A stretch of DNA of 64,000 nt from Megalonaias nervosa (Eukaryota; Mollusca; Bivalvia; Unionida; Unionidae): positions 17,519-81,518 of the forward strand of contig JAECUM010004367.1 in NCBI GenBank assembly GCA_016617855.1. The letters are read 5' to 3'. Under the pieces are notes generated by a model, which worked only from the letters and a program-made list of their open reading frames with translations, was not told where the DNA came from and ran no database searches. The translations under genes and the position numbers were made by a program. Below, one piece after another: positions 1 to 64,000 of the stretch; the stretch's first letter is position 1, and every line of letters starts with the position of its first letter.

Positions 1-389
1 TTGTACATGTAAAAAGGCATTATAGCTTTAACAGATCATGAATTTAATATTAAACCACAAATATTACTAAATAATTTAATATGAAGAAGAAAGTTTAAAA
101 TTAGAATTAACATATCTGTGAACAAATGAAAGGAAATTAGTGGCAGAAATAATGTTTTATTTTTCATTTATGCACGCTGCAAAGAGGAAAATATTTACAA
201 TAGAAAATATAATTGCAACAATACAAAATTCTGTGAACTACATAAACAAAGCATCTGTTTGGAAAGTCTTTAAAAACCTACATCATTTTATCTACATAAC
301 TAGGTTTGCATCTAAATGCAGCCACATGTTTGCTGTGGAACTGTTTTTCTGCTTACAACTTCTGCATCATATTCAGCCTGGATTAGAAT
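1..389. other. AT-rich flank, no feature recognised
   Basis: I see no gene, structured RNA or repeat that I can name. An 84-codon open frame at 140-394 (+) lacks any recognisable domain and overlaps the decayed end of the pogo transposase relic on the other strand. Confidence 0.4.
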
Positions 390-632
390 GTTAGAAGTAT
401 CCTGCAGTATCTTGGAAATCAATTTTGCCAAATTCAAACCTACTTACTACTCTGCCTGGATTTTCTTCCATAAATAATTTGCATTCTCTTATGTAATGTT
501 ACTTCAGAGGCTTGAAAGACCCCATATCAAGTGGCTGCAGTTTGTGTAGTGTGTGGAGGAGTGCAAAGAGTATCATGCCTAGCTCCTTACATTTTCTCAA
601 CATTCATGTACTGTGACCATCAGTTGATAGTA

Positions 633-2262
633 CAGTAAAACCTGTTATGAGAGACCGCCCCTTCTGCCAACAAAAAGCGGTCTCTCAAGACAGGTGGTCT
701 TTCATAGCAAAAATACCAGTTTCCAAGGTCCAGTTTCAGAACAATTTCAAGAAAAATAACCACAATCACTGTACATATATTCTATTCTTTATTAATAGTT
801 GTTGCTAAAATATTGTATGCATTCATCTAAAAATAAAATTATAATGTAATAAAGATATACTTCTATCATTAAACATGAAATCACATTTACATTTGAAGAT
901 CACATATTTTAGCATATGAAATCGTTTCTGAATTACTCGTTTTCCTTTATAACAACCTAAATTTGTTTTACCGACGTTTAAACCGCTTTTTTGCGAGTGG
1001 TCTGCACTTTTTCACTTCTTTCAGTTACAATAATTTTTTTCTCCAGCCTTAAAATTTGTCTCATTTTAGTTGGAGGTTCGTCCATTGTTATTAAAATTCT
1101 AGGTGTTAAAATTATTAGTGCTCAGTTTAACATCGAACGTAAAGACGGTGGCTGTGGGAAAATATGAAAAATCTATACATGTGCATTGCATATCTAACAA
1201 TGAAATAAAAAGAAACAATTATCTCATTCAGAAACAGGACCATTTACTCAGTGACAAAAGTCAACGGCTTCATTCAAAGATAACATACAGGGATTAACTC
1301 TATAAGCAAAGTGTGTAACCCGGTCGCACCAACTTGAATAGACAACAGCTTTGTGATTGGGATGTCGTCACTTAACATGGGGGGGGGGGACGAACATCAC
1401 AAGTCTTGAGCACTATCAGTCGAATCCCGCAAATGATTCTTTCGTGCTGGTTTAATAGACAATGACCTTATTCACCCCCGGCAATACCGATTAACTCGAG
1501 ACAAAATATGCGACCACTACATCAACTTTGACACTTCAACGGCATTTCATGACATGTACATTAGCCAGGTTTATGGACTGTAGCATCTATCACCGGTAGC
1601 AACAATCCTTTTTTAAACATTCTTTTGATATTTGTTTTTGATCAGAACAATTGATACTAATCAAGCGGTCGTTGTAATAATTACATAAAGGTCACTGGTG
1701 TCTGTCAGTTCTCGCGATACAGTCGTCCTAGGGATGCCAGGTCCTACAAAGGCTGGGAAGCAGGTTAACTACGGGAATAATTAGTCTGGTTCCCTGCTTT
1801 GTATACTTTCTGATTTCCTCACCCCAATACGAATAACGGAGAACAACACAAGGAGCACACGAAGCAGGGAACCAGACTAGGAAATAATCTACATATACTT
1901 TAGTCTGGTTTACGACAGAAACTATAAAACACTTCAAGCCTAGCCAAAAAAAAAAAAAAATCAGAGATCAGTAGCCAGCCAATTTTTTTTAAAAAAAATT
2001 TTATATTTGGAACGGTATGAGCGGTCGTTCTTACAGGGATTAAACAAAGGTTGGTGGAGTTTATCTTCATTTTTTGCGATGTGGTCGTTCATAACAGTGT
2101 CGAAATGCACATTTTGCCAAGATATTGCGGTCACTGGTCGCGTTCAGCAGGTGGTCGCTCGTAGCAGTGTTTATATAATAAAATCGATCCGTGCATAACG
2201 ATTGTGGTCGTACATGACAGGTGGTCGCTCATAGCAGACGTCACTCAAGACAGTTTTTACTG
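633..2262. mobile_element. Nonautonomous pogo-like DNA transposon with TA target duplication
   Basis: The left end reads TA + CAGTAAAACCTG (TA at 631-632) and the right end reads CAGTTTTTACTG + TA (TA at 2263-2264), so the termini are inverted repeats flanked by TA, as in Tc1/mariner/pogo elements. Inside each end are several subterminal copies of a GGTCGCTCATAGCAG-like motif (for example near 2025, 2085, 2130, 2150, 2205 and 2220) and the related GGTCTCTC form near 690. There is no transposase inside. It interrupts the older pogo transposase relic. A Mutator-like MITE sits inside it at 1782-1879. Confidence 0.8.
1782..1879. mobile_element. Mutator-like MITE, 98 bp
   Basis: The element has inverted termini TAGTCTGGTTCCCTGCTT and AAGCAGGGAACCAGACTA and is flanked by GGGAATAAT on the left and GGAAATAAT on the right, a 9-bp target duplication with one mismatch. 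Nine-bp duplications are typical of the Mutator (MuDR/MULE) superfamily. A second copy of the same family lies at 18444-18520. It has no coding capacity. Confidence 0.8.
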
Positions 2263-2799
2263 TAATACTGTTCTTGCTGGTGGAATGTGCCTTACAAAGT
2301 GCTCAGTTACCCAAGTTTTGAAGAGCCCTTAAGTCTATCCAACCATTTGCATGCTATAGTACAAGGCGGCATACCCTGAAACCTCATGTTTACCAGTGAA
2401 TATCACCCGTGATGGGATGAGGAGGCCAGAGGCACAAGCTACAACTGCTACGTTTTGTTTTATTGCCACTTGTCTTTGAATAAGCATCTTGTACAGACTG
2501 CTTTACAATTTTAGGTGGCTTATGATCATATTGTATACCTGTTTTATTGGCATTAAAAATTTGCTCTGGGGGCATGTGTTTAATGGGTATATGTGACAGA
2601 AGACTTGAGACTGAAGTAGTTATTGACTACTGTTGGATTCAGAGATATTGCCCTATCCCTGAGTAATGACTGGGGGCTGCACAAACTCACATGGGGCCAT
2701 CTTTTAGTACATGTAAACCCCAACCACCAGTCACAACCAGGTCTACCATTTCCTTTCTTTACTATGTCACTGACTGCACAAGACCTGTTTTTTGCTAGG

Positions 2800-3005
2800 A
2801 CTGCTCTGGTGGCCTAGTGGTTAGAATGTCAGCATCGGATGCGACAGGTCGCAGGTTCGAGCCTGGGCTGAGTCATCTCAAAGACTTGTAAATATGGTAC
2901 TCAGCATTAAGAGATTAGTGTTAGGACTGGTCCGCCTGGTGTTGGGATAATGTGACTGGGTGGGACATGATGTTACTTGTCAGCAGCATGATGCCCCAGT
3001 TCTAT
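2800..3005 (+). repeat. tRNA-derived SINE
   Basis: The head has an A-box-like TGGCCTAGTGGTTAGAATG near 2810 and a B box GGTTCGAGCCT near 2855, at tRNA-like spacing but without a foldable acceptor stem, so it is a SINE head rather than a tRNA gene. The body continues with GGTCCGCCTGGTGTTGGGAT and ends near a short AATAAA-type tail. It abuts the dispersed repeat that begins around 3000. Confidence 0.75.
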
Positions 3006-5810
3006 ATATCACAATAAACTGCCGCACTGTAGACATTGTAGCAGTATGACTGCAAAATTGTTAAAGCCGTGTTAAAAATCCAAATCATGCACACCCACAC
3101 ACATGCCATAATTACAGAAAACTTTATGAAAAACGTCCATTTATTTTTGTTACTTGGATCTGTAATTAAAATTTTCGTCAAAAAATCGTCTAAATCCATG
3201 TGGATTAGTAGTTAGTGTAAGAGTATAGACACAAAAGAAATTGATAAATTATTTATGCATAACACTCACTTTAACTAGGCCTAGTCTCCACATGTCTACA
3301 CTAACTTTCGTGAATGTCTTAAAGTTTACAAATGATGACTGTTTTATTATCCTATACCTGCCATGGTTTGTGCCCATGACCATCTTCTGGATACAATGGT
3401 TTTTTTTTTTAAGTTTAACAAAATCACTCTCCTCTTATATTATTTAGACATAACATCCATCAGGCACCATTTATTTTCAATTTAGACTGGTCCGCTAAAT
3501 ATTCAGTAAAAAAATGAATCTATGATGTGTGGTTTCACATTCAAGGAACCCATCTGTTTTCTTGGAACTGTTTCATGTAAAATTTATGTAAAAATTACGA
3601 TATTTAGACATGTAGTGAATTTTTATTATATTTTTAAAAATGTTATTAAATAACAAAGATTTTTTTCCCTTACCGTATTTATGGTATGTTTTCGTACACC
3701 GTTTTTGTTTTTGGCAAATATAATATTTAAATTCCATGCAATTTTTCGGACATGGCTCCGCTATAATTTTTCTACAATTTATGTTTTATGACGCAATGTA
3801 AGAAAATCTGCTGCATCGTTTTAAAGTAAGATTCACAGTGTGTTTGCCGTTAATTTAACTGATACAGTGTTCGCTTCATTTGGTCCCCAGTTATTTAATG
3901 TGATCACGAACTTCCATGGATTGGTTGTCAGTGTAGACATCATTACACACGAAAGCACTTCAAGCAGGTGTGACAGTTATGGCTTTGATTTGAAACCATG
4001 ACCCCTGCTTTATATTGTTAAACAATACACCAGAGAGTTAGTATGGATTAGTAAATTCATTGGCATCATGCAACAAAACAAACCCCTTATCCCTGAGGCA
4101 TTATGTACCACGGTTTAAATGTAGTTATTGTTCTACAGGTAATAAACCTCTTTGTAGACAATAAATATTAATTGTGGGTGCAACATGTTCGGTACATTGT
4201 TTGCTCTTTTAACGAAATCCAGATGGCTGCCTTTTATTTCCGAACACACCTGTCAGAGAAATCCCACAAATTATAGTATGAACAATTATCACCTAGACAC
4301 CCTGAAATCTCCAACATGCATCAAAACAATCTTTGAGCAGTCGATTGTTTCGAGTCAGCAGGCTCTACTCATTTTGAAGCTACCCTCGGCTAGGTGGGAA
4401 AAAAAGGAAGAGAGAACCACAACAAATAGATCACCTTTATTTTAAAAAATACCAACATATTAACGACTGGTATATTGCAACTTGCTTTTATTTTTACCCT
4501 TCCTAGGCATGCATACAACACTCACCCCATATGGAGCCTCTCACTCTTGGTGCTGTAAGATTAGACATCATACATGTACCGGTATTTCTACTCTCGATAC
4601 TAAAATGTTTCTGTCATAAATATCTTCAGAATTATAATTCCAAATTTTTTTTATTTAGTTTGTATTAATATGTTAATTACACAGACATAAAGCTTGGCAT
4701 GCGTTTGTAAGGTAGATTTTATTGATCACTGATTAGTAGAGGGTTAAGCTGTGGATTGCAAAATTACAAATATGGCAGTTCTTTTGGAAAATACGCACAC
4801 AATCGTGGCTCTGATACATGTATGGCTGCGTTTTCTGGTGGATGGACATGTATGAAATAGACAAAATAAGCAAGTAATGCCTGTTTTTCATTCATTATAC
4901 TTTCCGTGGTATTAGACAAAATACTTGTTTTACTTCATGGCAGCACTTCATTATGTGAGCTAATGGTAACTTCATTATGGACGGGGGGGCACAAATTTAT
5001 CTTCCCGTTTGTTTTCGGACACCTAATTAAAGAACTTAATATGTATTCGGAAAACAAAAAAGTAATTTTTTGCAGTCTGAAAACATGCCGTAAATACGGT
5101 ATATTAAAATATTTCATTGAAAAATTTCATTCTGTATAGTAGTCCATTTCGTTCATTTTTCCTAACATGGTATAAGAAGTGCATGTTATGGTTACCAAGT
5201 TTTGTGATGCCTTTGCCATGACAAAAATATGTCTTGGGTTTGATGCAAATAAAAAATGTCCGGTAAATGAGCATGTGAACAGCGGCCCTGACTTCAGCAG
5301 CTAACTCGCTCCAGGGCCTAAATGGCATTAGTTAAATCGGATATTTCTGTTGTGCTATATTTTATTTGAATTGTAGTATGTATTTAAATTTTATTTTGTT
5401 GAATATTTTTTATTAGTAATTACCGTCGTTATTGATGAAAGGTATCGACCCAGGATCTCAAAACAAACGCGTTGTGAGAAATATTGGCACACGAACCAAG
5501 GACAGGCACGAAGTTAGGTAAGTTTAGCTTGAAATATTAACATCGATTCTTAAATAGGTCGTGCAAGAAAGGAGAGAAGTGTCCTTCCTTATATTATTAT
5601 ATAGTACATGTGTGGCAAGTACATTATAAGCAAAGATATGAGCCCATGTGATGATGGATAAATGTGAACACGACACGCGCCTCAAACTGTAATCGTTGTT
5701 CTGCGTCTTGATCTGAACTTGGAAACTTTTTTTAAAGGGTTACCCAGTTGTCCATTTCATTACCCAGGTTATTGTCAACGGGCAGGTACCCGTTGGCATC
5801 TTTAGGTATG
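3000..5810 (-). repeat. Dispersed repeat, copy A (interrupted)
   Basis: Two blocks, about 3000-3670 and 5102-5810, are reverse-complement matches to one continuous stretch at about 50275-51610. Good anchors are the shared segment around CAAGAAAACAGATGGGTT (near 3550 and 51065) and the segment around GCGGCCCTGACTT (near 5283 and 50785). The 1.4 kb between the blocks is absent from the other copy and has its own inverted termini, so it is a later insertion. I found no coding capacity and cannot assign the repeat to a class. Confidence 0.8.
3673..5099. mobile_element. 1.43-kb TIR element inserted at TA
   Basis: The left end is CCGTATTTATGGTATGTTTTC and the right end is GAAAACATGCCGTAAATACGG, inverted repeats with two mismatches over 21 bases. 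TA dinucleotides flank it at 3671-3672 and 5100-5101. The uninterrupted copy at about 50990 shows the empty site. The TA duplication points to Tc1/mariner-type transposition. The interior has only short frames (for example 4906-5139, +) without a recognisable transposase. Confidence 0.8.
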
Positions 5811-6526
5811 ACTTGGCCGGGGTTCAAACCTGCAATCTTCCGCATCCAAGGTGGACAATCCAGCTTAGACCACAAGAGTGGTACCTGTAATATGGGGAAC
5901 TTGTCACATTTAACAAAGGCTGAGACTACATGGCTGCAGTATACCATATTTAGAACACATGTTTATGTTGACACCAAAATACCTGACTTCATGCAAATAC
6001 ATGCGTGTAAATGGAGGTAACCATTTCAGTATTTGGGGGATAGTGGTGGACTGGAATGTAAACAAAAATATCGGCCAGCAAATAACTTGAAAAAGTATGA
6101 TTTATAGAAAAAAGGAACTTATTATCTCCATCATATTAAGTTGAAGAAAAACTATATTGAGATAAAAGAATAAAGAATACCCAGGCTCAGAAGCAAATGC
6201 CCCAACTCAAGATTAAATTGTCAGCTTTGGGTTCTAAATGACCATCACAGCATATTTAATGTTATTATAAATAATAACTGAAGTAAATAAAAAGATGCAC
6301 AAGCTCATCATGATAGGCTCAATCATGTTTCATTGAAAAGGTTAACAGGATGAGCAAAGTAACATGAACCTGAGGTATGTTTTGAAAAACTGCAAAGATG
6401 TTGTGAAGGATATGTGCAAATTGCATGAGAGCACAAGTTACACTTCGCAGCATTTTACATGAGATGAGCTTAGCACTAGTGCACATTTCTGCATCGTTAT
6501 TGTTTTGAGCGTAATTTTTATTTCAG
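5811..6526. other. PRDM9: Upstream flank of the PRDM9-like gene; no promoter identified
   Basis: The stretch directly before the first recognised coding exon has no clear CpG-rich or TATA-type promoter that I can defend. The exon at 6527 begins behind a good acceptor (TTTTTATTTCAG ending at 6526), so a noncoding or short coding first exon probably lies further upstream. I could not locate it. Confidence 0.4.
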
Positions 6527-6694
6527 TACCATCAATAATGTCCTTGGGATCAAAAATTGACTTCAGCAAGTTTGAGACCCAGGGGGTGGACATCACACCT
6601 TACTTCAGCAAGGCTGAACTGGAACAGCTGTCTGACTATGAGAAGAAGAGATATGAAAACATAAAGCGCAACTATGACATGATGATTGCATTTG
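6527..6694 (+). CDS. PRDM9: PRDM9-like exon 1: KRAB-related domain
   Basis: The exon follows the acceptor TTTTTATTTCAG and ends at G|GTAACT (phase 1). After Met at 6538 it codes for a KRAB-related domain with the core DITPYFSKAELEQLSDYEKK and then RYENIKRNY, matching the PRDM9/SSX type of KRAB box (D-I-x-x-Y-F-x-x-E-W; K-R-N-Y) rather than the classic KZNF KRAB. The usual Trp after the acidic residue is Leu here (AELEQL). In mammals this domain mediates protein contacts (for example CXXC1, EWSR1) in meiotic cells. The 11 bases before the ATG are in frame with no stop, so an upstream coding exon remains possible. Confidence 0.88.
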
Positions 6695-9399
6695 GTAACT
6701 ACATACTGTTAAAACAAATCGCATGATTTTAGTAAAATAATTTGTGTAATGTCCATTATATTTCAGTGGGTACGGTTTAGACCTATCAGCTGTTGAATGT
6801 GATGTCTTTTTTTTTTTTTGAGTTGATGTAAGGAAGTATTTCATGCGTGAAGTTGAAATACAAGATAAAACAGTACGATTCCAATGTCAGCAGCTCATTG
6901 GCAGTAATCATCCACTTGGATGCCATTGATTATATTAAATATGTAACTTGTGCTTGTGAATAAATTTACCTTTTTGTGTCTCAAGAATCACTGCTATTTG
7001 AAATATAATCCCTTCTGTTCATTGTAAACTCGGTTCATGTATAAGCTCTCATTAGCTTGAGATTTATTGTGACATTTTTTCTAGTGGTATTCAGATCCTA
7101 TTATACTCAATCATCCTTAGGTGATTGGATAAGTTGATTCTATTCCTTTTGGCAACCAATTTTATTCTCCCATATTGTCAGTATAATCTGGATGTTTTTC
7201 AGAATTTTAGGGTAAGTACAGAGATGCCCATTGTCCTGAATTTGGTGTGAATTTCCCCAGTTGCCAAGCCTGTTCATGAATCACACTGCTGTATAAAAAA
7301 AATTGGGATTGTTTGTGATAAAACTAAACTGAAAGAAAAATTTGGTGCAAATTGAAGCCATATGTGAGTATTTTTGGTCCTTTCAAGTCTTTTCTGTTAA
7401 TTTCTAACATCATCATCAGTTTCCGGCATACAACTTGAGTGTTTTTGGTCCTTTCCAGTCTTTATGGTAATATGCGACATAAGACCAGTTTCCAGCATAT
7501 AATGTGATATTATAATCAGATCAGTTTATTTTGTTCCTTTCCCAGTCTTTTTCTGTAATTGGCATCATATGATCACTTTTGCGCCATTATTCAGAGTGCT
7601 TCATTTCGCTTGATTGTTTTCTTTATGACATACTGTGTTGTTTGTGTTTTTCTCCTAATTAGATTTCTGCAGCATTTGTGTTTATTTACGAACTATTTGC
7701 CTTGACTTTAAAATGTTGGACAGTGATTTTAAGCCCATCCTGAAGGCTGTATGGAATCAAATTTAATAAAATTCATTATTTTAAAGGAATAATAAAACCT
7801 CCTTTGTGTTTTAAAGATACAAAAATCCGTCCAAAAAATTGAGAGGGCTGAGAATGGAGCCATGCGGTGTGATAAACAGGGATCCGACCTTTGCTGTGTG
7901 GAAACAATTTTGGAAAAGGATCTTTCGACAAAGCTGAAAAAAGCCAGAAGCAGTTTGAGGACAATTAACAGAATACACAGAGCTGTGTATTGTTAGTAGT
8001 GTTATATAACTGCACAGACATGTTTTATAATGCTTGTAAATGAATTTTATCATTTTTCTGGCTTCCACGTGGAATTTTTATTTGCTGCAGTGTTGTGAAT
8101 TTTTCAATAGAATCATGAAGTTTTACCCTTTTGTCCCCAATTTCCCTGGTTGGCAGTGGGCATCTATGTAATTAATGTCTTTCCCTTTTTACGTCCTAAT
8201 GTCTTAAACTATGTAACAAAACAAACTAAAACCAAACAAGCTTTTAATTTTCCAAAAATATAAATTTATTTCCGTAAAATATTTAATCAAATAAAGTGAA
8301 AGAATTGAAAATAACTTGCAGTATGCATGAATTTCTGTATTTCCTAAATGTACTTTCAGTTTCGCAGTAATCTGGAAACAATCAAAAAGTATTCCAAATA
8401 AAGGTTCTAATGTGCTTATGTGCTAACACCACTGAAAAATCACTGTTCTGATCTAAAAGTTTTTTCTTTGAGGTAATCTAGTGAAAGCTGAATGTCACTA
8501 GTATTTGAACGTTTCAAGTAATGCAGTGAAATTATTAAATATGCAGTTATAAAAGTACTGTCTGTTTAGAATGAATGGTTTCAAGCTCAGCAATTTGAAC
8601 ATTCACTGGATAAATAAATCTGTTCATTTCATTGACAATCACAAGAACGAAATATAACTGAAGAATGAAATGTGCATTTAATTCCTTTATAGAGCCATTC
8701 TATACACATTAACTCTACAATTCTGAATCGCTTGAGAAGATTCCACGTATTTACATTTCTGTCTTGTGAAATATCTTTCAGTCAGCGTTTGACTAATTGT
8801 AAATTATTACAGAGCCAATAAACAACCATGGCGTGCATGACCTTTAGGGTTCAAATGTTCTTTCAGGATCACATGATAGTGACATTACCTCCATTCGTCT
8901 ATTTTGTTGGCCTTCTTTGACTGAATTAGTTCTTGACATGAACTTAGCAATAACCTTGATTTATGTTGTTGTTGTAGGGTTTAACGCCATTTTTGGGCAC
9001 AAGATAGCTATACATGGTGGCCAGTATATAAGTGGTGGAGGAAGCCCCAGGGAAAACCCTGGAAAGAACCACTGACTTGTGAGAAGCTACTAGCGAGCTT
9101 ACTCATGTATCCACATTGACCGAGCACATGATTCAAACCCATGCTGACAGGGGTGAGATGGCAGTGATCCATAACAGTGAGCACCTTAGACCATTTGTCC
9201 ACTTGGACCCCTCCCCCCTCAATTTGTGGATGGAGAAGGTAGATACATGTACTCCAACTTAAGTACAGGCCTGTCAGCCACAGAATTAGAGAATTGAAAA
9301 ATATGTAATTAACCCAAACAACTGAAAAACTATATTATATAATAATATGATTTAGTTAATTTAAAATTCTTCACATCTGGAATATTTGTTGTCTCCTAT

Positions 9400-9440
<41 letters not shown>

Positions 9441-12400
9441 GTGTGTGTGTATTATAATGTGGTTGGTAATATAGAGTGAAATGTGTCACTAGTAGCCCCT
9501 GATGGGAAAAGGCAAAACTGGTTGTTGCAAATGGGTCACCTTTTAAAGCTTGTTTTTTTAAACCCTTTAGCTACGACTACCACATCTAAGCGTCACCTGT
9601 AAATAGCTCCTGAACCCCACTGACGCATATATGCAGTGTCGATAAGCCTAGTTTACTACCCCAGTGTCGCTTGTGTGCGTGTAGTTCTGCAGTACTCAAA
9701 ACCCCAGTGTCGCATCACTGCGGACGTGACCGCTATGTTAACTAAACGTTGATTGGTTGAAAGTACAGATGTTTACATATTTTTCATTATCATAACCAAT
9801 GAGAGGACTGGTTACTGAACATTTTGATACAAGTTTGAAAGCTGAGAGGTTAAATTTTAGACATGCGGAAAGGGATTTCCTGCAATGTACGAAAGACGTG
9901 TAGTTGAGATAAACAAAAATGGATTCCGATTCAGATATGAGCGACTTTGAAGGGTTCAATGCAAGCGATATTGAAAAGTTTAATGGATCATTCTTAGAAA
10001 ATGGATCAGATATTGATGTTAGTCCTGTTTCAACACTAGATGTATGTGATTTTGAATCAGATGACGAGGATTTATTTTGTGGGATTCAAAACAGTTTACG
10101 TGACTGGGATTTCTTATATGATGGGATGTAGGAGTAAATAAAGTGGAAGTATATGAATAACAGACACTATATAAGGTAAGCTGCATTTTATTTCACTGAA
10201 ATCCAGCTAAAACTAATGAAATAATGAATATAAATGTAACCATGTTTTTATTGTCAGTTTCTGTAGTCAGCCATGATGATGCTTTAGTATTCAGCCTAGC
10301 AAACAGCCTCAGTAGTCTCAGTAACTGATACGATATCACTTAGTAGTAGTGAAACTGCACAACAGCTGTAGTAGCTAAAGGGTTAACAAATACCATGCAC
10401 TGAGTACCATTATTATTATTACTTTATCAAGATTTTTATGTGCTCCATACAACAAAATCTTAAGAGTATATGTTGTTCTTTCTGAAATTTTATGTTCCAC
10501 TGGCAAGAAAACCCCAAAACATTGACCTTAGTTCATACTATAAATGCTATATTAGGATTAATCGTTTGTTCAACTTGCCAAGTTCAAAAGGCAGTCGGCT
10601 CATGTGAGAAGCCTGTAATGAACAGTAAATCAGAAAAAACCATTTGTAGGTATTTGTTGTGAACCTTGAACCAAAACATCTGCCTTTCCTGGCACATTTT
10701 GAATCTGGAATGGTTCCAACACTAATGAAAAGGGATGTAACTTGTATTTTTTCATGAAGATGAACTTTTTTCTTCCGAGATTGCTTAATTGACAAGCAAA
10801 TAGATTAAGATGCCTAACTATACCTAGCTGTCACACTGGCACTTAAGGTGTCTTGTATTTCTGCTGTGATGAAACAACCACTTTTATCCCCAACCATCAA
10901 ACAGATTGCTTCAATCCTCTACCTAATAATAAAAATTGCCTTGCTCACAAATTTACTGTACTGTTACCTTGAACTTGCACTGCCAACAGGACTGGAAGTA
11001 CAAGTAGAAGTGTTTGCATATTGATTCATGTGATCTAAAGGCAGAGAGAAACACTTGTTTGGTTAGGAACACCTGGGTGCTGACTGGAAGGCAGGTGACA
11101 TTTGCATGGGAGATTGACTGTGGGGAAATGAGAATGGCCATTCTGAACAGGTGACTTCAAAGTAAAGGTGGCTCTTAGGACAGGTTTGACTAATATGAAT
11201 TAATAAGATGCTCTTCATTGTGTTGTACCACTCAAAATCATCAATATTGTGTTTGGCAGTCTAACTTCACCCATCATCATTAATATTTTTTAATTGCTTT
11301 CTGCTTCAGAAATAAACTTTTGTGACAGTCGTGCTTTTAAATGTAGTTATTCGTAACCAATGCAGTTGAAGTTATCACAATGAATATGGAGTTTACATGT
11401 ATGTAACTGGGAAAAAATAGTTTAAACAGGTACCTGATAATTGATTTTTTTAAGTTTGTTGCATCCGTTGATACAAGGGTGTGGTTTTGCAGGTTTACCA
11501 GCTGTGAAGCCAGAGTTCATGATGGGACCCCGGTCCAGAGCCAGAAAAAGACCCAAGTCTCCTTCAAGCTCAGATGATAGTGATGAAGACTGGACTCCAA
11601 CTATGCATCAGACAAAATTAAAAGGTGAGAATTTATTAGTGAAGGATTGCATTTGCTATTCGTCAACTGAAGGTTGGCTGGTCCAACTCATTGCCCTATG
11701 TTTCGGGCAGATCATGCCATTGCTTACAGTAGATCCCATTATATACGCCCATAAAATTAATGCACCAAGGGAAGTATAAGGGAAAATTATGAAGGCATGT
11801 ATACCTTTAATCTGATAGAGAGGGTCCAAACCATAATTAAATGTCCTGATTACTCGGTGGATTATTATTATTATTTTTTTAATAAAAATGAACGGGGTCT
11901 TGAGTGATCTTTAACAATTGCACAGGTTGCTTTGCTTGGACTATTTGTTCAACTCACACCTCTCCCTCGCTTCTCCTAAACCCATACATGTCTAAACTCT
12001 GGATTGTCCAAAAATAACAGTGTGCTCTGTGTATCAGGTAATGTTTCTTGGTCAAGAGGTTAAAAATAAGTTTCACATTATACTCTATTGCAATAGTCAT
12101 GAGGTAAAAACTATAAATGACTTATCTTCCATTCTTGTTTATTAACATCTTTTATTATATAAAAATGTATAGTATAGGCAGTTTTTGTGAACATGTGCTT
12201 CCAGTCACATGACTGTGACCTTCATGTAGCACCTTTCATCATTTATAAAGGCTGCAATTTCTGTCAACAATTGATAGACTTGATTGGCCTATTTTCTCTG
12301 ACCAGTGATGATCCCAGATTCTTGTAACAGTCATGTGACCATGCTACCTTTTACTTATAAATATTCACTATTATTAAAGAAACACTTTTTATCTTCAGTT

Positions 12401-15400
12401 TTAGATCTATAGGTTTGAGAGTTATCTTCAGACAAGACATGAACTAATCAAACTACAGCAGTAATATCAAATTGAGAGCTTAGGCCGCCCTCATAATTGT
12501 GTACCCAGTTTGCAATTCCCAAATAAGTGTTGACAGTTAATTTTTCATATCTCCACATTTTGAAGCCATTCATTTTTTATGGATTGGCTTTTGTGTATTT
12601 GGAAATTAGTTAGGTTTACCCTAAATTTTGAATAGATTGTTGATTCCCATTCTTTTTACCCTGTTTTCTCTTTCTCATTTTATACTGATCACAGTTTATA
12701 AGGAAAAACAATGGAGAATTTAATTTAGTTAAGTGAGATCATGATATTTATCCAAGTGTTACACAAGACTCCAAATTGCAGGTGAAATGTCATGTCTGAA
12801 TCTGGCAGAGTGGTGGGAAATAGTGAGAAGCAAGTTAGAGGTCAAATTTTTTAATGGCAAAATAATGTCAATGGTTTCCTAAAGCATAGTTTTTAGGTTT
12901 TGCTAATGGTAAATTAGTCATTGCAAATGGCAGATGAAGTAAGGTGAAAGTCAGCTGCTTAATGATGTTGAAATATGCTGCTAATCGTTAGAGATTTTCC
13001 TACTGAATTGTTTTAGGATATAGATTACACTTACTTGCAACATAAAAAGTAATAAAGTAATAAAAAGTTGTACGTGTCATTTTATTATCATTACTTTAAT
13101 ATCACACATGATATAAATTTGAGAATATTCTAGAAAAGATGGCTGTTACATAAGATAGCACAAAGGTGTTGCTGTCCATTGTAGAATTATATGTACTTTC
13201 CTAACACTGTTTTCATTTATATATGAAAATTTCCAAGACTGTAGGCAAGTTTCTTACTTACCCTTGCTGAATCAGGGATGGCACTGGCTTTTAAAAGGTT
13301 GTCGCCCAAAAAATTTACAACCTTAATATCTTGTTGACAGTTTTTTTTGAAATCTCACCAAGCAAGGAGTCAGTATTTTTGAATGTCTATTAAAGTAGTA
13401 GGCAATAAGAATTTGCAGTTAAGAAAGGGGGTACTTTTTATGATCTAATTTACAGTGTAAAATGAGTCGTGAATAATGTGTATGATGATCTTATTCATTC
13501 AGGAATTAAATGCCCCCATTTGCTGGCATGCTTTCACAAAATAAAACTCTGTCCACCACTTAAGAAATTTATTTTTGCTTGGCTTTGCTATCTTCATTGA
13601 TAGCTTCCTAAATCACCTTACAAAATGATTCACACTTGAACACTATCCTGAAAACTGAAATAATCATGCTTTGCATTTTATATACGAGTAAAATCGGTCT
13701 TCTAAGAACAATGTCACTGTTCAAAAACTTGGCAATAATATTTAACCCTTTGCTTTACATATAAAAATCTAACACTCTTATCTGTGCCTCACATATGACA
13801 TCATAGTCTTACTCCCCAGAAAAAAAAAAAAAAAAACAAACTCTAAAGCAACATCATCTTGCATATCTTGAAGAGTATCTAAATAAGATAATTCTTACTA
13901 CTGCATGTGAGTATTTGTTATCGCTGCTGGATTTCTGCAAGTTGCTATTACTCATCATTTCATGATGAATACATACCAACTTGTGCTTTGAAACGTAAAG
14001 CATTAATATGTAAATACCAGTATGTATTAATTTTGTCAACATACTCAATAAAAGCAGCTTTTAAAATACATTTTGTGAAGATTTTAACAGCCATGCTTAC
14101 ATTATATTGTTCATAATATCAGTCTGGAACCATAAGTGTCATTAGTAACGATTCACTTGTTAAGAAGGATCTAGTTCATTTACAGACCTGCCAACATGTT
14201 TTTGCCACGAGTCTTACAAATATTTGCTGTTAAAATATGGGCTTAAGAATAAAAACACAAATTACGAAAATATGATTTTTTGCTGTGAAATGCAGATACT
14301 GGCTTGTCTATGTTTCATTCAGCTCTTGATTTCATATTAGATTAAGTAGTATATGTCAGGAAACCAGGCTAACTGTGCTGGAGTACCTCAAAAGCTTTAA
14401 ACTGCATATTTTGTGATGCAAAACATCGGCATGATCAAGCTGCTGCTTTTGTGGGGGTATTTTTGTTTTCTTAAATGGCGTCCAATAGGCAAGTGGTGAG
14501 GACAAGGGGAGATTAAATATCTTAAAATGTTTTAATAGTACAGAAGAATAAAATCGAATATTCAGATTCTTGTGGGAAAAGCAGGAAGAGCAACAATTGT
14601 GTTTGGTGGACATCATGTATTGATTTGAGTATGTCACATGGAGCGAAAGATAATTGCCATCGCCACTGCTTTTTTTAAGGATTACATCATGATGAGAGAT
14701 ATCAAGAAGCCAATGAGCTCTGTAGGGATTGTAACTGTAGTTTGTGAAGGTTAAAATAAACTTCACAGAGTTTTGAGTTGAGCATGAAAAATGGCCCAAC
14801 TTGATGGGGAAATATTGACTGCCTTACCGAGATGGTCTTGTTAGGGTTGGCAGGTCTTTATTCATAGATCAGCTTTAATGCATCAGTTCATCATCAGTGA
14901 TTAGCTAAGTAATGTTTTGTCAGCAACAATGCAATTAAACATTAAGGTTATTATATACTTAGAGCTAGAAATATTCAAACTTTCAGTGTTACTAATTATA
15001 GAATTTTCAAGCACAGCTCAGTTGCCTTAAAAAGAACCCCATATTTTCTCAAATTATTCATTCACTTGGCCTTTTTTCTATGCTTGGGCATATTAAAAGG
15101 TTATTACAAATGTTTCAAAGTGTGTAATTGTTATTTGTCATTGGTAATGTGGTTAAGCATAGGGTAACTCTGTCTTATTATACATAAGTGTAATAATAAA
15201 AAAGATCAGCTTACCAAATGATATTTCATTCTATTAAGGAGCTGATCATGAATATAAATATCTACTAATAACTCACTTGTTCTCAAATTTTGTGCTTATC
15301 AAGTTAAAAGTGAAACATGACAATATATGCTTTTTATGCATTTTGATCTTTCAAAAGCTAGTTTTAGTGAGATCCATTGGTCATCATATGTACCTGATCT

Positions 15401-18400
15401 TTAATAACAGCTGGTGGAAAATTGTCGAAGCAAAATGCAATAATTTCTAAATATAGATTGGATTGTAAAGCCTGTCAAAATGCTTTCTTTGGCAAGAAGT
15501 TTGGGTGTTGGAATCCTAGAGGAACTGTGCAATTACATTGTTTTAACTTCTTATGGGTGATTTTATTTAGGGGATTGCAAACTTTGATCAGAAATCACAT
15601 GGTAGGGTTGGGGGTTATTAATTTGATGTAAGGTGTTGGCATAGATAAAGCTTCACATACAGTGATCTGGAAACTGAACCAAAAGTAGTCCACAGTATTT
15701 ACCGATGTGTAACAAATTCCAGATCAGTATCACATGATCATTTTTATCCAACCAGATTACAGAAAAATCATTCACTTCATAGCAGTTGGAATTACATCGT
15801 GTTACAGGGCTCATTAAAGCGATCACAGTTTAAAAAGTCCAGTTTAAAGGACAACTCTCATGTCTCATGATTGTCGTATAACATTGATATAATTTCGTTT
15901 AAATTTTATTGAAATATTACAGTGGTTAATAAAGTGCTGTATAAGTCATATCCATTATTTGATTTGAAACCTTTTGCAATATCTGAAAAATTGCTGAAAT
16001 TTCAGCAAAGTAGTATATAATAACTCATAAATTTCAGTTACATTTCACTAGTGATGCCATTTCTTCATTTATTAGAAGTAAAAATACCATTCATTAGTCA
16101 ACAATTCGAAATCTGCTTGAAAGCTACCTATGACTTAGATAATGAGAAACATTACATTCAGCTACAGAACATCACATCATTCAGCTACAAATACAACTCT
16201 GCCTGTTCTGGTTAAGTTGGTGGATTAAACAAGTATTTGGGCCAGGTTTTCTCTCCAGAGAGGTCACAAGTTAAAGAGGATAGGCTGTGCAAGAAGCAAG
16301 AAAACAAAGGGCAACTAATGTTTACCTCATGGAACTTGTGGGCTATATGATGGGGACATTCTTCCAGTTTGTGTAACCAAATATGTATCTCTTTTTAAGT
16401 TCTAAATTACATATTTTCCAAAAGATAATGCATAAATAAATAAATAAAATCGGATTAAAAAGGGTGGATTGAATGGCAAGTGATATGGGTAGTGTACTGT
16501 TTGTGTAGTGGTGTGCTAATTTTATTTTCTTGCTTTTATTACTTTTATAACCATAAACGAAGTAATAACATAGGGGCTATATTTCGGATCTGATGTTAAT
16601 TTATTTTGGAATATATGCAGGATCATCATGATCTTGGAAGAGTTTGATAACAAGCGAAATGCATGCATGTTACAGATACACTGCCAGGGTGTGCAATTGC
16701 ACAATTCTTGCAAATTTTGTATTAATTTGCTCACTTGGAGAGCAGTGATGTGTGAGAATTCCTGCAAATTAGTTTGCACATATGAAAATGTACTCTGCAC
16801 AATGTACTATTTTCAGTGAATCCTTTACCCATGTAGTGTTTGTCACAGCATAAGTCATGCTAGTTGTGGTATAGTAGCACTTTTTGAGACATGTCTTTTT
16901 TCGGATAGGCAACAGGTTACACATCTGGGTTCTTCAGCTTGGCATAAATGGTTGTTAAACTAAATTTGATTGGTACATTTGGCATGGCCCTGGAACAAGC
17001 AGTCATAGTTTGAACCTTGAATAAAGGAAAGTTTTATAAATGTGTCAGACCTGCCAACTCTTATGATTTTGCCATAAGTCTTAAGAAAATTACCCTTAAA
17101 ATACAGACTTGCCAAAATTACGGAAAAATGATCATTGCCGAAAAATCCGGATAATTGGTTCATCTGTGTTTGATATGGATCTGGGTATCATATTAGAATT
17201 AGTAAAATTGGTCAGGGAACCAGACTAACTTTACAGCAGCACCCCAGGTGCTTTAAACTGCACCTGTTTGTTCATGCGATGTGTCTGCATGATCAAACTG
17301 TTGATTATAGAATTTTTTTAAAAATGGCATCCAGAAAGTGATGCATGTTTTAAGATGAAAGGGAAAATAAGCTTCTAAAAACTATTAATAATCAACACAG
17401 AAGAATGAAAAGGAGTATTCAGATTCAGTGTATCCCCCAGGGGTGTAAAACTGAGGGTAAATAAAACCCCTTGGTGTCAGAACTGGGGTCAGATTAAAAA
17501 TGGGGGGGTCAAAAATGTACCGACAAAGTTTCATCTGACCCATACTTTTTTAACTTGAAATAGGATATTGCAACTTCCACAACATACCCACTCTCTCTCT
17601 CTCTTTCTCAAAAAATACAAATAAACCAACACACACAATTAACACACAAATGCATTTATTAGTTCATTTGCCTTTTAGTTTAAATTTGTACTTTTAACAG
17701 TCTCCTTATAATCTTTTTATAGCAATATTATAGACCAACACATTACATATAAGCCAATACAAAAAGCCAAATAAATCTTTTTAAACCAAATTACAGTTAA
17801 TTTACTGCCTGTGATAACATGTGTACTATCATCGGTTTCATTGAACTTCGTCCTAAAACACATTTATCCAAAAATCAAAGATTCATCTTCTCTTTCATAA
17901 ATTACACTTGAACTTTTAGATCTTTCTTTCATTGCAGCAAAGTTAAAAACCAACAAAATCTGCAATGATCCCTTGACTTTGTAATCCAAATAATGCATTT
18001 GTCTCTGCAAGTTTACTGATTTCATTGTTGTGAAAGAATGTCTCGGGTGATAATGTATTCTACAGATATCTTGTGGCGAACAAGGGCAGATTTTTTAAAA
18101 TTCTTAAACCCTGTCACGAAAGGATTATTCACTTTTGCAGTCTTTGCAATCATGCGATCAGAAGTCACACCAGTAATCCCAATGGATGTGCCGAATTCCA
18201 GTCAAGGGAATTATTTTCTCCATTTTGCATTAAAGTTAGATCCACAGTTACTCTTTTGTGCTCTGCTTCTTTCACTTTCGTGGCTAATGATTCTTAGTGC
18301 ATGCCATTTTAATCTGGAGATCACTTTCTAGTGCAAAAAGCATTGAGGTTAACCATCTGGACGACATCCTTCTGAAGTCAATGGAAATCGCGTGACAGCT

Positions 18401-21400
18401 CGCGAACTTAGGGGAAGCTACTACGTCATAACATTGCCTATGCTAGTCTGGTTCTCTGTTTCGTATGCTCCATATAGCGGAGTTCAATGCAGGGAGCATA
18501 CCAAACAGGGAACCAGACTATGCCTATGCTCGAAGTATACACAGTGCCATCCCTCATCCAAAGCATTGGATATTAAATAAATCTTGATTGCATTTTGCAA
18601 ATCCTTTGCATCAGAAAAACGCACAAATGTGCGAAAAGGGAAACACTGCAGATTCTTGTGAATAAGAGCTGGAAAGGACACAATTATGTTTATTGAATAT
18701 CATGTGCCAATATGAGCATGTCTCGTGGCGGGAGATATGATTGTCGTCGTCATGTGAAATGGATAAAGAATTAGGTCAAGTTGAGAGATAGCAACAAGCC
18801 ATTGAGTTGCATAGAGTTTGAAACTAAAGTTTGTGCAACTGTGGTAAATAAAGTCTACTCGTACTTTCCAAACTTTTCAGTTGAATATAATGTCTATCGT
18901 CGCTGCGTCAAACTTTTACTTATGTTTTACAGCTTTACAATGGCAGTTATTGATATTTTGTTACACCTTACTGAAAATTGGTCAAACTTGCAGAGAAAAA
19001 TGAACTGCCTTACTGAGACGGACTCGTCAGGGTTGGCAGTTCTGATGTGTGTTTAAAATTTTGGGTTCCCGTAAGAAAGCCCCAAATAGCTGATTCCCAT
19101 ATTAGTTTATCTTCAGATACTGGCTGATGAGAGTGATGACAACAGTGATTTTTGAAGTACAAAGGATATTAGAATATTGGAGCTGGGAAGGTGTTAATGG
19201 AGATATTAGTGAATGACTTTGAGCCAGAAAATGGTGTTAAATATGAGTCTGATGTACATAATGGATGGACAAGAATAGACGGCATTCTGGTCAAACTCTT
19301 TTTCAGTGCTATTTTGAAATTAAATCTAGAAAAGGTAGAATACAGGCATGAAGACAATTTAAAGTAGTGTGATTTTCATTTCTTTTCTCAAACAATTTAG
19401 CTCTGCGGGATCTTGTGCTACAAAAGTGTATAGCCCTATAAGGGTTATAAAAGAAAAAAAAACAAATGAAATTAACAAATAAAGATATTTATCTGATCAA
19501 ACAATACATTTTTCTCTGAACAAGGAAACTGGCATTGATGGACTTAAAAACCCTAATAAAAACATACTGGAACGGATGAGAAATCTGGCATAGTAAAGCA
19601 GATTCAAGAAAGTAAAATATGGGCAAGGCTTACATTACTGAAAACTTCAATTTGGATCAAGAAGTATCCAAAAGATAACATTGAGCTGTGGAAAATTGTA
19701 CATAACAGTCATAAAGAATTGTTGTTTCCCATGTAATGTTCAAGCTGGCTAAGCTAGTTATGTATATGCCCTTTCAGACAGCAGACTGACAACTACCATT
19801 CTCACAACCAGTTCAGTAACTATTTATCAAGATTTTATGAAAATTGATCCCAGTACAAGTAGTACTTCAGATGAAGATGAACATAATGTCTGAGTTTCAA
19901 ATGATTCCTCATAAAAGGCTTGTTTTGCCATCTATTGCACATATTTCAAATTCATGCATGGGGAAATCAAGAACTATGCCATGAAATTAATGGGGAGTTT
20001 CCATTTCATTGGGCAATTACATATTTCAATTCCCTGTGTCAGCTTGACAATAAATTGTTTGCACTGGGCCTTGAAAACCATCACTGATAACTCTCCAAGT
20101 TGTGAAAAAAAATGTTTGAATAGCAAGGTATTTCTTTGTTAAGGAGTTGAATTTTTTTTTATTTCATTATGATGTAACATTAATCTGGTGTTTTTATTGT
20201 TCAGAACAAATTACTAACCATGTTGTTTGCTGTGGCACTGGTTTGGTTTGGATTTTGTCTGTTTCTGTTTATAGTTGAATGTAAATCATGCAATCTAACC
20301 ATTCTGAAATTGAAAGCTTTAACTCTCACCAAGCCACTAAAACTGAAATTGATTGTGTTGCCATGTTTTCTAGCATGAAATAGTTCATGCGATACAACGG
20401 ATCCATATTGTTTTAAACTTGTGCATAAGCATAGCCTTTCTCAAAAATATTCATTCACTTGCTGTTAACATTTTAATATCATTCATTGAATTTTGGATGT
20501 TTTCAACATTGTCTGAGTCTTGCAAGTTCTTTTTTTGGAAGTTGAATCATTTGTAAATATTTGTGTTAGAAGTGTTTCCCAGATAACATTACAGTAGGGT
20601 AGATATGGTTGTATATAGCATTTGTAGTATATTAACCTATGTTTAGTTGATAAATGTGGCCTTATCTTGCTAAATGTCCACAGCCTATGAATCGTTATGG
20701 GATGTGGGGTCCCTCCACCTCAAAGGCAATTAATCCTTTATGCCTCCATGGAAAACTGGACCCTTGATCCATCATAGAGCTGATGCTGCAGTTCACTTGT
20801 AAGGTTGCGTCAACTAGGAAGTCATGTCAGTAGCTTATAACATGCATGTCAAAGTTATAAGCCAGTCGATGTTTATACGAGCCTCTTGTTTTCATTTAGG
20901 TCAGTTTGTTATTTTTGCAGTGGAGGTCCTCCAGTGCCATAAACTATTCATCTATTTTGAAACAAGATACACTGTTGAATTATTTTTCCTTTTTAGCTAA
21001 AAAGATGTTGAAGTTTACTATCACATCCAAAGGAACCAATATCTCGCAAGCAAAAAAGAGTTTGAGCACAGAAGGAAAGAAGAATAGTGGATCACTTGAG
21101 GTAGCAATTTTAGCACTGTTAAGATAAAATATATTTCACTGGGCACTTTTCATTTAAATATTGACAGTTGGAGAATTGAGCGTGGTGGAAATGTCAGTGA
21201 AGATCATAACATTAATAGGATGAATCACCAAGAATAACCAGCAGGAGTCAATAGATGGCTATATTTTGCCATATATTTGTACAAGAATCTCAACATACAA
21301 TTCCAGAATTTTGAAAAATTGAATTTTCTACAGCATTTTGTGGAAGTTGATTTGTTTTCTTGTTTATGAATGTCCTATTGACAGTCAATCTTATCCTTGT

Positions 21401-24400
21401 GGATTTTCTTTTATACATCCCCAACCAAATATTGAGGAATCACTCAGAGATGTTACATTTAAACATAAGTAGTAGCCAGGGAAGGCACTATTCAAAAAAT
21501 ATGCTATGGTACTGATTATTTGAACAGTTCATATGAAAATGATAAAGCATTCTAAATTGCATCTAGGGGTGTCTACATTGAAAGTGCCTCCTCTGGATTT
21601 GAAGTATATTTTACTGGAACTGCCCTCATTAGGTCTGTTCATCCAGAGAGATGTCAGGGTACTCCAGTTACTCGCAGTGTGTAGTTTCAACATTTTGTGA
21701 AGAACTTGGCGACATTTCTGCATGCAAAACACTGTCATTAATGTAGACAACATTTAAATTGTCAAGTTGACAAAGTAGGAAAACAATGGTTTTAAAATCT
21801 TGATAAATTCCTTGGATGCAGATTGGAGATCATTTTGCAGGTATGTGAGCAAGTATCTGGCACATTTCAACATATAATGCAAGAAAACTGTATCAAGCTG
21901 ATAGAATCGGAAGCATCTCTGATGTCTAGGGATGGAAACCAACAGTTATTTGTGTTATTGCTGAATTGTCTGTCTCCATTTTGAAGTGATCATGCTGAAT
22001 ATTATAGATTAAAGTTTTTCAATTCAGGACAGAACCATTGGGGGTTGGGGGTCATATAAGAATGTTAGAAGTTCATTTTCATCTTTTCTAAAAGTATGAA
22101 TCTCTTTATCTTGAACAAAAATTTGAAAAAATGCATTTTTTCTTGTAACCTGTTAGTAAGTTAAGTGACTTTTTTTTATATAAACTTAAGCTTGTAACTT
22201 TGTCTAGTCTACAAAACCCAAGGGTCTGAAGTAGTATGCACTCAGTTGGAAATAACAAGTGCATTTTGTCTGCATGGAAATTGACCAGGGTTTTGGGTAC
22301 AAATGGGGATGTTGATTTGAGGAATAAAAGCCTGCACAGCAATACATTTCCACTTGAAGATGCAGCTGTGGATCTGTTATATCTGTTGTGACAGCTACTG
22401 TTTGTACCCTCTTCCCATGCCTCTCCATTTGAGTCATCCTTTAGTTCTTTAACTCCCCCACTTTCACTGCCATAAGTTGCTGTGACTGATCGGTTTTGGT
22501 AGGAATCACCTTGATTAGCATATTGTGAAGACTGCATCAAGCCTCTCGCATGGTGTGCCCAAGTTGATCTGTCTTGTTTATATTTTGAGTGGCAGGGTCA
22601 TTACCAAATAGCAAATCATGATGTCCTGCTGGTCAGAAATGAACTGATATGTGCACCTCAAATTAGGTTTAATACGTTGGTCCTCCCAAATGCTACTCCA
22701 AAATCTGTAAAGGCATTTAAGTGTTTCAACACTACAGGAAGTTATATGAAACAGTCAAAAAGTTTTGATTTTCATGAAAAATTTCCTTACAAGAATTACC
22801 ATTCTTGACCAATAAAGCCTCCAGCTTTCAAGTTTAGAAAAATGATCAAATATGGTCACTGCTACCTCTGCCTTCTCAAAATCTTCTTAACATAATTAGA
22901 CAAAATTAGAAATAATCCTGGCATAATATGGTGCTTTAAAATTTGTACTTGTAATGCCAGTCTATTAAATATGGCTGTCATTGCTAAATATAGAAAATCC
23001 TTATTAAAGTAGCAAAAATCCCAAATATCTTGAATGTGTAAGTTTTTATCACATTCTGATATATGTAAATTAAACATATACTTTAACTGGCTTCAGTGAC
23101 CTTGAGTTTTATGCTAATGTTAATGTACAGTAGCATTATTCAGAATGATTACATTACATTCCCTTGATTAAGGTTATATTTACTTGTATGTGTGACATTA
23201 TTGTATTGTAAGCTGCTCATCCATTACTGTAGAAGGGTATTAATTGCAAATTTCAAATGGAAATGGCAGCTTTTGTGCTGCATATGGTCAGAATTAGCAA
23301 TAAGCAAAATGATTTTTTACCTCAAGTATTTATCCCAGCAATGAATTTTCGAAGAAATATGATGACTTGATAAGAAAAGGAGAGATTAATCCAGCTAAAG
23401 TTACAGATTGACTTGAGTATGGCAAATATATGCAAGTATAGACAAACTACATTTGGAATGCACATTTTATGCACACTAGATGATCAGACTTGATTTTCAT
23501 AAAATTGTAGCACTTAACCAAATTGGTTTAACTTCATGAAACTCTTTGGACTTGAACCTTTTTGTCTGCATGGTTTTACAACCATAAATCTAGTTAAATT
23601 CTTTTGTTTTCAGACAACAAAGAGTAAAAAGTCAACAGAGGTCAAACATCAGTACCCACTCAGAGAAAATCGTGCTACAAATTTTATGGCTTTGGAACCA
23701 CCAGATGATGATCAGTTCCTTTGTATGTATTCTGGGTGTTTTACATTTAAAGAACAATGCCTTATTTTGGTGTGTATAATGGGCACTGCATGATATATAG
23801 TGCACACCCTGATTTTGACCTAGAATGGGTTATAAAAGAAAAAAAAATTCTTAGTTCTGTGTATTATATTACACATGTGGTTAAGACATTTTAAATCTAG
23901 AAAATTTTACTCCATTTTTGTAGTGTGACAGTAGTCATCCATTTTGGATAATGCACTGATTAGCATCTGTTGCATAACATTTGAATTGTTTACAATAAAC
24001 CAGTGCTTAAGTGTTTCTTTGGTCTTTCCTGTCAGTACATGGAACCTAATCGTAACCAATAATTTTGTAAAGATATCGAGAAAAAAATGAAAAACTATAG
24101 GCAGTATTGAAAGTATATCTTTCTGATTTTTGACCCTTAAAAAGGGCTGTTTTAAGGTTAGGGTTGTTGATGGAATTTTGTTTGTTGCAGATTCCACAAA
24201 TTCTCCTTGTCATCATCACTCTAAAAAAGTTGCTGCGTGTTCTTATCTGTCAGTCTTCTCCACTCTCTAGTGGTAAACTCCTTCATTGAACTTCCTTCCA
24301 GAGGTTCTGTAAAAATGTGCTTCTGCATATGCAGTGATGGTTAGTTTGTCTTTCTCAGCATACAAATTTCTTATGTGGCCTGTGTTGACAATTTTCATTC

Positions 24401-27400
24401 AGATTGAACACAGCATGCTCTTTTTTGAAAGTTCATGTTCAGTATTGATACTTACCTGGACAGTAATGACACCTCCAAAATGTATCTTGGTATCCAAGCT
24501 AGAATTTACCCCAGAAATATATCTCTATCCAAGCTAGAATTTGCCAAGGCTAGGCATGTTTAGCAAAGCTTAGCTATCACCAATTACCTTAAAAAAAATT
24601 CACTGCAGGGTTGGAAGTGGACCTCAGAAACCCTAAAATTTTTACATTAGAAACCTAAAAAATAAAATTAAAAAATAAATAAATAAAAAATACTGAAGGA
24701 AACCTAAATTTAATGTGAAACAATACAAATTTGAAAAAATCACAAATGACCCTACACCAACCCCAAAATAATGCTTTTCTGTTGTTTTTTTTTTCATTAG
24801 GCTAGCCTAGCCATTGAGAAAGTGGGCACATTTCTTAGCACTTACAGATATTTATTTTTTAATTGTTTAATAATTTTCTCTTTATTTTTATTTTCATTTT
24901 ATTTATAAGTAAAATCAAAGCATACTTTATAAAATTTTCAATAAATGTTGTGCTCACCACAGAGATAATCTTGTAACTAGCTTGTGTCATGGACTGCACA
25001 CAAAATTTCTAACACCTAGAAAAAAGTTTTAAAAAAATACCCTCAAATTTTCAAACTGAATTTCACTAATAAACCTGACACTGAGTCATTGAAGCATTGT
25101 TCACTGTATAGTTGTAAAGAAATATATAATTCTTTGATGTAAGAAGAGAAATGAAACCAAGAACCAAGTTATTTTCTAAGAAAATATATTTGTAAATTTC
25201 ATAAATTATTTTCTTGTTTTGTTGTACAATGTGTCGGTGTTCCCTTAAAACAGTCACCAAAGTGATGTCCCCAAAATGAACCGTTAATGAGAACATTAAC
25301 ACTGATTATATTCTAAAGATTTTATTTCAGTTCAGCTTTGAATAAAGAAAATGATAAATGGGAACAAGAAATACAGATCAACAGTTATTGAATATTTAAT
25401 ATTTATGAGTATGGTAATTATATTTCTTCCACTGCAGCACATTACTTTGCATAGTATTAAGGTAAATATAACAGTGTAGAACTTGCAGCAAGTTACCAGT
25501 TATAAGTATATGCATTACCGAGTCGCAGAACAAATAAAGCTACACAATAATATGAAAAAAATGAGTTGACTATCATAAGCAATCGAAGAACAAGTATTTG
25601 AAGCTTGTAAGCTTTATTGAATTCTTGAGTTAGGCCAGAAAACAATTTAGTTACAATGTGATGGATTTCATTAGGAGTGCCTTGATCGATCCTTTCGTCA
25701 GACTGAAATGGAAAAAAGTTTTTTTTTGTTTTGTTCTTGTGATAAACATGCTCCTATTCTGAAAAAAGTAATGTTAGGTTTTAGAATGTGTTCTATATAC
25801 AACAAAGTATGGTACTTACTTGTCTTTTAAAATCACAGGTTCTTATACGTAGGTTGATAATTCGTATTCTAATATTTGTTATGTGGACCAAAAAAAAACA
25901 GGTTCAGTCAAAACCATAAAAATGCTGACTGGTTGCCAACAGCATGTTGGACATTTGTCATAAGGTGCCCATAATTCCATACTATTACATGCTAATTAGG
26001 CTGTTTTCACAATAATTTAAGCACCATATGGTCATAAACCATTAGACTGTGTAGCTGTGAAAGCCAGTGTTGTAAGGTGTCTGTGGTTGACAGAGAGAGA
26101 GATAGAGAGAACAGCAGTCTTGATCTGGGTACAATGTTCTTGTGATTATTGATCCACTAACACCCTATGAAGGTATGATCCATTAACACTTGAATTGTCC
26201 AGGGAAAAAAAATACTGGAACTGAAAATGGGTAGCAAATACTTGCCCTATCACCAGATAAGGGGAAGGGTAGCAGTTAATCAAGTACCACCGGATTAACA
26301 CAGCCCAACCGTCTCTTTTAAATTCGTAACTCCAACAAAAGAGCTTAGAATAACGCTCAATATTTGCAAGAACAGTGGGTATTATCACTCAGTCAATATG
26401 AAAAATATGAAAAATAGATTAAATTGCCTAAATGTATCTTTAGAACACCATCGCAAACTTCCATGAGCACATTTACACATCTGAAGCTCACCCTCCTCCA
26501 AGGACAAAAGGAAGGGTATTACACATGTTTATGAGGTGAGAATTGAATTGGGTCTCTTCTTTGTGATGTAGATGTTCTGGAACTTTCCATCTGATGGGTG
26601 TATGAAATTATAAGCTTGGATATGGGCACTATTGTCCTGGAATAGGTAAGGCAGTAATGACAAATATGTAATTACTGCAATTAAACATTGCTTTAAATAA
26701 AATGGATCCAAATTTGAGCAACAGTCACAATGCACTGTAAGCCACAAGATATATTGGTACTGAGTACTGGTTTACTTTTGGACCAGGGAAGAAATATTGC
26801 TTTGAATCAGATCACAATTTTAAACAAAACAGAAGACAAAAATTTATTTTTTGGAGACACAATTTATTTACGGAAGTTGACTATTTTGACTGGCAGATAA
26901 AGACATAATTGAAAAGCACTTGTGTATATATTTTTTTTTTAATTTTTTAACTATTGAAATTTGATTGCATTGTCAAAATGATAGTAGATAAACATAACCC
27001 TCTGGGACAAGAGGTATTCGAGTCCAGGCCAGCAATGTTTTAAATTTCACTTGCCTTGGACAGGAGCTGCCAATAGGTCAGTTGGCAGAGGACTGTTCTT
27101 TTAATTCAAGGGTCATGGTCATGTCCTTGGCTCCCCATTTCCTTCACTTGATGTTAGCTAACAATATGTTAAAAGTGCCACTAAAACCATCCCTTTTCCA
27201 ACCAGCCTTGGGCTTGTGTCTAAACAAAGATTTCTTTCAGCAAGACACGCCATTATGTGCGTTTTAAAATTTCTTTTTTTTTGTTTATAAATTTTCATTT
27301 TATTGAAAGTCTCTTTCTTAAATAAAAACTTTGCAACCAGAATTAACCAAATTAAAATAAAAGATAAATGATAAGAAAACATTTATATATTTCATAAATT

Positions 27401-30400
27401 GATATACCAGAAAATGTGTAGTTTTCTGCTCCTGACTGGTTGTTGATTCAGTGTTCGAGTTATCCATTTACTAAGTACTTTTTCCCATTTCAACCTGGTA
27501 TTTTAAGACATATTTTCTTTCATAATAATGTATGGTCTTACCATACCTTATTTTATGCTTATTTTATTATTTAAATTTATTATTTTGTTTCTGTAGATCT
27601 GAGGCCTAGGGAGCTGCAGAGGCTCAGTGATTAGCATGCAGGACTTGCAATTGGATCACCCACTGTGGTGTATCCTTTGGCAAGGCACTCTACTCAAAAT
27701 GCCTCAGCACCAAATAACCTGCATGTATTTCTGTATCATAAAGCACCAAATATATATCAAAGCCTTCAAAAATACATAATGCTAATATAGCAAACATAAT
27801 TGGTCAAGTCAAATCACTCAATTGTATAATTTTAGAAACTTTAGAAACTTAGGGATCTTTTAATAACATTTTCTGAGAGTTCATCCAAACATCAAGGACA
27901 TGTCGGTGCTCTGCTGTTCCTGTGTGTGCTCTCCATAATAAACCAAGCTGATCCTGGACTAAAAACCTAGCAGATCAACAATGCTAGGGCTGAGACCTCT
28001 TTGGATATCTCATCCCCTTCAACAGTGCTTGATTAGCCCCCATGTCAAAGGTCTGGTCAAGCATAGCAGATGATTTTATGGTCTCATGATAATAATGGAA
28101 GGATACTGGCTCCAGTTTTGGGAATATTGACTTAAGGCAAGGACCACTGTGTTCTTTTGAGAAAAAAATGTATTTCTATCATATTGTATAAAATAAAAGT
28201 TGTTAAATGCATTCTGCAGATTGTGAGGAGTGCAACAAGGAGTATGAAGGGAATTGTCCCGACCATGGTCCCCTAATTGTTGTGGAGGATAATAAGGTAA
28301 ATGCCTTGACATTTAAAGTACAACTATGTGACATCATTGGAAATTCATGTACTAATAAGAGTTTTTATCTAAAGGTTTTAGATATGGGTAAAATAAAATG
28401 TAGAGCTCTACATGGATCATTATGATAGAGATGCCAATCATTCCAATTTTCACAGAATCCTTCCTATTTTTAATGTCAGATGTGTAATTTGACATTAAGA
28501 ATAGGAACGATTCAGTGAAAATTGGAAATGGCGTACATTATGATCAGTTATATCAGGATCTAATTTTTCCAGTGGGATATAATTTTATGCAGGTAAACTG
28601 CAACTTGAACACCAGTATTATATTTATAGCAGAAAAGCTTTGATGTCTGAATGCAGTTCAATTGTGAATGCAGTTTTTTTTCTTTCTTCAGATTCTGATT
28701 TTGATCTTTTGTCATTATGTTTTGATGTCCGTACATGCATGTCAGTTCCATATTTTATTTATGTACTTGTATTCACCAACATCTACTATTGCTAAACTTT
28801 GATGATAGTTTTTACTTGGAATAAGAAAGAAACCTATTGATATTTGATTCCAATGTCAGTGTCACAGACTGATTTCCAGACTATAGCTCTAATTATTCAT
28901 AACTTTTGATCAAATTTGTGGATCACATACACATGTGATAAGAATTTAACTTATAGATTTATGGGGTCAGTGTCAACTGGCTGAAGAAAAAAGAATGGTT
29001 GCTGCATAAATAGCAAATTAAAAAGTTTACAAATAATTTGTTGCTACAAAAAGTGGGTTTAAGTTCTGTACAAAAATTGTTCTTCACTATGTACTTAAAG
29101 CAAAATATGTGGTTGGTTTACACTTTGGGTAAGAAAGAAGTCTATTTCAGATGTTAAGGTCCCTGTAACTGACAGATGTAATGGTTTCTATAGAAGAGCT
29201 TTTGTTTTGAATCACATACCATGAGGGTGTAGAAGAAGTAGGTTGATTTTGAGATCAAAGTGTCAAAGGCTCAAAGAAAGTAAAGTGCTTGTTGCTCATT
29301 AACTTTTGTTCTAGACCAAGTTCTTTGATCAGACTTTGTGGATTTGACTGACTTGTATAAATAGAAACCTATAGTTTTTTGGGTGGGTGGAGTCTTAAGG
29401 TCCAACATCATGATCATGGCAACTAATACAAAAATAATGGTTTCTGCACAGTAAGTTTCGTACAAGACTGCATACCTTTACCAAAGTTCAGGGTCTTTGA
29501 GACCTGTTGGTCATTAATCTAGAGAGTCAACCATGAGCTCTTTGTGCTTACATAGAAGATTATAAAACATTGATAAGGCATATAAAGTGCCATTCCTGGT
29601 ACTCCTGTTTAAAAGTTGAATTCCTATTTTGCTTTAATAGACAGTGGAATCTTGGATGATAAATCAGCGACATTCTCTTTGCAATACTGTAATCCCTCAG
29701 ATAATCATTGTTTATAGAATGGAAAGGACTCCTTGAGCTTTCAGTTGTAATGGGGTTAGAAACTTATTATTTTTAAAAATTGCATGCCCAGAATAAAAAT
29801 TTTCATCATAATCAATGCACAGTTCATAAGGTACATGATGCTAGACAAAGAATTTTTCCACCACTGAGCATGCTTCAGCACAACGATAATTATCCAGATA
29901 ACTTCTTTGTCCTGTTGTAACTGCAGGCTTTTTTGTGATGTACAAAAGTTTTAAAATTGACATGTAAAAATGATCAAGAAACCGAACATAATCCTTGGTT
30001 TTTTTTGGTTTTTTTTTTAAATATTTAGACAAGAGAACAATATTGGAAACTAGGTCAGATAGTCTGATCAAAACATGTAAAATATTTACAACACATTTAA
30101 TGTACAATAATTATTTTTGTAAATACTTGGTCGAGAATATTGCAAGTAGAATCTTGTGTGCAGTGTGGAATAGTTTATCTACAGGTTCCTGATACTTGTA
30201 AGAAAGATCAAGATCGAGCCACACTACCACCAGGCTTAACTATTAAGGAGTCTGGTATCCCTAATGCTGGCCTGGGGGTCTGGGCTGATGTGCAGTTCTC
30301 TAGCAGGACCAGGTTTGGTCCGTATGTTGGTGTCATCACCAAAGATATTGACAAGGTGCATGCAACAGGATATGCCTGGCAGGTAAAACTTAAGTTGTAT

Positions 30401-33400
30401 TACAGTGTAATTGAAATATCCATGAATGTCTACCCATGGTAATATGGTAGAGCATAAGGAAGAATTTAAGTAATAAGCAATGATTTTGGACTTGTTAACA
30501 AATTCATTAAAATAGAATATCATCCTGCCACAGGATATTTTACTTTTGCAATCCATCTCTTTTTCAGGACTTCTTTGGGAAGTTGTTGATGATCTATTTT
30601 CCCTATCAACATTGGCAAATCACAGACTATTCATTCTAAAAGCACAACTACAGTTAAACCCCTCAAAACTGAAACCTTGGTATACTGGAATGCCCTCATG
30701 ATGAAAATATTTTAGCCCTAATTTTTCCTTTAATATCATTTTTGTTCCCCAGGAAACTGAAACCCCATATTTTTGAACACCAAAACAATTTTGATCCCAA
30801 CTTCCAATTGTATGCTTAAAAATACCCCATAACAAAGAAACTCAATTGAAACATTAGGACAGATTAATTATGGTTAGTAGTTGTAGTGGTTTGATTTGTG
30901 GAACATAGACTCCGAAAATGTCCCAAGACTACACGTGGTTAAAACAACACTTTACATGTGTGCCAACAGATTAGGGATGATAGTAGGCTGACTGCAGTTT
31001 TTGTACCATACAAAAGAGCCAGCTTTTAAGGCTAATTACATGTATTGATAATTAAATGCTTCTAGGTGAGCCATTTAAGAAATACTATGTTTATCTTCTG
31101 ATTGCCTAATTGTGATTGATGCTATTCATTTGTCTACATGATTGTTAGAACCTTCTTTGCGTGTTTTTTTTTTTTCAATTAAATACCAGGGTTTTATTAA
31201 CCAGGCATGTAGTCTCAGATTCTATGCTTTGCCTATGGAGATAGACTTTAGCATTATTCTAAAAGTCAGATTCACTCAAACGATTTTCAATAGAGAAAAG
31301 ATCACTACATAGATGTATTTAAGGAGCCATGACTTGTTTTTTTTCACTCACAAGAGTGATGTTTTGCGTGCAGTGCTATGGGTAAGAAATTACAACAGTT
31401 TGCAGACCTGCCAACCCTTACAATTTTGCCGTAAGTCTTAAGAAAATTACCCTTAATATACGGACTTACGGCATGCAAGCAAAAACGATGGAAAAATGAT
31501 GGTTGCCAAAAATCCGGTTCATCTGTGTTTGATTTGGATCCATGTTTCATATTAGAATTAGTGAAATAAGTCATGGAACCAGACTAACTTTACAGCAGCA
31601 CCCCAGGTGCTTTAAACTGCACCTATTTGTTAATGCAAAGCATCTGCATGATGAAACTGATGATTATAGAATTTTTTTTTTTAAATTGTGTCCAGAAAGC
31701 AATGCCTGTTTAAGATGAAAGGGAAAATAAGCTTCTAGATAACTGTTAATAATCAACACAGAAGAAATAAAAAGGAGTATTCAGATTCTTGTGAATAAAA
31801 CTGGAAAGGACACAATTACATTTATTGGACATCACGTGCCAATTTGAGTATGTCTCGTGGAGGGAGATATGATTGCCGTCGTCATGTGAAATGGAAAAAG
31901 AATTTCCAAGAATTACATCAAGTTGAGAGATAGCAACAAGCCATTGAGTTGCGTAGGGTTTTGGAACTAAAGTTTGTGCAACTGTACTAGTGGTAAATAA
32001 AATCTACGCGTACTTTACAAACTTTTCAATTGAACATGATGTTTATTGTAGCTGCGTCGAACATCTGATTACATTTTCCAGCTTTACAATAGCAGTTATT
32101 GATATTTTGTTACACCTTACTGAAAACTGGTCAATATTATGGAAAAAAAATAAACTGCCTTACTGAGATGGACTTGTCAGGGTTGGCAGGTCTGAGTTTG
32201 CAATTGGCTAGGCTCAGAAACCCTGCTGCTATAAGAACGTGTTACAAACTTGCCACTGATAAACGCAGCTAACAGGAAATTGTGAATGACTACATGAATG
32301 TTTGTTAAATGGATAAATAATGTAAACAACAGATAAGTCGGTAGGAGAGACAAATTATATCCTTCAACAATGCTAGCATCATATGGACCTGATCTGTATC
32401 TAAGTCATTTGACTTTGAACTTGTGGATTCATGAAAGCAATAAGGCTGATGACGAAAGTGATGAATATAATGCTGAGAATGTATGTTCTGAGCCACCTGG
32501 CAGTGATATGACATAACCTGACATTTTAGAACGTATAAAAGAGACTCGAAAAGTTTGCAATTGCTAAGGATGACCATTTTTTGGTTATGGTGCAAGATAT
32601 GGAGCCGGCCACAATAGTTAATGAACGATCTAAGAAACAACAGAATGTTCCATGCTTTATTCAAGCTAGGATCTTGAACTGTGTGTGTTAGGAATTATAC
32701 GAGTATTTAAACATTGTTGAGTATCATTCATAATTCCAATGGACTTACAGTAAAGTTATAAAAATACCACATCTAATTTCCAGACCTGCCAACCCTTATG
32801 ATTTTGCCATAGGTCTTATGAAAATGACCCCTTAAATACAGACTTTCAGAATAAAAGCAAAAACTATGGAAAAATTATCGTTGCCAAAAAATTCAGATAA
32901 TTGGTTCATTTGTGTTGGATTTGGATCCGGGTTTCATATTAGAATTAGTGGAATTAGTCAGGAAACCAGACTAACTTTACAGCAGTACCTCAGACACTTT
33001 AAACTGCAAATATTTTTCTATGCAAAGCATCTGCCTCGTGAAACTATTGATTATAGAATTTGAAAAAATTGGCATGCAGCAAGTGATGTATGTTGAAGAT
33101 GAAATGAAAAATAAACCTCTTACAATGTGTTAATAATCAGCACAGAAGAATAAAAAGGAAAATTCAGATTCTTGTGAATAAAAGCAGGAAGGGACACAGT
33201 GATGTTTATTGGACATCACATGTCAATTTGAGTATCTCATTGCAGTATATATGATTTCTGTCGTCATGTGAAATAGAAACAAATTCCAAGAATTATGTCA
33301 AGTTGAGAGATAGCAACAAGCCATTGAGCAGAAATAGGGTTGGGAACTCAAGTTTGTGAAACTGTACTAGTGGTAAATAAGGTCTGCATGTACTTTACAA

Positions 33401-36400
33401 ACTTTTCAGTTGAACATAATATTTACTGTCGCTGCATCTTTTGAATACCAAACTGTTAAATATGTTTTCGAGCTTTACAGTAGCAGTTTATGATATTTTT
33501 TTACACCTTACTGAATACTGGTCAATCTTGGGGGAAAAAAAAACAACTGCCTTACTGAGACAGTCTTGTCAGGGCAGGCAGGTATGATTTTCTCATTTCT
33601 TGTGATGAAGACAATATTTATGTGTTAAGCAACTGTATTTATTCATGTGGCAGGACACAATATTTGGTAGGAATGTATATTGTTCAGCTAATTCCTCATT
33701 AAATGCATTTAAAAAATAGAGTATAAAAATAACAGCTTTCTTAATGTTGTGTAATTTTACACTTGTACCAGTGCTGTCATAAATGCATTCTCTCTCTTGT
33801 CACACAATTGCTAAGAAAGAGACTTTCTTCACTTTTCAAACTGAGTAAACCAAAAAAACCTCCTCAAAACTGAAAAAAAAAAATTGTGGGACCCAAGGGA
33901 ATTTAGTTGTGAGGGGTTTCACTTTACTTTAATTGTAAATGGAAATGTGTTGGCAGATGTAAACCCAACCTATCTCCACCACTCACTCCAGTAAAAAAGA
34001 TACGACAAGAAGGTGAAATCAGAGTTGTACATTTTCTATTTTTTCAGCATGGTTAAATTTACCCGATTCAATAAAATATATCAGTATTTTCATTCTTTCA
34101 AATCATAGAAAAGCTTGTGAGAGGAAATGGGGCTCAAGAAGTCTTGTGGCAGACCAGCTTCCTTTTAAAGTCATGATCCCATTTGCCACTTAATTTCGAA
34201 GACTTCAACAGATTCTCTTATTCTACCATGAAAGGTTACTGCCATCTGCCAAGATATATTTTTGAGGTTATGTTACTGATATGTAACTTGATTTTTGCAA
34301 AGAATAAGTTTAGCTTGAATGAAATAATGAATACATCAGCAGACCTACCAACATTAACAAGCCCTTGTGTTGCTGATACCTATATTACATATGTTATTTT
34401 ATGATATAGTTTTTATTTAGATCATCTGGTTAATATTTTTTTGTTATTTAATTCTATGAATGGTCTATACTATAAGAAGAGTACGTGTTTATACTATTTC
34501 CATTCATAAATAAGGTCAAATTGCCAAGTTCACTCAACATTATATTTTGTTCTAAATAGACCTTGAGTGTTGAATATAGGTTTGTCAAAGATCTTGTGAT
34601 TCTAGAAAGTAAAATTTGAATTTTAGCAAGGTCAGAGTGCTCTAACTGGTGATTGATAAATCATAAAGTCAAGTAAAATAATTTAAAGTTTTGGCAATCT
34701 TTTGTAATTTAGATTTATCTGCTGTGCATTAGATGAATAAATAAAGAAATTAAAACACAGTGTTCTTATTCTTATCTGTACCAGTGTTGTGATTGTCATG
34801 AGAGGAAATTTTGTTTGTTTATTTAATTTTACATTGAAGTTAGAGAGCAGAAGATTTTTGCTAAACAGACAATACTTTAATGGATTATTGTAACATTATT
34901 CAAGGACTTGGATATTTATTAATTTTGTTGTATTACCATGAAACATTCAAGGACATTTGTGGCATTCAAATTTCAGTGGATTTACCTTGAACAAGTAAAA
35001 ACTTTTGGATATTAGAGCAATTTTTCTTCTGTGATGCTCGCACATAAGCACATTAGAACCTTTCATTCAGAATACTTCTGGAGCATTTCCAGATGACTGA
35101 AATTGATACTACACTTAGGATATTCGATGAATTCATACCATACTGTAAGTTAATTTTAGTTCGTTCACTTTGACTTTATATTGTAGGGAAATAAATTTAT
35201 ATTTTGGATTATAGAATGCTTTTTGGGCTTTTCCATTTTCTTGCTGCATAGTTTAAGCCCCTAGTATGTAATGTCTTTTCAGTAAAGCAGTCACCTTTTT
35301 CTCTGAGTTAGATCTTTTTTCAGTAAGGTGTAACAAAATCTATTGTATTGTTATTTGTCAAATTGGAAAACATGCATTCAGAAAGTTCAGAAGTGTGATT
35401 TGAGACATGCAATGAAGGGAAGCATGTGCAAATAAAAAGTCTGTAATGTATGCTTAAACCTAATTATCTCCAGACTAGTACAGTTTCACAAAGCGCAGGT
35501 CCAGACTCTATGGAGCTCAATGGCTGCTTGCTGTGTTAAATTGATGTAATCCTTGACTTTTTCCCTGCAAATTCGTGTGGAGCTGTATTCAAATCAACAC
35601 ATTATGTCCAACAAACATAATTGATGCCCTTCCTGCCACCCCTCCAAGAATCTGAATATTGCTTTTTCATTTTTCTGTACTAATAATTCAACTTTTTTAA
35701 GAGGCTTATTGTCCTTCTTTTCTTGATCATGTAGAACCTATTGCAGACCTGCCACTTATCCTGACTTGCTTGAGATCATCCCGTATTTTTGTTTCAAAAT
35801 CCGAAAATCCTGATTTGTTTAAAATGCCATAAAAACTTTAAAATACCTTTTGATTCATGATGGCTGTGCAAAAGGAGCAAAAGTGATGCAGAAATTTTGT
35901 CAGGAATATGCTAGTTGTTCTATGAAATCTCATTTTTCCATTTTTGTCTTTTATACTGATATTTACCATGTTATTTTAATTTAAACTAAATATCAGCGTA
36001 GAGGATGAAATTAGAAAAATGATTTTCCTAGTATGACTGTAGCATACATTAACATTAAGACAACGGAGATGCCAATTCCTTTGTAAGCTTTTGTAAGTAT
36101 ATGGTTGTAAACACTGATTTTTTTTTTTTTTTTTGCTTTGGCATCCTGATATTTCATTACACTCAAGGTGGCAGGTCTGTTACATTACACCATTTTTTTT
36201 GTAAATACTTGATCATGCAGTTAAAGTATCTGTGGTACGTGTGTGAAGTTCATGTTTCCCTGGCCAACCAGACTGAATGTAATATGAAGCCTAGATTCAA
36301 GTTGCATATGGTAAGCCAGTATTCAGATTTTACCGCAACGGTATTAGTCATTTTTATTTTTATTCTGCAAGTTAGTAATTTAAGGGTTATTTATGGTTAA

Positions 36401-39400
36401 ATCATAAAAGTTGGCAGGTCTGCATAGAGGTTTAAACAAAAATAATGAAATTGGGGATGGGCAAATTTTTATTAGAAAATGGTAAGTGAAGAATACAAAC
36501 AGTAATTGCAATGACACCATGATCAAAAATAGGAAATTTGTCTGTTACAGAAAATAATTAAATATATCAGAAAAAATCAGATTACATATTGTTGAGCTGG
36601 TACATCTGGCTTAGGTCACAGCATCGTCTTTAGCATGTTTACAGCTTGGCATTTCTTGTTTCCTGCACCATCGTAACATGTATTTTGTTCATGAAGTGAG
36701 CTATTTCAATTCATGCAACCATGCATGACCCTATTAGTTATACATAATTGTTACACTTAAAGTGTCCCAGTTTTAATTCACAGACATGTAGATTTATGAT
36801 GTGTTGTCAATGGATGTTGTAAGAGATGTATTTCGAACTGGTTTGACATTTTGATCACACGGCTTGTATACTTGCATCTTAAGTGTATGATGCCTTGTGT
36901 AGTTTGCATTTTATTTGTAATCATTCGTGTGGAAATTTGTAGAATTAATTCTTTAGTGTGTCTCATGTTCTTGGGTCTTCATGTTTAATACAATTATGTC
37001 ACTTTCAGCATAGAATGTTTGATGTTTGATTTTGATTGATCAGTAATTCTTTCTTGCCTGATGATTGCAAGAGCTAAATTTTGATTGGTCAATAATAATA
37101 GTATAAAAGGAAGTCAGTGTTCAAGACCTTTGTCACTCTCCAGTCTTTATGGAAGGTGTGAAGTACAAAATGGCTCAACCAACCTTAAAATCAGATGTGG
37201 CTATGGTAAAAATGCTGAAGTTGTCTGATTCCATTGCATAAAATAACACTAGCAGAGTGTTATTTTGTGACTTTAGTAAAATTACGTGTTTTGGACTTCT
37301 TTTGGAATTTAAATAGAAGGTGAATAACCTACATCTGCATCTGACAACTCTATTTATATTCAGTGCGCCTATAATTTATTATTGTAAATTCACAAAAATG
37401 ATATTAATACTTTATTCCTTTTGTAGAATTTACACTTTTTGTGTGTTTTATTTAATAGAACTTTGTCTTCTGCTTGTGAGCAAACCATTGCACCAAGATG
37501 GGTAATAAATCAGAGGCAGTGAACCAAACATGCTAGGTGCACTCTTGCACCCAAACCTGAAACTGTGAACCAGTACCATAGGCTATGGTGCATCTGCACT
37601 CAGCCTGCACCCAAACCATAAGAACATCGAGCACCAAAGACTATGGTGCACCAACAATAGTAAACCTTGAAGCCAGAATAGGTTTTTTTATTTCTGTTAT
37701 TCCCCTCCTTTTATGAATGAATAAAGAATAAATGAGAACATATTGAACACCAGTAGCTTGCATGACTCAATACTAACTATATTAACCCTGCATATAAGAA
37801 ATGACAAGATACATATGAGTATTTTTAGTCTTTACTGCTAGTTAGTTACTTGACACACTGCATTGTTGTGTACTTGCATGTTTCAGCTCTGCACATCTGT
37901 ATTTAAAAGTACTTATAGTTAGAAAAGCATTTGTAAATCCTTGCTGCTTGCTGGTAGTCATAACTTTAGTTAACAAGCTTTATAAACAAGTTTTTGTTCT
38001 ACTAACAGACTTAGCTTATGCTTACAACACTTTGGATCATAAATGTATTGCATTTCATAATGTTATCTATACATTAGTCATGCTATCATTTCACAAACAT
38101 TTTATGCAAGTCACTTGATTTGTTTGGCTCATCTTTTCTGTTATTAAATGCTGTTACATTTATTTGACGTCTCTGCTCATTAATTGCACCCTTAGAATAA
38201 GATCGTTCTCATAGAATATGATAGTATATCCTCAAGCGAACCAAAGCTGATGACAATACACACCCTTGCTGAATCAATCGCCTGTCCATGAGGGGCTACA
38301 TGACAAAATGTTATGAATTGTCTTTTTACTCCTATTGTATAAAATATATAAATTTTATATCCAGGTTTGTTCATCTCCAACCTTGCCACTGTCCTTTTAC
38401 TGTTTTCTTTCTCTGACGCACTGAAAATCAATAGAGATGGTGTCACACCGAACTTCGGAAAAAAAAGTTATCCCAGTATAACCACTGCAAAATTTGTGTT
38501 TGATCGTTTTTTTTTTTTTTCTTCTTTCAGATCTACAAAGATGGGGTGGCAAGTCACTTCATAGATGCCAGAGACCCTGCCCAGTCTAACTGGATGAGAT
38601 ATATAAATTGTGCAAGGACAGAGGCCGAGCAAAACCTGACAGCTTACCAGTATTATGGTCATATTTACTACAGAGCCTTTAAAACCATAGAACCTGGCAA
38701 AGAGCTGCTGGTGTGGTATGGCAATGAGTATGGACGTGATCTTGGAATTGTCAGAGACACAAAATCATTCTTAAAGCCAAAATATGTCAATGGAGAAGGT
38801 AATTATTTAATTGGTCAGGTCTGAATTTACAAAGAGTCATAAATGTATCATTACAGTAATGAAGTCAGTACTGTGCTGTTGTTGCATCACATTGTAGCAA
38901 CAAAGAAAATAATTTTCTCTTCTTTTGCATGGAGACTTGCTAACCAGTAAAGAATGTTACTTTTATTGAACTGAAAGTAGCATTAAAGTCCAAACAGAAA
39001 ATAGAACTTTTCTAGTAGTAATACAATTATACCTGCTACTGTTGCATTAATTTGCTTTTCTGGGATTCACAGTCTCTCATCCAATTTACATACTTGCTTT
39101 CTCCTATTAGGACTGGAAGATTCTAGAACAGAAAAGAATAATACTGTATCTGAGCCCTTGTAAGGAATGCTATTTTCATTTCCTTAGATGTACACATTAT
39201 GACGTGTATATTTGCCCATTGAAAATTGCCTTTTTTTCTTGGTTTCAAGATGAATGATGGCATTCCACCCATCTTTCTGTTTCAGTTGAATATTAGTTTC
39301 TTCAGTCATTGCAACTTTTTACTTGTTATCTTTGCCTTTCTTTTAAATTTTATGTTTTTTTGCACCTTTCCAGGTCCATGTGTTTTAGTTAATTGTATCC

Positions 39401-42400
39401 CCCTTGACTTTTCTGGTGCCAGAGTAAGTATTGCCTACTCTTTTTTATCTTTGAGATTTTTTGTTGTTTGCATAATTATTTCTATTTCAGAATATATTGT
39501 TATAGGGTGTGAGATGATGTGGGTCTAAGAAAGCCCTATGAGACACTCACCCACATTTTTGGTGTACACTGGATGTGCATGTACAGACTGTTGTTCATTC
39601 GGTTGTCTTTGGAATGACAAAGAGTTGGACTTAATGCAAAGTTGCCACACTTACAGAGGTAGGGAAAAAGCCATTCTTCCATGCAATCATTTAAGTATGA
39701 TTATCTCTCAACATCCAAGGTACAAAAATAATGTTCCAATGGGGCAAGAACGTTCTGAGACTTCTGTGGTTTGGAAATCATATATTGCCCAAAGATTACA
39801 GACGCTTGATCTTATGTCATTGCCAAATCCTCCTATGTGAGGAAAAACACCAGAGAGCAAGTCATGAGCCAATTTAGGGAGCAGTACTCTCTCATGCTGA
39901 CATATAATTTTGGCATCCTCCTCTTGTCTTCTGAAAGAGGAATCCTGGTCTACAGTTGCACTGCTGTGCTTACTGTAGGCGGCTGGCAATGTGTTTAGGC
40001 ATTCTTTGTCCATGGCCATGGCTGTATTGGTGGAGTAGCTCTACCTCAAAATGTAACTGACCAATATTGCGAGTGAAAATCCATCTTTTTTGTTGATCGT
40101 CAATGGTTCATTTACACCAGTATATGCCGTTTTTTACCAATCAAATTTGCCTCTGTACCGGAAAAAAAAAAGGTCGGTTTTCATGTAATGAAAAACTGAA
40201 AATGTATTTCAAGTCTTTAAAGTTAACTGTCTCAACATCAAATTCTGTAAGAAGCCAACTTATTCCATTCCAATATTGGTCAGTTAATTTTGCTGCTAGC
40301 CACAAGTCAACTCTAACAAAAAAAAATACTTAAAAAAAAAAATAAAAAAAAATAGTCCTACATTTACATGTACTTAAATTGGCCTAGATTTTGGACAGTG
40401 TGAGAAAATCTATGTCTTGCTGAAGCTACCAATGGGATGAGGCTATTCACAGGGAAGTATAAACAACTTTAAAAGCACTGACATCGTTGCAGTCACTTAA
40501 GTGTTGTAAAAATGTGTGACTTGTTACTTAATCTCATTTAAAAGACCTCCAATCTTTTTTTTTCTGCAACCAGGCATGACTCAATTTATTATTTTTTTTG
40601 TACATTAGAAATGCTGTTTGTTTTTAGAAACAAAACTAATTTTTGGTGCTTAAGATGCATAATCGTTGTCATGTAGTAGATTTGTCAACTAAACCCCTAT
40701 ATCTCGGGACCTGGTTATGTTGAGGATTTTTTGACACCCCTGACATAATAGAGATAACCGGCTTGACAATATCATACAGTAAGATCCCTGACATATCCAT
40801 GACAGTGTCCCTATGGAGGTAGAGCAACTCCACCAATACAGCTATGGCCATGGACAAAGAATGCCTCAATATATTGGCAGCTGCCCACAGTAAGCACAGC
40901 AGTGCAACTGTAGACCAGGATTCCTCTTTCAGAAGACAAGAGGAGGATGCCAAAAATAACTGTCAGCATGAGAGAGTGATCTGTCATCCAGTCTGTCAAA
41001 CCTGGTGTATACAGGCAAGTATAGAGACCAGTCTAACCCACATCGGCATCACTGTACTCTTCATTTATGATCCTGAGCTTAGTACTTCAGCGTCCAACAT
41101 ATGCCACCTCTCATTTCTCTCAACCCTTGGTCCATAGAGGAGACTCTTAACCCTTTCAACACTGCAGACCGGTAAAGCGGTCCAAGAACAATAACTCCCG
41201 CTCAACACTGTAGACCGGTATTCCGGTTTGATATACCTGTCTTGTTTTGGCGATAAACTCTCTGATTGGTCAGTGTCTGGGATTCCCCTATAGTAAATAT
41301 TTAATTTGTACATTGATTCATTTGCATATTATTTGGATACATTCGGACCTTGAGGTAGGTTCTTTACAAGGAAGGGGGGTTTTTCCGAGCTATAAATGGA
41401 AATCTTCGAGGTCGCCTAAGTACATTCAAAATGGCGGACTCGCCTGATGATGAATCGGAATTATCTGGGGACGAAATAATTGAAAATGCTGGCAATTTTC
41501 ATCTTGTAAGGATAAATCAAGAGGAGAGGGAATGTATACAGCAAGAATAGTGTGATATTGTTGGCGATAGTGATGATGATGAGGAATTTGATGGTTTTGA
41601 ACTCAACGATGTGTACGAGACACCTGAATTTTGTCAGTGGACAAAATCTCTATCGGAAGGTAATACTCACACATTTTCCAAACGTGTAGGTCCAACATGA
41701 GTATTTGATGCATCAGGAACACCTCTTGAATATTTTCAGCTATTTTATAGTGACTAGGTGTTTCAGAAATAGCATGATTTACAAATACCAATGCACACAC
41801 CTGAAGCAAGAGACTGACCCAAACCAGCACAAAGGTGTTTGGACTGATGTCACGTTATCAGAAATAAAAGGCATTTTATGGTCTGTTACTATTGATGGAA
41901 GTTATGAAATTCGACCGAGATGAACTGTATTGGAATAAAAGTGAGAAATTCTGGCTTGTTGGACATAATTTCGGAGAAATTATGTCACGTGACAGGTTTT
42001 TCCAGGTTAAACACTACCTGCATTTCAGTGACGATACCAATCAAAATCTTCAAGGTGACAAATTGCACAAAATACTGCCTTGGATGTTTGCTAAATTAAT
42101 CTGGTTCACAGTCAAAACGTGTTTATTTCATCTTTATTTCCATTGAAATGAACATAAAACCTTGTATACTTCAGGTTTTAAATACCTGTAGAAATGTCAT
42201 TAACACACCTTTGGATTTGCTTGAATTTTGAGATAACATTGCATTTATTCAAGCCATGATTTGTAAGAACACCACAATGGATCAAAAACAGGCCACATAT
42301 TACTCTTTAAACCCTTTATTCAACATTTGATAGAGAATACAGTGAAATTTACCTTTAACTTACCTTTTGATTTACCTGTATAATAACCTGTGTGAGACTA

Positions 42401-45400
42401 AACTTGCTTACGAGAATATTTTCAGAAACCTGAATTTGTCTTCTTTACAATGGTACCAAATATGTATTCCTATCACAAGAAATGAAATTTATATAAGTCA
42501 TTGAAAATATGTTGCCTACATTTATTAAGATCTTGAAGTTACTTAGTGTTGAATGGTAGTCTTTCCCTTGTAGTTACTTAGTGGTGAAAGGGTTAATTGG
42601 TGACCAATTGGAAATCACTGTTTCTGCTTCAAGGCGCTACACAAGTTTTGTCAGTGGCTGACCTTAACACTTCGCCAGCTCTGTTCCAAGCAGCTTGAGA
42701 GACGTCAGCTTCACCTCACACAAGCAGAGACGATGGTACTTGCTTTCGGGCTCCTTTTTTCACTTCCTGGTCTCACTATGTCATGGGAAGACTTGGCCTT
42801 CAGAGCCTTCATTGAAGTTTTCCACCTTTTGCCTCCTGAGTTCTGCCCTCCTCCTCCCTACCTTGTCAGCCACCTGGACCAGAATTAAAGCATCTCTTGA
42901 TCTTGTCATGGAAAGGGAAGAAACCATCTTCAAATTACTTTCGAAGTCTGGCAGAATCTGGTTCTTAAACAGAGATGGTCAACATACTTTAGCCAGTGCC
43001 ATCACAGCAGCTGCAAATTTAAAGTTGGTGGAATGTGAAGCACTGCTCTCCACCTCCACCTTCTGTAAGAATTATCATAAGGCCAAACTACAATCACAAC
43101 TGTAATCCTGTAATATACTTTTTAATGGCCAGATTGACAAAATACACAAACAAGCTACTAGCAAGACAAATTTTCCCACCCACCTCCAACCACAACACTG
43201 ATAACATTTCGGAAAACCAGCAAAAGGAACCAGGACACGACTTGAAAAATCTCTGGCAAGTGGTCCTATCGTTGTTCCTGAGGGTGCTCACAAAACAAAG
43301 CAGATAAAAGATAGAGACTTAGCAATTGCTTATGGAAAAGTTTCTCTTCACGACCACCTCCATTTCAAAAGAATGATGTCTCACATTGCCCTTCCCATAG
43401 ATCCAGGTAGGAGGAAGGCTTCAATTCTTTGCTGCTGAATGGGATAAGATTTGCCATGACAACCATTGGACCTGACAAGTAGTTTCCAAGGGATTCTGCA
43501 TCACTTTCAAAACACCTCTTCTGACCAGACTCTAATTAGCTACCACATTCCAACAGACCCATTCAGAAACACGACTTTGCACCATGAAGTAAACAACCTT
43601 CAGCAGTAAAGGGCAATGGGAATCGTTTGAAATATAAATTCCCCGGGATTTCGTTCCAGACTTTCTTGGTACAAAAGGCCAATGGCACTCTGTGCTGTCA
43701 TCAACTTAAATTAGCATCCTCAATCAATTAATTCATGCTTCTTGGTTCTTGATGAAAACACCACAGTGCATTTTGAATGCTGTTCAAGAGGGAGGCTTCA
43801 CAATCAGTGTTGACTTGAAGATCAATTCGTCATGTACAAAGCATCTTTCCAGAAGTTTCTGCATTTCACCTACACCAACATGGTTTATCAATTCCAAGCA
43901 CTTCCATTTGGATTTGACATTAGTCCCTGGGGCTTCACTCTGATGAACCGTATTGTGGCTGTCTGTACCATCTCCAAGGCAGCAGCATTAAGTTCCCTGG
44001 ATGACATCCTGCAGAATCATCAGGTGACCTGTATATTAGAACAAGATATGATAACTCTTATCACACTGCTTATAATCTGGGTTTCCTCATCAACAAGGAC
44101 AAATCCGACTTAGTACTATGTCGACAATTTGTTCATCTAGGTATGGAACTCAACACACAGGTAAACTGAGTATGTCTCCCTCAGGAACGGGCATTGAAAT
44201 CGGGACTATAGTGGCTTTATCAATTATGGGAATCTCTGCATGTGAATTCCTTCACCTTCTAGGCTTGCTCAACATGGCAGCGGACCTCATCTTAAGGTCA
44301 CCTTCGTATGCGACTCTTAAAGATGATGCTTTTTATCTCAGTGGAGGCCAAAAGTTTGCCCACTGGACCAACCACTTCTCAATGCACAGATGAGGTACCA
44401 TCTGCAGACTTAACTTGCCTCATGGCGAGTATACCTCTGCAAATACAGCTGCCAGAGATCGCAGTCTGTATGGATGCAAGTACAGAAATCGGGGGGTCAC
44501 ACCTACTGCCGTCTTTTTGGGAACCCAGTGGAATGTGGTCTCCCCAGGACTGGCATCTATGTATCAATTTCCTCTGTATGAAAGCCATCTTGAAAGTCTT
44601 TTGCTGATGGGAAGAATTTTTCACTGGAAAGGGAGTCCTCATACTCTTCAACAGCCCAAAGGTGATGACCTATCTCAAATAGCAAGGAGGAACCAAGGCC
44701 CCAGACTTTTGCATACTGGCATGGGACTTTTTAAAGTGGTGTCTTCAACAACAAATCCACATCCAAGTCCATCATATTCATGGACATCTACATGCAATAG
44801 CAGATTCTTTGAACTGGGACAGTCAGCTTACACAGACAGAATAGTTTCTCATTCACTTGGATTCATTCAGATAAGCACCTGATGAGACCGATCACTGGTG
44901 GACCTGTTTGTGATAAGGTGGAATACCAAGCTCCCGACTTTTGTCTCCTCAATCCCAGAGCTACAAGCCTAGGCAGTCAATGCACTATTGGTATGGCCTG
45001 GATGCATAAGCCTATCCTTCAACACCTCTGATCCCAAAGGTGATACCAAGCATGAGAATTGAAGTCTCATCTGTTCATCATTGCACCACTCACATGGGAG
45101 TTATTTATCAACGACCTCCGCAACCTCACAGCATCAATTCTACTGAAATCGAGAATTTCCCTCATCTACTCAAACAACCACAATGGCAGTTGTTTCATAC
45201 CAAACCCAGAACTACTGAATCAACATGTCTGGATTATATTAAACAGGCCCTCCGAAATAAATTGTTCTCAATCAGTCGTGGAGAGAATTACTCAAGCAAT
45301 CATCATACACGTACATCCTCCCCGCAGTTACATCCATATAGAGACCATTCCATATGCTCCAGTAGTAACTGAGATATCCCGAGTTTTGCTGCCAAATATC

Positions 45401-48333
45401 AAGGGAAGATCACTCTGCCCGACCACCACCTAGGTGGGCAGATAACTTTTAGCTTTTTTTAGCTAAAAGTTTTATCTGGGAGGGCTGGATTTGTGAGGTT
45501 GTAGTTGTAGTTCTAAGGTATTATGATTGGGTAAGTATTCGTGAAGAAACTTATTTTACAAGAAAAAATCTTCAGGTTGACAATAGCAGGACATTATATT
45601 TAGTTACATCTTATTGAAAATAGATCTAACTTCTACAAAAATGCTGACTTCCATACTGTGGTCTTGTTATCTTCAACAGTTCTGTGTTTGCTGTCATCCT
45701 AAGCAAAAGCCACAAGGCAAAACTCGGACAATCATTTTATTTTCTCTTTAGGCTTTAATGCTGCTTTATATTGAATGCAATTAATATTTTTGACTGGTTC
45801 ACTCAACTAATGAGAAAAATCAATGCAAACTTCTACGCACTTTCTTGGAGACTACAATATGATGCAGTTAAAGATGACTTTCTCAATTGGTGTAGCAGTA
45901 CCAATAAAACCAAGTAAAAAGAAATCTGTTCCTGTATGAGGCATGACGTAAAATGGTCTATATAATCTTGATAAATCCTTGAATTGGATGGGTTGTCTTC
46001 TAAAATTTTTGAATTTTGTGGAAAAGCTCCCTGAATTGTTCCCCAAACTTCTTGAATTTATCAGAGGGAATACAGAATGTTTGAAGTTAATAAAATATAT
46101 AATTTGTTACCTTCAGCATTTTTATATTTATTTTAAAACGAATAAAGAAATAAAATAAGACATTTGCCACCTGGAGTAGCATCCCTTTGCTGTAGTGTTG
46201 TGCTCATTTATTCTGTTTTTGACTTTTGCGCTTGCTTCTGCAATGATAAAGCAACATTGATAAAAGTTCAATTTCATTAAGTATAAATACTTCTTGGAAA
46301 CTTTGGAAGTCTTTAAAAAACCTTGAAAAGTTGCTGAAAATCAATCTGGGCCTGTTTGAATCATGAAAAAAATGGATTTGGTAGACATTTTTTAAATAAA
46401 ATAAAGAATAAATGGATTATTTTATTCTTTATAAGTTCTAATTGTCAAACGAAAGACGTAACAACTATTCCAAATGATCATTACAAAAAACAGAAATAAC
46501 TGGAAAGGTCCTGAACAGATATTTGTGTCAGTGTGGGTCTGTCTATCTTGTTAACAAATCATGTGATACTAAGTTAAAGAAACCTAGACCAAAAACGATC
46601 TTAAATTGATTGTTCAGGTTACAAGAAGCAGTTTTTTATTTGTTAGTTACACAATATTGTGTTTAAGTAGAACTATATATTCATGGCTTGTACAGCCTTG
46701 ATACATTCTTAAATTTGAGGGATTGCCTTGAAAATTCATTACATTTTGAAAATGTTGATTTGTCCTTTAAAAACTCTTTTAATTTGCCTGATGGAATATA
46801 AAAGATTAAAACCAAATACAATGTTTCACTTTTTAAAACCCAGAATGTTTACTGTTGATGATTGTTCTGAAACTGTTGACTAAATAAGCAAATAAAATGG
46901 GATAAAATTCTTTGGATCAATGACATGTGAAACATCAGATGGTATTTATATTTGCTGTAGGGTTGCTCTAATTAGATATTTATTTTTGTTGTGTTCTTTG
47001 TTACGTCGATCATACACATTTATGCAGTGATTAAAGAAAATTATTACATGTGGAGAGTTAAATTTATACCAGAGAAATGTACCTTAAAGACTTTAAAAAG
47101 TCTTATAAAACTCCTGAAAAACAACTGGGGGCAGGGATTCCCACAGAATTATCAGGGGAGAATGAAACATGTTTAAAGGTGAAATTTTGGGAAGGGGGGG
47201 GGGCGCTTATGTGCTAAGATATTACTTTCAGTGTCATTAGGACATAATTAAAATTATCTAAGGCTTGAATTGAATTAGCTTCTATTATTACATCATCATT
47301 ATGCCTGCCAGTGGGAGGGATACATTGACACAGTTAAAATCATACAGACTTTCCTTACTTTTTTGTTAGTTTACAACTGGAAGATTATGTGAATCTCGTA
47401 TTTGCCTATTAAATTTTTACTAAATTACTTTTCTGTGTTTCAGAGGTGTACAGCTGTCCTTGGTGCAGACATTCATTCAGCATGGCTGTATTCCTAGCCT
47501 TTCATGTCAAGAGGATTCATGGATGTAAACTGAAGTATGAAGAAATCAGAATGATTGAAATCCTTTTTGCTGCTGTTGAAAACCATTTAGGAGTGAAATT
47601 CAGGGAACAACATGCAAATAATGCTAGGAAAAAAGATCACTTGAAAATTCTCCATGGAGGAAATGTGTTTAATCAGTGTGCTTCTAGAGGTCTTTTTCAT
47701 CAGACCTTGCAGAAAAATTTGAATGAGAAATTTGAACAGGATAATGTTTCAAATTTAGTGAGATGCGATGATACAAGTATTGATAAAAATTTAAATATGA
47801 CAGATGTTAAACACCAACAGAATGCAGAAGAACCTTGCAAATGTGATGTCTGTGGTTATTCAACTTCAAATGCTGGTCATCTGAAGAGACACATGAGAAC
47901 ACACACTGGAGAGAAACCTTACAAATGTGATGTCTGTGGTTATTCTTGTTCACAAGCTGTAAATCTGAAGAGACACATGAGAACACACACTGGAGAGAAA
48001 CCTTACAAATGTGATGTCTGTGGTTATTCAACTTCAAATGCTGGTCATCTGAAGACACACATGAGAACACACACTGGAGAGAAACCTTACAAATGTGATG
48101 TCTGTGGTTATTCAACTTCATATGCTGGTGATCTGAAGACACACATGAGAACACACACTGGAGAGAAACCTTACAAATGTGATGTCTGTGGTTATTCTTG
48201 TTCACAAGCTGCAAGTCTGAAGAGACACATGAGAACACACACTGGAGAGAAACCTTACAAATGTGATGTCTGTGGTTATTCTTGTTCACAAGTTGATAAT
48301 CTGAAGACACACATGAGAACACACAGCGAATAA
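6538..48333 (+). CDS. PRDM9: PRDM9-like histone methyltransferase / zinc-finger protein (whole gene, 8 exons)
   Basis: In vertebrates PRDM9 trimethylates histone H3 on K4 and K36 at sites chosen by its zinc-finger array and so places meiotic recombination hotspots. Here the exons at 6538-6694, 11493-11624, 20997-21100, 23614-23722, 28220-28296, 30185-30382, 38531-38798 and 47444-48333 sum to 1935 nt, exactly 645 codons including the stop. Each junction has AG/GT borders and agreeing phases (1,1,0,1,0,0,1). Domain order: KRAB-related (about 8-53), acidic WTP segment, SSXRD (about 140-165), zinc knuckle (168-190), PR/SET (about 205-335), single C2H2 finger (353-373), six-finger array (480-644). 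This is the complete vertebrate PRDM9 layout. Start chosen: ATG 6538, the first Met in the open frame of the exon. Function in meiosis is inferred from the architecture. Confidence 0.9.
6695..8950. other. Intron 1, left part; nothing recognised
   Basis: No repeat, RNA or coding segment stands out. Short minus-strand frames around 7776-8068 overlap each other in different frames and show no domain. Confidence 0.45.
8955..9225 (-). repeat. tRNA-derived SINE (family 2), copy 1
   Basis: On the minus strand the element starts with a tRNA-like head (AAATGGTCTAAGGTGCTCAC near 9180-9200, then a B-box-like segment near 9130-9145) and ends with a body that reads on the plus strand as GTTGTAGGGTTTAACGCCAT. 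A closely similar, less decayed copy is at 54785-55035, where the head is readable as GTTGCCGAGTGGTCTAAAGC. Pol III-derived SINE; no coding content. Confidence 0.75.
9404..9438. repeat. (TA)n microsatellite
   Basis: Perfect TA dinucleotide repeat within intron 1, followed by a short GTGTGTGT run. Confidence 0.95.
9563..10382. mobile_element. Nonautonomous piggyBac-like element (820 bp)
   Basis: The element is bounded by TTAA at 9559-9562 and 10383-10386, with inverted termini CCCTTTAGCTAC and GTAGCTAAAGGG. TTAA target sites and CCCTT-type ends define piggyBac transposons. Its only frame is the acidic 70-residue ORF at 9919-10131, which resembles the N-terminal leader of a piggyBac transposase; the catalytic part is missing, so it would depend on a transposase supplied elsewhere. 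Confidence 0.85.
9919..10131 (+). CDS. Short acidic ORF in piggyBac element (transposase N-terminus, truncated)
   Basis: A 70-codon frame begins MDSDSDMSDFEGF and is rich in Asp, Glu and Ser, like the acidic N-terminal tail of piggyBac transposases. It ends before any DDD catalytic segment; the flanking sequence then runs to the right terminus. It sits centrally between the two TTAA-flanked ends. I cannot show that it is translated; it may simply be what is left after an internal deletion. Confidence 0.55.
   Translation: MDSDSDMSDFEGFNASDIEKFNGSFLENGSDIDVSPVSTLDVCDFESDDEDLFCGIQNSLRDWDFLYDGM
10387..11492. other. Intron 1, right part; nothing recognised
   Basis: No named repeat, RNA or coding segment. 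The acceptor GTGGTTTTGCAG ends at 11492. Confidence 0.4.
11493..11624 (+). CDS. PRDM9: PRDM9-like exon 2: acidic WTP linker after KRAB
   Basis: The exon lies between GTTTTGCAG and AAAG|GTGAGA, phase 1 at both ends. It codes for GLPAVKPEFM, a basic run (RSRARKRPK), and then SSDDSDEDWTP, the conserved segment that follows KRAB in PRDM9 (human DSDEEWTP). The G-L-x-A-x-x-P-x-F-M opening also matches the vertebrate exon. The basic run could serve as a nuclear localisation signal, which is inference. Exon boundaries and phase agree with the KRAB exon. Confidence 0.9.
11625..14182. other. Intron 2, left part; nothing recognised
   Basis: AT-rich sequence. A 22-codon frame behind an AG at 12780 was considered as an exon and rejected (poor acceptor and donor, wrong phase). 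A poly-A run lies near 13820. Confidence 0.4.
14183..14857. mobile_element. TIR family 'CAGACCTGCCAAC', copy 1
   Basis: The left end is CAGACCTGCCAAC and the right end is GTTGGCAGGTCT (final G lost). The interior is collinear with the copies at 17046, 31403 and 32781, including the shared subterminal TGCCTTACCGAGATGGTCTTG. The 147-codon minus-strand frame inside (14356-14799) is not shared as a frame by the other copies and is probably fortuitous. The target duplication is unclear for this copy. Confidence 0.75.
14858..16940. other. Intron 2, middle; nothing recognised
   Basis: No repeat or coding segment that I can name. Short overlapping frames at 16522-16819 on both strands are shadows of each other. 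Confidence 0.4.
16941..17042 (+). repeat. Dispersed repeat fragment (inverted partner at 56100)
   Basis: The segment around TGGTTGTTAAACTAAATTTG is the reverse complement of 56101-56195 with scattered mismatches over about 95 bp. Class unknown. Confidence 0.7.
17427..18648. mobile_element. hAT-like insertion inside TIR element copy 2
   Basis: Comparison with the uninterrupted copies shows that 17427-18648 splits the sequence CAGATTCTTGTG. The ends read CAGTGTATCCC and GGGAAACACTG, hAT-style short inverted termini, and CAGATT is repeated on both sides (6 bp, or 8 bp if two bases were lost on the left). A Mutator-like MITE is nested inside it. No intact transposase frame is present. Confidence 0.7.
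18444..18520. mobile_element. Mutator-like MITE, 77 bp, perfect 9-bp target duplication
   Basis: Palindromic element with ends TAGTCTGGTTCTCTGTTT and AAACAGGGAACCAGACTA, flanked on both sides by TGCCTATGC. It is the same family as 1782-1879. Confidence 0.85.
19045..20996. other. Intron 2, right part; possible decayed coding traces
   Basis: Segments near 19110-19140 and 19845-19890 read as short acidic Asp/Ser/Glu-rich peptides in one frame, as in transposase leaders, but stops prevent any family call. The intron ends with the strong acceptor TTTTTCCTTTTTAG at 20996. Confidence 0.3.
20997..21100 (+). CDS. PRDM9: PRDM9-like exon 3: basic linker
   Basis: The exon sits behind a long pyrimidine tract and ends at CTTGAG|GTAGCA; it enters at phase 1 and leaves at phase 0, fitting its neighbours on both sides. 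It codes for a Lys/Ser-rich linker (KKMLKFTITSKG, then QAKKSLSTEGKK) without a named domain. In vertebrates this region between the WTP segment and SSXRD is also poorly conserved. The call rests on splice signals, phase and position rather than on homology. Confidence 0.7.
21436..21630. mobile_element. Decayed Harbinger-like MITE
   Basis: The sequence is a degraded relative of the MITE at 55331-55517: it shares ACATTTAAACATA, CCAGGGAAGGCA, AAATTGCATCTA and the terminal TGGAACTGCCC. Its left end is badly worn. Confidence 0.65.
21631..23613. other. Intron 3; no feature supported
   Basis: The longest frame (22106-22540, minus, 144 codons) has no domain I recognise and no flanking splice or repeat context. 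The acceptor for exon 4 (CTTTTGTTTTCAG) ends at 23613. Confidence 0.4.
23614..23722 (+). CDS. PRDM9: PRDM9-like exon 4: SSXRD motif
   Basis: The exon starts after CTTTTGTTTTCAG at phase 0 and ends at CTTT|GTATGT at phase 1. It codes for TKSKKSTEVKHQYPLRENRA, followed by a short acidic tail ending in DDDQFL. This is the SSX repression domain pattern of PRDM9 (K-x-Y-S-L-R-E-R-K, then DDDYLYC). In SSX proteins SSXRD mediates repression and chromatin association. The split Tyr codon at the end is completed by exon 5 to give the LYC start of the zinc knuckle, which independently supports the splice call. Confidence 0.9.
23723..27055. other. Intron 4, left part; nothing recognised
   Basis: AT-rich with several homopolymer runs (24660-24700 is an A/T-rich simple tract). 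No named element. Confidence 0.4.
27060..27135 (+). repeat. Possible tRNA-derived SINE head (decayed)
   Basis: The order AATAGGTCAGTTGGCAGAGG, TTTTAATTCAAGGGTC, then a worn B-box region resembles a tRNA with a TTTTAAT anticodon loop (Lys-like). Boxes are too mutated for a functional tRNA. Confidence 0.4.
27605..27745 (+). repeat. Probable tRNA-derived SINE fragment
   Basis: A tRNA-like head (GGCTCAGTGATTAGCATGCA) is followed by CTTTGGCAAGGCACTCTACT and TGCCTCAGCACC, the kind of central segment found downstream of the B box in many animal SINEs. Boundaries are uncertain. Confidence 0.5.
28220..28296 (+). CDS. PRDM9: PRDM9-like exon 5: zinc knuckle before SET
   Basis: The exon lies between CATTCTGCAG and AATAAG|GTAAAT (phase 1 in, phase 0 out). 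With the split Tyr codon it reads YCEECNKEYEGNCPDHGP, a C-x2-C ... C-x2-H zinc knuckle matching vertebrate PRDM9 (YCEMCQ ... CAAHGP). In crystal structures this knuckle packs against the PR/SET domain. All four metal ligands are present. Confidence 0.92.
28427..28535. mobile_element. Mutator-like MITE, 109 bp hairpin with perfect 9-bp target duplication
   Basis: Nearly the whole element folds back on itself: GCCAATCATTCCAATTTTCA near the left end pairs with TGAAAATTGGAAATGGC near the right end, and AATGTCA pairs with TGACATT at the tip. CATTATGAT occurs on both sides (28418-28426 and 28536-28544). It sits 130 bp past exon 5. Its termini differ from the TAGTCTGG family. Confidence 0.8.
28545..30184. 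other. Intron 5; nothing recognised
   Basis: No repeat or gene I can name. The acceptor TTATCTACAG ends at 30184. Confidence 0.4.
30185..30382 (+). CDS. PRDM9: PRDM9-like exon 6: PR/SET domain, N-terminal half
   Basis: Phase 0 at both ends, donor CAG|GTAAAA. The exon codes for TLPPGLTIKESGIPNAGLGV and then RFGPYVGVITKD, the start of the PRDM9 PR/SET domain (vertebrate SLPPGLRI...SGIPQAGLGVW...FGPYEG). The GLGVW stretch forms part of the S-adenosylmethionine pocket in SET proteins. The Tyr of FGPY (residue 240 here) corresponds to Tyr276 of human PRDM9, one of three residues needed for full activity. Confidence 0.94.
30383..31402. other. Intron 6, left part
   Basis: Near 30650 a TA-flanked CAGTTAAACCCCTC segment resembles a pogo-type terminus, and 33905-33935 (GTGAGGGGTTTCACTTTACT) could be a matching opposite terminus from the same family, but the interval between them holds two other elements and I could not establish one element. 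Confidence 0.35.
31403..32194. mobile_element. TIR family 'CAGACCTGCCAAC', copy 3 (best preserved, 792 bp)
   Basis: Left end CAGACCTGCCAACCCTTA and right end TCAGGGTTGGCAGGTCTG are long inverted termini; the 6-bp direct repeat AGTTTG flanks both sides exactly. The interior matches copy 2 once the nested insertion there is removed, and copy 4 at 32781. No transposase was recognised, so this is a nonautonomous element. Confidence 0.85.
32195..32780. other. Spacer between two copies of the same TIR family
   Basis: A plus-strand stretch near 32435-32510 reads as an acidic peptide (ADDESDEYNAE) before stops; origin unknown. Confidence 0.3.
32781..33586. mobile_element. TIR family 'CAGACCTGCCAAC', copy 4
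   Basis: Left end CAGACCTGCCAACCCTTATG, right end worn (GGCAGGCAGGTATG). Flanks AATTTC and ATTTTC give a 6-bp duplication with one mismatch. Collinear with copy 3 only 590 bp away, in the same orientation. Confidence 0.8.
33587..35743. other. Intron 6, middle; nothing recognised
   Basis: No coding or named repeat content. Confidence 0.4.
35744..36422. mobile_element. Divergent relative of the 'CAGACCTGCCA' TIR family
   Basis: Left end CAGACCTGCCACTTATCC and right end AAAAGTTGGCAGGTCTG are inverted, but the interior is not alignable by eye with copies 1-4 and no clear target duplication is visible. An internal GGTGGCAGGTCTG (36167-36179) may be a second terminus from a nested or chimeric copy. 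Confidence 0.5.
36423..38530. other. Intron 6, right part; nothing recognised
   Basis: A poly-pyrimidine stretch with the strong acceptor TTTTTTCTTCTTTCAG ends at 38530. Confidence 0.45.
38531..38798 (+). CDS. PRDM9: PRDM9-like exon 7: PR/SET domain, catalytic half
   Basis: Phase 0 in, phase 1 out (GAAG|GTAATT). The exon contains the SET signature NWMRYINCAR (vertebrate NWMRYVNCAR), EQNLTAYQY, GHIYYRAF and KELLVWYGNEYGRDLGI. Tyr306 (IYYR) and Tyr322 (VWYG) correspond to Tyr341 and Tyr357 of human PRDM9; with Tyr240 in exon 6 the active-site trio is complete and their spacing (66 and 16) is almost that of human (65 and 16). The NCAR segment carries the cofactor-binding Asn-Cys pair. Active H3K4/H3K36 methyltransferase is therefore predicted, not shown. 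Confidence 0.95.
38799..39875. other. Intron 7, left part; nothing recognised
   Basis: A 100-codon frame at 39538-39840 (+) has no domain I know and overlaps an opposite-strand frame. Confidence 0.35.
39876..40048 (-). repeat. Inverted repeat arm 1
   Basis: About 170 bp are the reverse complement of 40810-40982 with a few mismatches; shared anchors are CCATGGCCATGGCTGTATTGG here and its complement at 40835. On the minus strand both arms can be read as MAMDKECLN ... FRRQEEDA, so the arms derive from one coding sequence of unknown family. Confidence 0.8.
40810..40982 (+). repeat. Inverted repeat arm 2
   Basis: Partner of 39876-40048, separated by about 760 bp. The peptide MAMDKECLN ... SFRRQEEDA is readable on the plus strand. 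Family not recognised; a gag-like segment of the nearby DIRS relic is one possibility. Confidence 0.8.
41147..42596 (+). mobile_element. Internally deleted piggyBac element, copy 1
   Basis: TTAA at 41147-41150 is followed by CCCTTTCAACACTG; the right end reads CAC/AGTGGTGAAAGGG + TTAA (42593-42596). Between them is a piggyBac transposase remnant: an acidic leader starting near 41430 (MADSPDDESELSGDE), then YFQLFYSD-like, a LMEVMKFDRDELYW segment and IMSRDRFFQVKHYLHFSDD, all from the N-terminal half of DDE_Tnp_1_7. After HKILPW the sequence jumps to the 3' noncoding end, so the catalytic Asp residues are missing. Several frameshifts and a stop after RECIQQE are present. Confidence 0.85.
41431..42146 (+). 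pseudogene. piggyBac transposase fragment (N-terminal half)
   Basis: The best frame piece is 41892-42146, reading KFDRDELYWNKSEKFWL and IMSRDRFFQVKHYLHFSDD, diagnostic of the DDE_Tnp_1_7 family. Upstream pieces lie in other frames. Compared with the usual roughly 550-600 residues, less than half is left. It cannot encode an active transposase. Confidence 0.8.
42640..45440 (+). pseudogene. DIRS-type retrotransposon relic (gag-like, RT, RNase H, distal pol)
   Basis: In order on the plus strand: a gag-like stretch (AANLKLVECEALLSTS, near 43010); a reverse transcriptase region with VYQFQALPFGFDISPWGF (43878-43935) followed by a LDDILQ box in place of the usual YLDD; GFLINKDKSDLV near 44085; an RNase H start with SVWMQVQK/GGHTY near 44460 and QGGTKAPDFCILAWDFLKWC near 44685; HGHLHAIADSLNWD near 44785; and DLFVIRWNTKLPTFVS near 44905. 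The QFQALPFG and DLFATRxNHKLPLFVSP patterns are typical of DIRS-like elements. The frame changes many times and has stops throughout. The tyrosine recombinase itself is not readable; termini were not found. Confidence 0.75.
45440..45477. repeat. Short perfect-looking hairpin at the end of the DIRS relic
   Basis: AGATAAcTTTTAGCT is followed after a T-rich loop by AGCTAAAAGTTTTATCT, a stem of about 16 bp. It lies directly after the last DIRS-like peptide. Confidence 0.6.
45480..47443. other. Intron 7, right part; possible diverged tandem duplication
   Basis: Blocks at about 45990-46350 and 46720-47140 share a similar order of motifs (CTTGAATTT..., TTGCTGTAG.GTTG, CTTTAAAAAAcCTTGAAAAG-like) and may be old duplicates, but the similarity is weak by eye. 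The acceptor TTTTCTGTGTTTCAG ends at 47443. Confidence 0.3.
47444..48333 (+). CDS. PRDM9: PRDM9-like exon 8: isolated finger and six-finger tandem C2H2 array
   Basis: Enters at phase 1 after TTTCTGTGTTTCAG and ends with TAA at 48331. It begins EVYSCPWCRHSF, a single C2H2 finger (C-x2-C-x12-H-x4-H) that also precedes the array in vertebrate PRDM9. After about 110 residues without known domains come six fingers with TGEKPYKCDVCGYS linkers, starting at Cys codons 47836, 47920, 48004, 48088, 48172 and 48256. Helix residues -1,2,3,6 are NGHR, QVNR, NGHT, YGDT, QASR and QDNT. Outside these positions and one T/C alternation the fingers are almost identical in DNA. The array decides the DNA target. 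The last finger ends HSE and stop instead of a new linker. Confidence 0.95.
47833..48330 (+). repeat. PRDM9: 84-bp minisatellite encoding the C2H2 finger array (6 units)
   Basis: Six head-to-tail 84-bp units; the segment from CTGAAGA(G/C)ACACATGAGAA through TGTGATGTCTGTGGTTATTC is invariant apart from single changes. This homogeneity at synonymous sites together with variable contact codons indicates gene conversion or unequal exchange between units. Confidence 0.95.
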
Positions 48334-48490
48334 AAACCCAGTTGCAGTTTGGATATTCGTCTGCCAAGGATGGTAATCCTAAGAAAAACAGAGAACACTG
48401 CGAGTGGTGGGAGATTCCTCATAAATGTGAAACCTGATTATTCAGTGTTTTAAAGCAGGTGACCTGAATAATATACACATGAGAAAAAGG
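48334..48490 (+). pseudogene. Two decayed C2H2 finger units directly after the stop codon
   Basis: The sequence continues the array in worn form. Unit 7: TTTGGATATTCGTCTGCCAA then GGTAATCCTAAGAAAAACAG and GAGAACAC align with GTCTGTGGTTATTC ... GGTAATCTGAAGACACACATG AGAACAC, and read FGYSSAKDGNPKKNREH in a shifted frame. Unit 8: GGAGATTCCTCATAAATGTG, GATTATTCAG, GCAGGTGACCTGAATAATAT and ACACATGAGA align with a whole finger. The stop at 48331 arose in the former linker (GGAGAGAAA-type to GCGAATAAA). Confidence 0.8.
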
Positions 48491-49265
48491 CTGTTAGTTC
48501 TGATATTGATAATACTCCAGAACACAGTGGATTGATCAGAACCCTTAAAGCTTATAATGATATCTGTGAATCAGGCACGAGCCTATTCCAGTTTTGTACT
48601 TTTTTCCCCAGTCAAGAGCATTCATCACGAGATTTGTTTACATTCATGGAGGTAATTGGGCATGCGGCAGGAACTGACGGCCAAATGCATAAGAAGTTCT
48701 TTGTAAAAGTAAACAATTTCTGGAAGAAAAGCATACTACACATTTTTCAGATTAAGGATGTGAATTATGTAAAAGAATAGAAAGTTATGTGAGGAAATAA
48801 TTTTATGGAGTAAAAACTGAGAGAAATTAAATATATTCTGCCAGGTGAGTTTATGAATATCTATTTAATTTACATTAATTGTTTATTCAATTTTTTTCTT
48901 TTTTAAATTATATTTTCTTTTGCCAAGTGGGATTAAATTAGGTACCCATACCCACTTTAGCCCCAAATTTTCCCAGGGTATTTATGGGAGGGGGGAAAGG
49001 ACAATGGGCTCTGCCCTTAGGGGCTACTATGCCCGATTTTTTTAAAGGGTTGGACTTGTAATTTTTTTTTTGTTTTTTGAAAGGTTGGCATTGAAGAAAA
49101 ATAAAAATAAAAGTATTTACTACTGGTAAAAAGAAATGAACAGTAAGAGAAACAAAAGGAGTGACAACGAGCTGTTTAAATGACTTCCCACACCAAAACT
49201 GCCTACCCTTCTGCACACGAGATTCTCATACAAGATCTAACTCGCGTTGGTCTTGTGCATTTTAA
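48491..49265. other. Probable 3' UTR/flank; nothing recognised
   Basis: An 82-codon frame at 48532-48780 (+) has no known domain. Candidate polyadenylation context (AATAAAAATAAAAG) lies near 49100. Gene end not determined. Confidence 0.35.
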
Positions 49266-49269
49266 CATG

Positions 49270-49455
49270 CAAATTAGGTAGTACTCACATGAGCAAATAG
49301 ATTCTAATAACAAAATCGCATGCAGGAATTGTTAACATGAACAAGATCTTGCTCATGTGAGCAAGTCTGCTCATGTAAAAATTGCATGCTTATGAGCAAG
49401 ATCTTGCGAGCTAGCCTGCTCATGTGAGCAAGATTTTGCTCACATGAGCAAAAGC
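49270..49455. repeat. Cluster of short palindromes (GCTCATGTGAGC / AAGATCTT type)
   Basis: Within about 190 bp the motifs CTCACATGAGCAA, CAAGATCTTGCTCATGTGAG, CTGCTCATGT, GAGCAAGATCTTGC and GCTCATGTGAGCAAGATTTTG recur in both orientations, so several overlapping hairpins can form. Not tandem in a fixed period. Confidence 0.7.
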
Positions 49456-50100
49456 AACAAAAAACAACCATAGTATTTAGTTTTTATTGAATACATACAT
49501 CTTTTACAAGAATTAAACAGAATAAGCTCATATTCAAATCTAGTAATCATAAGTATATTTGAGTGCAATTATTGAAGGTTTCTCACATGAGAAAAATGAC
49601 AGTATGCATGTATGTAGGTATGTATCTGGTATATTTAATAGATCACATTCGTTTTACAAACTTTAAGGTCATAATGAATGACACTGCAGGAAATTTGCTT
49701 CACATGAAGACCATTCTTCACTGTTCCAGAAAATACAAAGCACAACAAAATGTGTAATTAACATTACTGCTTCTGAATTTCATCATGTATATGTATTCAT
49801 ATGCTAGTCTGCAACAATATTTTCACTTGGAGATTGTTCTCTTTGAATCGATACACTTCCTGTTGATCACTGAATTTAAATTAGCAGGCTTTGTTTTGTA
49901 CAGTTGAAAAATGAAACCTGAAATGGAAATGAAAAAGTTGGTACAAGTTTTTTTCTGATCACCACATTTGAGACATTCTATAAGGTGGATTTTTGTAGAT
50001 TCATTTGACAAGGTAAAGGCAAAATACATAAGTGTTGCTTGGATCAGATGGCACTTTTAACACGGTGTTTATTTGACACTGTGAAAATATGAACCAACTG
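49456..50100. other. Nothing recognised
   Basis: AT-rich sequence between the palindrome cluster and the dispersed repeat B; only short frames without domains. Confidence 0.4.
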
Positions 50101-50104
50101 TCTT

Positions 50105-50200
50105 CCCAAAGACACACTTAGGCTGCCGACCCAGCCTGAAAATGCATCCCTTAGGCTATGAGAGTCTAATTGCTCTACCAATAGAGCTACCCTAGTTCAG
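50105..50200 (-). repeat. tRNA-like SINE head (decayed)
   Basis: On the minus strand: TAGCTCTATTGGTAGAGCAA then TTAGACTCTCATAGCCTAAG. The D-arm and anticodon-arm pattern is tRNA-like, but the T-arm is lost, so not a tRNA gene. Confidence 0.5.
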
Positions 50201-50274
50201 TAGCAAACATATAAACTGCACTGTTGATCAGACACTTGCAAGTCACATCACACATTCCAAATTTGACCACTTCT

Positions 50275-51615
50275 GGATAAAGATGCCACTGGGTACTGGG
50301 ATATTCTCCCAATGATAATAACCCAGGTAATAAAACGAACCAGGAACCTGTTTAAATAAAAGTTTTCCAAGTTCAGATTGAGACAGACTAATGATTACAG
50401 TTCGAGGCTCGTGTCGTGTACACATACTTGTCATACATATACTATATAATGATACAATAGTACAATCCTTTATAGCATGGCCTATTTAAAAATCAACGCT
50501 GATATTTCAAGCTCGACCTCCCTAACTTCATGCCTGTCCATGGTTCGTGCTCCAATTTTCTCGCGACTTAAACACTCTTGTTTTGAGGTCCTGATGAAAT
50601 TAACTTTGTCAATACCTTTCGTCAGATGTGATAGTAAGTACTGATTAAAAAATATTTGACAAAATAAAATTTAAATACATACTACAATTCAAATAAAAGA
50701 AAGCATAATATAAATGTCCAGTTTAACTAATGCCATTTTTGCCTCCAGTTTGTAGCCCTGGAGCGAGTGTTAGCTGTTCAAGTCAGGGCCGCTGTTCACA
50801 TTTGTTTACTGGACTCATTTTATTAGCGGGAAACCCAAGACATATTTTTTGTCATACAAAGGCCACAAAAAAATTTGGCTACTGTAACATGCACTTCTTA
50901 TACCATGTTGGGAAAACATGAATGAAATGGACAACTATACAGACAAATTTTTCACTGAAATATTTAAATATAAAGGAAAAAAAACCTTTGTTATTTATCG
51001 AATAAAAATTTACCACATGTGTAAATGTGGTAATTTCTGCATGACTTTTACGTCAAACATTTCCAAGAAAACAGATGGGTTCTTGAATGGGAAATCATTT
51101 GTCCTAGATTCATTCTATTGTGACACTACACACATAGCAGACCAGCCTAAGTTGAAAATAAATGACGCCATATATCATTTAAAAAAAAAAAAAACGGGCT
51201 GTAACTGATGGATGTTATATGACTGAAAAATATTAGAGAAGAGGGATTTTGTTAAACTTGAAAACATGTTGCACCAGACTGTCGTTATGGGATGAACCAT
51301 GGCAGGTCGAGGATAATACAACAACCATCATTTGTGGACTTCACGACTATTCGTGAAAGTTACTGTAGACATGTAGCGTAGTTGAAGTGAGCATTAATGT
51401 ATAAATAATTTATCAAATTTTTTGTGTCATTTCTTATCCTTACTATTAATTCACATGAATTTAGCTGATTTGTGACAAAAAATTTAACTGCCGATCCACC
51501 AAGTATGAAAATTAAATGTACACTTTTCATACAGTTTTCTGTAATTATGGCATGTAATATATGCTCTATTTATGCTCAGATTACACCTTTTTTGCCACTT
51601 ACATTAGTGATAATT
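50275..51615 (+). repeat. Dispersed repeat, copy B (uninterrupted)
   Basis: Reverse-complement partner of 3000-5810. It runs through the point where copy A is broken by the 1.4-kb TIR element (near 50990: AAATATTTAAATATAAAGG), giving the empty site. The plus-strand frames 50730-51208 have no recognisable domain. Confidence 0.8.
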
Positions 51616-51721
51616 ATGCTTACACCTCTTTTTGGAGTTGGCACGTGTGAACCTACAACAAAGCAGTTCAGGTTCATATTTAATACAATTTACTTGTGAT
51701 CATGTACCCTGGTAACCGATC

Positions 51722-52621
51722 ACAAATATTTGATGGATCAAGAACACCTCTTGAATATTATCAGCTATTTTATAGTGACTATTTTTTTCAGAAATAGCAA
51801 GATTTACAAATACCAATGCACACACCTGAAGCGACGGACAGACCCAAATGAACACAAAGGTGTTTGGACTGATGTCACGTTATCGAAATAAAAGGCATTT
51901 TATGGCCTGTTGATATTGATGGAAGTTATGAAATTAGACAGAGATGAACTGTATTGGTATAAAAGTGAGAAATTCTGGCTTGCTGGATCAAATTTCGGAG
52001 AAATTATGTCACGTAACAGGTTTGTCCGTGTAAAACGTTACCTGCATTTCAGTGATAATACCAATCAAAATCTTCAAGGTGACAAATTGCACAAAATACT
52101 GCCTTGGATGTTTGCTAAATTAATCTGGTTCACAGTCAAAACGTGTTTTATTTCATCTTTATTTCCATTGAAATGAACATAAAACCTTGTATACTTCAGG
52201 TTTTAAATACCTGTAGAAATGTCATTAACACACCTTTGGATTTGCTTGAATTTTGAGATAACATTGCATTTATTCAAGCCATGATTTGTAAGAACACCAC
52301 AATGGATCAAAAACAGACCACATATTACTCTTTAAACCCTTCATTCAACATTTGATAGAGAATACAGTGAAATTTACCTTTAACTTACCTTTTGATTTAC
52401 CTGTATAATAACCTGTGTGAGACTAAACTTGCTTACGACAATATTTGCAGAAACCTGAATTTGTCTTCTTTACAATGGTACCAAATATGTATTCCTATCA
52501 CAAGAAATGAAATTTATACAAGTCGTTGAAAATATGTTGCCTACATTTATTAAGATCTTGAAGTTACTTAGTGTTGAATGGTAGTCTTTCCCTTGCAGTT
52601 ACTTAGTGGTGAAAGGGTTAA
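51722..52621 (+). mobile_element. Internally deleted piggyBac element, copy 2 (5' truncated)
   Basis: Nearly identical to 41695-42596 from the GAACACCTCTTGAATATT segment through the right terminus AGTGGTGAAAGGG + TTAA (52618-52621). It shares the same internal deletion junction after HKILPW, so both copies descend from one already deleted element. The acidic leader and left terminus are missing here. Confidence 0.85.
51910..52176 (+). pseudogene. piggyBac transposase fragment, copy 2
   Basis: Frame with KLDRDELYWYKSEKFWL and IMSRNRFVRVKRYLHFSDN, the same piece as at 41892-42146 with a handful of amino-acid differences. Truncated before the catalytic residues. Confidence 0.8.
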
Positions 52622-52924
52622 GAAAAGCTGTAATCCTTATCCAATTAAATCTATGTTTTAAATCTACCAATCAAGAGACTTGACAGCAGGGCAAATGTCT
52701 TTTAGGAATAAAATCATGAATTAAACTACTGCATTTGGTTCTCAATCACGTATGTTGAACTTGCTCCGCCCAATCAGCACGAAAATAATATGAAGAACAT
52801 GTTTGTTTGTCCAAATTCAGATAGGATTTAAAATTCTGAGTGGCTGGGTTACTAAATGTTTCAATCGGTAATGCAAATGCTCCTCACTGAGGCACCCGCA
52901 GAATTATTCAGAGGGGGAGACAGG

Positions 52925-53516
52925 CAAACATATGATGCAACCCCTTTATTCAGAATTTATCAAACTTCTCATACTCAAATATAAAACTGTAAAACAAATA
53001 TATAGCCACATATCTGGAAAAAATAAAGTGATGCGTAGTCCTTTTGACTTGATAAACTCTCAAGTCCTTTTCCAGAAGATTTGGAGAACTACATATACAT
53101 CATTTTCTTCCATGCCTAACATTCGCATGAAAGTCAACAAAATCTTATACTGACTGAATTGTGTAATTTGGCTTGTTACAGGCAACAATGTGCTCTGTTA
53201 GCCTTTTTTCAGTGACTTTATTGTATGGAAATGCGAATCCAGACTCTGTATTAGCTGTCAGTGTATTCAGTATTGCTGAAACTAAATTATCATTGCCATT
53301 GAACGATATACGATATGTACTGTCCATTAAATTTAATAAATCTGTAAGAAACTGCCTAATCCTGTCGTGTTTGATTGTGTAGCTGTTTTGCACTCTTTTG
53401 CTCATGTGTATTCTTGGCAGTGGAAAATCCTGTTTATTTGCAGCCTTCTGGGCTGACCAAAATAAGGTGCACTGTCCTTCCACCAAGCTCCTGCTGCATG
53501 AGGAGCCCCCTTCCAA
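52925..53516 (-). pseudogene. Unidentified decayed coding segment
   Basis: A 123-codon minus-strand frame (53145-53516) has protein-like composition (LTDLLNLMDSTYRISFNG, FPYNKVTEKRLTEHIVAC). In another frame below it, down to about 52925, KILLTFMRMLGMEENDVYVV and FIKSKGLRITLFFPDMW continue with one stop, suggesting an older longer protein broken by a frameshift. I do not recognise the family. It lies between the second piggyBac fragment and the decayed finger cluster. Confidence 0.4.
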
Positions 53517-53569
53517 TTTTCAGGTTTGTTTAAAATCATTCCAGTCTCATGCCCAATTCATGTTTACAA

Positions 53570-54062
53570 GCTTAATGTCTAGAGAAACAACTGAAGACAC
53601 ACAGTGGAGACCAAGATAGATAAAATTTACAAACATGAAATCTATCATTAGAATTTATTTGCACAATTGGGACATTACTTGGAAGATGCAATAGCATGCA
53701 TATTGGAGAGAAAACTTACAAGCGTAATGTCTATGGTTGCTCACTTTAAAATGTTTATTTAAAGAAACATCCGAGAATTATACAGTGTTGAGATGAAGAG
53801 GGAAAAACATCGAACAAAATGTGAGGCATTGATTAAAATTCATGTTCACAAGAGTGCACTGTAGATGCACCTGAGAAATTATAGTGCAGAGAAACTATGT
53901 GATACATCTGTGGTTATTCATATCCACATGCAGACTGTTAATTTGAAGACACATCAAATGAGAACACATTGCAGCAGGCATAAACCATATATATGTGCTG
54001 TCATTCTTCATGAGTGCAAGCTGGTGATATGAAGACACATGAGAACATATTGGAGAATAACT
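53570..54062 (+). pseudogene. Decayed C2H2 finger array, about five to six units
   Basis: Repeated traces of the exon 8 finger unit: GGAGAGAAAACTTACAAGCG and TAATGTCTATGGTTG (53713-53745); ATCTGTGGTTATTCATATCC, then GTTAATTTGAAGACACATCA and ATGAGAACACAT (53907-53970); AAACCATATATATGTGCTGT, TGCAAGCTGGTGATATGAAG and ACACATGAGAACATATTGGA (53979-54055). Frames are broken by stops and indels throughout. Closest match is the PRDM9-like array itself. Confidence 0.8.
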
Positions 54063-54780
54063 CATCTTCACGTGTAGATCAGTGAATTTAACTTGTGAAA
54101 ATTTTTATTGAGATATTGCATGCTACATTAACTTGTGAAAATTGTATCCCTCACTCTCAAGAAGTTGCATTGTGCAGCTTTGATAGAGTATGTTTTAAGG
54201 TTAAACTTTATTTGAAAGCATCTTTATAGATTTTTGCAATATAAAGGTGTACTTTATGCCTCTAAACAGTTAAATTTTTGTATTTCAGATGTATGAAAAT
54301 GTTTACATTATGGCTTTTTATGTGGTGGGGGGGGGTGCTTTTCCATGGTGATTCTTAATGCACCTTTTGATGGCAACATCTGGTCTGTTACAGTAAGAGC
54401 ATCCTCTGACATCATGCTTAATATCTTTTTTTATGGCCCTACATCTTAAGTCGGGGGGAAAATTAGTAGTCTACTGCCTTTCTACCCAACATTCACCATA
54501 TGTTGTCATCCAAATTGCATAATTAAACTGTTTTACAATCATTTTAAATTAGATTTGAGATATTCATGTATTAATAATTAATCTGCACATATTAATATTT
54601 ATAATAAACTCTTTCTACCATTTAAGACTGGTTTATTTTCTTCTTAGTATACTATCCAAATTGCACAAAACTTAGAATTGTTAGTGCTGCTTGCATTGTA
54701 TTATCACCAAAATCACTAGCATGATCAATTAAAATTGCAAGTTCAACACAGCCAGTCTAGATTTAAGAATCCATCACAAG
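54063..54780. other. Nothing recognised
   Basis: AT-rich flank with no named element. Confidence 0.4.
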
Positions 54781-54784
54781 TTGT

Positions 54785-55035
54785 TGTGTTGTAGGGTTTA
54801 ATGCCATTCTTCAGCACAAGATAGGCTATACATGGCAGCCAGTATTAATGGTGGAGGAAGAACCCTGGAAAACTCGGGGAAGAACCACCCACCCACGAGA
54901 AGCTACTGGCAGGCTTTCTCACGTACCCACGTTAGCCGAGCCTGATACTCGAACCCTCGCAGACAGAGGTGAGATGGCAGTGATCCGGAATGGTGAGTGC
55001 TTTAGACCACTCGGCAACTCGGGGGGTCCCCCCAT
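54785..55035 (-). repeat. tRNA-derived SINE (family 2), copy 2
   Basis: On the minus strand the head reads GTTGCCGAGTGGTCTAAAGC (A box, tRNA-Leu-like) and GGGTTCGAGTATC (B box), followed by the body shared with 8955-9225. Better preserved than copy 1. Confidence 0.8.
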
Positions 55036-55330
55036 CACAAGTATTGATACAGGAAAAGGAAATCTGACCCAAGGTAGGGATGAAACATTACACCTGTGCT
55101 GCATATTGACACACAGCCTATGATACGATACATTATTGATACATATAACTTGATGGTCTTTCCATCTTTTGAAGGTGTGTTAGTGGTAGGTAGTACCCTG
55201 TACTGTATGTGATTTACTGGTTGTATTTCCAGTATGCAGATTATAGACAGACATAAACTTAGCATCTGTTTATAAGCCATTCCCATCCATGACAAGATAA
55301 CAAAAATATTTTCAAAAGAAATACCTCTTA

Positions 55331-55517
55331 GGGCTGTTCCATTTAAACATACATGGTACCCAGGGAAGGCAGTTTTTAAAAAATCTATGCCAGGGTACTT
55401 TAACTTCACAGAACTCATATTAAAATGATAAGAAAATTATAAATTGCATCTATGGGTGAGTACCCAACTTTAAAAGTGCCTTCCCTGGGTCCCATGTATG
55501 TTTTAATGGAACAGCCC
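55331..55517. mobile_element. Harbinger-like MITE, 187 bp
   Basis: Long inverted termini: GGGCTGTTCCATTTAAACAT on the left and ATGTTTTAATGGAACAGCCC on the right, with a further matched inner part (CCCAGGGAAGGCA / TGCCTTCCCTGGG). TTA flanks both sides (55328-55330 and 55518-55520), the 3-bp duplication typical of PIF/Harbinger. Confidence 0.85.
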
Positions 55518-55520
55518 TTA

Positions 55521-56100
55521 GTTGTCGGTGGTTATTATTAAACATTTTTTAAGCCTGTTTAAGGCTGCTCTATTTGATCAGATGCAGAATTCATCATAGC
55601 CACCAGAGAGAGGTATTTTGATCAAATAAATGTCTTCATTTCATTATTTTCATTCTTATTTGTTCAGTTTATCTTAACCCTCATATGAAAATATAGTTTT
55701 GCAGCATATGATCCTGCAGGGCAAAATTGTTTGCAAAAAGAAATGAAAATTGCTTTTAACTTTTAAATTGTCTGTATTTTAATTTGGCTTGGTATTCTAG
55801 CTTTTCTACATGTACTGACCATGGTGACTGACCGACATGCTTTTTATTTTTGTCCATCCAGCATGTACATCAGACTTATATTTAACACCATTTTCAGGCT
55901 CAAAATTACCAACTGGTATCTCCATTAATGCTTCCCTAGCTCCAGTAATATAATCTGATATACCTCATAACTTCAAAAGTTATTGTCATCATAACTGTCA
56001 TCAGCCAGTATTTGCCAAACAGAATCATCATTTGAAGATGAAACATGCTAGGAATCAGACATTTAGGGTATTCTAGGTAGCCTGTGTTTTAAGCACACAT
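55521..56100. other. Nothing recognised
   Basis: No coding or repeat content I can name between the MITE and the dispersed fragment at 56101. Confidence 0.4.
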
Positions 56101-56195
56101 ATGTAAAACTTCCTTGATTCAAAGTTCAAGTAATGACATAATGCTTGTTCCAGGATAAAATGTGCCAATCAAATTTAGTTTAACAACCATTCATG
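56101..56195 (-). repeat. Dispersed repeat fragment (inverted partner of 16941)
   Basis: Reverse complement of 16941-17042, anchored on GCCAATCAAATTTAGTTTAA. Confidence 0.7.
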
Positions 56196-56495
56196 TCATG
56201 TGACTAGCAATGCAAATAGCAAGTTCCAGATCAAATTTCATCAATGCTAGTTTCATCTTATCTGTCAGCAGATTAAAGACGTATCAAATGTTATCCTCAC
56301 AATTTCTGAGAAAATAAATCATCCTCCTATTGATTTCATGCAGGTGTGACCATATGGTGTTGGCGAATTCCAACATTTCGATAGGCAGGTGGCTCTGACT
56401 CCGCACCAGCAGCAGAGAGGGTGAACCCTACAAATTTTTTTCAAGCAAGTTTGTCTTAAAAATAAAGCTTCATACGAAAAAAATTAAAAGAAAGG

Positions 56496-57344
56496 TCAAT
56501 AATGCCAAACTGAAACCTCGAACTGAATCGAGATTTTCTCTATGGGGTTAGTTCGCGCTTTTACTTTGCCATTGACACCCGTGTTTATAAAATTGTGTGA
56601 GCACTTGTTTATGTACTCGTGCACGCAATTTTTGTCGGTCCACCATCTCTGCTGCTCTGTGTTTTTATCCAAATATTTTATCAAGTCCGTTAAGATATCT
56701 CGATCTGGGATCATGTAAATTTGTTGTTATAAATCCAAACGGGGTAGCTTGCGCGTGTGCAGAGAAATTTTTAAATTTGATCATGTCCATGTCCCCTGAA
56801 CACCAAGTATAATAAATATTTTGTAAAGTATGATTATCAACTCCATTAAATACAACCAAAATATTGCAGTTGTCTCTGATCACTTTAGGTATTTGTGTAT
56901 AATGCTGGGTAACATAAATTACATCTGTATTTTTATGCCTGCCTCTGGAAAATATCCGAGCTGGATTTGATTGTTTGTCCAGTATGACATCGTCGTATAT
57001 TACGAGATTATTAATACGTCCATCCAGGTCATCCACAGATGGCGCTTCATCAATATCGGTGTTAAAATCAATAATGCTGACTCCATCACTGTCACTGTCT
57101 TCATATAACGATTTTGCATTTTCACTAAAATCTTTAAGTACTTCATAGCATCATTGATCATCTACAGATGGTGCCACTAAATATAACTTATCCCACTTGA
57201 GCCATCTCCTTATCAAACTAAGCAATAATTGCGTCTTGCCACTTCCAGATGCCCAATTATTATCATTCTAATAGAATTCGGTAGCGCTGGGTGATGCTTG
57301 ACTGGTTCGTGTTTTCATGTCGCTGAGAAATCAATTATATCCAT
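56496..57344 (-). pseudogene. FtsK/HerA-type genome-packaging ATPase, broken
   Basis: Polinton-type packaging ATPases drive DNA into virions. Reading from the Met at 57344, the protein shows LPNSIRMIIIG, then Walker A ASGSGKT (about 57215-57235), NNLVIYDDVI as Walker B with its acidic pair near 57000, and the sensor-like DVIYVTQHYTQIPKVIRDN followed by NILVVFNG (56890-56840). Breaks seen: a stop after DFSAT, a one-base loss just before Walker A, a stop at 57151-57153, and a frame change near 56710, after which KYLDKNTEQQRWW-like sequence continues to 56496. The start lies 13 bp from the divergent plus-strand gene, so a shared promoter is likely. Confidence 0.75.
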
Positions 57345-57357
57345 AATAATTAGTAAT

Positions 57358-57882
57358 ATGAATCTATATTGTGTTCGATGCAAGGCACCCACCCCCACCG
57401 TTGGTGGGACCAGTGGATTAACAACAGTAATAACAAAAAATAAAAAATGCGCACTGACAGGTAAGTGTGAAAAGTGTGGTACAAACAAACACAGATTTAT
57501 CTCCCGTGATAAAATCACAGACAAGTCTATGAAAATAGGTGGTGACATCGCTACTTCACTGGGAAAATTACCAGGGACTCCATAGGCGAAGTATCCCAAG
57601 GAAAAACATTTACCAGGATATAATTATTGTGGTCCTGGAACCCGACTTGATGAACGAGATCAACCAAGACCAGGAGAGTATCCAATAAATAAGATTGATC
57701 AAGCGTGCCATGTTCACGATGTTGCGTATTTAAACAAAGATTTACAACAATGGCATTTCGCAGATGTGAAGTTGATTTATGCGTTAAATTCTATACCTGA
57801 TAAATATCTCAGAGAAAAACTTGCTAGTTTTCTAGTGAAATCTGCTATGAAGGGTAAACTAATGCTAGGGGCTGGTAATTAA
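57358..57882 (+). pseudogene. DUF5679 + phospholipase A2-like viral protein, one premature stop
   Basis: From ATG 57358 the frame is open for 174 codons except for a single TAG at 57583-57585. The N-terminal part has MNLYCVRCK and CEKCGTNKHRF, the paired CxxC ribbon of DUF5679. The C-terminal part has YCGPGT (calcium loop) and DQACHVHDVAY (catalytic His-Asp), the phospholipase A2 signature found in parvovirus VP1 and in adintovirus/Polinton proteins, where it is thought to help capsids leave endosomes. Ends at TAA 57880-57882, 16 bp before the integrase. Best preserved gene of the element besides the small zinc-ribbon ORF. Confidence 0.8.
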
Positions 57883-57898
57883 TTATATAACTATTACA

Positions 57899-58869
57899 AT
57901 GGAATCTGTTTATTATAGCCCAAAAGGATATTGGAAGGGCAGAGCAGTGATTAGTAAACTTGCTGAAGCAGCAAAAGTCTCATGTGCTGTTGCTGCAGAG
58001 TGGTTAGCACGAAAGGCAATATGGCAAATCTATCTACATCCACCTAAAAAATTTCAGTATGCACATTTTGATGTCGCGTTCCCAATGAGGTTCATCAAGC
58101 AGATATTTTGTTTTTACGACACGATACCATTAAAACACGTGGACGTCAATCACGCACATACAAATACGCGTTGACTGTCATTGACGTTGCATGTAAATAT
58201 AAAGAAGCAGAACCACTGTCAACAAAAACAGCATCTGAAGTTGCATCTGCGTTTGAACGAATTTATCAATGAGGACCTTTGCGATGGCCACAACTATTAC
58301 AGGTTGATCCTGGCAAAGAATTTCTTGGTGCTGTATCATCGCTGATGAAGCAACATAATGTTAAAATCAGACGAGGACACACTACAATTCATCGAGATCA
58401 GGCAATAGTTGAGCGATTTAATTGAACACTTGCTGAGCAGTTATTTGGATACCAGTATGCAAAGGAAATAATTCAGGCAGATACGAGATCTCGTGAATAG
58501 GTTGCAAGATTACCAAGTGTGATAGCAGTGTTAAATAATGAAATTACTCGTGCAACTTCTATGAAACCTATTAATGCAATTACAAAGAAACATATACCTG
58601 TACAACGACGTGACTTTTCAAAACAGCCAGTGTTAGGTAATGTGACTGTCAGATATTTATATGAACCCGATGAACTTGAAGGGGGTAAAAAAAGAGCAAC
58701 TGATCCTATCTGGAGTGTGACTACACATAAAATTTCTAGCGTGATTAGATCCACTGGTGGACCTGCAATCTACAGACTAGATTCAGCTGCTGCTCAGCGT
58801 GGATTTGTACGTGAACAATTACAAGTAATTCCTGAAGACACACAATTACCACCGCGTTCACCATTTTAA
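57899..58869 (+). pseudogene. Retrovirus-type (rve) integrase of Polinton class, broken
   Basis: The integrase would join element DNA to the host genome. The N-terminal part from ATG 57899 includes YWKGRAVISKLAEAA and an HPPKKF segment; after a frame change near 58070 the core follows with VHQADILFL (first Asp), LQVDPGKEF (second Asp) and AIVERFN (Glu), 34 residues after the second Asp. Three in-frame stops (about 58270, 58423 and 58498) interrupt it. The C-terminal VRYLYEPDELEGGKKRATDP and GFVREQLQVIPEDTQLPP are characteristic of Polinton integrases. Ends with TAA near 58867. Confidence 0.85.
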
Positions 58870-59023
58870 ACTGGCACCCCTACGTCGATTACATTCAAGA
58901 CAGGTCAGCATCACATTTTCGCATGTGTGACAAAAACTACTATTAATTCTGTCTACGGTGAACTGTCTTGGATTATTATTCGAATATTCCCACAGCATAT
59001 CACAATTACAACTTGCACAATGA

Positions 59024-60180
59024 TTATTCTGTCATTGTAATTAATTCAGCGTCGATATTTTGTTTGTCACATTGTTTATAACCAGATAGTTTTTTTCTTA
59101 TTACACCATTGCTAGCAGTTTGATTATTATTTTCTGTAAAATTCATAATAACCCCGTGAAGTTGAGATATTCTTCCGTCTTGAGACACTGCAAGATAAAC
59201 TAAATTCGACCATTCGATTCTATCATCGATAATGAAGATATTTGTATCAGTGATAGTTAGTCCTTGTGAGGAATGAATTGTTATAGCGTATCCTAGCTTC
59301 GACGGTGATTTATCCATGATCAACGCGCTCTCAACAACATCAACATCAACAAAAACTATATCATTTAACACAAGATTTTGCTTTTCATTTGTTCCTGGAA
59401 TTTCAACTTCCATGTTCTGTCATCGAGTATCTGCTGGGCGATAACACAATGGTACAGGTAGATTTGAAAATTTTTCTTTATGTAACAAATAATTTCTCTT
59501 GCAATTCATCACGAACTATCTTTCTACTTGCAACTATTAAATCATTTGGCCTCCATAAATTTCAAAAATCGTTCACAGGCATTTCTGGAATTATTTCACG
59601 CATTATCTCACATTGTATTCTATCTGGCTGTAGTCTGATTAATCTTTTAAATTCTTTCAGGGTATCATCAATAGCTCAATGATCATCGGTTATCTCCTCA
59701 TAGTAATCGACAAACGTTTTTAACCATGTAACCATGCGTGTGGAGACAGTCCAACAAAAGGTTGCAGTTGACCATGATCGCCGCACATTATCACAGCAGT
59801 ATTTTTTGTCAGTAACCAAGCAAGAAATATTTTTAATGTTTCTAACGATACCATACAAATTTCATCCCAGATGATATCCGGGGTATATATTTTTCACCCA
59901 TTCGCTCAGGTGTTCATGTATCTCCGCACCATCTGAAAAAACTATGATAAGTTTGAGATTTTACTCCTCGTTCATTTATTTCTCTGGCTAGTCTCTGTGT
60001 AGTTGTCAGCACAATCATATCAACGGAGTTCTTCAAACTCCGATGAAATAATTCAATAGCACGTGTTGTTTTTCCAGAACCTCCAGGACCATTGAGATAA
60101 ACGGTTTTATGTCTGGCCACAGGATCAAACACAGATGGTGCTGATGATTTTAATATTTGATCGTCATTGTTGTAATATAT
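59024..60180 (-). pseudogene. SF1 (RecD/Pif1-like) helicase part of a polymerase-helicase gene, broken
   Basis: Motif I GPGGSGKTTRA (about 60065-60100), motif Ia region with TTTQRLAREI, motif II IIWDEICMVS (about 59850-59878), motif III CGDHGQLQP (about 59760-59787), motif V TIHSSQGLT (about 59255-59285) and motif VI YLAVSQ (about 59185-59205) appear in the correct order on the minus strand, spread over more than one frame. The segment upstream continues without a start into the polymerase palm, with one TAA between (EIK, then IYYNND). Pif1/RecD-type helicases unwind DNA ahead of replicative polymerases; fusion is inferred from the frame continuity. Confidence 0.75.
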
Positions 60181-61060
60181 TTACTTGATTTCAACGTCTG
60201 CAGATTCGGAATAGTCCAGTATATTTTCCTGTTTTATTCTCCATGATCCCCATTCGTCATTGCTGAGTAGCGGTTTTAGCAAATCTAACGTTTTTTATTT
60301 ATATAAAATGAATCCATGGCAACTCTGACCGCGTAACGAGGGAATCTGTTTATCATCGATAATAAATTTATGGAAACGTAAGCGAGCATAGAAGATCTTA
60401 AATGAGTAAACTGCAGTGACTCACCATGAATATAACTCACGATTGTACCTAATTTAGACCCGTCTGGTAAATGGGCATTACTCCGACTTATGTGGGTTTT
60501 TTTTTTTCCGTTGGATCAGCAATTATAAAATCGAGTTCAGCATCATCCATAATTAATCTTGTACACATTCGCTTATGATCATATGATCCTCCTTGAGTAA
60601 ACTTACCAATTATTTTCCTACCAAGAACTTTTGGAATTTTATTTTCATAATCAATCTCATCTGGATTCTCATCCGGGGAATATTTCTTTTGTTGTGGTAA
60701 CCAGATTTGTTTCTGTGGATGATATGATATAATGGCTTCGTTTACGTTCAACGACACTAAAATTCTAGTATCAAGCATATATCGTAATAGTACTATTGGA
60801 GCCCAATATTTTTCTGAGAAATGTCTTCCAAGCCAAAGATAAATAATTGGATGCAGATTTTCCGCAAACTCAAATGACTCTATACAAGCAAATCCAGTTA
60901 AGTCAAAATTTGGTAAGAGTCTGTTTATCGCAACTCTGGTCATCTTGTGTGTGGGATGTCCAAATCTTTTAAAGTATTCAGAACATTCTGCGTATCCAAG
61001 TAAACTTCCTGGATAACACGCTACCATATCAACCGACATAATATCTTTATAATCGTATTT
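60181..61060 (-). pseudogene. B-family DNA polymerase palm region, broken
   Basis: Minus-strand frame with SVDMVACYPGSL as motif A (Asp, then YPxSL) at 61000-61037, a GKFTQGGSYDHKRM segment near 60570-60605, DDAELDFIIAD, and after a one- or two-base slip at an A-run (60490-60505) LRSSMLAYVSINLLSMINRF and VRVAMDSFYI as motif C (normally DTDS; here MDS). Order and spacing fit a PolB palm, though motif B is not clear. It runs on into the helicase part. The A-run frameshift and the TAA near 60180 make it inactive. Confidence 0.65.
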
Positions 61061-62265
61061 AGTATTTCACAATCTGCCATGTCCATATTCGATAAAACTA
61101 CGCTGGACATCAACAAGAAATTCCGATCTTGTAGGTGACCATGAGTTTTTTTCTTGAGCAAAGTGAGCAGCAACCGATGGAACGGTGAAACAATTATTTA
61201 GTAATTGTTCTACAACATTATTATCATTCATGTATTTCAACGCGAGAATTTTCATTTTCTCATGGAGAAATTCTGCACGATAAATATTACCATTAGGCCT
61301 TACAAACTGATCGTAGTTTACGGGCTCCGACCTCTGAAATAACCACACGGATACAGGGTCACTCTAACTAATATAGTTGACAGCGTTGAATATATAATCG
61401 CTATAAAATTTAACGGTTGTGTCTCGTGGAAATATTGTTACCGCAGACGTCCATGCATGTGCATTATGATCAATGATCGTTATAGGAGTTCCATTTTTTG
61501 TATATTTCGGTTTGTATAAAATCTCTCCTGTTAATGTCTTTACCGTAATCGGAAATCTTAATTCTTTTTCTAGTTTAACAACGTCGCTGATAGATGCTCC
61601 CGTATCTTTAACTGTTTCTGCCCAATTATTTATTTTTTTTACGTCTTGGATCTGTTAAACCATTTCCTCGTACTGCGTTTGTAAAGTGTTATGTAACTCG
61701 CTCAGCTGCGCAATTTAGCCTTGACTTTGTCAAGGAAAATTTCATTGGTTTGAGATCAACAACACTAGGTTTATTATTTAGCAGATATATCGCATAAACA
61801 ACAAGGATACTCTCGTTCATAATACAGTTTATCAACGCCAGTGGATGTTCCTGGTTTGGATTTTTTATTTAATATAACAGTATTATTTCTAGTATGAAGC
61901 TGTACAGGGTCACATTTATCACGGATAATCCAAGTGTCATAGTCTGTCTGCACAATAAATTTTATTCCAATAATATATCGCTGATTATCAAGATAGTCAA
62001 TGATCTTTCTTCCTCATTCGTCATTCATTCTGACATCAACGGTATCAATAATTCTGAATGTTGACCAAATTTGAGCTGCACCATCGTTGCAAAATTCTTT
62101 CTTGGTTTCACGGATACGATCAGTTATATCCCTATTCGTTAAAGCCAGATCTTGCATCGAAAAACTAAATTTAGATTTTGGTAGTTTGTCAAGATTGAAT
62201 CTTGCTCTGGAAGGTTCAATTGCGGATAATCTCTCAAATTCCTCCGTGCTATAATTAAGGCAAAT
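61061..62265 (-). pseudogene. N-terminal region of the polymerase-helicase gene
   Basis: A frame with few breaks leads into motif A: FERLSAIEPSRARFNLDKLP near 62230, RETKKEFCNDGAAQIWSTFR near 62110, a stop after DVRMNDE (about 62020), YYEREYPCCLC near 61815, INNWAETVKDTG near 61630, TIIDHNAHAWTSAVTIFPRD near 61455, a TAG at about 61365, then VSVWLFQRSEPVNYDQF. No exonuclease motif of PolB could be identified with confidence. No Met is visible at the 5' end, where a TAA precedes the frame near 62270. Confidence 0.55.
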
Positions 62266-62279
62266 ATATGTTTAATTAG

Positions 62280-62287
<8 letters not shown>

Positions 62288-62326
<39 letters not shown>
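62288..62326. repeat. (TA)n microsatellite
   Basis: TA repeat between the polymerase start and the zinc-ribbon ORF, in the space where a bidirectional promoter would be expected. Confidence 0.95.
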
Positions 62327-62331
<5 letters not shown>

Positions 62332-62358
62332 CAAGCAAATAACAAATACAGGTGGTTA

Positions 62359-62595
62359 ATGATAGGATTTTCTCTTCCTTGTAATAAATCATGCATAAAT
62401 GAATTCTGTAGTTACCACATGCAAAGTTTTCGCAAACGGAGTCTAGGACCGAAACCGTGTTTACGATGTGGTGTTGGGGTCAGAGGAGAAACACAGTTAT
62501 GTGTGCAATGCGGTGGTAAAAGATACAGAGAGTTGAAACGATATTATGATAAGAAATATAATAATGAATCTCTCATAAAAACAGCCAAAGACTAA
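62359..62595 (+). CDS. Small cysteine-rich zinc-ribbon protein, intact
   Basis: A 78-residue intact frame with CNKSCINEFC, CLRCGVG and CVQCGG, that is several CxxC or CxxxC pairs likely to bind two zinc ions, followed by a basic, Tyr-rich tail (KRYRELKRYYDKKY). Similar small zinc-ribbon proteins accompany virus-like elements, but I cannot name a family. It is divergent from the polymerase gene and followed 50 bp later by the HNH relic on the same strand. The only gene of the element without a visible break. Confidence 0.6.
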   Translation: MIGFSLPCNKSCINEFCSYHMQSFRKRSLGPKPCLRCGVGVRGETQLCVQCGGKRYRELKRYYDKKYNNESLIKTAKD

Positions 62596-62645
62596 CTCGC
62601 TAAAGTTTCAAAATAATTATTTAGACAAATAATATTACTATATAA

Positions 62646-63145
62646 ATGAAGCAAAATGAATTTGTAACACATCCAATAATTTAAAATTATGAGGCATCTC
62701 GTGATGGTGTCATCAGAAACTGCAGATTAAAAAAATCAGTCGGAAATGTTGATAATACTGGTTATTTCAGATTTAATGCTGAAAAAAAAAAAAATTTATC
62801 TCATAGGTTCATATTCGAATGTTATGGAATCATCGAAGACGGACTTGCAATTGATCATATTGACGGTAGCAAAATCAATAATTCTTTAGGATATTTACAA
62901 ACTGTCACAGAGTCGGAATGCTTTGCGAGGAGATACTGGAAAACACTAAATTTCCAAAAATTATTAAATCTGTAAACATAGAGGCTGGTCAAGAAATAAT
63001 TTTCCCATCGATGAATGTGGCTGGTAAATATTTTGGTATTGATTCGAGATCGATAAAATATGTTGCAGAAAAAATACCCAAATCAGCGTATTCAGTTAAA
63101 TACGATCAGTGGATAATATTTCAGTATGCTGCCATTTCAGAATAA
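62646..63145 (+). pseudogene. HNH endonuclease relic with NUMOD1-like segment
   Basis: From ATG 62646 (stop TAA after THPII) the frame reads YEASRDGVIRNCRL, NTGYFRF, LSHRFIFECYG and IDHIDGSKINNSLGYLQTVT: the HNH core His-x-D-G-x3-N-N preceded by the strand that carries the conserved His. The frame then changes near 62915; 62918-63145 carries INIEAG-like (VNIEAGQEIIF), PSMNVAGKYFGIDSRSIKYV, a NUMOD1 DNA-binding helix. Free-standing homing endonucleases of this layout are common in phages and large DNA viruses. At least one stop and one frameshift are present. Confidence 0.7.
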
Positions 63146-63319
63146 AGGAAGAAAATGTTTTTGAAATTTATTATAGTTGTCCTTGTGGAACTATACATAT
63201 ATAATTTCCCGTGCAGTAGAATGATTATTTAGTCAATCTGAAATTAACATAAACAAATAATTTTATATTATCATAATGAAAGAAAAAATATATTCCTCGA
63301 GGATAATGAATATTTTTGC

Positions 63320-63424
63320 ATGGCCACGCGTCCTCCTCCTCGGAGTAAAGTTACCATAAAGAATATCGGCGGATTAAAAATAGCGAAAGTAACCGACCGA
63401 GACTGTGTGGGATTCTCTCAATGA
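63320..63424 (+). pseudogene. Short basic ORF fragment, unknown
   Basis: MATRPPPRSKVTIKNIGGLK is followed by about 14 more residues and a TGA; the frame then reopens with RDELARLRLKKKSS. It may be the remnant of another element gene. No family recognised. Confidence 0.3.
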
Positions 63425-63899
63425 TTAAGATCTCTTATACCAATGTATCGTGATGAATTAGCACGACTAAGACTTAAAAAAAAGTCGTCAAGAAATCTCA
63501 GCAAAACCATTGATCAACGGAGATAAATCTGTCATCGCTGATAGAGTAATCAAGCAGTTGTCTCCCTCATTATGCATAATTATGCCACCGATTACCTATA
63601 TATCCCACTATAAATAATATAGGTCTCAGAATGATAAATAGACTGTTCTATCTATCTGTCTGACAAAGTCGTGCTTGTTTACATAAACACGATCTCTCAA
63701 ACAGAGATACATACCTGCGGACAGTTGATGACGAGATACGAGATTGTAAATAAAAACTAATTCCAGGTGTATAACTCGCCTGGCACCCCTGAATCTCAAA
63801 GCGCCCGGGGTTCACTTAGGGGGTGTTTATATTCTGATTAAAAAATATTTTTTATTTTTTTATTCACAATAATTCAGAAATATATTTATATTTATTAAA

Positions 63900-63933
63900 T
63901 ATTTATTCAGAAATATATTTTTATTTATTCAGA

Positions 63934-64000
<67 letters not shown>
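63900..64000. repeat. (TA)n microsatellite at the window edge
   Basis: An AT-rich stretch with repeated ATTCAGAAATATATTT gives way to a TA run that reaches the end of the window. Confidence 0.95.

Follow-up and report, generated by a model that had tools for sequence, protein, structure and literature searches.

Complete PRDM9 genes outside the vertebrates are already on record. In the parts of their paper that we draw on, Oliver et al. 2009 describe Prdm9 with concerted finger evolution in the snail Lottia, the polychaete Capitella and the sea anemone Nematostella, and they find positive selection in Nematostella at finger positions -1, 3 and 6, in Capitella at a single codon. They also report germline Prdm9 transcripts in sea urchin and snail and, as a general statement that does not go through the species one by one, find the KRAB-SET-finger layout kept in many, not all, Prdm9 proteins (PMC2779102). 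A KRAB study from 2022 places ancestral KRAB domains in invertebrates such as sea urchin, in the sections relevant here (PMC8835667), and the portion of a further paper that we consulted mentions PRDM9 only as a mammalian example (PMC11577847). The role in hotspot choice is established for mammalian PRDM9, according to the excerpts of Baker et al. used here (PMC5519329); our limited search of partial texts found no PRDM9-dependent hotspot map in any non-vertebrate.

Public proteins named PRDM9-like come from molluscs, echinoderms, nemerteans, cnidarians and a sponge. For the PRDM9 gene described here, 167 homologues were found and 120 listed; by protein name, 58 of the listed proteins are vertebrate and 62 non-vertebrate, with P0074, P0075 and P0086 counted among the latter. 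None of the 120 is near-identical to our protein, and the best-covered relatives are molluscan. We scored KRAB and SSXRD as present at E below 1e-3 with either of two profiles, vertebrate or non-vertebrate, in a 63-sequence set. On this basis the complete set (KRAB-related region, SSXRD, zinc knuckle and at least four tandem fingers) occurs in 25 of the 62 non-vertebrate homologues among those listed. The non-vertebrate profiles were built partly from proteins that were then scored with them; with vertebrate-only profiles, 24 of the 25 still pass and Hydra fails. Molluscs, nemerteans and cnidarians are among the sources of the complete proteins, as are a starfish, amphioxus and a sponge; one source has no name. 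The remaining non-vertebrate homologues lack at least one feature, and their available gene models may be incomplete. Given the genes of Oliver et al. 2009 and these 25 homologues, we regard the gene reported here as a further case of a known type. The preliminary description of this DNA had implied that a full-length PRDM9 in an invertebrate would be a surprise, an implication that does not hold; the gene is instead a good new example.

The window, by which we mean the whole 64,000-nucleotide stretch of Megalonaias nervosa DNA that was analysed, ends where its contig ends. The gene lies on its + strand and runs from an ATG at 6538 to a stop codon ending at 48333, in agreement with the preliminary description (Table 1). 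Seven exons (E1, E2 and E4 to E8) are secure, with AG/GT consensus borders and compatible phases, and sum to 1831 nt; they have open frames, good splice sites and no visible lesion. As E2 leaves in phase 1 and E4 enters at phase 0, an eighth exon is needed between them, and one of 101 or 104 nt fits a total of 644 codons. Of the original model of eight phase-compatible exons and 644 codons, seven exons and the need for an eighth thus stand, and the location of E3 is tentative. The interval in Table 1 has the top splice score among 19 candidates of matching length. A profile of the molluscan linker gave no match there, leaving E3 without homology support, and since it was chosen using the earlier codon count we treat it as a guess. 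Upstream of E1, the acceptor-like sequence TTTATTTCAG ends 11 bases before the ATG, which makes an upstream non-coding exon likely.

Table 1. Features of the PRDM9 gene and its surroundings, in window coordinates.
Feature	Positions	Strand	Content and basis
Exon 1 coding (E1)	6538..6694	+	start codon and KRAB-related region; profile search, splice sites and phase
Exon 2 (E2)	11493..11624	+	conserved PEFM...SDEDWTP, C-terminal to KRAB in PRDM9
Exon 3, tentative (E3)	20997..21100	+	lysine-rich linker; in phase 1, out phase 0; splice score and length
Exon 4 (E4)	23614..23722	+	SSXRD (YPLRENR...PPDDDQFL)
Exon 5 (E5)	28220..28296	+	zinc knuckle (YCEECNKEYEGNCPDHGP); PF18445
Exon 6 (E6)	30185..30382	+	PR/SET first half; tyrosine equivalent to human Y276
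Exon 7 (E7)	38531..38798	+	PR/SET second half; tyrosines equivalent to human Y341 and Y357
Exon 8 (E8)	47444..48333	+	lone post-SET C2H2 finger, linker, terminal array, stop codon
Six-finger tandem C2H2 array	47831..48325	+	84-base units, in exon 8
Decayed finger units, about 2.5	53838..54047	+	5.5 kb past the stop codon; self-comparison

The Pfam KRAB and SSXRD models gave no match in the window gene, although deer PRDM9 was matched in the same run, and neither domain was among the 25 of 29 families listed for a Pfam search with the full protein. We therefore built our own vertebrate and non-vertebrate profiles, and for the same reason consider 'KRAB-related' the right wording. The search space for these profiles was the 2894 open stretches of 15 residues or more on both strands, in all six frames of the window. 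The vertebrate-only PRDM9 KRAB profile had E1 as its sole significant match in this set (E 1.7e-13, runner-up 0.45), and the vertebrate-only SSXRD profile identified E4 (E 8.4e-4, runner-up 0.97); the non-vertebrate profiles gave 1.6e-19 for E1 and 8.9e-12 for E4. E2 matched a vertebrate profile extending from KRAB to EWTP (E 4.5e-6). The zinc knuckle model PF18445 scored 26.5 bits on a fragment, above its cut-off of 25.8, and 23.0 bits on the full protein, under it. Judged by these matches, the predicted protein carries a KRAB-related N-terminal domain, an SSXRD and a knuckle ahead of its PR/SET domain, as members of the PRDM9 family do.

Among solved structures, those of PRDM9 are closest to the PR/SET domain: E lies between 7e-55 and 5e-50 for human and mouse PRDM9, compared with 3e-26 for PRDM11. 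A further comparison gave 168-180 bits for PRDM9 structures and 95 for PRDM11, and overall the PRDM9 structures outscore PRDM11 by 73-94 bits. Across knuckle and SET, 81 of 168 aligned residues are identical to human PRDM9. The alignment places tyrosines at all three positions equivalent to human Y276, Y341 and Y357, the catalytic residues examined by Baker et al. in the passages used here (PMC5519329).

We built two trees. Input to the quick tree was 61 of the 120 listed homologues, from which Aplysia was lost (short match); with the window gene and six stretches from solved structures it had 67 rows. It placed the window gene among molluscs, with no starred branch containing it. The careful tree used the knuckle and PR/SET in 47 rows, after exclusion of 20 long or redundant rows that included Vanessa, Dysidea, Clavelina, Frankliniella, a second Gigantopelta protein and PRDM1. 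Here the window gene shared a starred group with 20 molluscs and a brachiopod, in a tree where the molluscs do not form one clade. In AU tests, holding the window gene together with the molluscs was not rejected (p 0.44), grouping it with PRDM11 was (p 0.0012), as was grouping it with vertebrate PRDM9 plus PRDM11 (p 0.03), and grouping it with PRDM12/14 was disfavored, with a log-likelihood 14.7 lower, and formally not rejected (p 0.088). PRDM11 shares the layout of zinc knuckle and PR domain with the window gene, and its SET domain does not group with it; an identity as PRDM11 is rejected. We conclude that the PR/SET sequence groups with PRDM9 rather than with other PRDMs, with the p of 0.088 for PRDM12/14 borne in mind. 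The SET phylogeny that the preliminary description had proposed as a check thus came out among molluscan PRDM9. The domains it had listed (KRAB-related, SSXRD, knuckle, PR/SET and terminal C2H2) are all present, and its reading of a complete PRDM9 in a non-vertebrate is borne out by the vertebrate-only profiles and the tree.

Across the genome (2.19 Gb in 54,709 contigs), a search for PR domains gave 16 matches. Eight were fetched as loci; the other eight comprise six off the window contig that were left unfetched and two additional pieces on contigs already represented by L001 and L002. Close identity marks a single one of the eight fetched loci as PRDM9, the one on the window's contig. The nearest class is PRDM14 for L002 and PRDM1 for L003, and L004-L007 reach at most 45% identity to the PRDM9 rows compared. 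L008 (C53013:51786-51923) is a 49-residue piece of a PR domain in a short exon; it has 53% identity to the window's exon and, over 43 residues, 60% to Gigantopelta PRDM9, and there is a similar match at C29166:2160-2297.

The last coding exon ends in a terminal tandem C2H2 array whose diversity is concentrated at the DNA-contact residues. Measured from the first cysteine through the last histidine (63 bases), the six live fingers are 84-98% identical in DNA, and 15 of 21 finger positions show no amino-acid variation. Positions -1, 2, 3 and 6 carry 76% of the amino-acid diversity among the fingers, a share reached by only 2 of 5985 four-position choices, namely this set itself and one tie. Pairwise differences at -1, 3 and 6 are 45 nonsynonymous and 0 synonymous; at -1, 2, 3 and 6 they are 58 and 7, and at the other 17 positions 23 and 9. 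In the excerpts drawn on here, Baker et al. consider dN/dS tests problematic under gene conversion (PMC5519329), and we take the contact-site diversity of six fingers from one allele as a signature rather than a formal test. The Baker-type proportion at -1, 3 and 6 is 0.57 for the five fingers that fit Baker's finger pattern, compared with medians from the same script of 0.405 in 38 non-vertebrate and 0.39 in 35 vertebrate homologues, all with at least four tandem fingers. Baker et al. give 0.687 for human and 0.910 for mouse, for a position set that may not be -1, 3 and 6 (PMC5519329, in part).

Set against its relatives, the gene shares with the molluscan PRDM9-like proteins of Gigantopelta (P0004), Solemya (P0002), Ostrea (P0005) and Mytilus (P0015) the N-terminal half, the knuckle, the PR/SET domain and the terminal fingers. 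Gigantopelta is nearest by tree path, with a SET domain 70% identical over 171 columns, and has 14 fingers in tandem. The window fingers read CDVCGYS(T/C)S, similar to the CDECGYS of Pinctada (P0059) and unlike the CGKxF of Gigantopelta and Ostrea. With the Prdm9 genes of Lottia, Capitella and Nematostella, as presented in the material we used, the gene has in common that it is a non-vertebrate PRDM9 with concerted finger evolution, and its six fingers compare with listed counts of 23 in Lottia and 11 in Capitella (PMC2779102); the array is a short one. Domain order and the three catalytic tyrosines are those of human and mouse PRDM9, and the KRAB and SSXRD differ in lying under Pfam detection.

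What might such a gene do? Mammalian PRDM9 acts in hotspot choice, and the window gene is known from its sequence alone. We consider it probable that this is an orthologue with the complete domain set, its seven secure exons free of lesions, which acts by analogy as mammalian PRDM9 does; it looks like a working, turning-over PRDM9. On the mammalian analogy, the fingers would recognize a particular DNA motif early in meiosis, and neighboring nucleosomes would receive H3K4me3 and H3K36me3 from the PR/SET domain. The KRAB-related/SSXRD half would recruit the break machinery, leading to double-strand breaks at the motif. Gonad expression, DNA binding, methylation and hotspot choice by this protein are all inferred by that analogy, and the preliminary description had likewise marked the recombination role as inferred. 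Several observations count against it: E3 lacks homology, Pfam does not recognize KRAB or SSXRD, the array is short, and related finger units are dead here.

The strongest competing explanation, which we consider unlikely and yet worth keeping in view, is a complete orthologue of PRDM9 without a part in directing recombination in this lineage; it would work in the germline as an H3K4 methyltransferase or a transcription factor, and hotspots would lie at promoters. It would account for our limited search of partial texts finding no recombination role outside vertebrates. It would also fit the swordtail, where a testis-expressed partial PRDM9 does not direct recombination according to the sections of Baker et al. 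2017 used here (PMC5519329). In the parts of a Mulinia study that we draw on, Prdm9 is high in the blastula, a stage that is not obviously meiotic, which counts against a purely meiotic role (PMC10451705). Against this stands the vertebrate pattern described in the same excerpts of Baker et al. 2017, where rapid finger evolution goes with complete architecture (PMC5519329); the window gene combines that architecture with the tyrosines and with a proportion at contact sites that is high. Oyster Prdm9, moreover, is biased toward the male gonad: in the part of that study consulted, the mature male gonad has high levels of Prdm9 and Zcwpw2, the mature female gonad very low ones (PMC12111275).

Beyond the gene lies a stretch of dead fingers. 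The decayed units in Table 1 share about 69% identity with the live fingers (E 4e-14), and each of the three frames contains stops. Compared with the live array alone they score 70.7 bits; the maximum in 60 shuffles of the stretch is 26.5. Weaker finger pieces carry the relic to 53556, for about six units' length overall. Two origins may be considered for the relic: the end of a formerly longer array, since cast off, or a copy of exon 8 that has decayed. Since the window contains no second match to the 5' part of exon 8, we lean, provisionally, toward the former. Directly after the stop codon, an alignment of the live fingers ran on into 48338-48485 (+ strand) at 76% overall identity; tested alone, this interval did not match the live array, and its reading as possibly an older finger remnant is unsupported.

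Repeats are also present. An ~895-base repeat, 95% identical between its copies at 41702-42596 (intron 7) and 51727-52621 (downstream, between gene and relic), is probably a recently mobile element. Members of a second family, 77-85% identical, occupy 17046-19046 and 31399-33591, in the introns before E4 and after E6. On the - strand, open frames at 56665-57150, 59024-59419 and 60488-61066 look like a large DNA mobile element: they include a match to an A32-type packaging ATPase (PF04665, E 1.5e-5), a helicase C-terminus match too weak to pass the cut-off, and a polymerase-like frame with no Pfam match. By eye, the frames resemble those of a Maverick/adintovirus-like element.

The relic, the short array and an E3 that the linker profile did not confirm could together suggest a recently dying PRDM9 that is losing its array. 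We consider this improbable: frames stay open and splice sites good across the seven secure exons, the catalytic residues are kept, and the live fingers are 84-98% alike compared with about 69% for the decayed ones, from which we infer that the live array has stayed homogenized since the decay. That another PRDM class, or an unrelated assembly of KRAB-like, SET and finger parts, has been misread as PRDM9 can be set aside as extremely improbable, since the knuckle-PR layout common to PRDM11 and the formally unrejected PRDM12/14 grouping are outweighed by the structure scores, the AU rejection of PRDM11 and the KRAB-related and SSXRD exons in their expected order.

Returning to the working PRDM9 that we prefer, we propose tentatively, and with rather less than even confidence, that a turning-over, six-finger PRDM9 directs hotspots in this lophotrochozoan, and that the dead units downstream are the trace of a longer array. 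Concerted evolution would hold the live fingers alike, and dead ones would drift once outside the reading frame. If true, PRDM9-directed recombination would occur in a protostome, and array turnover would be readable from DNA. In the passages of Baker et al. that we draw on, the complete domain set marks recombination-directing PRDM9 in vertebrates (PMC5519329). With complete non-vertebrate genes that keep their catalytic residues intact and show the same signature at contact sites, one can test how old PRDM9-directed recombination is, in animals open to breeding or population sequencing. To these many genes the window adds one clean case, whose modest extra value lies in a clean gene, a contact-site signature and a relic.
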